A stretch of 64,000 nt of DNA from Lepidurus packardi (taxonomy: Eukaryota > Arthropoda > Branchiopoda > Notostraca > Triopsidae), in contig JAKZAN010000108.1 in assembly GCA_023053545.1 (NCBI GenBank), positions 1 to 64,000 on the forward strand, given 5' to 3'. Under the pieces are notes generated by a model. It saw only the letters and a list, made by a program, of their open reading frames with translations, ran no database searches and was not told the origin of the DNA. Positions 1 to 64,000 of the stretch are shown piece by piece. Position numbers and translations under genes: made by a program. The first letter of the stretch is position 1. The number at the start of each line of letters is the position of its first letter.

Positions 1-165
1 CCCAACCCCAACCCCAACCCCAACCCCAACCCCAACCCCAACCCCAACCCCAACCCCAACCCCAACCCCAACCCCAACCCCAACCCCAACCCCCCCAACC
101 CCAACCCCAACCCCAACCCCAACCCCAACCCCAACCCCAACCCCAACCCCAACCCCAACCCCCAA
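1..165 (+). repeat. C4A2 telomere
   Basis: The first 165 bases are an almost perfect tandem CCCCAA array read toward the chromosome interior. This is the C-rich strand of a macronuclear telomere. The C4A2/G4T2 repeat is known from oligohymenophorean ciliates. Two repeats deviate: a C7A2 unit at about 90-98 and a C5A2 unit at the inner edge (159-165). Unique sequence begins directly at 166, so this is a real chromosome end and not an interstitial block. Confidence 0.97.
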
Positions 166-571
166 GTTTTCGTCTGATGCGATGTTTGGTGAATTCCATT
201 GGGAATTTGGACGTGGCTTCAAATATAGAGGAAATAGATGAATGCGATTGTGTGTATGTACTCCAAGTATTGAATGTGGAATATCAGCTCCCTAGAGTCA
301 GGGAGAGTATAGGAGTGTTTCTCTAAATACGAATAGTCAAAATATTTTTCTCCTTCTTTCAAGTCAGTTTCGCTTGCGATCTCTAAAACTATAAAAAATG
401 AATGCCAGATTTTGCATCTCCCATATCAGAAATGACTGGTTTCCCGGAATCCCCTCTCCGGAACCACGGCGGTATACAAACTAAAATAACGTTCTAAAAC
501 TCTTATTTTTCACCATCCAAAAGATATCTACAAAAAATATATCGACAAATCTTATACATTATTCATTTTCT
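166..571. other. Subtelomeric spacer
   Basis: About 400 bases of unique AT-rich DNA lie between the telomere and the stop codon of the first gene, which is transcribed toward the telomere. I see no coding frame, tandem repeat or RNA gene here. It probably holds the 3' untranslated region and terminator of that gene. Confidence 0.6.
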
Positions 572-1411
572 TCATTTGTGGTTGCGCAAGTTGTTACCGA
601 ATTCCGCCATCGGCTCATATACTTTGACACTCGCCAGATCGGTTACCTTTCTGCCTGAAGCTGACTTCGAGAGCTCCAGGGCGTACATCAGAAAAGAGCC
701 CTATGCTCGGATTTAGGTAAATTCACCATCAAATTGGATGACGTCCCCCTGTTCTAAAGGCAGGCTCTCTAGATCCCCCCTCGGGTACAACAGAACATCC
801 GGTCGCGACAAGTCTGGATGCTGTGTAGGCTCCATCTTCACCTCGAAAAGCCAGTTTCCAGAAGGCAGGATTTGTGTCTTCTTCATGAATATCCCCTCCA
901 ATTTCCACTGTCCCATCTGGGCATAGGTCTGAACGAACAGTCTTTTTGCGTGCACTTAATTATCAATCATGGCGAGAGTCCCGCAATCTCTAAGTAGACT
1001 ATCCCAGTTTTTCTCTACATGCTGGAGTCTTAGTTTCTCTACAGCCTCCGCTTTCTCAATGCGATGGACATACCATCCATGAAGTAGAAAGACCCCGAGT
1101 ATGGATGCAATGATGGCGTATTTCTGTTTGGAGAGCATGATAAAGCAGTTGCCTGCTCTGATTATTAGATTGTCTTCGAATGAAGGATCTTGTTTGGACA
1201 GGACTATTTCTCTCTTGCAGACAGGACACTTCCAGGTGATCCTGGAAAAGTAGAATCCGATGAGTACAGCGATGAGGGCCAGTCTGAAGGAGAAAAAGAG
1301 ACAGAGTAGCTCGAAAATGACGAAGAACCCGAACTGAGTAGACTCGGGAACTGGTTCCTTGTTGCACACGAGACATGTCTCCACCTCCTGAAGAGGAATG
1401 GGTTGAGCCAT
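572..1411 (-). CDS. LITAF-like zinc-binding membrane protein
   Basis: A single-exon gene of 279 codons ending in TGA. It is open only if the in-frame TAA/TAG codons are sense. The N-terminus has a CxxC pair (residues 13 and 16), a strongly hydrophobic stretch (about 28-56), then a second CxxC (residues 62 and 65, in WKCPVCKREI). A second hydrophobic segment follows near residues 98-115. CxxC, hydrophobic insert, CxxC is the layout of the LITAF/SIMPLE domain, a membrane-anchored zinc fold of endosomal proteins. The second membrane segment and the long C-terminal tail are not typical of that family, so the call is by architecture only. It is the first gene from the telomere. Confidence 0.6.
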
Positions 1412-1429
1412 AATATAGTTAACTTAAGA

Positions 1430-1470
1430 AGTAATATATATATATGTATGTATATATATGTTTATGTGAG
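1430..1470. repeat. TA-rich tract in divergent promoter region
   Basis: A run of TATATATATATGTATGTATA-type dinucleotide repeats sits in the 137-base gap between two divergently transcribed genes (minus gene starting at 1411, plus gene starting at 1549). Similar TA tracts recur in other spacers of the window. Confidence 0.6.
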
Positions 1471-1548
1471 GGACACTGTGGGATCAACACAACCCATCAT
1501 TATCATATATAGGTTTATAAAAAGAAAGAAATAACACATAAAACGAAT

Positions 1549-2695
1549 ATGCTCAGCATCCGAGCCAACTCTTTGCAGAGTCTCCTTGTCTCTGCGCCAG
1601 TTTTCAGTATGGCTTCCTGGAAAACGATCCGCAAAGACTATTAAAAAGACCCTTCCCGATACCAACGAGTCGGCAAACTCAAAAAGTTCGACCTGAGCAC
1701 TCCTGGCATTGTCTTCCCCATCAGGCTTCCTATAAGGCTTTCTTTCGAACTCAAACCTCAGAAAGTCAAGTATATCGACAACACTGAAAAGGTAAGATTT
1801 GATCGACTGACCGGCAACGAAATTCTGTTGGCATTTGAGAAATTTGACCATCTGTCCAAGTAAGAGATACTGAATGGTCTCGAACAACTCGCCCTTACTC
1901 CTGGAAAAGATAGTAATTGACTCTACCTATATAGCTTATTGAAACTATCCCGTAGACCATGATTGGAACACCCACCCCTGGATCAGTGCAGTTTTCGAAG
2001 ATGTCAAGAAGAACTGGATACATTACCGTAAGGAGTGGACCTTACGTATGTACAAGGTCATGAAGTAACTGAATAACAAAGATGCGGACATCTGGAAACT
2101 AATATACCCACGGGTCTAAGAACTGATGCATACCTTCCCTCGCTCAGAGTTCATAATCTTCTGGGAGACCTACAACTCCGACACAGAACACTTTAGTAAA
2201 TAGTTCACAGGCGAGATCCTCTTCAAGCTCATGGAAAACAGACTGCGATCCTTCACTGGCACCCAAATCATCAATGCTTTCAAGATCATGGAGAAACATA
2301 ACAAAATCGATCATTACTACCTCCACAATGTCTTCATCTCTCTTTTCAAGAGCAACAAGTACTACTTCAAACCACTCGAAATCGTTGAGATCCTCAAGAG
2401 CATGATGGTCCTGGGCCACGAACATGATGCCAGGTTCTACGATGTGTTCTACCCCAGAATCCTCAAACTCAATTTCGACAATATCAAGGAAGTGCATAGT
2501 TTGAGGGAGACCCTGGAGCAGGTCCAAGATATCTTCAAATCGCATCGCCTGGAAGCCTACCTGTAGTTCCTGGACTCAACATAAAAAGAGGTGAAGTAAC
2601 GCGTGAAGCAAGTGACAGAGCGACAACTCACGGACATGGTGAGACAAGATTTGGAATACTTCAGACAGAAACAAAGGATTATAAGTGAACAATGA
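1549..2695 (+). CDS. Unknown protein, possible mitochondrial presequence
   Basis: Two exons (1549-1912 and 1956-2695) joined across a 43-nt GT-AG intron give 367 residues ending in TGA. The intron is inferred because the first frame meets TGA at 1918 and the second frame has TGA at 1940, while GT at 1913 and TAG at 1953-1955 restore one frame. The N-terminus is Ser/Arg/Leu-rich and lacks acids for about 28 residues, like a mitochondrial targeting peptide. The rest is helical with many Lys, Phe and Tyr, including runs such as FTGTQIINAFKIMEKHNK. This is reminiscent of alpha-helical RNA-binding organelle proteins, but I recognise no family. Confidence 0.75.
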
Positions 2696-2953
2696 ACTTG
2701 AAAGAGGGATAATAACACACTTTTTTTTGTGTATAGGAGAGAGTGTTGGATTTGCAACGGATTTGTGGTTTATTTAAAGTGAGAACTCTGCCATTTGTTG
2801 TTTATAGAATTCTATCTTTTTTAAATCTTTTGGGGACTGAGATATGGTATTTTAAGATAACACTGCTCATAGCCTATTTTTAGATAAATTTCATCCTGGT
2901 GAGGAAGTAAAATATTAGCGTCACACATTATACAGTTCGAATCCAAAGAAAAA

Positions 2954-3388
2954 ATGCAGCAATCGGATCTTCTCTCTCAATAATCACATCCCAACAGACT
3001 ACATACCGGTGGGTGCCATTGCAAAGCAGTCCGCTTCGCAGTCTAAGCACCCTACAAAGTGGTCGTGTGGCTCTGCAATTGTACTGTCTGCAACATGCGC
3101 CGCAATGAACACTTCATAGTTCCCAGCGCCTCCATGAAAACAATATCCGGCGAAGAAAACATCACGGTCTACACGTTCGGGACCCATACGGCTAAGCACA
3201 TGTTCTGCAAGATCTGCGGGATCAGTCCTTTCTACAGACCTCGTAGCAACCCGGATGGGTATGCGATAACTCTGACGTGTCTGGATGAAGCACCTGGGTG
3301 CGTGGAGAAGCGTGAGTACAATGGATTGGAGTGGGAGAAGAGTTATGTATAGACCAATATCAAGGAGCAGTCGAGACCTGCGTGTTGA
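2954..3388 (+). CDS. GFA/CENP-V domain protein
   Basis: A single-exon gene of 144 residues. The glutathione-dependent formaldehyde-activating (GFA, also CENP-V) fold is recognised by its zinc-binding cysteines: GGCHCKAVRF near residue 20, CNCTVCNMRR near residue 43, and FCKICGISPFYRPRSNPDG near residue 86. Length and motif order agree with the stand-alone family. Members range from S-hydroxymethyl-glutathione synthase-like enzymes to non-enzymatic zinc proteins, so the substrate cannot be told. Two TAA and one TAG are read through as Glu. The ATG at 2954 is the only start that includes the first zinc motif. Confidence 0.85.
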
Positions 3389-3677
3389 GTTGGCATATTG
3401 GTTGCAGATAACAATAAATAGCCATTATTACTCCCTTTGAGATGTGAGCCGGTCGTATGTTATTAAGTATCTTTACCTGCAGTCTAAATAAAATGCTTAG
3501 CCAGTAGTAAAAGGTCGAGAATAAATACATTTCCCTTTAACTGCGAAATATTTTTTATCCTTATTTTAGGGGTTTGTGTAGTATTGTATATTTTTGTGAG
3601 CATTATATTAGTCTCGAAATCTAAAAACACAATAAATAAAATAATAGACTTTCATTTACTTCACTAGGAAACACAGG

Positions 3678-4545
3678 ATGATGCCGGAGTGCCCCATATG
3701 CAATATGGTCTACTCCCTCAAACAACGAATACCCATGGTGCTGCCCTGTGGACATGGGCTCTGTCGTGTATGCATCGAAGGCTACAAAAAACAGGAGTGC
3801 CCCACCTGTAGGGAACCTTATCAGCGATGTAGCAAAAACTTCGCTATACTAAATATCCTCGAAAAACAGAAACCCAAATTCCATGACTATGCAGACTTCT
3901 TCAAGATTTGCGTAGTCGGCGAATCGGGAGTCGGGAAGTCATCTATTCTCAACGCCTTCGAAGGAAACGGGTTTGAAGAGCATGTCGTGACAACTATCGG
4001 GTTAGGGTTTAAGTACTTGACGGAACAAGTAAATGGCAGAACATACAAATTCGAGTTGTGGGACACTGGAGGCCAGGAGAAATTCAGGGCTCTGACAAGA
4101 AACCACTATAAAAGTAACCCTCAATCCCTTAAAATTAACTACATGCTAAGACTCCGATCTGGTGATGATTGTGTACTCGATGGACGATATCAGCAGTCTC
4201 TTCGAAGTCGTGAAGTACTGGCTGCCCCAAGTCCTCGAAGAATCCCCAAACTCCAGAATCATGCTGATCGGAAACAAGCTCGACAGGACCTGGCAGGTTT
4301 CTGGTGACCTTATCCGCAAAATCTGTAATAGTTACAATCTAATCTAAATGAAGGTATCCTGCCGTGATGGGGCCAATCTGAAGGATGTCTGGAAAACAAT
4401 CGTGAGAGAAATGATGGCAGTGCATGAGGAGAAAAACATGATGAGGGAATAGACTGATTAGTAAGGATTGAAATCTTCAAGACTGAGGCAGGAACAAAGG
4501 GTTGGCGTAAGAAGACAGAGGGAGTAGAGTGGGTGTGGATGTTGA
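3678..4545 (+). CDS. RING finger-Rab GTPase fusion
   Basis: Two exons (3678-4113, 4151-4545; 37-nt intron) encode 276 residues. Residues 5-44 are a C3HC4 RING finger (C5, C8, C24, H26, C29, C32, C41, C44), which suggests E3 ubiquitin ligase activity. From residue 76 follows a complete Rab-type GTPase: P-loop GESGVGKS (81-88), switch I TTIGLGFK, G3 WDTGGQE (128-134), and G4 GNKLD. The C-terminus is SGCGC, a CxC double-geranylgeranylation signal. The G3 motif has Gly where Rabs have Ala (DTAGQE); the catalytic Gln is kept. TRIM23 pairs RING with an Arf domain, but RING directly before a Rab is unusual. It probably acts on membranes, coupling ubiquitination to GTP state. Confidence 0.88.
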
Positions 4546-5090
4546 AAAGAAACAGGGGGTTAGGAAGAGATAGAGGGAAGACTGAGTCCTGATTGGAGTC
4601 ACTAATGAGAGGGTGAAAGAGGATTATCCTTTTTTAAGACAAACCCAGAAGCAAAAAGATAAAAAATATTTAGGCTGGAACCCACCAGAGATCATTGTCA
4701 TTTGATAACAATTTCGAAAAGCGCACAGGGATCAGAAGATAATATCATCGATCTTGGTTGTGGTACGATGGAAATATTGGTATCTTATACATACATACAA
4801 TATCATCGGCTTCTCTTCTAGTTCTCATGAAGAATGAGTAGTCCCTCGTCTAAATAAATAATCATATTTTTTTATTAGTATTTCGTATCCCCCTTAACAA
4901 AAAAGGGATTTTCTCTTTTATTCTTCGCTGTCTGCCTGGCCCAAATAATCTATACCTTATGGGAGCCAGAAATAGTCAAATCCGCCAAGTTTTTCATATT
5001 AATCCTCTGCCTTCGAAAACCCCACGCATCAAAACCCCCACCCGCAAAAACCCACAGCATTTTCATGATATCTTCTCATTCATTCGCTAA
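4546..5090. other. Intergenic spacer
   Basis: AT-rich spacer between two plus-strand genes. It holds the 3' end of the RING-Rab gene and the promoter of the ABC transporter. A purine-rich segment (about 4490-4620) follows the stop codon. I see no convincing reading frame or repeat. Confidence 0.5.
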
Positions 5091-6839
5091 ATGGCCAAAT
5101 ACTATCGCCTCGGCCAGCTGCTCCTCTGCCTCCTCTACCTATTCGGCAGTGCTCTTAGCATCTCCTATATCCCTAAACAAATTGGTAAACTCGTCAATGC
5201 TAACTCCGATCGCGAAAATCTCAAGTTCTAGCTCATGATCTTCTTAGTTTTGATAATAACAGCCGCAGTCTTCTAAATGCTGAAGGAGTACGCCATAAGA
5301 GTATTAGCATAGCGTATAGTAATGAATCTGCGACTCTCCACCTTTTCGCAGTTCGTGAGGAACGATATAGAGTTTTTTGAGAATAATGGAGTTGGGGCAC
5401 TCAGCACAAGACTTTCCGTCGACGCCAGCCAGGCTAAGAAAATTGCAACAGACAGTATCATGAATCTTATAGAAAATGTAATGATATTCAGCTTCAATAC
5501 GGCTATCCTACTTTTCGTGTCTTTCAGGGTGACTGCCTCTGTACTGCTGACCTTCCCTCTCTACATCTACACCTCCATCGGACTCTCTAAGAAGCTGAAG
5601 AAGTACTCGAAAAAGTGCAGTAAAACTCATGCCCAGGCACTCTGTTTTGTCGAAGAACGTTTTACTCATATACTGACTGTGAGTGCCTTTCACCGACAAG
5701 AGGTGTAAATTAAGAACTTTGAAATGTACTCCCAGAAGATCCTTTCAACCGTCAAACTTGCAGCTCTAACTAAAGCTATTCTTTCTAGCATTACTTACAT
5801 GCTACCTAAACTGTCGCTATTAATTGGACTCTGGATTGGTTTTGGGGATGGCAATGACTCTTAAGGAGCCGGCAAGATCACTACTTTTATGCTCGCTTCG
5901 ACCCAGCTCTCCAAAAATATGGATAGTATCGGAAGCAGCCTAGGTACACTCATCAGCAGTATGGGTTCTGTTCAGAAACTGTTCAAGCTGCTTAAATACA
6001 ACCCCAGAATCAGGCAGAACGAAGGCAACTAGTTAAAGCCGTTAGAGTCTTTCGAAATCGAGCTATGCAATGTAGCATTTATTTACCCTAATTCTGATGT
6101 GACTGTGTTCGAAAACCTCAATCTTAAAATCAGGTCAGGAGAGTACATCGGTATAGTTGGAGGCTCAGGAAGTGGCAAATCTACTCTAGTAAAGCTTTTA
6201 CTGAGGTTGTATGATCCCACATAAGGCAAAATATTGCTAAATGGAGTGGATATCCGAACCTACTCTGTTAATAGCTACCATAGTCTGATAGGATATGTCA
6301 GTCAAGAGCCTGTACTCTTTAGCGGAACCATCTAAGATAATATCGTGTATGATCACAGATAAAAGGTGTCGGAGTAGGATATCTAGCAGGTCGTAAACTA
6401 ATCCGGTATGAGTTTTGTAGCGGATCTACCCAAAGGAATTCACACTCATGTCGGCGAAAGAGGGTCAAGGCTCTCAGGAGGTCAGCGCCAGAGGGTGTCG
6501 ATCGCACGGGTATTGCTGCGTAAACCTAATCTTTTCCTATTCGACGAAGCCACAAGTGCTCTAGACGTCTAGAACTAAAAAATTATCAACCAATCAATTG
6601 ACCGGATAACTGCAGGCGATCGAAGTCAGAATGTTTGTGTATTGGTAATCGCGCACCGCATTAGGACTCTGCAGAACACGAGCAGGATTATCGTTATGGA
6701 AGATGGCGAGATAGCTGAAGACAGCAGTTTTTAGGAATTGTCTAAGACTCACAAGTTCTTTTAACATCTGAGAACTAAATAGTAGAATAATAGCACAGTA
6801 GGAGAGGACGAGTAGGAGAAGTCGAAGGAGGAGGAGTGA
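5091..6839 (+). CDS. ABC half-transporter (ABCB-type)
   Basis: One uninterrupted exon of 582 residues, opening with ATG at 5091 and closing with TGA. The N-terminal half is a type-I exporter membrane domain with several hydrophobic helices. The C-terminal half is a full nucleotide-binding domain: Walker [11 protein letters not shown]-loop YVSQEP, signature LSGGQRQR, Walker [13 protein letters not shown], and H-loop IAHR. One membrane domain plus one ATPase domain is the TAP/ABCB8/ABCB10-type half-transporter plan, which works as a dimer. It is on the short side for the family, with a compact N-terminus. Right after Walker B, ALDVENEK is written with TAG and TAA at the Glu positions, which supports UAR = Glu. 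The transported substrate cannot be deduced. Confidence 0.92.
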
Positions 6840-7053
6840 TTTTTGGCATTCTGGCGGGAGGACATCCAGAAATCTTGGAGAGAACTGTGACTCTGAAAAT
6901 TGATGGATAGTCAATCAATCCTCTACATGTTTCTCTATCTGCTAACATTCTATTTTTTTCCTATCATCTCTCCATATCGACACCGTCTGCTGAAATAAAT
7001 ATGATGTAGTAATCCGAGCCTTAGAAAATAACACTAGATCTACAAACCAGCAA

Positions 7054-7728
7054 TCACATGCTACGACTTATTACATCCTTACTTAGGATCTTCTAACTCC
7101 CACCTTGCTCAAACTCTAAAACATGGCTATGTTCGGACACCCCTCCTCCTGCCGAAGCCTTCCAACAAACAGTGAACCTCAGTACGAAAGTACCCCACCC
7201 GATACGCGCGAGTTCAAAAGGGGGGCTTAGGTCCACAATGGGTGGAGTGAAAGAGGGGTGCAAATGGATTCTGATCATTTCCACATACTCGTGAGTTCTT
7301 CCATGAGTCTCCCTGAAGTAGAACTTCCAAACATGCTTGTTGCCGTCAGGTACTGCTGTGTTTCCATAGTGGAACTTGATCGTCTCTAGTACGCTACTAT
7401 TATTGTTTCTTCCCATTCTTGCAACCATCTAAGGTTTGCTACTATTAATATTTTCGGCTTTGCCAGCACCCGATAATGGAGGACTCTGGTTTGTCGGTAA
7501 GCTGTTCTGTGTCATGCAACTCTGGATGAAGCTATTGTGTTGGAAGTCCGACAAAGGGTACGGCATTGAGCACAGGGAGCAGAGTAGAGATTCTTATGGG
7601 CCGACACTGATAGACTCAGCGCATCCCTTGCAGTAGGTATGCATACATTTGATAAAGGTGTGGGGGTTGTCGAAGAGTTGGTTGCAACGGGTGCATCTGA
7701 AGGGTTGTTATGAGGCACGTGGCTCCAT
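7054..7728 (-). CDS. RING finger-YEATS domain fusion
   Basis: A single exon of 224 residues. Residues 12-52 form a RING-type zinc site with C12, C15, C27, H29, C32, C35, C49 and C52. A low-complexity linker leads to a YEATS domain from about residue 112. Its hallmark blocks are HLHPSF (155-160), PPFEL (169-173) and GWGTF (177-181), which build the aromatic reader pocket for acetyl/crotonyl-lysine on histones. YEATS proteins (AF9, Yaf9, Taf14, GAS41) serve in chromatin and transcription complexes. A RING on the same chain would make this a potential histone-reading ubiquitin ligase. The frame is continuous between the domains with no intron. It is divergently paired with the Rab gene at 8109. 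Confidence 0.87.
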
Positions 7729-8108
7729 GGAGTTAGATGGATTGAACGAAGTTTAGTGAAGTTGACTTATATATGGAGTGTATTATTGGTAGACAGAAGT
7801 TAGCTATTGTTAGCGATGTGTGGAAGTGATTATTGAAAAGATATGTCTATAGCTATATGAGAAAAAGAACCCCCCCCCCTCCCCCCCAAAAGATTGATCT
7901 GGCTTGTTGCGATTCTCATATCCTCTATAAATATAGATTGACCTAATCCAATGGCCCCTCTTATTTTTAATATTATTTTATTAATCATTAGGAATCTTTC
8001 GAATGTAGAGTAGATTCTTTTTTGCTTTTCCTTCCAAACATCGACGCTCTTCACAATAGTTCTAAAGTAAAAAACCTAATACCCTAATATCGTATACATT
8101 CTCCCCTC
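7729..8108. other. Divergent promoter region
   Basis: A 380-base spacer between the divergently transcribed RING-YEATS and Rab genes. It should carry both promoters. Its only distinct element is the C10TC7 tract at 7870-7887. Confidence 0.6.
7870..7887 (+). repeat. Poly-C tract (C10 T C7)
   Basis: A homopolymeric C10-T-C7 run lies in the middle of an otherwise AT-rich divergent promoter region. The opposite strand is G7AG10 and could fold into a quadruplex. It does not match the telomere unit, since it has no A2 spacing. Confidence 0.8.
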
Positions 8109-8762
8109 ATGTTTTCAGGCTAAATACTCAAACTCATCATTGTTGGGGATTCTGCTGTCGGCAAGACCAAACTTCTCACTCGTTTCTGTGATAATGACTA
8201 TCGTGACGGCTATGTCTCCACTATCGGTGTCGACTTTAAGGTCAAGACTATTGAAATCTAGGGCTCCAAAATCAAGTTCCAGATCTGGGACACTGCAGGT
8301 CAGGAGCGTTATAGGACTATCGCCCAGACCTACTTTCGCGGGGCCAGCGGAGTCATCCTCATGTACTCAGTCACTGATACTGACTCCTTCAAGAATATAT
8401 GTAAAATATAACTTAAGTACTCTCTAAACTTAATCAATGACAGTATAGAAAGGTGGATGAACCAGATTAAGGAAACTAGTGACCCGAATATACAGCAGCT
8501 GTTGGTTGGTAACAAATGCGATGATGAGGCTTCAAGGAAGGTCAATCCTGCAGATGGGGAGGCTTTGGCAAAAAAATATGGCATACATTTTCTAGAGACA
8601 AGCGCCAGAGTGGGTACCAACGTCAAGGCAGCCTTCATGGACTTAGCTAATCAAATCATAGCAAACAAGACTTTACTGGAGTCTGAAGACGTGGCGAAGA
8701 AGGGCGAACAACTCGCAAAAAGGATGGAACCAGTAAAGGAGAACACATCATGCGGATGCTGA
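8109..8762 (+). CDS. Rab family small GTPase
   Basis: Two exons (8109-8400 and 8449-8762; 48-nt intron) give 201 residues, the usual Rab length. All G-motifs are canonical: GDSAVGKT, switch [28 protein letters not shown] and ETSARVGTN. The C-terminus is TSCGC, a CxC geranylgeranylation signal. The switch regions are closest to the Rab1/Rab8 secretory group, but I cannot assign the subfamily. The intron acceptor was placed so that the sequence reads [12 protein letters not shown]. The nearer CAG acceptor at 8441-8443 would break the frame. It acts in vesicle traffic on the cytosolic face of membranes. A second CxC-tailed Rab domain is only 4 kb upstream in the RING fusion. Confidence 0.95.
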
Positions 8763-8902
8763 GAATGAGGGATGGATAGGTTCGTTCAAGCCAACTGGAG
8801 AGTGCAGACTGAAAAAATAAATAACGTATGAGAGGACTGCTTCAATAATACTGCCGATCTATTTTTAACTAATTTATTTTATCGGAGGAGGTAACAGAGG
8901 GG

Positions 8903-9847
8903 ATGGTGTACTGGGTTGCGGGTCCTGCATATAGCTTTTTATTCAATATATTGCTACACTTTGTTATGTTCTACAAAAAAACTGAAGATAAAGGTTTATC
9001 ACGTAAATCTCCTACGCCCAGCCGATCCCCGGGCCCGCTCCCTCGTAGCTCCTATCCCTTTGCCAATCTCGACTCCAGTCCAAGGATCTCGATAAACAAA
9101 ACTCCTCAATCCAAATCCCCACACTCTACTAACCGCACTCCCGAACCCAAAACCCCACCCATAAAAACCATAGACTCTCCGACATCCAGCACTCCTGCTC
9201 CTAGACTGACAGTCGGAATCTTCAAACAAGTATGCTGTCCTAATTGCAGATTTCTGTTCAAAGTCATCAGAGATGAAAACAATATCGGGATGAAGTTCCC
9301 GACAAATCTGTAAGTACTTGCCTCCAAAGTCAAAAAGAACCAGGACACGCAGACCATCTAATCCTTGCTAAGAGTGGTAGAGGAGAAAACAGTAGCTATG
9401 CAATCGTTCGAACTGGAACCCCTGATAACACCCAGAATGAATGAATAAGCATTGTTCGATAACAGCAGCAGACTCTCGAAAATCTATGAGCGCAACGATA
9501 ATCTCCAACTGTATAGTCCCTACAAATAGCGCTTCACGAGTTCTAATATTTTTGGGGAATCGCCCCCTGTCTCTGTATTCCCTTCCCCTGGTTTGTCAGC
9601 CAAAAAGGATAACAACAGCAACCTCAATAGTCCTCAAAAGTACACTCCTAAGCACCAAAGAGGAGGAAGGTAACCGCCCAATAATGTTTGGGATGGATCC
9701 GAGAACAGTCGGAGAACCTTATTGGGGCAGATGAGCAAGATGACATCTCTGCGGTAAGTGTTAGTGGAGTTCGAGAAGCCCCCGCTGAACACTCTGTAGC
9801 TACCTTCATACATCAAAGGATTGCTGGCAGAGTTGAAGCCCGAATGA
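8903..9847 (+). CDS. Unknown Ser/Pro-rich protein with CxxC motif
   Basis: A single open frame of 314 residues from the ATG at 8903 to TGA. The first 24 residues are hydrophobic and could be a membrane anchor, though an internal ATG at 8966 may be the true start. Residues 30-95 are a disordered Ser/Pro/Thr-rich tract with SP and TP dipeptides, likely phosphorylation sites. Then comes CCPNCRFLFKVI, a lone CxxC pair as in zinc-ribbon knuckles. The remainder is polar. I recognise no family. It begins 140 bases after the Rab gene on the same strand. Confidence 0.7.
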
Positions 9848-10182
9848 TTGGAGACCATATGGGAGAGAGAGAGTTCAGACTATAATTTTGAGTAGTAGTT
9901 TGTGTTTGCGATGTGATAGAGACCCAGAATAACGATGAAAGTAAGTCCTCCATAAAAAAAGGTATGTGCTCTAGAATCATCTGGGGACCAATAAACAATA
10001 AATGTTGATCCATTCATGCATACATTTATTTGTAGATAAAAACCTCCAAACTCTATTTGTGGATGATTTGCAATAAATAATTTTCGGTCTACTTTATATA
10101 TATACATGGATATATGATCACAACTAGATGTCTGCGATCCATATACATACATATATATATATTCATTGATATATAATTATTA
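9848..10182. other. Intergenic spacer between convergent genes
   Basis: A 335-base AT-rich gap between the stop codons of a plus gene and the PP2A minus gene. It should contain two 3' untranslated regions. TA dinucleotide runs occur near 10095 and 10150-10175. No gene is seen. Confidence 0.6.
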
Positions 10183-11977
10183 TCAAGCAGTAATAGTACG
10201 AGCTTCGATTCTAACTTCCACATCTTTGTCGTCCACCAATGCCTCCACCAGTCCTTTGAATCTCAGGCTGCTCAACAGTTGCGGGTTGTTCTTCAGGATC
10301 CTGATCACCAGGTAACGCAAGTTCGGAACCTTGTCCTTCGTCATGTTCATCATTATCGGGAAAAAGTGGGTGTTCACGATCTCGTTCGGCACTGACTTGA
10401 TCACTCTTTAGATTATAAGCAGAATCAGTTGTCTCTGCAGATAGTTCGTGCATGCCTGGATCGTTGTGACCTTCGGTATCAGTTTGCTCTCCAGCCATTC
10501 AGTCGGGTAGGTCTTGAATAGAAGTTCAATCAACCCGATTGCTTTCTGTCGGACAGCGTCAATCTTATCGAAGGACCAGCTTATTATCAGGTTCAACATC
10601 CTATCGTTCATGAAGCTGGGGAACTTCACAAGTTCGTTGGTGATCTCGATGGCCTGGCATTTGGTGCGCCAGTTGGGAGAGCTGAAGAGCTGGCTAATGC
10701 ACTGGAGCGTGGTTTCCTCGAGTTGTTGCCAGGGGATGGACTCGGAGATATAGGTGAGGGATGAGAAGACAGACAGACTGGTCTCGGCGTTGGTATCTTT
10801 GAGGAACCCTGCGAGAATGGGCATGAGATATTCGCATACCGCCTGTTTGGGGACATATTGTGATAATGCCAGGAAAGACTTAGAAATTTTAACTATGAAT
10901 GGGTAAGAGTTAAGCAGAAAACGGGGTGAATGTTAGTTTATACCTCGCACATAGGGAACGGGATCGACGCTGAGTTTCTGTACCATGGGGATCAGAGTCT
11001 TCACGATATCGATGGGTTCCATCGTAGAGGCCACTTTATCGATGCAGGCACAAGCCGCGGCTCTGAGTTCGGGTTCTTGGTGCTGCAGGAACCCCAAGTA
11101 GTGTTGCTCCACGCATCCTCTGAACTGCATCTTGGTCATGATACGGGTCATAAAAGGGATCTATTCACAAATCTTGATATTTATTCTCCAGCTGTTGATC
11201 CTCAGAATACCGGCTAGACACTCCATGATGAGAGTGGGGTTCTGAGAATAGTACTGCATGGCCCCTTAAATCGAAAGCATCTTAATGAGATCCTCACGGT
11301 CACTGAGCAAAGTTTGAACTATTTTGGCTAGGGCAGGAGAACCTTCTCGTATGCTGGTGATCAAGGCCTTCAGATTTTTAGCCGCGATCTTGCGGATCTG
11401 GCAGTTCTGATCCAGACAGAAGGCTTGGAAGGTCTCGATTAGCAAGGTCTGGTTGGTATCTCTGGCCACGCCAGTCAAGAGAGAGACTCCTGCTTCCTTT
11501 CCTCGCAAGGAATCAGAGTCTATGAGTTTTTTGAGAAAGTCCATCACGAACTCTTCATTTTTCTTGATGTCTAGTCGTTTAATGATGCCTCTCAAGGCCT
11601 CGGTGGCCATTTCGGATGGTGTTTTCTCATCAGCCTTGGCCAAGTTGACGAGCAGGGGGACCAGAATTTTTTCGAAGGATTCCCCACCGAGATAAGGAGC
11701 GAGTTCGCGGAGGTTGGAAATCAGATGGGTGAGTACCTACTATTAATCGTCGATGAACTCTGCAGATTGTATAGAAAGGTAGTGTTGTTGGATGTAAGGG
11801 TGTGTGTGTTTTACAGTTGAGGAAGGGTACGAGTTCATTGCGTGTTTTTTCAGGACCGAGTGCAGCAGCGATAACCTTGAGGTTGGAGACTGAGTTGATT
11901 CTTTTTTTGATTTCCTCGCTTCTGAGCTCATCAAGGAGAGTGACAGGGACGAGTTGTTTGGAGTCGACCTTCTTCAT
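10183..11977 (-). CDS. PPP2R1A: PP2A scaffold subunit A (PR65)
   Basis: Three exons (11977-11815, 11759-10944, 10892-10183; introns of 55 and 51 nt) encode 562 residues, close to the 589 of animal PR65. It is an all-HEAT-repeat protein. The N-terminal helix pair LLDELRSEEIKKRINSVSNL followed by ALGPEKTRNELVPFL aligns with the PR65 signature (DELRNED..LRLNS, ALGxERTRxELxPFL). Each later repeat shows the expected pattern of paired amphipathic helices. The subunit holds the catalytic and regulatory subunits of protein phosphatase 2A together. After the first intron the sequence FIDDEEEVL has its three consecutive Glu written TAA, TAG, TAG (11737-11745), where PR65 has acidic residues. This is good evidence for the code. 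Confidence 0.94.
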
Positions 11978-12550
11978 GGTGCTGAGTATATGGATGGTTT
12001 GTAGTTTATTTTTTGGTTCGTGATGATTGAATTTATATGTATATGTTATAGAAAATACCAATGGTGGTTTTAGATGACTGTGGATGTTTTGAGAAACCTG
12101 TGGAAAAAATAGAATATGATTTTATTGTGACTCCATAATGTTTTGTTAGTTCTGCAACTATTATATATATATGTGTGTGTGGATCAAAGCAAATAGAGGG
12201 TTATTAGTAAATATAGATATAGAAATAATAATAAGAACTGTGTATTATTATTAACACTCCCATTCTCCCCCCCCATGTCGATGATTACGATAAGTTCTGA
12301 TCGCCATTTATATGCATATATAATTCTTCTATCCTTCATCCATCTTTAATGTTTTCTACTACTACTACTCATCATCATTATATCATAACATTCAGGAATC
12401 CCTCATTAAATATAATGATACTATTTTTTTTAACCCCCTCCCTCCAAATAATATCTAATACATATTCCTCACAATTCAAATTACAAATGTATATACTTAG
12501 AATTATCTAGGCGTCACCATACTAGTTCTTTCTTTATCTTGCTTCTCCTG
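11978..12550. other. Intergenic spacer
   Basis: AT-rich spacer carrying the promoter of the PP2A scaffold gene on the minus strand. It has poly-pyrimidine patches on the plus strand (12262-12280, 12420-12450) and a short ACT repeat near 12357. No coding frame is supported. Confidence 0.5.
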
Positions 12551-13021
12551 TCATTATCCCTCTCTACTCTTCAGATATCTTAACACTTCTCTAATCTTCT
12601 CCCCTCCTATTCCTTTCAGCACTACTTACCCTCGTTTCTTGCCTCCCCTCACCTACAACCTCACACTCCCTCTTTTACAGCTCTCCTCTCTATGTCCATC
12701 CACTACGAATTCCGATACCCTCCGACCCGGCACTTCCCGCACTCCTCTCGTCTAACTATTCCCATTTAGGAACAACTCCATGTAGGTCTTAATCCGTTGC
12801 TGGCTCTTCTGGACTGACAAGTTGAGGAATTTATCGATCTGGGCCGAAGTGGAGTGGGAGTCAATGGTCGGGACAGACATGATCTGCTTGATAGAGTTGG
12901 AGGTCTGGGTGAAGGTTCTGTTGACGGTGTGGATATGGGGACTGAGGTCTAAGGCTTTCTTGAGAGTAGAACTGCGAGGGGTGGCTGAGTGGTTCTGGTG
13001 TGAGCGGTGTATATTGTTCAT
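12551..13021 (-). CDS. Unknown small protein
   Basis: An open frame of 156 residues from ATG to TGA with no intron needed. The N-terminal half is Ser/Thr/His-rich. A helical stretch follows around residues 65-88 (IDKFLNLSVQKSQQRIKTYM). The C-terminal half is rich in Arg, Gly and Val and less convincing as a folded protein. Coding may therefore stop earlier, or a 3' intron may be missed. No family is recognised. Confidence 0.5.
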
Positions 13022-13214
13022 TGACTCCCTTAATCGTCTTAATGAGTATGGTTAATAGCAATCGATAAAAATGAATGTGTATTACAAAAATGTCAAAAAA
13101 TCAATCATGACTAATATTTCGCAAAATCGGAAAACCATGTCTACATACACATCCTTGCATAAGAACTAAGAATTAGATATCAGGTCCTGTAGAAAGAGAG
13201 TATATCCAGAAAAA

Positions 13215-15101
13215 TCATTAAGCAGTATCGCACCGGTAGATCAGCATGTACGCCTCGTGCTTCAGGGCTTCTTCGGCTGTAATCTATTTTACGGTTTCAT
13301 CGCTCATCTGGTACCATCTGCCCATTCGCCGAGACACGCAGTAGTAATGGCCTCTGTCCAGGGTCCCTTGGTGCACGATGATCGACAACAGTTCGTACTC
13401 AGTCGCGGCGCCACTGTATTTTAGATATTTCTTGAGGGTGAGTCTAGCAGGGTATCTCACGAGTTAGCTATTCTTCTTCTTGACTCCCAAAAACCTCTTG
13501 ACTGTCACCAAGAGATAGGCTGGGGTTTTACTCAGGAACTGCTGTTTAGTCGCAGTTGTCTTTTTCCGGCATCTATCGCAATCGTAAAGATCCTCGAGTT
13601 CTGTGTTTAGGATAAATGTTAAATAGATTTTTGATATTGTTACGTTAAAGTCTGAAGTGCCTGGCCAAACAGGCCTCTAGACTATCGTTGAAGATTTAGA
13701 CGACAATCTCAAGAAATGGCTCATGGGTGGTAGATTCATGTTCACACTCTTTACACTCGATTACTGAGCTTATCTGGCCAGCGAATATGCGATCCACGAT
13801 AGAAGGGTGGGTATTCCTATACTCCTCGAATGTCTGGTCGCTGTTCTGCTTAATTGTTTTGTTATTAGTGTTTTGGGTTTTGGCTGGCTGTGAGGATATC
13901 GGATTCAGTTCGTCCTGGAGAATGCCGAGGTAGTATCTGATGAACTCGTGGCAGTCCTGCTGCTGGGAGTGGCTGAACCTGTCTTCCAGCAGCTGGCAGA
14001 ACTCGGAAATGTCTTTGATCGGGTTTTTGGTGTCTCTTAGGAGTTTGAGAGTGTGATAAGTGTAGGAACAGAAGATCTTCTTTTCACGTTTTGTCGGGTG
14101 TTTGATTGAAGTATAGTTTCTATATTGCAGTTACAGAGGTTGAGATGAATGAATGATGATGATGATTAAAGATGTGTTGTACTTTGCTGAGAAGTAGAGT
14201 TGCAGTTCAGGGATTGTGAATAATGCCTGGATGCCGGTGTTTAGATAGCAGAAATACCGGTTGTTCTTTATGCCTGACGGCGTCAGCTACCGGCTCACGG
14301 GCTTCCCCTTGCTTATCTCGGGTCCACCCTTGTACAGTGCATGTATGACAGCCCACACTTTGGGAGTCACTAGATAATAGTCTACCTTTTCCCTGATGGT
14401 CTTCAGGATTTGCTTGCCTTCGACAGTCAGGATTTTATTATTGATTTATCTGATATGAGTCCTCTTCGGGTCATTGAGGAAAACAGTATATTCCTGGGAC
14501 CACTCCTTCTAGACTAGGTACATGACTGGTTCTTGGGTGCTGTTGGAACGTATGAACTCGGACTCTAGTCGCTTCCTATCGATATTGGTTGTTAGTTTTA
14601 TTTGTTTGTCAATATGATGATGATGTTTGGGGGTATAAGAAACAGAAAGTAGTATTTATTAGTTTTTTTCGGCTAGTGTCTTATTTAGTCGGAAATAATG
14701 GTTATCGTACCTTTAAATGATAGGCTTCTTCCTCAAGGTCTAGATGAAGTTGGTCATTTATCTGTCTGACTATCGCGACTGGCTCTGAGTAGTTGACCCT
14801 CCATACTCCGAAGTCCCGAAGGTCAGCGTAGTTATAGTACGCATGACATCCGTTTCAGTCGTTGTGCAATCATAATTACTATTAGACACCGTGAGGGCGC
14901 TGGGGTCGGATTTCCTGTTGATGGCAACGACAGACGAGTTGGGGAAAGGTTTGCTCTAGTCGACGAGTTTTATAGGACTGACCTGCAAGGAGGGGTAAGA
15001 TAAAGAGATGGATTGAGTTAGATGTGATGGAGCAGGGTGTAGATTACAACGTTGGTAGACTTAGTTTCACAGGAGAAGCAGGAAAAGAGGCTTTAGAGCA
15101 T
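13215..15101 (-). CDS. DUSP-USP deubiquitinase
   Basis: A ubiquitin-specific protease spread over several exons. Secure parts are: exon 15101-15048 (MLQSLFSCFSC...), 65-nt intron, an exon starting at 14982, a DUSP-like region (YYLVTPKVWAVIHALYKGG), the Cys box NRYFCYLNTGIQALF (about 14240-14260), a 63-nt intron (14182-14120), QQQDCHEF and FAGQISSVIECKECEHES with the zinc cysteines, a 43-nt intron (13643-13601), DCDRC, and the His box GHYYCVSRRMGRWY. The catalytic Cys, His and the CxxC pairs are present. Between 14845 and 14571 two frames are open, and the junctions there (a possible 35-nt and a 139-nt intron) are uncertain. The enzyme removes ubiquitin from substrates. The cysteine-rich N-terminus could be lipidated. 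Confidence 0.88.
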
Positions 15102-15190
15102 GCAACGGAGTCGAGAGAATCGAAAGAGTTTGATGATTATGTCTTATTTTTGTGTGGACCGAAGGGGAGGGTTTAGAGAGATTAATGGAG

Positions 15191-16361
15191 TCAAAAAGAG
15201 GAGAAAAAATATAAATATGTTATGCTTTTTTATACATAAGTTATGGGACTGGAACAGTAATTCTTGTTTTTCTTGGGATGCTATTGTGTGGCTGATTTTT
15301 ACTCGAAGGGCTAATATATTCTATGCTGTGTAGAATATCCATCAAGACATTGGATGAACTTCCTGTTTCCCCCAGCATTTTCTCTCCCAACGCATTTGAT
15401 CGATAGCTGACTAGGAACCATGCCCCCATTAATAAATGTATTGAGATCCAATTTGTGACTTCCAGGCTTTTGCATATGAGGGTTCGTCTCGTTGAAGTAC
15501 TCTTGACAGTGATCAGAAGATTCTCTAACAGCTTTTTCTAAACCCAACTTAGAATCCAATGAACTAATGATCAATTCTTCTATCGCAAATTCCTTCCCTA
15601 CTTCAGAAATTGCTACTACTCCGAATCTGTTCGTACACTTTCATTAGTATCTGCTCTCTTTTCTTCCTCAACCAGAGACTTGTCTGCAATTTCTGCTATG
15701 CTGAGCCTATACTTCCGAGTTGTAGGGGAGCGATCGGTGCGAGGTCACTTTGTGACTAGATATTATTCTTGAAAGACTGGGGTATTCCAGGACTCATGCT
15801 TCTCCGGTACTGGCCCAGCCTTGAAACCTCATCGTAACAAGAATTTGAAGAGATACGCGATTTCTCACACTTACTGCCTTTGAGGATCATTTTGGGTTGT
15901 GCTCGATTCTGCAAAGCAGGCAGATTTAAGTCTGTAATTTTGCGTCGCCGATCGATGATATCCAGAGCCAAGTCTTTCTGACCCCTGGGGGATCCATTAC
16001 GAACATTTCCTTTTTTATGCTCGATCGTATGAAATTTATCGACTGGTTCGTAAAGTTGCATTTATTTGATCTTAGGTAGACTGCTCTTCCGCTGCAGTAT
16101 CCGCTCTTATTTGATACGCAGATACTTCATCATCGACACTTGGGCTCCTATGGATAATCTATTGAGGTTGCTGACAGGACTGCCAGTCCCGGTGTCTTCG
16201 GTTTGGTGTTGGGGCTCATCGTTTTCCCAGGGAGCGATGGTGAGACCTTGATATTTCTTATGGTTGGGTAGTTGTTGGTTGAAATGGGTTGGGCTATCTA
16301 TGGAGAGGTGGGTGTCCTGGTAGAATAGAGGCTATAGTTAACTCGGAAAGTAGCGCTGCAT
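15191..16361 (-). CDS. Unknown basic protein, at least two exons
   Basis: Exon 1 runs from the ATG at 16361 to about 15716 and is rich in Gln, Ser, Arg and Lys. It includes DLALDIIDRRRKITDLNLP. Exon 2 lies in another frame and ends with TGA at 15191. It begins with the convincing stretch EFAIEELIISSLDSKLGLEK and continues to an AT-rich, less convincing tail. The join lies between about 15720 and 15620 but cannot be fixed. A GTATAG donor near 15716 and a TACTAAT branch-like site near 15650 are visible. No family is recognised. The tail past about 15310 looks like 3' untranslated sequence that stays open by chance. Confidence 0.55.
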
Positions 16362-16722
16362 TGAGATAAAACTTCAATATTTAATAGCCATAAATATATG
16401 TATATGTGGGTATATGTATCTATGTGAAGATATAAAAATAGATGGAAGGAGAGAGAGAGAGAGAGAGAGATTAGAATGGTGTACAAATAAATATATTGTA
16501 CCCAGTTGTTCTCAAATCAGAAAGCATCATCTTTTCATCTTTATATTTCTACACAGAGAAGCAACACTTTAATTATGATGATTATATAGCCATATGTAGC
16601 AGCTAGGGGTGTTCCTAATTGCGGGTTAGACTATATTATAATTCGGGTTGCCCTACCTTCTGCCTCGGATCCCATAATCAATAGCATTAAGTCATATAGA
16701 CATATTTCTACTAATACTATAT
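16362..16722. other. Divergent promoter region
   Basis: Gap between a minus gene starting at 16361 and the plus-strand flippase gene at 16723. It contains the (GA)11 tract at 16449-16470 and TA-rich stretches. No gene is seen. Confidence 0.6.
16449..16470 (+). repeat. (GA)11 microsatellite
   Basis: Twenty-two bases of perfect GA dinucleotide in a divergent promoter region, flanked by AT-rich DNA. Confidence 0.9.
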
Positions 16723-19700
16723 ATGAGAAGAGAGCCTGGGTCGCCCGTTGAACTCGACCTCCAAGTCCTGGACAAAAATAATAAACATGCCATCAAGGAA
16801 CCCCTCCTGGCCGAATAGTCGCGTTCTCCATCTTTCCGCACGATTGAGATCTAAAAAGGAGGCAGAGGGATCTACAATAACCCTGACGAAAATCCAAAAA
16901 AGACCCAAAAACAGACAAACAGCATCTGCAACCAGAAATACACAGTCATCACATTTGTCCCCAGGGTGCTATACGAGCAATTCAAGTATTTCTTCAACTT
17001 GTTCTACCTGCTGATTGCAATCTCGCAGTTCGTGCCCGCTCTGAGCGTGGGACTGCTCTTCTCCTATGTTGCTCCCTTGGCTCTCGTATTGTTCCTCACC
17101 ATGCTTAAAGAGGGCTACGAAGACTATCGCAGATATGTAAAAGATAAAGAAGCGAACTGTGCACTTTACTAAGTCGTGCAGGGCAGTTTTGATAATTTCA
17201 ATCTCGTGCAAGCTCAGAACCTAAAAGTAGGGGATATAGTCACGCTCAAGAAAAACCAACGAGTTCCTGCAGATATGGTTTTACTGTACACGACTGATCC
17301 GACCCATACTATTTTTTTTAAGACGGACCAGCTGGACGGATAGACTGATTGGAAAGTGAGAAAGCCCATTCGAAAAGTCAATTAAATCATCCATGAACAT
17401 CAGGGTTCTCTCGTGGAATTGAGTTTCAAGCTAAATTTCGAGAAGCCACACATTAAGATATACTCCTTTGAAGGTGCGTATGAAGAAGAGAACTATGTAG
17501 AAGGTTTGAATCTGGAGCACACCGCCTGGGCGGGGATGAAGCTAGCCAGCGGAAAAGCATACGGTATGGTATTGTACTTAGGCAAAGACACGAAAATGAC
17601 TCTTAACTCCAAGGACCCCAAAACCAAGTTCGGCAAGCTCGACCATTAACTAAATTTCTATAGCAAACTTCTGTTTCTGCTAATGTCCACGCTTTCCCTT
17701 CTTCTTATCCTCATGAAAGGCTCCACCGGGTCTACCTTCGGTCAGGAGAGTCTGACCTTCTTCAAATATCTTCTGCTGCTCTCTTCGATCATCCCGATCA
17801 GCATGAGAGTTAACCTTGACTTTGCAAAGCTAACATACTCCTACCTCATCAACAAAGATGCTTCGATTCCAGAGACGACAGTCCGTAATAGCAACATTCC
17901 TGAAGAACTGGGCAGGATTTAGTATATACTCTCAGACAAAACTGGTACTCTCACTAAAAATTAGATGGTATTCAAGAAACTTGTGATCGATGAAAGCAAT
18001 AGCCTTGAAGCAGATGAGCTAGAAATGTTGATAGAAGGCGTAAAGAGTTAGTGCAGGAATGAGAATTACAACGGACCGATGGCGGATTACGAGGAGGGCA
18101 AGAAGCCCCCACACAAGAGAACAAACGAACAGATCTGGAGAGATCTAGTTACTGCCTTGATAGTGTGCCACAATGTCACTCCAGCCGTTGAGGATGGTAA
18201 GAGGATTCTTCAAGGTAGTAGCCCTGATGAAGTTGCCCTAGTGACACTGGCCGAGTAAATCGGTTATACACTAGAGTAGAGATCGCAGACACATATCACA
18301 CTGTGTAATAGCACTCGCTAGAAGAAAGAGAATTATGAGGTTCTGGCTCTGTTTCCCTTCACTTCATAGCGGAAGAGGATGGGGATCATCGTCCTCCACA
18401 AGGAGACAAATAGGTACATTTTCTATCTAAAAGGAGCAGACACTATTATGAGACCCAAAATTGCGGTGGAAAGCAAGGCAAACATTATGGCTGAAGCCTG
18501 TACTGATCTGGCTACTGAAGGCTTGAGGACTTTGGTATTTTGCCAGAAACTACTCACAAAGAAGTAGTATACCTAATGGAGACGGGAATATGACCAGGCA
18601 AAAGCAGCAATGGTGAACAGATAAGCCCTGTAGAACAAAGTGATAGAAAGTCTTGAGCAGAATATGGATTTCCTAGCTATAACCGGAGTGGAGGATAAGT
18701 TGCAAGATAACATCCAATAAACCATCTCTAGTTTGAGAGGGGCAGGCATAGGATTCTGGATGCTTACAGGAGATAAAATATAAACTGCTATTTGTATATC
18801 AGTTTCCACACGCATTAAGTCACGGGAGCAGAAGGTGTTCGTTATACAAGATAAGGAGACACCCTAAACTTTCAGGGCCTCGCTGGCTGAGTTCTATTAA
18901 GTGCTGTAGTGCTCTCATAACAACTACAAAGATCGGTTCTTTAAGGATTTTCTTCTAGTCATTGATGGAGGTTCTCTGAAGGTTGCCCTGAGTCCTGAGT
19001 TTTCAGAAGAGTTTTTCGGTTTGGCTTCACGGATGCCTTCAGTTGTCTGTTCTAGATGTTCTCCTACCCAAAAAGCCTAGATCACTCTGCTCTTACGCCA
19101 ATATACAAATAAAAAGGTCTTGGCGATCGGAGACGGTGGCAACGATGTGGCTATGATTCAATCAGCAGATGTCGGCATCGGCATTTACGGAAAATAAGGA
19201 ATCCAGGCTGCCCTTGCCTCTGACTTCTCCATAACTGAATTCGGGTTCCTCAACTGCCTCGTGCTCTGGCATGGCAGACAGAGTTACAAAAGAAGCTGCG
19301 TGCTATCCCAATTCATCATCCATCGAGGACTCATCATTAGCTTTATGCAGGCTATCTTCACGGCTACGTTTTTCTATGTGGCCATCCCCATCTTCAATGG
19401 TGCTTTGATGCTTGGCTATTCTACGGTTTTCACTCTGCTGCCCGCATTTTCACTGATTTTTGATGAAGACATTACGCGATCTGTTGCTTTCAAATACCCG
19501 ATACTCTACAGGAGTGTGCAGGCCGGAGGATAGCTGAATGCACTCACATTCATTTACTGGAACTTCATAAGCATCTACCAGGTAAGATACTAAAAAACCA
19601 CGAATCTGCCCCCATTTTTTCTATTTTTCTTGACTCTAATCATAGGGAGCTGTAATCATGTTCTTGATTCTTCTTTTCTTCAAAACCAGCTCATTCTACC

Positions 19701-20061
19701 TGGTCACCACGATTTCATTTACCTGTCTTATCTTTATCGAGTACCTCAATGTCTTCTTCTCGGTAAACCATCCAATTATCTCAACCAACGCTCTCAGATC
19801 CATCATATACATATCATACACATAGTCTCCACGATAGTCTCTGCTGGGGTTTACGTGCTCACCATGTTTATAATGAAGAAAACCCTGAACCCTAGCTAGC
19901 TGATCACAGGCGATGCTTTGTTGTATACAGCAGTGATTGTGATGATAGCGTGGTTGCCTCCCTTTGCGTTCGGGTTCATAAAATCGAAGTTGAAGCCAAC
20001 AGAGGAATAGAAACTTATGAAGCTGTAGAAAACAGGTTTGATCCAGTTTTCCATTAACTGA
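16723..20061 (+). CDS. P4-ATPase, Neo1/ATP9-type phospholipid flippase
   Basis: Three exons (16723-19581, 19646-19762, 19798-20061; introns of 64 and 35 nt) encode 1079 residues. Typical landmarks are: N-terminal [23 protein letters not shown]; actuator motif DGET written with TAG (17341); phosphorylation motif [51 protein letters not shown]; and [10 protein letters not shown] before the last membrane helices. TDQLDGETDW, FPFTSERKRMG and WHGRxSYKRS are features of the Neo1/ATP9 class, which acts in Golgi/endosome membranes, in yeast without a Cdc50 partner. P4-ATPases move phospholipids to the cytosolic leaflet. Four invariant Glu positions are TAA/TAG here, which strongly supports the peritrich code. 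Confidence 0.95.
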
Positions 20062-20671
20062 TAATGACACTGTATCTAGAGTCTGATGGTAATATGAAAT
20101 GGTAGAGTGAGAGGGGAATGTAAGAATACAATGCAATATTAAAAACATCAAAACATCAACAAAGTATGTATGTGGTATACTATTTTTAATTAAAGATGAT
20201 GTGATATATATACATATGACTAAAGATCTGGATGCAGAGGGAGGTACCGTGACCTGTGTGTCGTTTTAGTGCATAGTTCTCATGTTTATACATCCACATT
20301 TTATGTGATGACTGGAGCAGTTCAGAATAATATAGCTAACTAACTATCAAAAACTAAAAATATAGTTTTTATGCTGGCATAGGTTTCTTACTTTACATAT
20401 TTTTAAATATGGTCAATATATTGGACCTAGTTATCGATGATCGTCTAGGAGCTTTCTAAGATGATCTATAATTTCTAATATGAGTAATATTTAACCCCCC
20501 TTCCTACTTTTCAATCGACTATCACACAAACCCTATCTATACAGCTAGCTATCTATCTCCTTTAAATATTTAAAAAATAGCTCTATCTTGGATACATTCA
20601 TCCCCATACTAATTCTTATATTTTTTAAGAAATCATCCCACAATCTATATATTACACCCCAAATAGTGTCA
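20062..20671. other. Intergenic spacer
   Basis: AT-rich 610-base gap between two plus-strand genes. The coding frame of the downstream acyltransferase stays open without an ATG for some distance upstream of 20672, but codon use is poor there. I see no separate gene. The apparent minus-strand frame at 20545-20862 is antisense to the acyltransferase 5' end. Confidence 0.5.
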
Positions 20672-22073
20672 ATGAAAAGCTCCCACAATTGGAGGTACCC
20701 CAACATCCCTCCTACCAATGATAACAAGACTGCTAAAATCAAAACCCAATAACGTGTCTCAATACTTGATGTTTTTTGTGCAGACAGCAGACTCAATAAA
20801 TCTGACTTCAGGGGGGTTTTCAACTTTATACTAATCCTAGGGATGTTCTTTCTCTTCACCAAACCTCTTCTGCACTTCCTCTAAAGTGGCAACTTCTTCT
20901 CACCTGGACTCTATAACACTTTCAAAAATGACTTCTTCCTCTGTCTGTGCATTTGGCCCCTCTTTAGTGTCTGGTATCCAATCCCCACCTTCATCCTCAC
21001 TCATATTTTGTACCCTGCTTTAGGTCTTATACGAGTTTTCTGATAGAAAAAGCTATCATTTTGGGACTCAGGCCAAAATTGGCACTCGTGCTCCAGCACA
21101 TGTCCCAGACCGGTCTGTTTATCTTTTCCATCTTACTCGTCATGAGCAAGAGTTGGTGCGTCACGCATTCAACCTTCGTCATCCTCCAGACTTGTGTGCA
21201 CTTCATGAAAATGCATTCCTACTCCGTCACAAACCGAGACTATCGTGAACAGATGGAGGAATCTAGAACTAGCAATAAGACAATTGCCCCACTTTCCAAC
21301 TATCCCCACAATGTGAATCTCCACAATTTTACATGGTTTATGTGGACTCCGAGTATCGTCTATGACTAATCATACCCTCGCAAAGCAACGCGTGACTGGT
21401 TTTACATCGCCAACAAGAGCCTAATGACTCTGCTCTGTATCATGGCTGCATATCTGCTACAAACAGACTACATCAGTCCCAATGTAGAACTCGGTCACTC
21501 CCTAAGTTTCATCGAGCTATTACTGAGATCAATGTTACCCGTGACGTTATTCCTGATCCTGGTATTCTACATCGTTTTCGAGAACATTCTCAACATATTC
21601 GCATAACTGACTCGCTACGGAGACCGTGAGTTCTATGAGGACTGGTGGAATGCAACCACTTTCTAGGAATTCAACCGGCTCTGGAATAAGCCTGTCCACA
21701 TGTTTCTATACCGACATGTGTATCTCGAGTGCATTGTACGATACCGAACCTCCAAGAGGTTTGCTCAACTCTTTACTTTCGCGTTTAGTGCTGCTCTTCA
21801 TGAATTTGTACTGGCTATCTTTTTCAGAACCATCAGGTACCACCCTTTACATCATGAAATTTATAATGTAGACCTATTTTACTGCTGTTCATGCTTTCTC
21901 AAATTCCATTGATGTACGCCACTCGGTCCTTGCGAGGGACTCAACTGGGCAATTTCTTCATCTGGTTTGCGCTGACTTCTGGGCCAGCCTTGATCATCAG
22001 TCTATACTTGAGATCGGATGTGAACGTGACAAGACAATTCACAGTCAAATTACCAATGGTCTAAGTTATTTGA
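20672..22073 (+). CDS. Sterol O-acyltransferase (ACAT/SOAT, MBOAT family)
   Basis: Three exons (20672-20973, 21024-21836, 21872-22073; introns of 50 and 35 nt) give 438 residues. The family signature FYEDWWNATTFEEFNRLWNK is present (about 21631-21690), followed by the MBOAT active-site His in SAALHEFVLAIFFR. The C-terminal block RPILLLFMLSQIPLM and GTQLGNFFIWF matches SOAT. The N-terminal RVSILDVF...DFRGVFN block also fits. Several membrane helices are evident. The enzyme esterifies sterols with fatty acyl-CoA in the endoplasmic reticulum; the related DGAT1 makes triacylglycerol, but the FYxDWWN form favours SOAT. The second intron was placed so that RTI-R-PILLLF is continuous across it. Confidence 0.92.
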
Positions 22074-22560
22074 AACTTTACAAATACATATGAGTGAGTC
22101 AGAAAAATGATGTTCTACGGATAGATTGAATTCGATGTTATTTTTCTACGCCATATTACTTCTATCGATGTAGAGAATAAAAGTAGTAGTAAACAGGTAT
22201 TTCTTCTATTTTTTATTGATGGACGAACATATACACTCCTGATAGCCTCTACTTATCAGAATCAATAGATTATAATACTGCACCTGAGATGGTTGGGATG
22301 GATTAAGGTTGATGCCAGATTGATTACTGACTTACTGGGGATCACGATTCTAGGTAGGATGGGGGGATCCCACACTATCTATATATATTATCGAATTAAA
22401 TAAAGATTAAGCTTAGTTTTTGAAAATTGCCGGTAAGCTGAAAACACATTGACTCTAATCAGAATCCCAAATCAGTGAAAAAAATATATTATTATTATAT
22501 CACCCTTCATAACGCTAAACTTTTACACATAATAATCAGTACCAAGATACTACTCTCCCT
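22074..22560. other. Intergenic spacer
   Basis: AT-rich 487-base spacer between tandem plus-strand genes. Short TA runs occur near 22380 and 22483. No gene or repeat of note. Confidence 0.5.
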
Positions 22561-25500
22561 ATGCAGGACTCTAAAAACTAGGTACAGCTCAAGGCCCTAG
22601 TCTGTTGGATGTGTGGCAGACAGTAAAACTTAATACCCCCTTCTACAACACACCCTATACATATAACCAATACAGATTCGGAAGCAAGAGTCTACACATT
22701 CATATCAAGTCTTGCGAAAAGAAATACAACAACGAGGAAGACAAGAAACCAGCAGCTTAGCGTAGAAAATGTACCCCATCAAATTGAAGACACTTCAAAC
22801 AAAATAACCCCTTTTTTATTTTCCATTAAACTTGTCATCCAGGTCCCCTTCCTCCTGCTGAGCTACAATAAGTTATCAATAATTAAGAAGCCACCCCAGA
22901 ACAGATCTCCAGGTATATAGCAATGATTTACATCATCAAAATGGTTCAATTTATCTCATAAATCGCCCAGATATAATGAAAAAGCCCTCTTGAAGTTCAA
23001 AAAGTAGGCTCTTCCGGCATGTAAAAATTGTGGAAGGACATTTAACTCCGAAAGTCTGGTCGTGCACGAAAAGGGATGCAAAGTAGAAATGTCTCACAAC
23101 CCATAAGGAAAAAGCAATGCTCCTTCTTCCGCAGCAGGAGATAAAGGAGGATCCGGAATCCAACGCAAAACAGTTACAGAATTGGATTTCAGAAAACCAA
23201 GAGTACTGATGTGCCCAATTTGTGGCAGATAGTTCGGTCTGGCAAGTCTGAAAATCCATTATCCGCAGTGCACCGACAAGTTCCAGCAAGAATAAAACAA
23301 AAAACCCAAGCACTAAAGAAGATAACTGCCTGAACTCTCTGAGCAAAGTAGGCTCAAAATGCAAAGCGAAGAGTATTGGACCTCCGAGGATATTGAGAAC
23401 TTTAACAGCTAGTCCAACAAAATCTATAGGGAGAAAGGTTTAGTTAAGTGCCATAACTGTGGGCGTGCATTCTTTATCGAACAGTTGGACAAGCATGCCA
23501 AGAATTGTGTTCTCATCAATGGGAAAATTAACACTGAAGAGTCTAAGCAAAAGCCTGCTGAACAGAAGCTAAGTAAACCCAGAGTCGTGATGTGTCATAT
23601 TTGTGGGAGGGAGTTCGGTACAACTAGTCTGACAATCCATCAGAAGAAGTGCGTAGAAAAATTCATGAATGAAGAAAACAAAAAACCCAAAGGTGCCGTT
23701 AAAAGACCAGTGCCCGATCTCCCACGATAGGTGCTGGAAAAATACGATATGGATAATATCACGAACTGGACAGATGAGGACCTCGAGAGCTATAATAAGA
23801 TTGTATATAACATTTACAACACCAAAGCCTTGGTTGCTTGTCCAGTATGCGGCAGAACTTTCCTTCCTGATAGTTTGGTGAAGCACCAGAAAGGATGCAA
23901 AGATAAGGACGAAGCTGGGCGACCCAAAGAGGCTTCAAACATAGGTGCAACAGGAGATAAGTAGTACCGAAAGCCTAGGACATTAGTTTGCTATATTTGT
24001 GGAAGATAGTTCGGATTGACAAGTCTATAGATCCACATTAAGCAGTGTGAAGAGAAGTATGAGAATGCATAGCGTAAGAAAGATATAGAGAAAAGACGTG
24101 CACTGCCATAAGTGGACCCTACTTTCATAGCCATGATAGGAGAGCCCCATTGGGATTAGAAACAAATCTAGGATTTTAACGCCTACATGGGCAACATCTA
24201 CAAGAACAGTGTTTTAGAGAGGTGTGTTAATTGTGGGAGAACCTTTCAACCTGAAGCTCTGCAAAAGCATGCCAAAAACTGTGTCAAACCCACACATGAT
24301 AGAGCCTCGATCTCAAATAAAAGTTAGCCATAGCACAATGCAAAGAGCTAAGCCCACAAACCACCACCTGTTCCGAAAAAGATAAACAATAATAACCATA
24401 TCAAATCAGAAAGTGTAATTGAGTAGAAAGAGTAGAGTCTGGAGGCGACAATGAGGGATGAAGAGGACAAAAAGGACTAGTCCAAATAGTCAATGATGCA
24501 AGAGTCCACCGAAACCAAAGTGAGTGATAAGAGCTAAGCCAAAGAGACACCAAAGCCACCCGAAGTCGAAAAACCGAGTATTAAGAAGCAAAATCCTCAG
24601 GCAAAGACATCAACTGAGAATCTAGCTGCTCGGTATACTGAAGCAATAAAACAACAGTAACTGCAGAACAGAGCCTCGAAAGAATAATAAAAACAAGCAA
24701 AACCCAAAATTGCTAGTAGCACAAATATTGATGCTAAAAATAATCAGAAGGGAGGCTCCAGCCAGAATATTGACTCTAATCCCTCAGCTATTAATAAGTC
24801 CCAGAAGCCAGAGCCTGCGACACCAAAAACTAAAAGCAGCAACTAATCAGCAGTCAAAAGTAAGGATCCCAAAAGAGAGACGACCAATGGGTTCCCTAAA
24901 GCTGCTATCCCTCCGAAAAAGGAAGAGCCGACCACGATTAAAAGCGAAAAGGAGTAAGCTATTCCTCCAAAAGACACGAAGAGTACTGAAAGTACCAACA
25001 AGACAGAACTATCATCAGAGATGACAAAGGCTCCTCCAGAAAATAAAGTCGAGAAGGCTCCTCCTGCCAAATAGCAAGCAACTCCACCCGTACCAGCACC
25101 CGAGAACCAAGAAGAACAAATGACTTTAGAAGAATGCAAGTTTTGTCATCGAAACTTTAACAAGACTCGAATCTAAAAGCACCTCAGTGTTTGCCCTAAA
25201 AGAGTAGAATAAAAACCCCAGCCCAAAAAATACAAGGAAGAACTCTTTGCAGATTCGAGTCAGCCAGTCAGCGAGACCGTCAATCTCGAGGTGTGTATCA
25301 AATGTGGTCGGAAATTTGCCAGTGATAGACTCTAAAAACACTCAGCTGCGTGCAAAGGTACCAAGAATGTCGAAGCACCACCAGGCGTTGTGCCTGCCAA
25401 AAAACCAGGACTCCCTGTGCAATAGCAACCCAAAGCATCTTATCCTATAGTATAGGATGAAAAATAACCTTAGAGTCAGCAAGTATTAGAAGCCTGCAGG

Positions 25501-26217
25501 AACTGCGGAAGGAAATTTACATCATAGAGATTACCCAAACATGAAGCAACGTGTAAGTCCAAACCTATACCTGGAAAGCCAGCAGGTGAAATTGTCAGGA
25601 AGGAAGAGAATCTGGGGAAACAGTTGCCTGCTCTCTAAAACCCACATCCACCTGCATTATAGATTATGACTGACCAATACTAAGAACCCACAGGCTTGTA
25701 GCCCTGTCCAAAATGCAATAGAAAATTCAAGCAATAACGACTCCAGAAGCACAAATAAGTTTGTAAAGAGGTTCCCATTCCAGTTCCAAACACTAAACAG
25801 CACCCTTCTTCCAAGAAATAACCTTAAAATAAAATGGATTCTCTTATCCCCCCTACAGAGTCTCAGTTCCGGATTCGTAAATCCCCTACACCCACCACCA
25901 AAAAGCTATAGGCCGAAACCCCAAAAGGCCCGTAGAGTCGATAGGTCATCAGCATGATGAAACAGCTTAAAGGCAATAAACTGTCAACTAAAGACGTGGA
26001 ATAGTAAATCTAGATAGAGTTGCAACAGATGCGGAATACATTCGGCAGTCGTTTCCCCCAGTAAGGCAGCTAGACAAAACAGAATCATGGAGGTGTTGGC
26101 TAAGGAGAGACTGTGAAGATGAGGAAGGACAATAATGCAAAAACGAAGGATAATAAAAAAACTGCAGCGACGGAGGGTCGAACAAATCATGGGATAGTAC
26201 ATCTTCCCTAAATCTGA
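22561..26217 (+). CDS. Twelve-finger C2HC zinc-finger protein
   Basis: Four exons (22561-22622, 22676-22770, 22843-22912, 22971-26217; introns 53, 72 and 58 nt) encode 1157 residues. I count twelve fingers of the ZC2HC1 type, CxxCxRxFxxxxLxxHxxxC. The first eight alternate between a CGREFG...SLxIH form and a CGRxF...LxKH form and are spaced by repeated acidic segments, so they look like duplicated pairs. A long Lys/Glu/Pro/Ser-rich disordered region (about 24300-25100) leads to four more fingers (CKFCHRNF, CIKCGRKF, CRNCGRKF, CPKCNRKF). Known ZC2HC1 proteins carry two or three fingers. TAG in CGREF agrees with GAG in sister repeats, again UAR = Glu. Function is unknown; ciliary or cytoskeletal roles are seen for relatives. 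Confidence 0.9.
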
Positions 26218-26524
26218 ACCAAAATATGTATTGAGTTGTTTAGGCATGTATAAAATACCGATACTTTTTTGGTTTGGTTAGATTTCTGTACTTTTGTATT
26301 TCCTTATTAAGTTCTTTTTAGTAATTTCCTCAGAAATTTCTTGGTCGATCGAATTACGGTCCATGCATACGATACGCTTGACCTTTATCAGAGAACATCT
26401 CAGCACTCCTAACCATGTGATTTGTCTAACTAGATTGAGGTTTAGTCCTGCTCAAAACCCTGATTGGACCTTTACTTTTTGCTCTTGTTTCTTATATACC
26501 TAGAATCAAGCAAATAATCAGATA
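26218..26524. other. Spacer between convergent genes
   Basis: About 300 bases between the stop codons of the zinc-finger gene (plus) and the next minus gene. AT-rich, no gene seen. Confidence 0.5.
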
Positions 26525-27388
26525 TCATTGGTTGAGTATCTTACAGTGCTTCACGGGTGTTTTGGATTTTATCTTGATTGGTCCTTTTTGAGGCCTAGAT
26601 TCTAAGACAGATTTTTCTCTGACTTAATCTTCATAGCCTTTTCTCATAGATATTCGAAATTCCTGTATGGGTAGGTTGGAGGGACCCGCATTAGTGTTAA
26701 AAATAGTAGGGTTATTTGTCGGGGTTGTAGTAGGATTTCGGCATTCATGACTTTATGTTAGAGAATTACCTGGGCTCCCATTTATTCTAAGGTTACCTGA
26801 TTCGCTCCCAAGGTTTTGAGGGGGAGGGCGAGTAAAGCTATTGCGTGGTTTTTAGCCTTCTTTTTCTTTAGGTTTGAGTGGTGCTCGGTTTTTACCACTA
26901 TGGTCACTGCGTCGACTAGCATGGCTTTATCGGTGATTCACGGTTAAAACTTGTTAGTAGTCTTCCTCGAGGTCATTGCCTGCATCTGACTCCTCCATGA
27001 TGATTTAAGTCGCAATCAGACTCTAATTGACGCTATATAGAGCTTTTTGGAGGTTCTGGCTACTAGTTTTTTTATCTACTGCAAAGATGTAGGCATCCAA
27101 AGTTTTAGGCCGCCTAAGCTCACGAGATTCTTTAAGTAGTTCATTAACAAACTGTTCTCCAGCCTCGGACATGAAGTAGAATCTGTTGGTGTCCTTGTCG
27201 ATTCGCGAGGAGTTGCGCTCCTCAATCAAAGCTTCAAAGTGTTTCTGATGGCTTTAAGGCTGTTGCGATATAAAGATTTGGTAGCGATGGATGAGTTATT
27301 TGTAGTCCTGGATAGAGGCAGTGTGTTGGATGTGAACGTAGGAAAAGACAGCAACGATGATCCCTTTCTGATTAGGCATAGTATGCAT
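26525..27388 (-). CDS. Unknown protein with disordered C-terminus
   Basis: A continuous minus-strand frame of about 287 residues (ATG at 27388, or at 27379 for 284) to TGA. Residues 1-110 look folded and helical, with RYQIFISQQPESHQKHFEAL and DTNRFYFMSEAGEQFVNELL. The latter resembles the beta-wing and last helix of a winged-helix fold, but this is only an impression. From about residue 125 the chain is acidic, then Asn/Pro/Ser-rich and disordered. Many TAA/TAG codons are read as Glu, giving an acidic EESDAGNDLEEDYE tract. No family is recognised. Confidence 0.65.
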
Positions 27389-27740
27389 TGGGGATTGGAG
27401 GATATGGGTTATTATTATAGATTATGCACCTGTACTATTACAGAGAGTATAAACATTGTGCTGCATTGTAACATTAAAGTAGTTGTAGATAATGGAGAAT
27501 AGAGCTGTAGGATCCACTTTCAATATACACACTGATTCATATATGATTTTGACATGATATCTAGTTTATCGGTCCGGATTGGCCAAAAGACCTAAATGTA
27601 TATATCAACTTTTGAAACTATCCAACAATTAACTATCCATCCAGGAAATAACACAATATTTTACAGATACACATATACAAGGCATTCAAGAAATACGGTT
27701 CATTCATTCATTTTACACAATATATTTTGTTGTTTCATTT
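27389..27740. other. Intergenic spacer
   Basis: About 350 bases upstream of one minus gene and downstream of another. AT-rich, no supported frame. Confidence 0.5.
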
Positions 27741-30149
27741 TCACAGAGATTTCTGGATCCCACGCACGATGTTTTCTCGTCGAATCACAAAGATTATACT
27801 CACAATCCCCAAGAAAAACACATAAAACTGCACGATCAACTGCACAACTCCTATCTCCTCGTCTGCGCATATTGTCAGCAACACGTAGAACAATCGCGTC
27901 AGCCATTACACTTTCTTCAGCTCGTAGGAAAAGATCTACTCTGTGAAGTACACCACATACATCCATGCCAGCACTGAGATGAAGTGGTGGCTTTGGGCGC
28001 CTGAGGCCGCACTTGAGTCGCTGAAGTACATACCGATCATAAATAGGCCAATGAATTGGCCTTTCCGGTCAAACACATTAAGATAGCCCACGATCAATGT
28101 TCCCCATTCTGAGAAGAAAGGATTGAATTTGATGTATCTGCAGATGCACACTATTAGGGGTAGGAGGATGAGGGTCGACTCTACTACTTTGAGAGTTTGC
28201 GCAGACTTGCTTGATGAAGCAACAGTATGGGGCACATAGGAGGGGTTTCTGAGAGTATCATTCACTCCGTCAATGGATCCATATAAAGCTCTGCGGTGAC
28301 TTGTGTTTATGCTGAGCTTCTCGAAAAACAGGCAGAGGACATAGGAGACAACCATGATACAAGTGTCACAAATTAAGGCTCCGAGAATTCTCCCGGCCAG
28401 TCCTCCTAGTATAGTGGGACTCGAGTGGATCGAGATTATTGTAATGAAGTTGTAGCAAAAGACTCTGTGCATTTTCTATCTCGCAATAAGCAGCATGATC
28501 ATAGTTGCCAGGACATAGACTACATAGGTCATGCAATAGAAAGACAGACTTCCAGCATAATGGGCATAGTAGTTGTAGGAGACACGGATGTCCTGGTGAG
28601 ACAATCTGAAGATGTACGTTTTGTCGACTGAGAGACAAGAATTGGCAGTGAGTCGTGATGGGTACTCGACATCCTGGGGCGAGCAGATGAGCAGAGGAAT
28701 ATTAGGAGTATGGATGACATTGCCTGCGACCTGGTACTGTTGGGAATCCTGGCTGTTGAACATATACTCATAGATGAATTCGTAGGAGATATTCAGCAGT
28801 AGCTGCTCAGGATTACGGACGTAGACCCTATGAAACTGAATCTTCTCCAGTAAGTAGACGACCAACTACATACTTTAGGAGTATGGCTCGATCAGTCCGT
28901 AGTTGTCGGTCATTACAAAGATCCGACGAGGAGAGAAAATGACGAGACTTCCATTTTGTCTATTGAATTTAATGGTAGAGCAGGGCAGGCTAGACTGGAC
29001 GGTTTTGGGGGTGCTGAAAAAAGGTATAACTAAATCGGAGTTCTGGCATCCTTCGTTGTTTTATCGGCCGTAGAGCTTCTAGCGATTCAGCAGAGGCTCA
29101 TGATATTTGAAGTGGTACTCTGTCTGTCTGATGCTCTTTAAGGAATTTTATTAGGAGACCACGAATTATGGAAGCAACTTGGTTAGGAAGTTGGAACGCT
29201 GAAGGAAAGCTGTTGGATCCTCAAAATATTGGTGGCAGTTCCATAAGTCTATAGCCTCGAGACTCAAGAAGTTATCGATCGAATCGATCCCTTAGCTCGT
29301 CGATTCGCCTACTCTACTCTCGAAGATCCTTCTACTTGTGATTATTTCAACCATTTTAGTGCTATCGAAGGTACTCATTTTGAACTGTTGGGCAGTTTTC
29401 CAGCGAAACCTCAGTGTTTGGAGGACAAGCTACCGCATGTGCAGACTATCGTGATTGTACTTCTTAGCCATCATGGAGTTGGAGTTGATTAGGATTATAT
29501 TGGAAATGGGTTCCACGTGGTAATCACGGGCGAAGGTCAGCCATTCCAGAATGGCATTACAGCCTACATCGTTGACACCGATTAGGTGTACACGAGGGTT
29601 GGGCCGGGACTCCTGGCTGAGAAGTTTTGTCATGAACTTCTCAATGATATAGGCTTGCTTTTCAGGGTTATTTCTGAAGGCCGTGAGCCAGGGCATGCCC
29701 CAGCGATCCTCAATAGTAAAAACCTCGAACGCACTCCCGGAGTCAGACTTCAGGTTGATCTATTTGGAAATATTCATGATGAGACCGGCTGTGTTAGAAG
29801 GTCCAACAAACAACAGTATTGAGTTTGCAGTAGACCCCGAATGCTCTGAGTTTGCGGTCCTGCGAGAATTGGGGTTCTGGGTGTTGGTGATTAGGGGACG
29901 GTAGGTGCTGTCGACGATAATGAAGGGATCGCTTCTTTCAGCCTTGACCAAAGCATTAATAAAAAGGAAGGGTAGAATATTCAAGCATTTGTGAGAAGAA
30001 TGAGTAGCGTACTTTTGGAGAGCAACTATAGCATTCGGGAAACTGGTGATCTAGGTGACTGGGAATTTTCTGGCGAGCAGATCCTTAGCGAGGATGTAGA
30101 TAAGGACGAGGGTGGCGAGGAAAGTTGCGATTCGAGCGAACTGTTGCAT
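27741..30149 (-). CDS. PGAP1-like membrane protein, catalytic Ser missing
   Basis: One exon of 802 residues. The order is: an N-terminal membrane anchor (residues 4-22), a large luminal region, then five to seven hydrophobic helices in the last 280 residues. This is the plan of PGAP1/Bst1, the ER enzyme that removes the inositol acyl chain from GPI anchors. The luminal part has an alpha/beta-hydrolase-like stretch: LLFVGPSNTAG (oxyanion-type turn) and VHLIGVNDVGCNAILEW, which sits where PGAP1 has its GHSMGG nucleophile elbow. The serine and flanking glycine are absent, so the protein is either a non-catalytic relative or a different family with the same layout. Six UAR codons lie in the luminal part and none breaks the frame. 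Confidence 0.6.
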
Positions 30150-30400
30150 TGATATGTTGGAGATGTATGTATTTAAAGTATAGAAATGTATATAGCAATA
30201 TGAATCAAAAAACAGAGTAACAAGATTAGACCAAATAGATACACTGTTATCTATATAGATATGCGTGTGCCCTTCTAATTTCTGTATGTAATCTTGGGCT
30301 GTGCTTACTAGTATAAAGGTCATTAGAAAAGAATAGTCAGAGGGTAAGTGGGTTAATATAATCATAATGCATGTATAGTTTTTAGAAATAAAAAAAACAT

Positions 30401-30628
30401 ATGCAACAGACCAATAGTGCTCAGTCGTCTCTCGAGGACATCTGCCAACACCCTATCCTTAGATCCTTACAAACTAAACCCCAAGCCAGTTAGGATCCCG
30501 GCCAGAATCTTTCGAGACTCTTGCATCTTGAGACCAGTATTGTCCAGAAAAGACTCGATGCTCTAGCACGTAAAGTAGACACGTTGGCTGCATCTTACAG
30601 AAATAACAAGAGTGCCAACCTTTTGTGA
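30401..30628 (+). CDS. Small coiled-coil protein (75 aa)
   Basis: A short complete frame, ATG at 30401 to TGA at 30626-30628, in the gap between two larger genes. Residues 36-66 have a heptad-like pattern (LLHLETSIVQKRLDALARKV) and would form a coiled coil. The single TAG codes Glu. No family is recognised. The size and helical core resemble small adaptor subunits. Confidence rests on composition and the complete frame only. Confidence 0.55.
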
Positions 30629-31177
30629 TGCAGTACAAAGATATAGAATGAGGTAGGATTGTATAGAAAAATCACTTTGTGTTTTAAAGTATGGGCTGTT
30701 CATAGTAATGTGTCTTTGACATCAGAATAGTCATTATGAAAGAAAGATGCGAAATATGCATATGGCTTGATAAAGCCCAGAATCCTTATAGGAGTGAGTG
30801 AAATGCATCAGGAAGGATGAAAGGAGTAATGATGTCGATTCCCCTTCATATGAACAAAAAAACATATGATAGACACACACATACAATCATGATCTCCAAA
30901 GAGTGCTTGTTTGCTGTTTTTTAGATAGTGTTTCTTAAAACATATTAGAATCCAAATTTAAAATACAAACAGGGAGAAAAAGTCATATACGATCATAATG
31001 ATGATGGTGATGATGGAGTTTAGATGTTAATAATATCCAATAGCAGGTTTCCAATTTTGAAGAAAAAACATCAAAAGGGAGTTTTAAATAATATATATAA
31101 TACAATCATTCCAAACACACACTAAATTTATTCACACTCCTACTTCCTTTCTTCCTTCCCTTCCTTCTCTCGACAAA
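30629..31177. other. Intergenic spacer
   Basis: AT-rich 549-base spacer upstream of the CDPK gene. It has a CT-rich stretch just before the CDPK ATG (31140-31170), probably the 5' leader. No gene is seen. Confidence 0.5.
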
Positions 31178-32804
31178 ATGGAATCTGCTATGTACTTGAA
31201 AAAGCAATGGTTCATCAAGTCCAAAACTGCCAATATCGAGGACCACTACGATATTGATATCAAAAAGGTACATTCTAATCATTACTCATACATTCTATTA
31301 ACTACTAGCCTCTCGGTACTGGTGCCTTCGGGACTGTCTTCAAAGGAAAACCTAAGGGCTCTAGCGACAACTCCTGGAGAGCCATCAAAAAAATACCCAA
31401 ACGCAAAGTCAGAGACCACTCCGAGTTCCTCAACGAAATCGAAATTCTGCAGAAGCTTGACCATCCGCATATCATTAAACTTTATGAGACCTACGAAGAT
31501 TCCCGCAACATCTACATAGTCACAGAGTAAGCATTCCAGTCATTTTTACCGATTTCGAATATTGTATGCAACCCGAAACCCATAAAAGTAGGGGATTGCC
31601 TTTTTTCCAATCATCATCTTTTTTGTGAGTTTCAACAAGTACCCTTTTACGGTTACATTAGGCTTTGTTCAGGAGGTGAGCTTTTCGATAAAATCATCGA
31701 GAAGGGTTCCTTTAGCGAAGAAGAGGCACGCGTTACCTTCAAACAGATGGTACTGGCAATCAATTACTGTCATTCTCAAAAAGTAGCCCATCGTGATCTC
31801 AAGCCTGAAAACTTCCTACTACTCAGTCGCGACCCTGGAAGTTCCATCAAACTAATCGACTTCGGGTTGTCATTCAGATTCAATGTCTCGAAGCCTAATG
31901 GCAAGGGCATGGGAACTCTCGTCGGAACCTCTTACTATATGGCTCCCGAAGTGATGCAGGGCAAGTATGACCAGACCTGCGATATCTGGTCTTTAGGTGT
32001 CATTCTTTACATCCTGGTCACAAGTGTGCCTCCTTTCAATGGATAAACTGACGAAGATATCCTCTAAAAAGTGAAAACTATGCAGTACACTTTCGACATC
32101 CCCGAGATGAAGGGCCTAAGTTCTTCATTGAAAGACCTGATTTCGAAGATACTGGTCGAGCCAACCAAAAGACCCACTGCTGAACAGATTCTGACGCACC
32201 CTTGGCTTAACACCAAGACTTCTAGCGAGCCCCTCAAGTTTAACTTCAATAGCCTAAAATCCTTCAGCAATTTTTCCAAAATTAAAAAACTAGGAGTCAC
32301 TCTCATTGCAACCCAACTGCAAGAGAAGGATATCCTCCAGCTCGGCAGCATGTTCAAACAGATCGACAAGAATAATGACGGGGTTCTCACTATCGAAGAA
32401 CTGAGGAATGCCCTAGATAGCCAGAAAGACAAACCCTCCATCGCAGACCTCAAACGCATCATCGACAGTCTGGACACCGATCATTCAGGAACTATCAACT
32501 ACACAGAATTCATTGCAGGCTGCCTGGAACAATCGACTCTGATGAAGGAAGATAACCTACACATGGCCTTCAGACTGATGGACGTGGATAACAATGGAAA
32601 GGTGACCCGCAAATAACTCGAAGAACTTCTATCCAGTAAAAACCCACATCTAAACTATAATGTGAAATATTTTATATGAACGTTGTAGAGGAGGAATATA
32701 AAGTAGGGAACAAAGATCTGGACGAGCTGATCAAGTCCTGCGACAAGAACGGAGACGGAGAGATCGACTACAACGAGTTCATGACCATGATGATGGGTGT
32801 CTGA
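31178..32804 (+). CDS. Calcium-dependent protein kinase (CDPK)
   Basis: Four exons (31178-31267, 31309-31526, 31662-32635, 32689-32804; introns 41, 135 and 53 nt) give 465 residues. The kinase domain has the glycine loop GTGAFGTV, catalytic loop HRDLKPENFLL, IDFGLS, and GTSYYMAPEVMQ. A junction segment precedes four EF-hands: DKNNDGVLTIEE, DTDHSGTINYTE, DVDNNGKVTRKE and DKNGDGEIDYNE. Kinase plus four EF-hands is the CDPK architecture of plants, ciliates and apicomplexans, giving Ca2+-switched Ser/Thr phosphorylation. Position 12 of EF-hand 3, an invariant Ca2+-binding Glu, is encoded by TAA (32614-32616). The short N-terminus lacks a Met-Gly myristoylation site. Confidence 0.96.
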
Positions 32805-33020
32805 ACGACGCAGCCATATGTATATCTGTAGGGATTATGATGCGGGGTGCAAATACATACATACTTACACGCAATGAGTCATTAAAAAATAGTATATTAA
32901 TGCTTGGAGGCCACAACCATGCCCCTTCCTCTACCCGGCCTTTGCTTGGACTTATAAACTAACATCGATGCAAACAGTTGCCATACATTTATATATATTT
33001 TATTGAGGGACACCCCAAAA

Positions 33021-33855
33021 ATGAATTAAAAAACATCGCAGAAGCTGCAGACCTCCAGGAACCACTCCTCCTTCAAGGATGACCCTCGAAGAACATCCCA
33101 CTCTCGCATACGATCTTCCTTATCGGTCCATCGCACAGCGTCCCAGCAATAGAATCTCGAGAGCAGACTCAGGTTCTAACGACTAACCAACCTCACAAAA
33201 ACACAGCAACTCAATCGCGTTCGCAGGACTCTCAACAAAAACCCTAACTGGTCTTGTACGAACTACTATTTTATGATTGCCGTCATCTCCAATAACTTGA
33301 CCCTTATCACTCAGACAGCATGAGGTCGAGCGACGCGTTCTCCCAGCCAGCCAAATAACACATAGACCCTTTTCCGAGCAATTGGAAAAAATAGCAAGTA
33401 CAATATTTAGAGCGCGTCTACCGCGACCCCAAAGGTATCTAAAATAATTAATGCGAATACACAAAATCTGTTTATATTAATTTGCCCACAGACTTCCATG
33501 GTTTCAGGACTACGGTCTCAAGATCCCAATTCTAAACCCCTGCCGAGTCTCTGCTGTCCAATCATTACAAACCCATCCTCGGGGCGCAGCTAGGCTTCAA
33601 CGAAGATTACGAGTTGATGCCCAGTAAGTTCGGTGACTCATAGGTGGACAGAAAGAAGAAGAGACTGATACCTATGCTCAAACTAACGTAAGCACAGAAA
33701 TCTGTTTCTAAGATTATGTTTTATAAATCTGATTAATTCTTTCTTATTCTATTTGATTAATACTCATCAAAATTGTGTATATTTTTAGACCATTCGCGAC
33801 GCCCCGGAGGAACGACGACTTTATGTTCTACAGAAGTTCCCGTCCCGTCCATTGA
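33021..33855 (+). CDS. Unknown protein, four exons
   Basis: Exons 33021-33255, 33315-33434, 33492-33687 and 33789-33855 join with consistent phases (introns 59, 57, 101 nt) to 205 residues. The protein is basic and polar with no membrane segment. Recognisable coding blocks are AKEHIDPFPSNWKKEQVQYL, GAQLGFNEDYELMPSKFGD and TPFATPRRNDDFMFYRSSRP. The repeated aromatic/Pro character resembles small ciliary microtubule-associated proteins, but that is a guess and no family is recognised. A dynein-stalk-like gene follows within 141 bases on the same strand. Confidence 0.7.
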
Positions 33856-33995
33856 ATGGGTGAATAGATAACCCTCTGTTTGGTTCATAGTTATCTTGAT
33901 TAGGAGTTCCTCTCTCCCATCATCTACAATTCTGATTAAACTTATATATAACTTAATGCAATACATACAATAAATTAGGCTTGGCGAAATATCTC

Positions 33996-34853
33996 ATGTC
34001 AGAGACGCAAGAGTCTGTCTTTTCAACACATCTGAAGAAGAATCATGGACTGTACAAGATCGAGGCATCTGTTTTCTAGCTCAAACACGCAATATCTGTC
34101 CAGGACTCATAAAAACAACTAGTCTCCAGGCGTCAGAACAGATGGACCAACAAGCGACTCGCTCATGAAGAGGTGTGTCGAGGCATTCGTTCATAAATTG
34201 ATAAGATCAAGCCAGAAGAATGGAACCTTGAGAAGAGCGAGTTCTTGAGAGCCAGGTTGCGATATGACAAATGTTTGCAGGCAGTGCAGTAATTAAAGCG
34301 ATCTCATTTTCAAGAACTGATGTCAATGGTGAATCCACCCGCGAGAATTGAAACCCTTTTATGGACTGTTACCAAAATTGTGGATAGCAGGATCCGATAG
34401 TATCGTTGGGATCAAGTGCGCAGGCTCTTCCACAACTTCTCCGAAATGAAAGCAAAATTCAGTTCCAACTATAAAAGATATGATAAGTTCATAGTCGAGA
34501 GTAGCATGAAATAGTACAATGCTGTCGTCAGAAATCGTCCCAAAGATGATTCTATTGGGAAGGCACTATCAGAGTGGGTAGAAGCCTTATTTCAAGTTAC
34601 GTTCAAATAAGGTGATGAGGAAGAATATGTGGCATACAATAAGTTCATCGAGAAAGAAGCGGAAAAGATGAAGGAGAGAAGTAGATTAGAATCGAAGTTG
34701 GAGAAGGAGCAGAAAAAGATGGAGGAGCTGAAACCACAGATCGAGGTGTATTAGACGCAGTTGGTAGGGATAGCAGGCAAGAAGGCGATGATGCTGGCAG
34801 AGATTGAGAGCTTAGGGGTGAAAAGGAAGCAATAGTATTCAAAGGGAAAATGA
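33996..34853 (+). CDS. Stand-alone dynein stalk/MTBD-like protein
   Basis: A single exon of 285 residues. The centre carries the pattern of the dynein heavy-chain microtubule-binding stalk: a helix with VQELKR, then MVNPPARIETLLWTVTKIV (dynein: K..NPP..V..V..AV..LL), a Trp-containing helix WDQVRRLFHNFSEMKAKF, then KALSEWVEALFQVTF (dynein: ...A...L..WV.A...Y). A long coiled-coil return helix follows (EKEAEKMKERSRLESKLEKE). The AAA+ motor and tail are absent, and the frame closes with TGA on both usable sides. It may be an orphan microtubule-tip adaptor of cilia. The alternative is a generic coiled-coil protein. I favour the stalk because the NPP block and WV.A block are correctly spaced. Confidence 0.65.
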
Positions 34854-35493
34854 GGGAGGGAGGCCCAAATGGGGAGGGTCGAGTTCAAGAGCAAATTTAA
34901 TAAGATAATAATCAGCTATATATATATGTAGATATATATATAGTCGAAGAATAGTGTTATCTATTTATGAGTAATATCATGTAGTTAACAACTCTGCCCG
35001 ATTATGTCTAAAGTGGGATGATTTGATGGGAGGCAGAAGGGGGAGCAGGCGAATAAAAACACAGTTGATGTCGCGAGGAGATCCAGGACCAGCACAAGAT
35101 AAAGGGACTGTCTGAGTTATGGGAGTATGTGAGGGATGGGGGCGAGAGGGATTTGGAAATGTTAGGGACATGCTGGAGGGGAGTTCAAGTATTTTTTGAT
35201 AATGATCGTTATAGCGTATTATTCGCATTTTTGTGATATATTCCACAGTATTCTCAATTTTTCGTATCGAAGGAAACAAAATACAAAATAGAAAAGGAAA
35301 GAAAATTAATTATTTTTAAAGTGATCGACTATCTTTATGTTTGTTTTATCCAAAAATACAAATACGCCTAATATGTCCGTTAGTCTTGACTCGACAAACA
35401 CCTCATAAACCCCCCTCCTTCCCCCAGAGATTTATAAATTTATACTTTGCATTCATAACACAAAACAATACCATACTCACTCTCTCTCACCAA
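34854..35493. other. Intergenic spacer
   Basis: 640 bases without a supported gene. A TA-rich run is at 34917-34942. The 100-residue minus-strand frame at 34977-35279 is Pro/Ser-rich and has no features of a real protein. Confidence 0.5.
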
Positions 35494-35865
35494 ATGCTCC
35501 AAAATATCATCCAGCACACTGTCCTTCCTGAGTTCTACAATAATGCTCCAGGCACTCGTGAACCCGATGCCACCTCCATCGAGGATCATATCCTTGCATC
35601 TGATCAGTCTCAGATTCCCTATATTCCTGCCTACACATCACACGCTACCATGCTGGTTGACTCGTTGTTGCACTACGGTACCCTCTCAGCTGGGCGATGT
35701 CACGAACCACTATCGACTTCGAAGAACGACACCAAGGAGAACCGACCCCCTCAAAAATTCTACTCTGCCTAAAAGAGCCTGATGAAGAAAGCTCTATCCT
35801 TCGAGTAGGAAGATGAAGGGTGTAATGTGAGTTCGTTCGGGAACCTCGTAGTGATAAACAAATGA
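35494..35865 (+). CDS. Unknown small protein (123 aa)
   Basis: A complete frame from the ATG at 35494 to TGA, with two TAR codons read as Glu. The first 70 residues look ordered (IIQHTVLPEFYNNAPGTREP; HATMLVDSLLHYGTLS), followed by a Lys/Glu-rich tail. Codon use matches neighbouring genes and the region just upstream is pyrimidine-rich. No family is recognised. Confidence 0.6.
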
Positions 35866-36168
35866 TAGTCTTTTTAATTGCATCTTGGAGTTTCGTGCGT
35901 AATGAGTATGTGAAATTTGAGTGTCATCATTCTTTATGAGAGAGAATAACCCATATTTATATGGCTGCATTATCAGGGAAAGCAGACGAGGAGCCGAACA
36001 ACCCAATATATTGCGGGATCTTATACTGAAAAAATACAAATGCCGTCACTATTTAATCCAATCCTCAAACGACTCCAATATATCTCTATATATCATTATA
36101 TAATACTTATTTATAAATTCCACAGCTCGGAAAGACAGCAAAAAACCCTACTCCTCCTACTGCTATCG
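35866..36168. other. Intergenic spacer
   Basis: About 300 bases of AT-rich spacer between tandem plus-strand genes. Nothing is recognised in it. Confidence 0.5.
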
Positions 36169-38644
36169 ATGTTTGACTTCTTAACCAAGAAAAAGAAAAA
36201 CCCTGAATCATTATTCTAGCTCCCGGAAAAAACCTATAACTTTGACCCCAAAATACTCCCCAAACTCGAGCACAAAGAACTAGTCCTTCTGGCCACAGAC
36301 CAGGATAAATATGTCAAAGAGATCGTAAAAAAGGTATCTATTCTTTTTAAATACAATACACTCTACATGTCCTGACACTTCTTCAAAGCTGGAAACCTGT
36401 GCTGAGGAATACAAGAGAATGTCGGAAAGGGTGGACGAGCTGACCCAGAAAAACGATATCATCAATAAATAGGTAGTTCGGATGACTAATGAGCATGAGT
36501 AACTGACTATAAAATTTAACAACTTGCAAAATGCCTTGGAAAGTACCCTCACGGGGAACCAGCACAGCCAGCAAGCAGACGCAACTGTGGCCAGAATAAA
36601 GAACATAATCTAGGAAGAGATTTCATTTCTGGAGATGTCGGATCCGCAATGTCTAGCCAAGCACCGTCCTTCAACCGAACTAAACGAGATAGATAAGACA
36701 GCGAGAGAACTGTTCACGAAATACAGGGAGACCAGTCTATTGTGTAAGAAAATCGAACTTCAAAATAACAACCTAAAAGGCAGACTGGCCAAATTGGAAG
36801 AAGAGGAGCTATAGATAATCAAGAAATATACGCAAACCGAAGAGGAGATTCGTAGTGTGCAGGAGCAAATCACGAAATACAAGTATAGTTAGGAAGAGCA
36901 GAGGAGAGAGATTGAGAATCGGGATACTAAGATTGAGTAAAGCATGAGGATTGTGCATCAGTTATAAAGAGATATGGGGGTTCTCAGACAGAGGATTGGT
37001 GGACTGGAGAAATCCCTCGAAACGAGTTAACAAAAGAATGTGGAGCTAATCTAGAACATCTCACGAGCTTAAAATGTTGCAAGGAAACACCTCGAAGAGA
37101 AAAAGTAAGTTTAGAAAGAACTGGCCACAGTGATGCGGATGTTCGAACGATCTGACTCCGTTCAAACTTCAATTGGCTAGAATAATAACACAACAGCTAT
37201 CGGAGAACTACAAGAGTAGGGATCAGGAAATACTAGTACTACTCATCTTGAGAGACACCCAGAGTCAGTTCAGGAAGTCGAAGTTAGATACCTCAGACAC
37301 AAACTCTAGACTGCTGTCAAAACACATTAGGAACGAGAAACGGCTTTTATAACTCAGGAGTCTAATCTAAAGGACTAGATACAAAAACTGAGCCTACAGA
37401 ATTAGACTTTAAAGCAAGAGAGTGTATCGGGAACTGAGAAAAATAATACTCTATTGAAATAGTATCAAGAAGAACTCAGTAAAGTTAAACAGTAACTTGA
37501 TACTGCTGGTACAAAGATAACCGAATTGGAATCCAGCCTCCAAAAGAGCCAGTAAAGAACCACTGAACTGGTTTCGGATCTCGAAATGTCCAGACAATCT
37601 CTGCTCATTTTAAACCATGAATGCTAGTAGATCAAAAATAGAGAGACAGAGTTAGAGAATTCGCTGAGGGATAAGCACCAAGAACTCGAGTCGTTGAAGA
37701 GCAAATGTGCCTCTCAGTCTCACTAGAGTTTATTGGAGACAATCAAGAAGGAATTGCAGGAGAAGATCCAGGAGAACACGCAGCTGAAGGCAGAAGTGTG
37801 TCGGCAGGATGACTACGTTGAGAAGATCCGCAGAATGGACAACGAGCAGAACCAAGACCGCATCAAGATTGAGAGTCTCAAAAAGACCATCACCAAAATG
37901 GAGGATAGACAAAAAGACAACAAGGCAGCCATGGAAAAAATATACGCAGAAGTGCTCATGAAAACCGAGAAAATCGTGTTGTTCGAGGATAAACTCAAGT
38001 AGTACAAAAAGGAAATACAGAAACAGAAGTCCTAAAAAGGGGAGTTGGAGGAGATGTACTAATCTAAGGTCAGTGACTTGATGAGACATATCGAGTCCTT
38101 GAAAGTGCTACCCAGCAACAGGAGCACAAGCACAGACCGTGATGAGGAACAGGAATACCAGCTCCGCAATCGCATTAACACCTTAGAAACACAGGTCAAT
38201 ATCAGCGATCAGGAGATTTCCCGACTGACTCAGTAGCTAGAATACGCCAAAGGGGAGTTAGACAGACAGTAGAGAATCGTCAAGACACTCTCATAAAAAC
38301 GGGAACAAGCGATCCAGGAGATTCAGAAGCTCGAGAGAAAAATTGACCAATTGAACTTCAGTAGTCGTGGTCTTGCTGGAGTAACGATGCAACAGTGTAA
38401 AGAGCAGATGCCGGCAACAGTCAACTACGTGAACGTAGACAGAGCCAAGAAGGTAGCCTAGAAAGCGATAAGGGGTTTCGGTATAATTCTTAAACACCTA
38501 GACCCGCTGTACAAGACCTTTGTGGTCGACTTCGGGGGGGAAATGTCGGACCAGCGGGTGGTGAAAGTGTAGCGATAGATCAACGAGCTTATCAATAGAT
38601 CAACAGACATGCAGGACGTATTCAGAGACTATGTGTCGAACTGA
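36169..38644 (+). CDS. Long coiled-coil protein
   Basis: Two exons (36169-36333, 36389-38644; 55-nt phase-0 intron) encode 806 residues. After about 50 N-terminal residues almost the whole chain is heptad-repeat coiled coil, rich in Glu, Lys, Gln and Leu. Short breaks occur near 37140-37260 (DSVQTSIGENNN...) and 38100-38140. The last 85 residues (VNYVNVDRAKKVAEKAIRGF ... FRDYVSN) look globular and helical. TAA/TAG codons are very frequent because Glu is frequent. Such proteins are common in basal bodies, axonemes and Golgi tethers; I cannot tell which. The frame was checked by continuity of the heptad pattern. Confidence 0.85.
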
Positions 38645-38765
38645 CAAACTAATTATATGAGGAATGACATAAATATAATAATAATACGAAATAAATGATC
38701 ATCAATCTATTTTTTCTTTACTAAATTCTATTTGAAAATTGAAAAAACACTAACTTAACAAATCT

Positions 38766-40771
38766 TCACTATAATCTGCTCGTAGTGTTCAGCATGTAGT
38801 TACTGGATTACTTCAGAATTCCCTTCCCCAATGCAGATCTCATCTAAATGCTGTGACTCCCCTATACAACACTGATGTTTTTCTTGATACTACTCAGTTT
38901 CAGGTGGCTTATCTTATTGATCTTGCGTTAGTAACTATAAATTCGATGCAGCAAATCCACTTCCTTAGAATCTGGGGCACTTTCATACTGGAAAGCTTCA
39001 GAAAAGCTTTTTTCGAAGTAGTCCCCTTCTGTTTGGTCTTTTAGGATTTGGTTTTTGACCTGTACCTCGAAGTCCCGAACCTCAGACGTATCAAAGTTAA
39101 AGGAGGACGGGTCTGGGATGTAGGGAGGTGGTACTTCTTTGAGCTTAATTGCTTCGATGTTCAGCTTCCCAATCCATGGATGTATCAATATCTACTTGAC
39201 ACCAAGGTACCCTCCAAGGCGAAGCTTGGGGTTTTTATGAAGAAGTCCTCGCAGGAGTGATTGGATCTAACCAGATAGCCTGGTGTGAATTGGGAAAGTG
39301 AGTTATTAGTGGAGCACAGAGTGGTAGATTTAGTCGTGGTTTTTGGAATAGTAAGGAGGCAGGCCAGTGACTAGTTCGTAGAGTAAGGCTCCAATGCAGT
39401 AATAGTCTATCGTGAAGGAGTGTCCAGATCTAATAGTTGCGATGATTGACAAAAAAATGATTGAGGTATTTTTTTACCTTGCGAGCATTTCTGGGGCCAT
39501 GTATTCAGGACTGCCGCAGAATGAGTAACTGAGCTACTTCGCAGCGACCTGTGGCTTGGCGAGTCCGAAGTCTGCAATTTTAATATGGCCATCAATTCCA
39601 ATCAGCAGATTTTCTGGTTTGAGATCTCTGTACACGATATTTTTGGAGTGCAGATATTGGAGACCTAGAAGAATCTCGACAAAGTAGAACCGAGCCTGGT
39701 CCTCAGTCATTTTCTTGACCTGTTTGAGACGGTAGAACAACTCCCCTCCTGAACAATCTACAAAAGATTAACTTATTAGTCAAGGTTTATGGTTTTTTGT
39801 GTTTTACACTACAGAACCAAGACGAAATAGCTTTTGGTTTCGAACGCGAAGTGCAACTACACCAGAAATGGGTTCTTGCTTATCTACATGATGTATCTCT
39901 CGTTCTCCACGATCGCTTATCTTTAGTTTTAGAGGATAAACTGTTTGTCCATTAGTTTCATTGCGTAGTATTTGTTGTCGAAGTTCCCTCGCACTAGATA
40001 GACCTTGCTAAAACCCCCGGAACCGAGGCACTTCACCACTGTAAAGTCTGAGAGCGATACTTTATTGAGTTTATGTCGTTGGTACTCAATCGGTCTCAGG
40101 ACAAGTCGATCCTTTGGGATGGTTATATTGGGTAGAGAGATGAGATAGTCTAGTTATTTGCAGGCTTAGACTGTTTCGAAACCGATTGTTCGGAGGGCAT
40201 TAATCACGTATTGTTTGTTATCCATTGCTCTTCTGTACCACTCCTTTTTTAGTAGTTCTACAAACTTGCCAGAGTTTCGAGAGGGTATTTCGATGTAAAA
40301 GCTCTGCGATTCGAAACGTAGTTAAACTTGGATTGAGTCACAACGATCAGCCATACTTGGACTTGATTTTTTAGGTGATAATTCCTTTAGTACTGAACCT
40401 GACTTTTTTGTATGTGAGCTCTAATAATCTATCGAGTCTAGAATACCTTTTCGTTATAGGGATTCCTTCTTGACTGGATGTTGATGATGGGCAAGCGGCT
40501 CAATCGGGATGCTTGATCTAAGTATTTTGAGCATGCGAAGTTTGTGACTAGGAGACTCAAGGTAAGGGGAGTTCAGGATTTTTTTAAGACTAGACTTAGA
40601 TTTCTTGAGCGTATTTTTTATATCATTGATAGCCTGGTTGAGAGATGGATCAGGACTGCGGGAAGTGCCACGTTTGAGATTAGGAATGGACGGCTGATTG
40701 GGTATATGAGTACGGAGAGTGGTGAGAGGGTAGTGATGGTAGCTCTACTGGCTTTTGACATGTTTGAGCAT
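38766..40771 (-). CDS. AGC-family protein kinase
   Basis: Three exons (40771-39808, 39757-39478, 39429-38766; introns 50 and 48 nt) give 635 residues from the first in-frame ATG. A shorter start at 40354 gives 496. The kinase domain has GSGGFSKV, the ATP-binding [42 protein letters not shown], and an activation loop [11 protein letters not shown] of AGC type (usually FCGTPEY). The C-terminal extension includes HPWIGKLN and FSEAFQY, which resembles the hydrophobic motif FxxFxY that docks PDK1. VLEYC is spelled with TAG (39809-39811). The N-terminal 140 residues are Ser/Lys-rich and disordered. It is PKA/Akt/S6K-like but not assignable to a subfamily. Confidence 0.92.
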
Positions 40772-41657
40772 TATGTAGGGAAGGAAGAAACTCTGTCTAT
40801 ATTTTTGTGTGTTAATTAATGGAATAAAATAGAAGTAATGACTGACTAGTGATCGATATAGATTTTTTTGATAATCTGGTTTTTTTTTTTACTTTTTTTT
40901 ATAGTTTTTTTTGGAAATCATGTTATTTTTTGCTAATCAGGATCACAGATGTATGTAACTATCATTCATATTTTATCATTTTTTGTTGCTGGGGAGGGTT
41001 CAGTAGGGCAGTTCCTGCTGACCAAAGATTCATCATCAACCAACATAAATGTCTTAGCTATTCGCTAATGCACGAACACTAGCCATCCATCAAGTTTGAT
41101 AGACTTCTCAAATAATTTACAACTCATGTACTTACTCCACTGGATATTCCCTCCTGGATGATGCTATTTTGTTATTCTAACACATATCTCGATAGATATT
41201 TTTTAATACTATCGAACTTAAAGCCCATGCTGGTTCGTATATTAGTTATTTTGGGATCATTCTGGCGGATACACGAAGACAGTCTGGGAAAATGAAGCCT
41301 AGTTTGATCAGACTCCCGAATATACCGGACAATCAAACCTGCGACAACGCGATAGATAAATGTTATTTGTTGGCTTGATAACTTTAAGAGTATTAATAGT
41401 AACTCTGTTTCTCTGCAACTGTAGATATATATTGCAAAAAAATAGGGGGGATGTCATCCAAAATTTAAACTCTTTTTCAGCAATAATGACTTGATATCCT
41501 TTCTCTCTCTCTCTCTAGTCCATTCCAGACTTTAAAATGCATCCCCCATATTTAATACTCAAAAACTACAAACTCAAATTCACAAACAAATCTATACAAA
41601 AAACACTTTATATACCCTCCCTTTCTCACTCAATAACTACAATACCCACCCCTCCTC
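40772..41657. other. Intergenic spacer between divergent genes
   Basis: An 886-base AT-rich region between the AGC kinase (minus) and importin beta (plus). It has a T-rich block at 40870-40930 and a CT run at 41500-41518. No coding frame has convincing composition. Confidence 0.5.
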
Positions 41658-44403
41658 ATGAATATCCCTCTCGACCAACTCATCGCCAAGGCTGTCCTCA
41701 GTGGAATCAAGAAAGAAAGAGACGATGCAGAAGAACTCATCATTTATCTCAGAAAAACAAATCTCAGCGCATTCCTTCTCGAATGCTCCCAGATCACGCT
41801 CAGCAATGCCTTCGACGGCACCATCCGACAAGCCTCCGCCACTGTTCTCGGTCGCTCTATTCAGACCAAGGTAACAACATCATCCTGTTCATTCTGTTTT
41901 CCCCTAACACCCTTAGAGCTAAACTGGTATGTATCTGTGGGACTAAAACCCAGCTCCTGTGAAGAATGAAATCCGACAGAATCTTCTGCAGGTTCTCATT
42001 GCCTAAGATGAGAAGGTGAAGCGCGGTGCCGCCAACACCATCTCAATTATAGCAGCCATTGAGCTTCCACGCAATGAGTGGACTGACCTCATCCAGGTGC
42101 TCCTCAACATTTGCAAGGACGGCGCTACGGATGTCAAGAGAACTGCCATCATGACCCTCGGTTTCATCTGTGAACAACTTCGTCAGAACTGCATCACACT
42201 TAATGACTCAACTATAGAGGAAATCCTGGCTGCAATCTTGCTCGGACTAAGACTGGAAGAGCCCATTGCCAACAGAAGGGAAAGCCTGCAGGCCCTCAGA
42301 GACAGTATCGGATTCATGCGCGTGTTGCTGCTAGCTTCTAAAAACTATCGCGACCCAGTTATCAGTTTGGTATTCGAAGGACTCAAAGATCCTAACCTAG
42401 TCCAAAATTCGCTGCAATGCCTGATTGAGTTCAGCAAGAGCTGCTACGAAGTATTCGGGGAGTACGTTGCAGCGATCCTTTCGTAAACCACCTGTATTGT
42501 CGATGCACATGATTAAAATCTCTCTATACTCGCCATCGAAATCTGGAATACCCTCGGTGCGGAGTACCTGGAGAGGAAAAGCAATCATGCGAGGAGAGCT
42601 AATGCCCAGATCATCCTTGAAAACCACCTTCGAAAAATCAAAGACCTCCTTCCCCAGGTGTTAATGTCCTGCCTATTGGTATCAGATGATAATGAAAATA
42701 AGATTCGTCAGGCTGCTTGGACAGCACTGAGTACGATGGGAGAATGCTGTGGACCCGACATTACGGGGATAGTTACTGCTTTTGTGAGCAACACCCTTAC
42801 AAGTACCGATCCAAAGCTACGTCAAGCAAGCGTATTAGCCTTCGCTGCTCTTACTGATTCTGAAGACAAAAACACCACCAGAGAATTACTATCCAAAGCG
42901 TACGAGCCGTTCATTATGTTGCTAGCAGATCGGGACGCAGATGTGGTGCTAAGTGCTGCCATGGGCTTCGAAAGGTTCTTAGAATCCTTCCCTGAATTAT
43001 TACTCAGAAATGTAAACAATTTCACCTTTAATGATTCATAATTGATTATTTTGTTTTTAGCCACGATTTGATCAATATATCCAAGTGATACTGGGCTGTC
43101 TGCAAAGAAAAGACACCGTTGCCCACTACATCCTCTTGGGACTTGTGGGGCTTGCTGAGGGCCTCAGCACTCCAGAAAACTCAGACTGTCAACTCGCTAA
43201 ACATCCTTTTGATCTCATAAAATATCTCACTGAGTTCGCACTTGTGACCAAATAATCTCAGGATGTCTATGCTTCCTTCCTTGCCATTACTTCTATCATG
43301 CAGAAGACAAGAAACACGGCACTAGCCATCCACTATATGGACCACTTAATCACTCTGTATGGCCAGCAACTGATTCAAGTGTCCCCAGGAGATAAGGTCG
43401 AGCTAAGGTCTGGTATTCTCAATGCCTTCCATGCCAGTCTGCTTGTTCTTCGGAAAGATGTCAGTGAGGGATACGACGAGGAAGCCATCGATAACGCAGT
43501 AGACAAAGCTTTCCAATTTGTAGAAACTCACTTCGCGACAATCAGAGATGTCGATGCCGACGGTATCTATATAATCAGTGCTGTGTCAGTAGTCGCTGAT
43601 ATGAAGTTCGCGAAATATCTCGACCGAGCCTACAAGTTCCTGCAGGCCGGATTCAATAAGGTACAAATCCAATCCCAAAACTCCAATCCTAAATAACCCC
43701 AATTTACGAAATAAAGGCATCAGAAGCTGTGGTGTACAAGGCTATCATGGCATGCATGTCAGACATGGTACGAGTCATCGGCAGCCAGATGACCCACATG
43801 GCTCGCAATTTCGCAGAACATTGCTTCACTCAGATCAAGGAAAGTATCGATCGTAATATGAAACTGGGTATTCTGATGACTCTCGCTGATATTGTCTCGT
43901 CATGCGACAAGAATATCGGGATAGACTATATCGACAGAATCTTCGAAGTCATCGATCTGTGCTTCCAAGGCTCCGTGGACCTGCAGGACAAGCCTTAAGA
44001 GTTCGACTACGCCGAGCAACTCAAGGAAGGAGTCATAGATTTCTATTAGTGCGTTGTCGCTGGCGTCCTAGAATCCTGCTCTTACCATGCTAGAAACCTG
44101 TTCAGAGCGCACTTCCCCAAACTCATCCATTTCATCCTTATCACTACGGATCACCGGTACAATCCGACAGTCGACTACATCCGGTCCTGCCTTTACCTGG
44201 CAACAGATACGTACCAACATATCTATGCTTTGAACAAGCAGGACAACGTAAAACCCGAGGCACACTAGCAGTTATGGATGGAGCTACGCAAAGACGAACT
44301 GACTAAGATCGTGGAGAGATTAGTAAGCCATAGTCCTTGTGCAGACAACAAGGAGCTGGCAAGTTACTTATCGAAATGTTCTAAACCCCTTATTATTCGT
44401 TGA
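41658..44403 (+). CDS. KPNB1: Importin subunit beta-1
   Basis: Four exons (41658-41870, 41917-43011, 43061-43660, 43717-44403; introns 46, 49 and 56 nt) encode 864 residues, against 876 in human importin beta-1. It is built wholly of HEAT repeats. Diagnostic blocks include the early RSIETK-type helix end followed by VKNEIRQNLLQVL, RGAANTISIIAAIELPRNEW (importin beta: CVAGIACAEIP...W), the acidic-loop repeat area ENKIRQAAWTALSTMGECC, and QMTHMARNFAEHC with later YDYAEQLKEG-like repeats. It carries cargo, often with importin alpha, through nuclear pores and is released by RanGTP. The second exon stays in frame through SETGMYLWDENPAPVKNE, so no further intron is needed there. Confidence 0.92.
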
Positions 44404-44602
44404 TGACTTTTTATTATTCTTCTAATAAATCCTGTGTACCTGTATGTATTATCATGAGTACTATGGTTGACTTTGGAAATTTGAATATGGGAGAGGGGTT
44501 AAGAAAATTAACATTATATATAATATTTTGAATATCCATGCTCGATAATTTGGATAAGGAGATTATGAATGTAGAGAATAAAAAATAGTGAGTCAGAAAT
44601 TA

Positions 44603-45583
44603 TCAGCAAGTCTCATCTTCCACGTAACCCTCGCTGTACCTCCTGAAAAGATATCTCCTGAAACCCCACTACTCGTCCACGATACTCCTTCCCTCCACAG
44701 AGTTGCTGCGGACTCGTCCAGCATCAGCCCTACACACTTACTATTGCCCTAAATCCTCACCCATCTCTCTATGCCCATCTTTCTATATATGCTCCATTTC
44801 TGCTACATTTTGCTTCTCATTGATAACCGGTTGTCTATTCTTCTAAGAGTGGTTTTCGGACTCGTCTTTTTTCTCATCGATGATGTTCGTGAAAGAACAA
44901 TAAATGTTAGTTCTGACGCAGGTTGTTCTTTTGGAATGGTCAACACCATCGAAGCTTCCTCCCGAAGAGTGGCGGGTGAGGTTTGCAACGGATAAGGACT
45001 TCCTGGTGGCATTCTGTTTGCGTTTGTTTCGGCGACTCTCAATCAGTAGATTCTGTTCATCTAGTTATTTCTGGATCTTGCGGGTGATGCCCTGGGCTTG
45101 TTGTTCGGAAAACTCAATAATCGACTGTACTTGGGCCTAGCTGACTTCAGTGGCAGCCATGTTTAGTAATCCTGCACGCTACTCACTGCCTGACATTCTT
45201 AGAGAACTCTGCCTAGCTATTTTTTAGTGTTTCTCATTATTTACTTGTTATATTTTTTACATTTCTACTTTCTCCAAGCCTAACTAACCCGTGCCATTGT
45301 TATTTTTAGGGACCGCCGGACTCTCTTCGGATGTTGTTATTTTAGTGTCCTCAGCCTGGAGAGTTGCAGACTTGAGTATTAGTGCGTTCATCTTGTTGTA
45401 GAAGTAGATATATTTGTGGCTGTGGATGGACTCGTAGTATTCGACGCCCTGGGCATAGATGGCAATGAGTTTCATGAGCATGTGCATAGTGATATGTTTG
45501 GAGAGTTCGAGTTCGATCTCGGTTTCGAGAAGCTCCCATGCGAAGGATGAGGAGAGTTGAACTTGCTGGTATTTTCTCGGCAT
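44603..45583 (-). CDS. Unknown protein (326 aa), possible two-gene fusion
   Basis: One frame is open from ATG 45583 to TGA 44603. The first 95 residues are a helical domain (FAWELLETEIELELSKHITM, MKLIAIYAQGVEYYESI). A very AT-rich stretch (about 45215-45290) then joins a second part starting near MSGSEERAGLLNMAATEVSE and continuing with QVQSIIEFSEQQAQGITRKI. The AT-rich joint begins GTTAGT and ends GGCAG, so it may be an intron of about 80 nt that happens to stay open. Alternatively two adjacent genes, the second starting at 45196, may be read as one because no TGA separates them. The last 90 residues are acidic and disordered. No family is recognised. Confidence 0.55.
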
Positions 45584-45934
45584 GGGAAGATAAGAAATAT
45601 ATTAGATTTGAGATTATATGCTTTTAATGGGATTCTGACATACAATAATGAGTAGCCATAATAAAAAATAATAAGGATTCTTTAGAATATCTGCAGGTAA
45701 GGACTCTTTTTTCATGGATTTGGGTAGCTCCAAGATGATGCTGAGTCTAGGTCAGTTAGCTATATATTGCGAATCTAAAAGCCCAGTCCTCCTGATTGCT
45801 TTTCTCATGTACTATATTCCTCATCTAAAAAAATAATGCACACCCATATTGCTCCAAAATGAACTCTATCTTTTATGCATTCACCAATATATACTGCTCT
45901 GTTTCTCTCCTCTACTTATTGCGACTACTATCCA

Positions 45935-46310
45935 TCACTTCTTTCCTTTCTTCTTCTTGTCCTTGTTCTTCGCTGTTTTCTACTACACAACCACTTCCTT
46001 CACCACCTCCTTTGTTATTATGTGTGTAGCCAAGCTTGTGAATTTCTCTACTTTGTCTAGATCCTATACACCCATCAAACAATAAGAAGAAAAATGAGGC
46101 GTCAGTTGGTACTTGTTGGGTTTTGCATCTCTTCATGACTATCCTATTGCCATCAGTGACCTTGAGGACGAGAAGTTTCTTGGCGTGGTTGTACTTCATC
46201 GTGTACCTGGATCTGATTGGTTATGTGGCGAGAATCTCCGCGCCCTTCTCGATGAACTCCTCCCATGTATGCAAATAGGACTTGTGTTTAGGTAATGGTT
46301 ATGGCTGCAT
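45935..46310 (-). CDS. SRP9: Signal recognition particle subunit SRP9
   Basis: Two exons (46310-46113, 46063-45935; 49-nt phase-0 intron) give 108 residues. The sequence follows SRP9 throughout: HTWEEFIEKGAEILATEP (SRP9: F..WEEF..AAE.LY.ADP), then SRYTMKYNHAKKLLVLKVTDG (SRP9: R.V.KYRH.DG.L..KVTD), and DLDKVEKFTSLATHI (SRP9: D.KK.EKFHS.LM). The C-terminal tail is very lysine-rich. SRP9 pairs with SRP14 to bind the Alu domain of 7SL RNA and slow translation elongation. The E of ATEP is TAA, at a position usually acidic. Confidence 0.92.
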
Positions 46311-46629
46311 GGGAGATGGTTTGAGAGTTATTTATCGTAGCTATTATAATATGCAATAAGTAGCTGGTTTTATGGCCACGTAGTGTTTTTTTGATAAAGT
46401 GTGATTAACAAAATGCTGGCAGGAACAAACACAATAGTAATAGAGCCCCGAAAAATAATAATAGTCACCATCATTTGTTTATTCTGCTACTACTACTACT
46501 ACCACTCATTATTCGCATTTCTTCTTCTGTACTATATTCAAGTACTTAGTAGAGTTTATCCTTGGGAGTTTACGATCTTGCACAACCTATATATGTATAC
46601 TCAGTTATTCATTGTTAAAGTGTTATTCC

Positions 46630-47971
46630 TCATTATTTTTTTACCTTGAAGGACTCCATTTCGTACTTATCGATTGATGCTTTCCTCACTGGATTGTACT
46701 TCACTCCTTATTGGCTTCGTTATCTTAGATGCGGCAGCACCCCTTGTATTCGATTCTGTGATCTAAGCGGAGTCACCATGTCTTTTTGCAAACTCAAAAT
46801 AGTGTTCTAGTCATGCAGAGGCAGTAGCTTAGCAGACTTATATTGTTTGAGGGGTCCTCCGATGGAAGGACTTGTGTCGTCCTGGTCCATAAACCTATCG
46901 CTCCTCTGCTTCATTAGGAACTCTTCTCCGTACATCGGATTGGGCAGTTTATCTTTCAGGAATTTGATGGCTTTCGGCATACGGATCGTGGCTAGGAGAT
47001 TGATGGAGTCTCTTCGCTCTGCAAACTTTACTTAGTTTTTGTGCTTGAAGGTACTAAAGTTTCTATTGCATAATAATTGGGCAGCATTAGGCCTCCTCTT
47101 ATCGTCAAGTGTTAAACAGGATCGGATCATCTGTTAAATCTATGCAGAGTAGCCTTCTATCTTCGGTACCACTCCTGCTTTGATTTTACGGTAAAGACCT
47201 TCATAGCTGGTGGCTTAGAATGGCGGACGCAGCTGGCACATTTCGAATAACACGCACCCAATCGACCAGATGTCACATTTAGGCCCATAAGCTTTATTGT
47301 CCCAGATTTAGGGACTTGTGTAATACGGAGTACCGGTCTGTGTCTTAGCGAGTCCTTATAAGATGACTCTGGAAACATTGAGGTCCCCAAGCTTAGCAGT
47401 CCCCTCCCCAAAGAATATGTTTGCTGCTTTGATATCCCTATGTATGATCTTGTTTTCGTGGAGTTTAAGGGTGCCACTGAGGATATCATTGGCAGTCTTC
47501 CAGATGTAAGCCTCCTCGAACTTGGTTTTATTTTTTCGATGATTTTCTATCATTTTCTATATCGATACTTGTGGCTGTCATGCTTCTTATCCTTCATCCA
47601 TCAAACACCAGATGCAATGGAAAAATAGGAGCCGCATGACTTGAGCACACAATAATTTTAAAAACATTATGGAGATGAAAAGACATGCTTACAGCGAGAT
47701 CTCCGTCTTCTGCGAACTCCATGACAATACAGAGTTTCTTGTGCAGTTCATCAAAAAAGGCTTATTGGTAGCGGATGACGTACGGGGAGGCAATCGAGGC
47801 GAGTAAGCGAACCTCATTAAGTGCATTCTCTCGATCTCTGGCGCTGAGGGCGGAGAGAGCCACCTGTTTAACAGCGTATATTTTGTTATCGTCTTTCTTT
47901 AAGACTTTGTAGACACTGCCAAAGCTGCCGGTGCCTAGTTCCCTTTGAATGACGAAGTCGTTTATTGACAT
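46630..47971 (-). CDS. NEK-family protein kinase
   Basis: Two exons (47971-47693, 47556-46630; 136-nt intron) encode 401 residues. The N-terminus starts directly with the kinase domain: [23 protein letters not shown], a GDLA insert with [19 protein letters not shown] (NEK-like), [11 protein letters not shown], and [20 protein letters not shown] followed by [12 protein letters not shown], which is typical of NIMA-related kinases. The DFG triplet is DLN (GDLNVSR), a substitution I recall from protist NEKs; the metal-binding Asp is kept. The C-terminal 110 residues are basic. NEKs control mitosis and cilium length, and families are expanded in ciliates. Confidence 0.92.
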
Positions 47972-48728
47972 GGTTTTGATATCTATTTGTGCGTGTTTTT
48001 AAGTTCAGAGTTTCTTCCTAATTTGTGGTAAACTGACTAAAATAGTCTTCTATTACTGAAAACCCTAATAACACAGCAGGGATGCGGTTGTCTGTTTTTA
48101 AAATAGCACGGCCCTAGGACAGTTATTGATTAGATTTTATGGCGTTTATCCGATTTCACGGGAACAGGAAAATATTTAATTGAAACGATCGTGGCTTTCG
48201 GGATTATTCAGGAGAAAGAGAGATTGATGATAGAATGGGCTACCTTCGTATGTATGCTAGATAAAGTATCCTTAATTGACACTTCAAAATATAAACATCT
48301 CTGCCATAGGGTGAGGACGGAAATGGCGAGTACTGTTTGAAAGGATTATTGAATTCTAGACTGTCCGTCGGTACAGTGCTCAACTCGAACAGAGAACAGG
48401 ATATTGGTTGGATGGTTTTAATGAGAACAGTACATAATAGCTTTGGTCTTGTGATCAAGAGTAGCACGCAGAAGTGTTCCTAATCTCAGAAACCCCCGAA
48501 GATATCGATAAAACAATCGAAGCCCCACCTCTGACGGATATTTTATTCTTTAATCTAATCAAAACAAAGTTGGCCTTGCATTATCCCGGCTAAAAAATCA
48601 TAGAATACCAACATATCATCCCATCCTATTAGGCATGTTCCTTTACTCTACACGATTGCTTATCATATATTTCTATTCTTTGTATAGAAAAATACTCAGA
48701 ATATCACATACTGCATTCAAAACACGAT
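47972..48728. other. Intergenic spacer between divergent genes
   Basis: A 757-base AT-rich region between the NEK gene (minus) and a coiled-coil gene (plus). No frame has coding character. Confidence 0.5.
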
Positions 48729-49940
48729 ATGATGGACGCACAACAACCATCTCTCAGAAGACTGTCCTAATCATACTCCAACCCTCAGTCCCTCGAGAAA
48801 TCCCTCTTCGAGAGCTTTTGCACCCAGTTCTCTAACAAAACTGCCAGTATTCAGGAGATACAAATGATCCAAAACCAGAATGATCTCATCAAAAAAATGC
48901 TGGGCAAAATCTCACCATAGACGTCCCCCGCCCTCAATGATAGTTCACAAAGGCTCAAGACGAAACCCAATAGTAAAGCTCTTGACAAAATTCTGAAGTC
49001 GTATGGCATGGTGAACGTCGATGACGAAATCGACGAGAAGTCACAACTTACGCCCACTAATTCAACATAAAGAAAACTCGAGCAGAGAGTACAATATTAC
49101 AACATAGGAGAACAGCAAGACAGTAGATGGTTGAGCAGAACTTTGATAGTCTAGGAAGCCTGCAAAGTGCTGGGTTCCGGATCTATTAGAGAAAATAGTT
49201 TAGACATGTAGAATGAGGAAAAACGAAGAAGCAGCATAACGACGGTATACAGGGAGATCGAGGAGAGCTTGTTAGAAGTCCTGTACAAGTGTGGTAACTA
49301 GACTTACAAAGTATTGCAGAAACTCCTCAATGACTACAAAGAATCTAAAAACAAAATGACCGTGGCGGAAAACTACTAAAGTCTGTACCAAAATAGTATG
49401 AACACTATTCAGGAATTGCGGGATAAGCTCTACCGCAGTGAGAAAAAGGTTGCAGAACTTGAGGATGCGGTTCGCAGGCAGAAGGATAAGCATAGAAAAA
49501 ATGTACTTAACGTCAGTTGCGTTATTCAACCCTCAAATTCTGGGCTCAACGACTCAATAGCTGAGGAGAGATTCAAATATCGAAACATGCTAAAAGACCT
49601 CGAAGAAAGGGAAAAAAGGCTATTGAAGTCACAAGCTGCCTTGTTGGTCAAGGAGAAGATGATCCATACCTAGTGGAAAAGGGTGCAGAGCGGAATGGAA
49701 CACTTGTAAAAACAGAAGAAGTTCGTCGAGGAAGCCCAAGAGCAAGTGAGCCGAAAGTGGAAATAGATACTAAACAAGATAGGTGCATTCTCATCTAAGG
49801 AAACAAATGAAATCGTAGGGGAATACGGCAGGACGATTTAGAAACAGTTGGGCTTGTATCAGCAAGCAGAAACATAGGCGAGACGGCGACGGGAGTAAAT
49901 ATAGCAAGTGATAAAGAGACTTTAGGGACTTAGAGTGTGA
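48729..49940 (+). CDS. Coiled-coil protein
   Basis: A single frame of 403 residues beginning MMDAQQPSLRRLS. Residues 30-170 are polar. From about 180 onward the chain is mostly coiled coil (e.g. MNTIQELRDKLYRSEKKVAE, EERFKYRNMLKDLEEREKRL). The frame closes with TGA at 49938-49940 after an Arg/Glu-rich helix. A second frame overlapping the last 90 bases continues as a plausible coding stretch (VIVDDQFKFIEDTAELMGVS) to TGA near 50067. A missed intron may therefore extend the protein by about 45 residues. No family is recognised; centriolar or axonemal scaffold is the usual context. Confidence 0.8.
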
Positions 49941-50356
49941 TAGTTGATGATCAATTTAAATTCATTGAGGACACGGCAGAGCTGATGGGAGTGTCGGACC
50001 CCTCAGCCAATAAAGATGAAGCGTATCTAAAATAGACAAAATCGATCTTATAATACTTAATTTAATGAGTTAGTGGGCTACTATAGTTTCCAAAGACAAA
50101 CACATATTTTCCGACTGCTTCGAGCCACTTGAATATATATCTATATATATATATATAAATGTGTTAGACATGGGAGATACATAATAATTTTTCTACCGTT
50201 ATTTTGGAGGTCCTTATAAAAAACACATACAAATATAATCACAATAAACTAGTAGGCTCTTTCATCCTTCCAACCAAGAATCAACAACCAACAAAGTTCA
50301 AAAAAATATTACAAAAAAACAAGCTATAGATTATTTTATCATTAAGTGTATTTTGA
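49941..50356. other. Spacer with possible 3' exon
   Basis: Gap between convergent genes. Its first 125 bases carry the alternative frame described for the preceding gene. The rest is AT-rich with a TA run at 50133-50158. Confidence 0.5.
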
Positions 50357-51940
50357 TCAGTAGTAAAGGAATCGCTTCTTGAACTCCCACACGAGTTCCT
50401 AGCACGCACGAGTTTACAGCTATCTGCCCATTATCCCTAAGCACAGGATCTTCTGGCTCACTGCGTTTCCCAGTTCGGTGCTTAGTTTACGGGTTCGTGT
50501 TAGCAGTGGTCGTAATAGGTCCAGACACACCTTTACTGTGACCGGGACTCGACACTCGCTCATCATCAATAAGTCTAGCTTATCCAGCAAACCTTATTGG
50601 AGGATGCCCAGGAGATGAGGGAGTTCGAGTCTGCTCAGCAAACATCCGAGGACCTTGATCACTGATTTGTCCTGAATTATGGAGTTGTCTGCCACTTTGC
50701 CGAGGAAAACTTGATAGTAGAAGTAATTGACGAGTTTAGTAGCTCTGTGGGAGGGGATGAACTCAGCGAGCTCACTGTAGAAAGCAGAGACTACCTTGGG
50801 TCGTAGCGAGTACACTTCCATTACTCCCAAATCCAATTCATGTTCAAGGATGATTTCGGAAAAACAGCTGAGTCTATAGAATTTGGCAAGCTGATAGAGG
50901 AGATCCATGGCATAGGTGGACTGAAGGACATGGGGCTCAGGAGAACCGATGTTAAGGTTATGCTTGAGGAATTCAACCACTTTGAATCTTTGGACTTCTT
51001 CTAGGGTAAGCATTTTATGGTTGCTCACCAGCTTAAGGCAATACAAGAAAGAAAATAAAGACTTCTGATTGCTGCCACATGACATGCCAGAAGACTCTGC
51101 CGAAGAAGACGAGTTCATCTGGGGTGCTAACTGATTCAATAAATCAGTACCCTTGGCGGCCTCGATCCTGGGATTGTGTTCCTAGATGAGCCCACGGAGC
51201 GCATGTAGGACAAATCTGCGGAAACGCTTATCTGCAGAAATTCCCTCAATATTTTTGGAGATGTGGATCAGGAACACACCCAGAAGTTTATAAATCTCGT
51301 CCCGTTTTCTAGATGTGTTGATGTTAGAGATGTTTAGAAAGCTGTTCACGAGAGCCTTGTTAAGCAGCTTGTCGTTAAGAGGGCTTTTGCACTGGCTCTC
51401 GCTTTCGAAGGCTTGGGGCTTCTTGTGCTCGGCGATCAACATCGTGAACAGGTAGAGGATGGAGTAGAGTTCGTAGTTGAGCCTGGCCTGCTCGCTTTTA
51501 GTGACAGCCTCGTTGTCTAGAAGACATGTGGACTAAGAGTAACTTGTGAAGAAGTCAGAACAATAGTGTCTGAGGCGTCCCAAAAACACCTTACAGTTGA
51601 GTATGTGTCCGATGAGGGTGTGGTTGGTGTTAAAAATGTTGTTCAAGATCACGAGGCAGTCCCTGATTAGTTTGAAGTCTGTCCGGGGTCCTCGAACCAA
51701 AAACATCACAAGTTCGAGAAGAGCACGGGGGGTGGCCAGATTGGGCTATGACTGAGGTTCTGAGATACCTCTGTTAGCTTTGGAAAGAGCCACAAGTTGG
51801 TCGTAGTTAGCCAAGAAAAAATCGTGAGGCTTGATGGGGGCGTTAGTAGCTGATGGGGTGTTTTTGAGGCGAGCAGAGATGGTGGAGAGATAGTTTACAG
51901 GATCCATCGGCAAATCTATGGGGAAAGTAAGATGCATCAT
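50357..51940 (-). CDS. Helical-repeat (ARM/HEAT-like) protein
   Basis: One intronless frame of 527 residues. The sequence is almost entirely alpha-helical with repeated amphipathic blocks (e.g. LIRDCLVILNNIFNTNHTLI, RDEIYKLLGVFLIHISKNIE, KVVSAFYSELAEFIPSHRAT, ELPHLLGIL). This suggests an armadillo/HEAT-type superhelix used for protein binding. There are no metal-binding or catalytic motifs. A Ser-rich loop with MNSSSSAESSGMS interrupts near the middle. The N-terminus MMHLTFPIDLPMDPVNYL looks like a capping segment. I recognise no specific family. About a dozen TAA/TAG codons are read as Glu. Confidence 0.8.
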
Positions 51941-53187
51941 TGTGATTGAGAAGGGGTCTAGGGGAAGGGAGTTGTGCCCGAATACTTATGTTTTGATAGG
52001 GTTAGGGAAAATAGATTTTGACGAGAGAACGATTAAAAAGGAAAAAAGAATGAAATTACAATCGATGAAAAGGCAGGGACCTAATTTATAATTTTTGAGG
52101 CAAGTATTTTTGAATAGAATTAGTATGAGCATCCAGAGGGGGGAAGGGGGGAAGTAAGGGGAGGGAGGGAAGAAGACTGGAGGAAAGGAGAAGATAGTTG
52201 GGCAGTGGTGAAAGTGCATCTATGTTGTACATGCGGGTATCGGATCCCTGGTCCTCTCTATTCCCCTCGGCCAGAACTATCTGTTTTGTTACTTATCTTC
52301 TATCTGTTTTTGTTATTGATCCCTTTTTTCTTCTATGAATCGAATACCTAACGAGAACAATAGAAAAAATACTAAAAACATATAAAAGATAGGGATTTTT
52401 TTGTTATTTCAGGCCAAAGAAGAAAAAAAAACTACATTAAAGGAAGAAAAGCAAGCAGAACAAAATATAGGATGCACGTATAAATATATAGCCTCATGAA
52501 CTCAAAACCAGCGACCTTCTTCGATATATTCCCGACCATTTGTCCCCAGCATACACCTGTCCGGGACTCCCCTCGCCCAATACAACCCCCCTGGGGTGTA
52601 TAACCCATTTTTCAGATCCGAATCCACTGCCGTTTTCCGACATTCCTTCCCCTCCTTTAAAAAAATAGGTATCAATCCATAATTTGCTAAAAAAACATCC
52701 CCCCCCATGATTTGGATAGTGATGCTTGTCCCGCGGATATAGAATCTGAATAGAGTATTTCTAAGTAAGTGTCATCGCTTATAACTCACTCACCATCTGA
52801 TGTAATTGGGTGACTAGGATGGGGTTTCAGGAAACAGCTTGGTATCAAAATATCTATCGTAAAATCAAGATGATCCGAGTATTATGCGGATATATCTAAT
52901 TTGTCTATATGCCAGGACTTGGGCAAATATAGTGAGTAGTTATGCGGAAGGGGGGGTTAGTTTAGCAAATCAATCCTTACTAATAAATATATATATAGGT
53001 GACAAACTGCAAATATGCTAACAAAAACTGACATAAAAAACATAAGTTCTAGTATTTTGAACTAGTATGCATTACGAGAATATCCTCATAAAAAGTCAAG
53101 AAGACATCCCCCTTCCACTAATCAGCATAAATCAGAAATATTGATTCCACACAAATAGAGAGATATATATATGTATATAGAGATATA
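51941..53187. other. Long intergenic region
   Basis: The longest gene-poor stretch of the window. It holds a G-rich patch at 52130-52165, a small complete minus-strand frame (52502-52708, 68 residues, ATG to TGA) that I cannot confirm as a gene, and TA runs near 52985 and 53160-53188. Composition is otherwise AT-rich and non-coding. Confidence 0.5.
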
Positions 53188-53888
53188 TCACTCAGTTTGA
53201 AGGGAAGCCTGCTCTCCACGCAGAGTGGCGCACACAGTTGTCAATCCGCAAGTTGCCGTGCAGTAGTCGGGCAGCTTGAATACTGCGGGGTCGGTGATGC
53301 TCAGCTTGTAGGTCGAACCGATGAAGTCCATCACATCGTCTCCCTTCTGGTCGAGTCTCCTGGGGGTCTGCTTGGTGTCGTGGGTGTTAAAATAATAGTT
53401 ATCTTGGAGTCCCTTCATGTCCCATTTTTCGTAGGAAACAGTGTCGAGCTTCTCCAAACCCAAATAGGTGGCATTGGAAAGCCAGTCAGGACGCAGAATT
53501 CCACAGCCGTGGGAAGAGTCACAGCAGTAGCAACAGTACCTTTTGGTGGGGAAGTCCAAATATCTTTTGCCTGCGACATTATATATGAAGAATATTAACG
53601 ATTGAATTTCAAATGATGAGCGATACCTGCAGTGATGTAGTGGTTGCAGGGGATGCTGGAGAACTTCTCCACAGTCCCACAGTACCGGTCGAATCTACCG
53701 TTTTCACGGGTGACGAGTTCGACCTTGTTGGTCCAGTCGTAGTAAAGCTTACCCTTGGTCATGCCGGTAGCAAGGGCGAGGGTCGCAGTCTCGTTGAATT
53801 CAATTTCAAACTGGTCGGGATGACGAGGCGGGGTCTGGAGATAAGCAACCGTGGAGAGTAGAGCTAAGAGTAAGAGTGAGTAGTTCAT
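53188..53888 (-). CDS. Secreted cysteine-rich protein, ependymin-like
   Basis: Two exons (53888-53627, 53570-53188; 56-nt intron) encode 214 residues. The N-terminus is a signal peptide (MNYSLLLLALLSTVAYL). The mature part has KLYYDWTNKVELVTRENGRF followed by a cysteine-rich centre (RYCGTV, PCNHY, YCCYCCDSSHGCG) and CTATCGLTTVC near the end, with an even number of cysteines suited to disulfides. A repeated YYDW..N pattern and lipocalin/LolA-like strand spacing recall ependymin-related secreted proteins, but identity cannot be confirmed. It is probably secreted or in a digestive/secretory vesicle. No membrane anchor is visible. Confidence 0.75.
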
Positions 53889-54167
53889 TCTGAAGATCCT
53901 TGCGTCTGTGTTTTTTATTTTAGATATATGTGTATATGTATATATATGTGTGGTATGGATATTGTTATTTGTTGAGATATATTTGTTTGACGAAGGGGCA
54001 ACAGAAAATAGTGTAATTATTACCCCTGATTTTCTGATGTTTTTTACTACACGGGTTTAAAGTAACATGACTACTTAGTCATATAGATATCATCATAATA
54101 CGCGTATAGATGTCTCAAAACACACAGTAGTACTTATCAATTTAGCCACTCTTTTTTTATATTACTC

Positions 54168-55696
54168 TCACAGACATGGGTCCATCGTCAATTTACTCTC
54201 CATATGCATGAAACTTTGCGAGGATACCAACGACTCGTTCACCACATCATTGCACCCGAGACTGTCTCGTGCCCATTTCCCGCTATTGGAACCTTTTGAT
54301 AAATCTCCAGAGCAGTTCACAAAACCTTCGCACCAAAACACTCGATCTTCTGGATGGCTTTCATCGTGATTATTCACTATTGCGATTTCTGGTCGAATTG
54401 ATTACATCAGTAGTTTGCTCTTGTCACAGGCTAGACCCAGACTGAACTTGAGGACATCGTTCTGTTCTCCCTTATTCGGACAGTGTTGGTTGTTTATTGA
54501 GAAACTGTCTATCATTGAGTGAACAGGTTGGTCTTTGATGGTTGAGTAAGCTTGAGGGTTATGGCCTAATACGATTGACTCGAGGTGAGGAACAGCATTA
54601 GTTCCGAACATGCTAGATTCTTGGGGAGCCTCGGGTGAACAATGTTCGAATTCATATCTTCTCTAGTTATTTAAAACTGAACCACTGCGGCCTCTGGTCA
54701 GTAACTCTGTGAACTGCTTGAACTCTGGTTTAGCAGCAGTCTCGAAATTGTCTCGCTTACCGGGATAGGGGTATCCAGTTGAATTGGCCTTGCTAAACTC
54801 AGACACGAGTGTGTGTTGGCTGTTGATCGGCAGCTGGCCCTAGCGTTGGTACTGTTGCTGCTCTTTTGATGCGCGATCTTTACTGATGAGTTTGGCGAAC
54901 AGCTGGAAATCTTGTTTTTTATTTTCCTTTTCGATGCCGAAGTGGTTGGCTCCTGCAGTTTGGTACTGAGACATAAGAGTATTGCTATGGGTTTGGTTTG
55001 CCAGGTGGTTCTGCAACTCGAAATGTGATTCAAGGTTGATATTGATATTCTGGGGGCTGCCGTTGTGTTGGGAATAGGATGGGGTATGAGTGCGATTGCT
55101 GCATCCCGAGGAAAAGTTGGAGGTGGTGATATCGTGGGCAGTAGAGAACTTCTTGAAGAGGGCAGGCTTAGTTTTTATGGGAGACATATGGGAGGTGTTT
55201 TGCGAGGGAGGGTAGTTTTGCTGAGGGATCTGGGCTGAAGGGTTGTTCTTCTTGAGGAGTTGATGGGCTCCTGTCTGGTGCTGCTAGCCTACTTCGGTAT
55301 AGCTGTGTTGCGAAATCAGGAGGTTGCTATTATGCGAGGGTTGTGGGATGGGAGACCGCGGACGGCTCCTGCAGGGGCTCACATTGACCCTGTTCAGGTT
55401 ATTGTCGATGTATTTTTTGAGAAAATTGATGTCTTGAGGCTGATTTCGAATGGGAGATCGTTCTGCAATATTCCTTTTCTTTTTAGGTGTTGTGAGCCCC
55501 ACTACTGCAGACTCATACTGTGTACATGCAGTTGTGGGTTTGCGAGTGGAAAAGGGAGAATGTGGTCTCTGGGGATGATGGTGATGTATGGGGGAGAGAG
55601 GCCGAGACTGGTGGATGAGATTAGCATCGTGAATAAGTTTCTAGAAGTAGTGTAGTGTTTGGGTTGAGTGTGAGATGAGGATGTTACCTTAAACAT
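54168..55696 (-). CDS. Unknown disordered Ser/Asn/Gln/Pro-rich protein
   Basis: A tiny first exon (55696-55688, coding MFK), a 47-nt intron (55687-55641) and a long exon (55640-54168) give 493 residues. The chain is low-complexity throughout: His/Pro/Ser at the start, SPCRSRPRSPIPQPSHN, a Gln/Asn-rich middle, and an acidic C-terminus. One conserved-looking helix, FQLFAKLISKDRASKEQQQY, is similar in pattern to the later FKQFTELLTRGRSGSVLNN, possibly a short repeated motif. SP/RSP sites suggest phosphorylation. No domain is recognised. The small exon 1 is inferred from splice signals and the lack of another start. Confidence 0.65.
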
Positions 55697-55929
55697 GGAG
55701 TTGAGGGAGTAGGTATTGGATTTAGGGTGTGTGTGGAAAGAGAGAGATGAATATGTGGAGAAATATCAAAGGATGTGGGAAATATTGTTCAAAAATAGAG
55801 AGAGAGGGCAGATTAGGGAAATTAATAAAAATACCCTTTGGGTCGTGATTTAATATTAAAAAAAGGAGTTGGCCGATATATTTTTTATTTGTAAAATTTA
55901 ATTTTTACTTTATATTTTAACTAACAAAA

Positions 55930-55933
<4 letters not shown>

Positions 55934-55967
<34 letters not shown>
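55934..55967 (+). repeat. (CT)17 microsatellite
   Basis: Thirty-four bases of perfect CT dinucleotide just downstream (in transcription terms) of the LKB1-like kinase gene and upstream of the 55696 gene, embedded in AT-rich DNA. Confidence 0.92.
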
Positions 55968-55970
<3 letters not shown>

Positions 55971-56029
55971 AATCTAAAACTTTGACTTTATATTTTTTAC
56001 ATTATAGACATTACTTATAGACTCTACTC

Positions 56030-57502
56030 TCAAATCTTTGGCATACTATTTTTCTTACAAATCTCAAAACCCTTCCCTCCTTTTCCGAAACTCCCCTTCT
56101 TCACAATCCCCACCCTCACCATACTATTCTTCCTCTATCTTTTGAACCAGCTGTGCTCCATTATCTATTCTGCTCTCATCCTCTTTCCTGGTTCTGGCTC
56201 CAATAATTTATACAGTAAATCCTTTAGCTCCCCAGATACTGCTTTTGGGAACTATAATGACTAACTAGATTTCAAGGATTTGGGATCCTCGTAAGGAATT
56301 CTTCCGAAGAGCATCTAGTAGAGAGTGACTCCACAGGCCCAGACGTCGGCTGCAAACCCGTCATAAAGACCCTAATTGAGGGACTCGGGACTCATGTAGT
56401 TGATGGTACCGTGCTTGTTTTTGAGTTGGGCAGGTTGGTTGTCTTCGGCAACAGAGAAGTCACACAGTTTGAGGACACCTCGGCTGTCGAAGAGAATGTT
56501 CTGGGGCTTAATGTCACGATGAACGATACCCAAGGAATGCACTAAAGAATTATGGAGGAGGGTGATAAAGCTAGGTTTAATATATTTTTGGAATACGAAA
56601 ATAGGAGAGAAGTATAATGTGGATTTTTCTGGAAATACTGGATTTTTACTGTGGTTCACTGCTGCGATGAGCTCTTGGAAATAGCCCCGGCATATATTCT
56701 AAGGGAGTCTCTTCTTGTTCAGGATTTCGGGGTGCAGGTTTTCGAAGAATATCTCGTCCAGCATGCTGCCGTTAGTACAGTACTCCAAAACCAGATATGT
56801 CTTCTATTCCTCTTCGTTTTCTATGTATTCTAACAATTTGAGTATGTTGACGTGCTACAGTTTCTGCATGACCGACACTTCCCGAGCCACCAGCTCCTTC
56901 GCTCTTTGCCTGTGGAATAGCTTCTTCAGGACCGTCCTTCTGCTGATCTGTTTGATAGCCACTATTTGGCGGGTGTTCTGATCCTCGGCCAGAAAAACCT
57001 TAGCGAAAGACCCTTTCCCGATAATCTGTATTTTTCTGTACTGTTCGATATACTAATTTTCATAGTTGAAAGTCGAAACACTTAACATTGAGCTAGACAT
57101 CGCGGAGGAAAACACTTGCTCTTTAAGTTGCTGGCTGTAGGTCTTCAAGGGCCTAAGGGATCGGCTGACTGACTAGACTATGTTTTACTTTTCATAGGAA
57201 TCAATGGGTTCGGACAACACTATGCGAGGCTAGACGGTTTCATATTTTCTGTATCGCCTGTTCTCTTCAAGCTTCTCAGAAAGAGGGTAGTGCAATGAAG
57301 CTAATCTTTATTATTATTGGCTGAAGCTAGCAGGCTACAGGTCGAGAAGGAGATTCCTTTTCTTATGTTCTTTAGGCTGGCAGGCGTGGATGGTGTGCAG
57401 GTGTATTTGGGACTGTATCCACTTGTTGAGACTCTCCCTCTTTTTCGGCAATAAAGTCCTATGGGGCTGGTTGTTGTTGTTGTTGTCTGCTGGTTTTGAC
57501 AT
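56030..57502 (-). CDS. LKB1/CaMKK-like protein kinase
   Basis: Two exons (57502-56650, 56541-56030; 108-nt intron) encode 454 residues. After a basic, disordered N-terminus of about 170 residues comes a kinase domain: [88 protein letters not shown], and RMRAEEIMEHSWF. The block DFSVAE...[11 protein letters not shown] and the C-terminal HSWF closely follow LKB1 (DLGVAE...IWSAGVTLY...HSWF). LKB1 and CaMKK activate AMPK-type kinases. The DFG Gly is Ser here; the Asp is kept. The E of VTLYEM and RAEE are TAG, as the code predicts. Confidence 0.88.
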
Positions 57503-58041
57503 ATTTTGGGGGGTCTGACTCTCTATATATTTATATATTTTGTGTTTTTCTATTCTATTCTCCGTTCTTATCTAAATCTATATATATATGCATATTGCAT
57601 ATATTCTTCTTCCTTCTTCTGTTCTTTTATTGAACTTCTTTGTTATCTAAATAGATCTAATTATCGAACTATCTAATCATCTGGATATGAATATGAGTAT
57701 CAAGTTCAACACCCAGGAACTTCCACACCAAATATTATTTTTCATGCTGCAAAAAGAGTTGATAGGACTTCGGAATCGATCGAGATCACACTAATCGCGC
57801 AGTCACCCGTAAGCCTATACTTTTTTAGGTCGAAGTAGGAAGGGAGATGAAAAGAACACGTAGAGAGAGTTGACTTATCCGAAGAGAGCGAGAATATGAT
57901 GATGAATAAGAAGAAGAACTCTATAAAATCTCTACATTTCCTGGTAAACCTCGTACCATACTTATTAAACATCAAAATTTACATATGATATTACTATTTA
58001 TAAATGATTCAAATGCCCTCTGTCATTTTAGTTTAATGCAT
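57503..58041. other. Intergenic spacer
   Basis: AT-rich promoter region of the LKB1-like gene and 3' flank of the eIF2B gene. A 77-residue frame on the minus strand (57742-57975) is Phe/Ser-rich and not convincing. Confidence 0.5.
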
Positions 58042-59064
58042 TCAATTCTTGAATAGCTTGATCAGACCGTCCGAGATCGCAGACGTCGTGAATAGGCCCA
58101 TGTCCGTGCAGACGAGTTCGATATACTCTGCTTCAGTCAGGTCCAGACTCTCACTCTCCATTTCCACCTCCTCCGGTCCTCTCTTCACCTTCACTTTCTC
58201 TTGTGGGATGTCAGACTGTCTCAGCAGGAACTTCCTGCAGAATTTGTAGCTCTCAGCAAAAACATAGAAGTTTTTCTTTTTGGCCTTGGCGACGAGGGCG
58301 AGCAAGGAAGTTCCAATCTAAACATCAATTAATGAGTATATTAGTTTTAGTAGTTAGAGTTACCCTGCTGAGCACAGCTCCATTCTCTAGGATCAACTCG
58401 GCTCCTGCCAGCACTACATCCACTTTTTACATGTACAAATTGATCTGGTTATCGAATATGAGCTTGACTCTGTCCTCCCCCAATACCTCCTTCAACTACT
58501 GGTAGGTCCGGACTCCCTATCGGAATGGGTTCGTTTCGCAGACTATGATTTCGATATCCTTATTATATTTTCGAGCTGCTTCTTTGATGCTTGCCACGAT
58601 AGATCTGGAGTACGAATACAGCATGACTCTGATGCCTGCTCGGAATATTTCACCTGAGTGAATGACGATCTGGTTGGTGCTGTTCTCGATGACTTGTTTG
58701 AATTATTTGGAGACATCCAGGAGACCTAGCTTGAAGCTTGCCAGGTCTGAGCCATATTTCTTGTGGGTTTTCTTAAGTATGAGTGTGAAGTATTAAGCGA
58801 TGCTGTCCAGGCTGAGAGGGTGGCGCGGACGTAACACCTACGGATGGCTTCTAACATACTGTAGAAGAGATTTGGTTTAGGTGTTAATGAGGTTATTGAG
58901 CTATTGGAATGTTTTGGCTGTAAAGGGTATGGTCTGATTAGAGGAGGAGAGAGTAGGTTACGATTGGAGGCTTCAATACAAGTGATGAGGGAGTCAATGA
59001 ATGCCAAGCTGTAGTGGGTGTTGGCGAGGGACGACAGGAAGATGTTGATCGCTTCGGTGCTCAT
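58042..59064 (-). CDS. EIF2B1: Translation initiation factor eIF2B subunit alpha
   Basis: Exon 1 (59064-58962) encodes an N-terminal helix pair. The main exon ends at 58364 and a 46-nt intron (58363-58318) leads to the last exon (58317-58042). Recognisable parts are LRPRHPLSLDSIAEYFTL, GEIFRAGIRVMLYSYSRSIV (eIF2B alpha: DGxxILTHxYSRVV), IIVCETNPFREG, MEKVDVVLAGAELILENGAV, IGTSLLALVAKAKKKNFYVF, AESYKFCRKF, and the C-terminal YIELVCTDMGLFTTSAISDG LIKLF (eIF2B alpha: [22 protein letters not shown]). It is a regulatory subunit of the guanine-nucleotide exchange factor for eIF2 that senses eIF2-alpha phosphorylation. The first intron (58961 to about 58850) has a phase conflict and its acceptor is unsure. 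Confidence 0.9.
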
Positions 59065-59485
59065 ATGTTTGGACTCAGGAAAAATACAACAAAGGATATG
59101 CGTAAAGGACTATTAGTAAATTAGTATAGAGAATGGTGCAACCTACATTGATAACTACAATACTTCAGAAATGCCAGGTAATTAAACAGTTAGTCCTACA
59201 AACATGGTGAACGATGCGGAGGAGGAAAGAAATAGTAGCTGAGTATTGGCTATTTGAAGTACCAATCCTGCCTTATCGATACTTTTGTAGAGTCAGATAG
59301 TTCCCGAAACACAGCATGGTAAACTATATTTATTTTTTCCTATATTTTTTATTGTTTTTAATCCTTTCTGAAACTTGAGTCCCAGCTAAACTATCATACA
59401 ATCAAGAGTATTGATGTTTACAAAACTATAAAGATAATATATAGATATAAATAATATATAGTACAGTGTACCCGAAAAATTAAAT
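59065..59485. other. Divergent promoter region
   Basis: About 420 bases between the eIF2B alpha gene (minus) and the STPG-type gene (plus). AT-rich, TA runs near 59437-59460, no gene seen. Confidence 0.5.
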
Positions 59486-61945
59486 ATGTTCTTAGGTTTG
59501 CTCTCAGACCTCGACTCTGCCCTCAAGTAGGCCAAGTCCACCCAGAAGTCCCTCAGATCCACTCTCAACTCCGCCAAGGCCATCATGGACATCCCCCAAT
59601 AATAACAACCTCTCGAATACAATGTCATGCTCAAGTCAGGTAACCATCCAAGAGTCATCAATGTATTGGATTATATTTTCTCAGGACCTGTTGCAAGTTT
59701 CGGCAAAGCCTAACGTTTCAAAGTCCCAGAAAAGTAGGAGTTGAAGGAATCAATGATAAGCTGGACGAGTGAGTCAACAACTGCCAGTTAGCAGAAACAG
59801 CCAGGTGTCGTTTTTAGCAAATCCTCCAGATTCAAATAGGATCTCCCGAAGACCTAAACTATCCTGTACCCTAACATCGATGCAGTCAAGGTAATACCCA
59901 TATTTAAAAATACCTGTAAATCTATATTTTCATTGTTTTTTTATGAATTCTATAGAAAGCACCACCCAATATCGTGATTGCTCCTTGTCCTCAAACCGAC
60001 AGAGATAGGCTTGGCAAGAGTATCCTCACTAACTCTACAGCTGATGATTCTGCATCGTTTTCTTCATTAGGCCCTGGCGCCTACTACAACCCCAATGCAA
60101 CTCTCATCTCTACCAAAACAGCAGTATTCCCAAAAGCCTAAAGATTTAAATCCCCTGCAAAAGATAGTGCCGACACTCCTCTCTACCCGAATATGGATTC
60201 AATCAAACCCCGACCCCCGACTCAAGCTACTCTCAAGTCCAACATCCCTAAAAACCCCAAACAAATGTCTCTGCAGAAGCAAGACGAATAGAGGGAAAGA
60301 ATCAAGATGCTGTATCTACTGTCCATTCCTCTTTAAATCGATAGACTCGTCAGGAGTAGTACAGCGGTGCCTAAGCTACGGGAAGAATACTTCAATATTC
60401 GTAAAATGAACGATAGGGCTCGCAAATGCGCAATGCAGATGTTCATTGACCGTCTTAATTACCTACGGGGTGGGTTCGACTACGACATCACGAAGAAGAA
60501 GAAGGAAGATGATGTCTGCATGGTCGTGTACAGGAAGTCTACACCTAAACCCTTTAAACTCCCAGAGAGGCTGCCTGCGCCTGATGAATACTATCCGAAG
60601 GACGACTATGTGAAACCTAAGAATATTGCTTTTACATTTGCTAAATTTGATCCTTCCAAACAAATTACATCCTAAGATGGTCGAGACTACGATGTCAATG
60701 AAAAATTGGTTCGCAAAAGGATCCCAGCAGCTGTAGTCAACCCTGAATCCAATTATTAGCATAGGTTGACGTAGTAGTAGCTTGCGAGCTTGAAGAGAGG
60801 TCCTGGTTTCTATGATGCACTTTTTAGTCAAGTCGAAAAGAGAGCAGATGTGGGGATTATTAAAATCCCAGAATTGAATGAAAATAACGACAGAGCCAAT
60901 CAAATCCATCCAAAGCCTGATAAAGACCTGGCGAACCTCGATGGAGGGATGTACTTCCCGAAGTACACAGCCGTCGACAAGAACATCCCCGCACCATTAT
61001 ATAAGGAACAAGTAAAGGTGGGTCCCGAACATTTACCAGAGAAGTACTTGTTCCCTGAACACTGGGTGTTCTACGATGGCGACATCAACAAAGTCCGAGC
61101 AGAAGTGGCTAAAAATGTACTCATCGCAGGAGGGCTGGAGTTCAAGTAATATCAAGAACATGTGCGAAGAATGAAGGAGTTCCAATAATACGTGCAGAGA
61201 CAGAAACGAATGCCTGAAATCGGAGAGTACGAAGTGAAATATGATGCTATCGATCCAGAAAACAACGTAGCTGTGGACTATGATAAGATGCAACCTCGAG
61301 GGTTGATGGATCCAATAGTAAAGCAAGAAGGAGAAGTGGATGGAGACAACTTGCTCCTGAATCCTGACAAGCCCAAACCAAAACTTCCTGTAATTTATCC
61401 ATTCTCACCTTCATCCCACTATCCACCATTTGTTATCTTCGTAGTCGATCAACTTTGAAAAAATGATAGGAAGGCAAAACCCATTAGATTTGGATGCCGA
61501 CGATGAACGAGCAGGAGATGTGCTCTTATTGGATCCCAAACTACCTGAAAAACATCTACCCAATATCGTGTTTGATAAGATGATCGGGAGAACCGATGAC
61601 GAAGACACAAAGGATGAGTACGAGGAGGGTCGCGAAGGAGACAGGCTTCTCCTAGATCCAAGAGTACCAGAGAAGCATGTGGCGACAATAAATATAGAAA
61701 AGTGTGTCCCACGATAAGACATTTGTGCTGAGCCTGATGAGATGGAGGAAGAAGTGAAGCTGGAAGTGAAGTACACACAGGTTGAGAAGAAGGTAAAAGG
61801 TTTCGTAGAGATGGAGAGACACAGCCAAGTAAGAATGGTTCCCGTGCTGCGTCAGAACTCAAAGCCAGGCACGTTGAGCACAGTAAAAGGGAGTAATATA
61901 AGGCTGCGAAGGCTGAGAAAAGTATAATAAGATAACAGTGGTTGA
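59486..61945 (+). CDS. STPG/SHIPPO-type axonemal protein
   Basis: Four exons (59486-59639, 59685-59890, 59956-61389, 61445-61945; introns 45, 65 and 55 nt) give 764 residues. The N-terminal half carries sperm-tail PG-rich (STPGR) motifs: GPVASFGKAERF, GPGAYYNP followed by FPKAERFKSPA, and GPGFYDALF. The C-terminal half has repeated units ending LPxINFEKMIGR / LPNIVFDKMIGR and LLLDPKLPEKH / LLLDPRVPEKH, at least three copies with variation. STPGR proteins (SHIPPO1/ODF3, STPG2) lie inside or along ciliary doublet microtubules. The organisation with the second repeat type resembles STPG2-like proteins. The exons were joined by matching phases and by the C-terminal repeat crossing the last intron. 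Confidence 0.8.
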
Positions 61946-62488
61946 ACTATGTAAAGATCTCTGTATGGGTTCTAAAGCTGTAAATAATTTTCCAGCCTCC
62001 AATTTTTTAGAGTTATCATCGAACTTTTCGAGCTTTTTGATCCGTGTTATTCTTTATCTGTGTGGAAGTTGTTCTCATTAATTTTCCATTCGAGTCAACT
62101 AACCTATTCCAAACCCTTCTGTGACTGCTTTGGTGGGTTCCGAAACACGTGAGCCTTTTATACACAGATATATAATAAGGGTGTCTATCGCAATCACGAT
62201 TCGACGAGCTCTACACAATTTAGATAATTAAAAAGAGAAGGCACAAGCTTCTAAAGCAGAAGATAAAATAAATAGTACAGTAAAAACGGGTGGATAGTCA
62301 TAATACTATACACACTAAAAAAATAACAAACAAAGCCTAAAAAAAGAGAAACACTTGAAAAAACTTCATATTTTTTTATAATCAATTTAAAAATACTGAG
62401 AACAAACAAAGTCTAAAACAAACTAAAAACCCTAAAACACATAGCCCCCCAAACATCACATCATAATACCCAAAAATAACAAAAAGCG
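61946..62488. other. Intergenic spacer
   Basis: AT-rich 543-base gap between tandem plus-strand genes, with A-rich runs around 62310-62430. No gene or distinct repeat is visible. Confidence 0.5.
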
Positions 62489-64000
62489 ATGGGCAACCAC
62501 TGTACCTCCAAAAGGAAACCATTCCATAATTCGCAATTCACCACCATCGAGTCATAACCACCAGACACCCACCAACTCAACCCCAATAACCTCCCCTTGC
62601 TCACTTTTCTCCTGGAGATACCTAATGTCATTCTCAAAAACCCACCCAAAGTATCCATTCCTTCTCATTCCAAAAAGCATCTTGTTTTTGTCTTCAGATG
62701 GTTCTCGCACTACAATTGCATATTGAGGGTATCATGAGCAAATCTCTAGAATACAAAAGACCAGGCGACTCCATGAAGGTAATATTTTTTGGTATGGAAT
62801 AATCAATAAACTTATGTGCATAAAATGACTTTTGAGAATTAAAGAAAAAATATGGTATCATGCTATATTTGGGGTCAGGGATAGGCTCGCATTTAGTTTG
62901 GATAGCTCAAAAAGTGTTAATTTTGGCTCAGTGACTATAAATTCTGACGATGTATCAATACTTCACAGACAATACCGTGTTCTCCCTATAACCAATTATC
63001 CTCGGGTTTGGACGTTCTAGAAAAGTCTAGGCTTTTTTTGGAAACTCGCCAGAAAATATAAGTTTATTTTCACTACTCTCTATTGCTTATTTTTTGTCAT
63101 ACATTTATTATACTTGTAAGCCTTCGGATTCAATAGCATATAGTGGAACGTATCATACAAAAACACTCTCGAAATCAACTAGTACTAGCTCAGAAAGAAG
63201 TTTCTCAGGATCGAGTTCATTTCTGATTAAAAAATTAAAGTGGCCTCCCTAAGAGTTAATCTGTACCAAGTCGCAACCGGTCCTTTCTTCAACGATTTCC
63301 CCATTGCCTTTACTGAGCCCAAAGGCGCCCAAGTCCGAGTGGCTTTCGAGTTTCGCATCAGCCAAGTGGTCGATGTGAATATCCATACCGATATGGTGGT
63401 GGTAGACCTGCTGCGTGAGATGCCTGGCCACGCATTCAACTATACCATCAAGGCAATCACCAACACTAAGGAAGTAGAGAGCGAGGAGAGTTACACTGCT
63501 GAGACTGTGGTGTTCAACATGAAACAGCACAACTAGAATAATCACAATAACAATGGGGAGGATACCCCTAGAGAACCCCGTACTCCTGCCCTGCTTAAAA
63601 GGGATTCCTCTTTTGCCAAAATTAAACCAAAGAAATCTATGCTGGGCATGGGACAGAAACTTACCTGGAGTTAAGAGCACTCCGAAGCAATGTTTAGCGG
63701 GTAGCTACCCCACGTTAGCATCAGAATGTAGATCAGTAAGATCCAAGAGTGTAGTGTTCAGTTTGTGCTCTGGAAGATTTCAGAAGATCTCTAACTGGCA
63801 GAAGAAGTCGTCCATAAGTACGCAGATTGCTACATTCCCTTTACTCGCCTGCTCTTGTCGTAACCTAACAATGAGTCCGACATGGTAGAAAAGTTCGGAG
63901 GTTGGGAGACTCGTCAAATCACAACAAAGTAGAAGATTTGGGACGCTGGTAAACACTATGGTAATGTACTGATCACGATATCTGTTAAAGTACCACGCTT
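62489..64000 (+). CDS. N-myristoylated C2-like protein (3' end outside window)
   Basis: Exon 1 (62489-62650) starts MGNHCTSK, an N-myristoylation site (Met-Gly...Ser/Thr at position 6) with an adjacent Cys for palmitoylation. A 47-nt intron precedes exon 2 (62698-62778, MVLALQLHIEGIMSKSLEYK). Exon 3 starts at or before about 63118 and continues open to the end of the window: AFGFNSIEWNVSYKNTLEIN, then LRVNLYQVATGPFFNDFPIA, then a beta-rich stretch. This could be a C2-type membrane-binding domain. The junction of exons 2 and 3 is unclear because an AT-rich 340-base interval stays open in the same frame. Later parts include TPREPRTPALLKRDSSF and a helical C-terminal segment. The gene is truncated by the window edge. 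Confidence 0.7.

Follow-up and report, generated by a model that had tools for sequence, protein, structure and literature searches.

The window analysed here is a stretch of 64,000 nucleotides on contig C97 of a 108.6 Mb assembly comprising 344 contigs. It opens with a (CCCCAA)n telomeric array of about 27 copies (positions 1 to 166), which marks a chromosome end. Genes on the forward strand include an ABC half-transporter with ABC_membrane and ABC_tran domains (5091–6839), a Rab-type GTPase (8130–8762), a P4-ATPase (16870–20061), a SOAT/DGAT-like MBOAT exon (20932–21912), a C2HC zinc-finger protein with 11 finger repeats (22927–26217), a CDPK with kinase and EF-hand domains (31258–32679) that carries a 135-base GT-AG intron (31527–31661), and a segment encoding a HEAT-repeat protein (41761–43040). 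The reverse strand encodes a PR65-like HEAT protein (10183–11973), a ubiquitin hydrolase with DUSP and UCH domains (13399–15066) and a protein kinase exon (39707–40936). Many of these frames are rich in TAA and TAG (UAR) codons: 16 are in frame between 5091 and 6770 in the ABC transporter, 24 between 16870 and 19680 in the P4-ATPase and 54 between 22990 and 26190 in the zinc-finger protein, while the forward-strand HEAT-repeat segment carries 8 and lacks TGA. An initial annotation had proposed that these codons are read as glutamate in the manner of the peritrich code, with only TGA acting as a stop.

When TGA is taken as the sole stop, the window holds 12 frames of at least 500 amino acids, compared with 3 for TAA as sole stop, 5 for TAG as sole stop, and none when TAA and TAG together, or all three codons, are treated as stops. 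Seven homology-supported segments (3660 codons) contain 58 in-frame TAA codons, 51 TAG codons and no TGA, where position-specific composition predicts 63.3, 55.6 and 27.0, respectively; the absence of TGA is partly by construction because these segments sit in TGA-free frames. UAA and UAG behave like ordinary sense codons, used near the frequency expected from composition. Counted with the GAR codons of the same segments, they make up roughly one third of the glutamate codons (109 of 326).

The end of the Rab-type GTPase is informative for the assignment of TGA. Its C-terminal ...SCGC, which we take to be a prenylation-type terminus, runs directly into TGA (8760–8762), with a second TGA two codons further on, and this placement supports the use of TGA as a stop. 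All five gene ends examined are TGA, two of them in the window (Rab and P4-ATPase) and three on other contigs, but a terminal motif pins down the stop in Rab alone. The frames of the P4-ATPase, of pelota and of L006 and L007, all closed by TGA, say less than the Rab end because they were defined by TGA, which also closes the ABC transporter frame. A Blastocrithidia-type code, in which UAR likewise means glutamate but UGA means tryptophan and UAA also serves as a stop, as described in the abstract of PMC12153298, was rejected. The window has TGA after the Rab C-terminus and none in its coding segments, a zero count over 3660 codons that partly reflects the choice of TGA-free frames.

All twelve codons cited in the initial annotation are UAR when read in frame, those at 11737–11745 and 39809 on the minus strand. 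Three columns of the P4-ATPase with UAR in the window are uniform across the four distinct homologues shown, and all three are glutamate as claimed: a TAG at the DGET motif (17341–17343), a TAA at GDKxET (18781–18783) and a TAA at G-x-E-G (19195–19197). When 23 UAR sites of this protein were compared by eye with the same four homologues, glutamate occupied 26, aspartate 11 and glutamine 6 of about 90 ungapped cells. Position 18367, which had also been put forward as a conserved glutamate, did not hold up, with E, D, A and T in the four homologues.

In the ABC transporter, glutamate stands opposite the TAA at 6576–6578 in 77 of the 80 bacterial exporters compared, and the TAG at 6570 is supportive, with glutamate the commonest facing residue (21 of 80). 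The two columns that are at least 70% glutamine have CAR in the window. Four columns are at least 70% glutamate, for which the window has two TAA and two GAA; one of these TAA columns, at 6222 (71 of 80 E), is biased because the peptide search patterns carried glutamate at UAR sites, and a recount that kept only the 14 rows without a search pattern gave 5 E. As the initial annotation had noted, CAA or CAG encodes the conserved glutamine of SGGQRQR (6474), SPTQKA (19060), AGQE (8295) and QQQDCHEF (minus strand, 13965), the last being the QQQD motif of the ubiquitin hydrolase, where CAG is used.

Other genes of the window provide further aligned sites. The TAA of the CDPK at 32614, predicted to encode an EF-hand glutamate, faces glutamate in all five rows shown, which include a pair of near-identical chains. 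A second TAA at 32065 faces lysine in three of the five, and the TAA at 31528 was discounted as evidence because it lies within the intron. The TAA, TAG and TAG codons of the acidic run in the PR65-like protein (11745–11737) stand opposite E, D and E in the single PR65 match, which lends the proposed run some support. In the MBOAT exon, the TAA at 21604 faces glutamate in three of three rows and the TAA at 21367 faces proline or leucine; the TAG at 21664, claimed as a conserved glutamate, faces glycine and threonine in the DGAT1 rows shown. Within the zinc-finger protein, three repeats carry UAG, GAR and UAG at one equivalent site (ICGR-x-FG). The TAG of the kinase exon (39811–39809) follows VLVL inside the kinase-domain match, for which no chain was found at E <= 1e-30 for residue-level alignment. 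The initial annotation is correct in the main, its observations being partly confirmed, and some of its sites (18367 and 21664) are weaker than claimed.

Genes on other contigs were also compared. Four aligned UAR sites of Rpt2 (L004), two of them UAG, all face glutamate in the human protein; the second distinct chain shown has E, E, D and E. In a YME1/FtsH-like gene (L007), one UAG faces glutamate in four of four rows shown, and another UAA faces serine or lysine. The UAA in its Walker B motif faces glutamate in two rows and glutamine in two, the latter presumably being trapping mutants. Pelota (L039) has no UAR site that is consistently glutamate, and one of its UAG codons faces serine in three of three distinct homologues. 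HSP70 genes were tried as a test set and set aside: the matched part of a BiP-like ciliate gene (L174) has one UAA, opposite valine of a bacterial DnaK (L173), and L175 has no aligned UAR.

To compare amino acid assignments, ten readings of the codon pair (UAA,UAG) were scored for six genes against full-length NCBIfam models, taking for each gene the model that scored highest under Glu/Glu and summing the results ourselves. The genes were the P4-ATPase and ABC transporter of the window and, from other contigs, Rpt2, an NVL-like gene (L003), an FtsH-like gene (L008) and the YME1/FtsH-like L007. The summed score is highest for E,E (2946.8 bits), followed by E,Q (2929.6), E,K (2927.1), K,E (2923.1), Q,E (2920.9), D,D (2908.9), Q,Q (2903.6), S,S (2884.6), Y,Y (2832.9) and L,L (2813.5). 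Switching one codon alone to glutamine or lysine lowers the sum by 17 to 26 bits, and both codons therefore mean glutamate: for UAA, E,E leads Q,E by 25.9 bits and K,E by 23.7 bits, and for UAG it leads E,Q by 17.2 bits and E,K by 19.7 bits, each as in NCBI table 30. The tyrosine reading of the Mesodinium code (table 29), 113.9 bits below Glu/Glu, was rejected.

Four of the six genes score best under Glu/Glu, and the P4-ATPase supplies most of the summed margin. For that gene, 16 uniform readings (C, F, I and P left out) gave 914.0 bits for glutamate, 897.7 for aspartate, 895.0 for glutamine and 894.5 for lysine, a lead of 16.3 bits over aspartate and 19.0 over glutamine. Scored against archaeal PAN models, Rpt2 places aspartate first in three of four, by 2.6 bits with the best model (402.3 versus 399.7). 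One extra model for the ABC gene, outside the sum, ranks E,Q first (317.2 versus 315.9). Pfam domain models give smaller differences than NCBIfam models, sometimes with the sign reversed, as with E1-E2_ATPase (Q,E ahead by 0.6 bit) and Hydrolase (E,K ahead by 0.2).

These scores bear on the possibility that both codons specify glutamine, as in the Tetrahymena and Paramecium code (table 6), which shares sense UAR and stop UGA with the window and is, according to a passage of PMC10553269, the most reported ciliate code. Small differences lean this way or fail to separate the two residues: Pfam ABC_tran favours glutamine by 0.5 bit (126.6 versus 126.1), the zinc-finger gene is nearly tied (267.4 for glutamate, 267.2 for glutamine), and L003 gives 403.5 for Q,Q and 403.2 for E,E. 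Over the six genes, however, Gln/Gln falls 43.2 bits below Glu/Glu, and a glutamine code is hard to reconcile with UAR at invariant glutamate sites and CAR at the four conserved glutamine motifs examined. We therefore regard it as extremely improbable.

Comparison of paralogues points in the same direction. Among 32 codon pairs in which UAR faces another codon in the ciliate paralogues on C258 and C262, the partner encodes glutamate in 11, aspartate in 3, lysine in 2 and glutamine in 1, with the rest scattered, against a background of 55 glutamate and 31 glutamine among 1208 aligned codons. An intron-bearing P4 homologue on C3 has glutamate opposite 6 of 13 UAR codons and glutamine opposite none of the 13. 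Judged from profile sums, site alignments and paralogue codon exchange, the assignment of glutamate to both UAA and UAG, as first proposed, is supported over glutamine, tyrosine, the Lys/Glu split and the other readings tried.

The Lys/Glu split would have UAA and UAG differ in meaning, as in Oligohymenophorea sp. PL0344, where UGA is also the stop and UAG also means glutamate, but UAA specifies lysine. The glutamate meaning of UAG in the window fits such a code, as do the lysine opposite TAA 32065 and the top score of L003, where K,E leads E,E by 1.1 bits (404.3 versus 403.2). The two other models of L003 also rank K,E or Q,Q first. The summed deficit of K,E and the presence of UAA at invariant or near-invariant glutamate positions (18781, 19195, 6576 and 32614) make this split most improbable.

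A further alternative is that UAR is decoded ambiguously, mostly as glutamate with some glutamine or other residues, or that some genes still end at UAR. Many residue types face several of the non-conserved UAR sites, and the title of a 2020 paper on three peritrichs reportedly includes the phrase 'less biased stop codon usage'. Nevertheless, UAR codons occur near composition expectation inside conserved domains, which we take to tolerate little error, and termination at UAR finds no counterpart among the five TGA gene ends, of which the Rab end alone is fixed by its motif. We consider both forms of this explanation very unlikely.

The assembly looks mixed, with animal, bacterial and ciliate contigs, labels that reflect our own judgement. 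On contigs C1 to C6, matches extend past the 10 Mb mark of every contig and include tRNA clusters and one or more genes with introns, and these contigs were taken as animal. Bacterial-type genes occur on some smaller contigs (L001 on C53, a CCA-ending tRNA on C52 and DnaK on C333). Some of the remaining small contigs were judged ciliate-like. C262 and C258 match window positions 16000–26300 at 68–69% DNA identity, and matches elsewhere are short pieces only (7 matches). The C4A2 telomere and the CDPK fit a ciliate, and the more specific label of peritrich is drawn from the code match together with this telomere, a repeat that is also present in Tetrahymena. We conclude, with a probability of about 0.96, that the window is ciliate nuclear DNA read with NCBI table 30 (UAA and UAG as glutamate, UGA alone terminating), most likely from the macronuclear chromosome of a peritrich. 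It is unlikely that the source is instead a ciliate outside the peritrichs that reached the glutamate meaning of UAR independently, in which case this code would have arisen a second time among ciliates.

By analogy with known ciliates, UAR would be decoded by tRNA-Glu genes with UUA and CUA anticodons, of which the UUA anticodon could wobble to read both codons, and UGA would be the only codon recognised by an altered eRF1. A passage of PMC10553269 describes suppressor tRNAs and wobble for PL0344 and Tetrahymena. Two anticodon-loop/T-loop patterns found no suppressor tRNAs, and no conclusion is drawn from this result because a control search for the standard tRNA-Glu(UUC) also failed: its 49 matches include none recognisable on ciliate contigs, and the only two tRNA-like matches on small contigs lie on C55 and look bacterial. 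ARAGORN, run on 11 short stretches of small contigs, returned one tRNA-Lys at default settings and two poor calls (Pro and Tyr) at low threshold, and the 8 matches to a tRNA-Glu D-arm pattern fell without exception on the large contigs C1 and C2. Of 5192 candidates in a search with the RF00005 family, only 63 were scored. No ciliate eRF1 was identified among the five matches of the eRF1 search, whose sole match on a ciliate contig is pelota.

The code read from the window shows no difference from NCBI table 30, which assigns the same meanings to UAA, UAG and UGA in Campanella umbellaria and Carchesium polypinum and is labelled 'peritrich nuclei'. A 2003 paper by Sanchez-Silva reportedly bears the phrase 'translation of UAA into glutamate' in its title, and a passage of PMC4967479, which cites that paper, lists code predictions for both species. 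Because our reading equals table 30, it confirms a known code, and what is new here is one more genome, represented by one long chromosome end, for this already known peritrich code. Those ciliate genes of the assembly that use UAR would be broken or mistranslated if they were annotated with the standard code or with table 6.

Because a telomeric (CCCCAA)n array, which includes one run of seven C residues, occupies window positions 1-166, the start of the contig is a chromosome end. Further along, a gene encoding a C2HC zinc-finger protein with 11 fingers (22927-26217) carries 54 UAR codons among the 1067 codons of its counted segment (22990-26190), as established by an in-frame count. This UAR density is greater than that of each of the six other homology-supported coding segments examined.

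At the ends of the Rab gene (8760-8768) and the P4-ATPase gene (20059-20067), the first TGA is followed by another TGA two codons later. The next TGA is not as near at the other three of the five gene ends inspected (pelota, L006 and L007). The double TGA arrangement resembles the enrichment of tandem UGA codons described for the ciliate Oligohymenophorea sp. PL0344 (PMC10553269).

A short piece of the window (16390-16472) exhibits 75-78% identity to places on the large contigs C3 and C4. The assembly appears to be a mixture of a chromosome-scale, animal-like genome (contigs C1-C6) with, among the small contigs, bacterial and ciliate ones, and the ciliate may be a cobiont.
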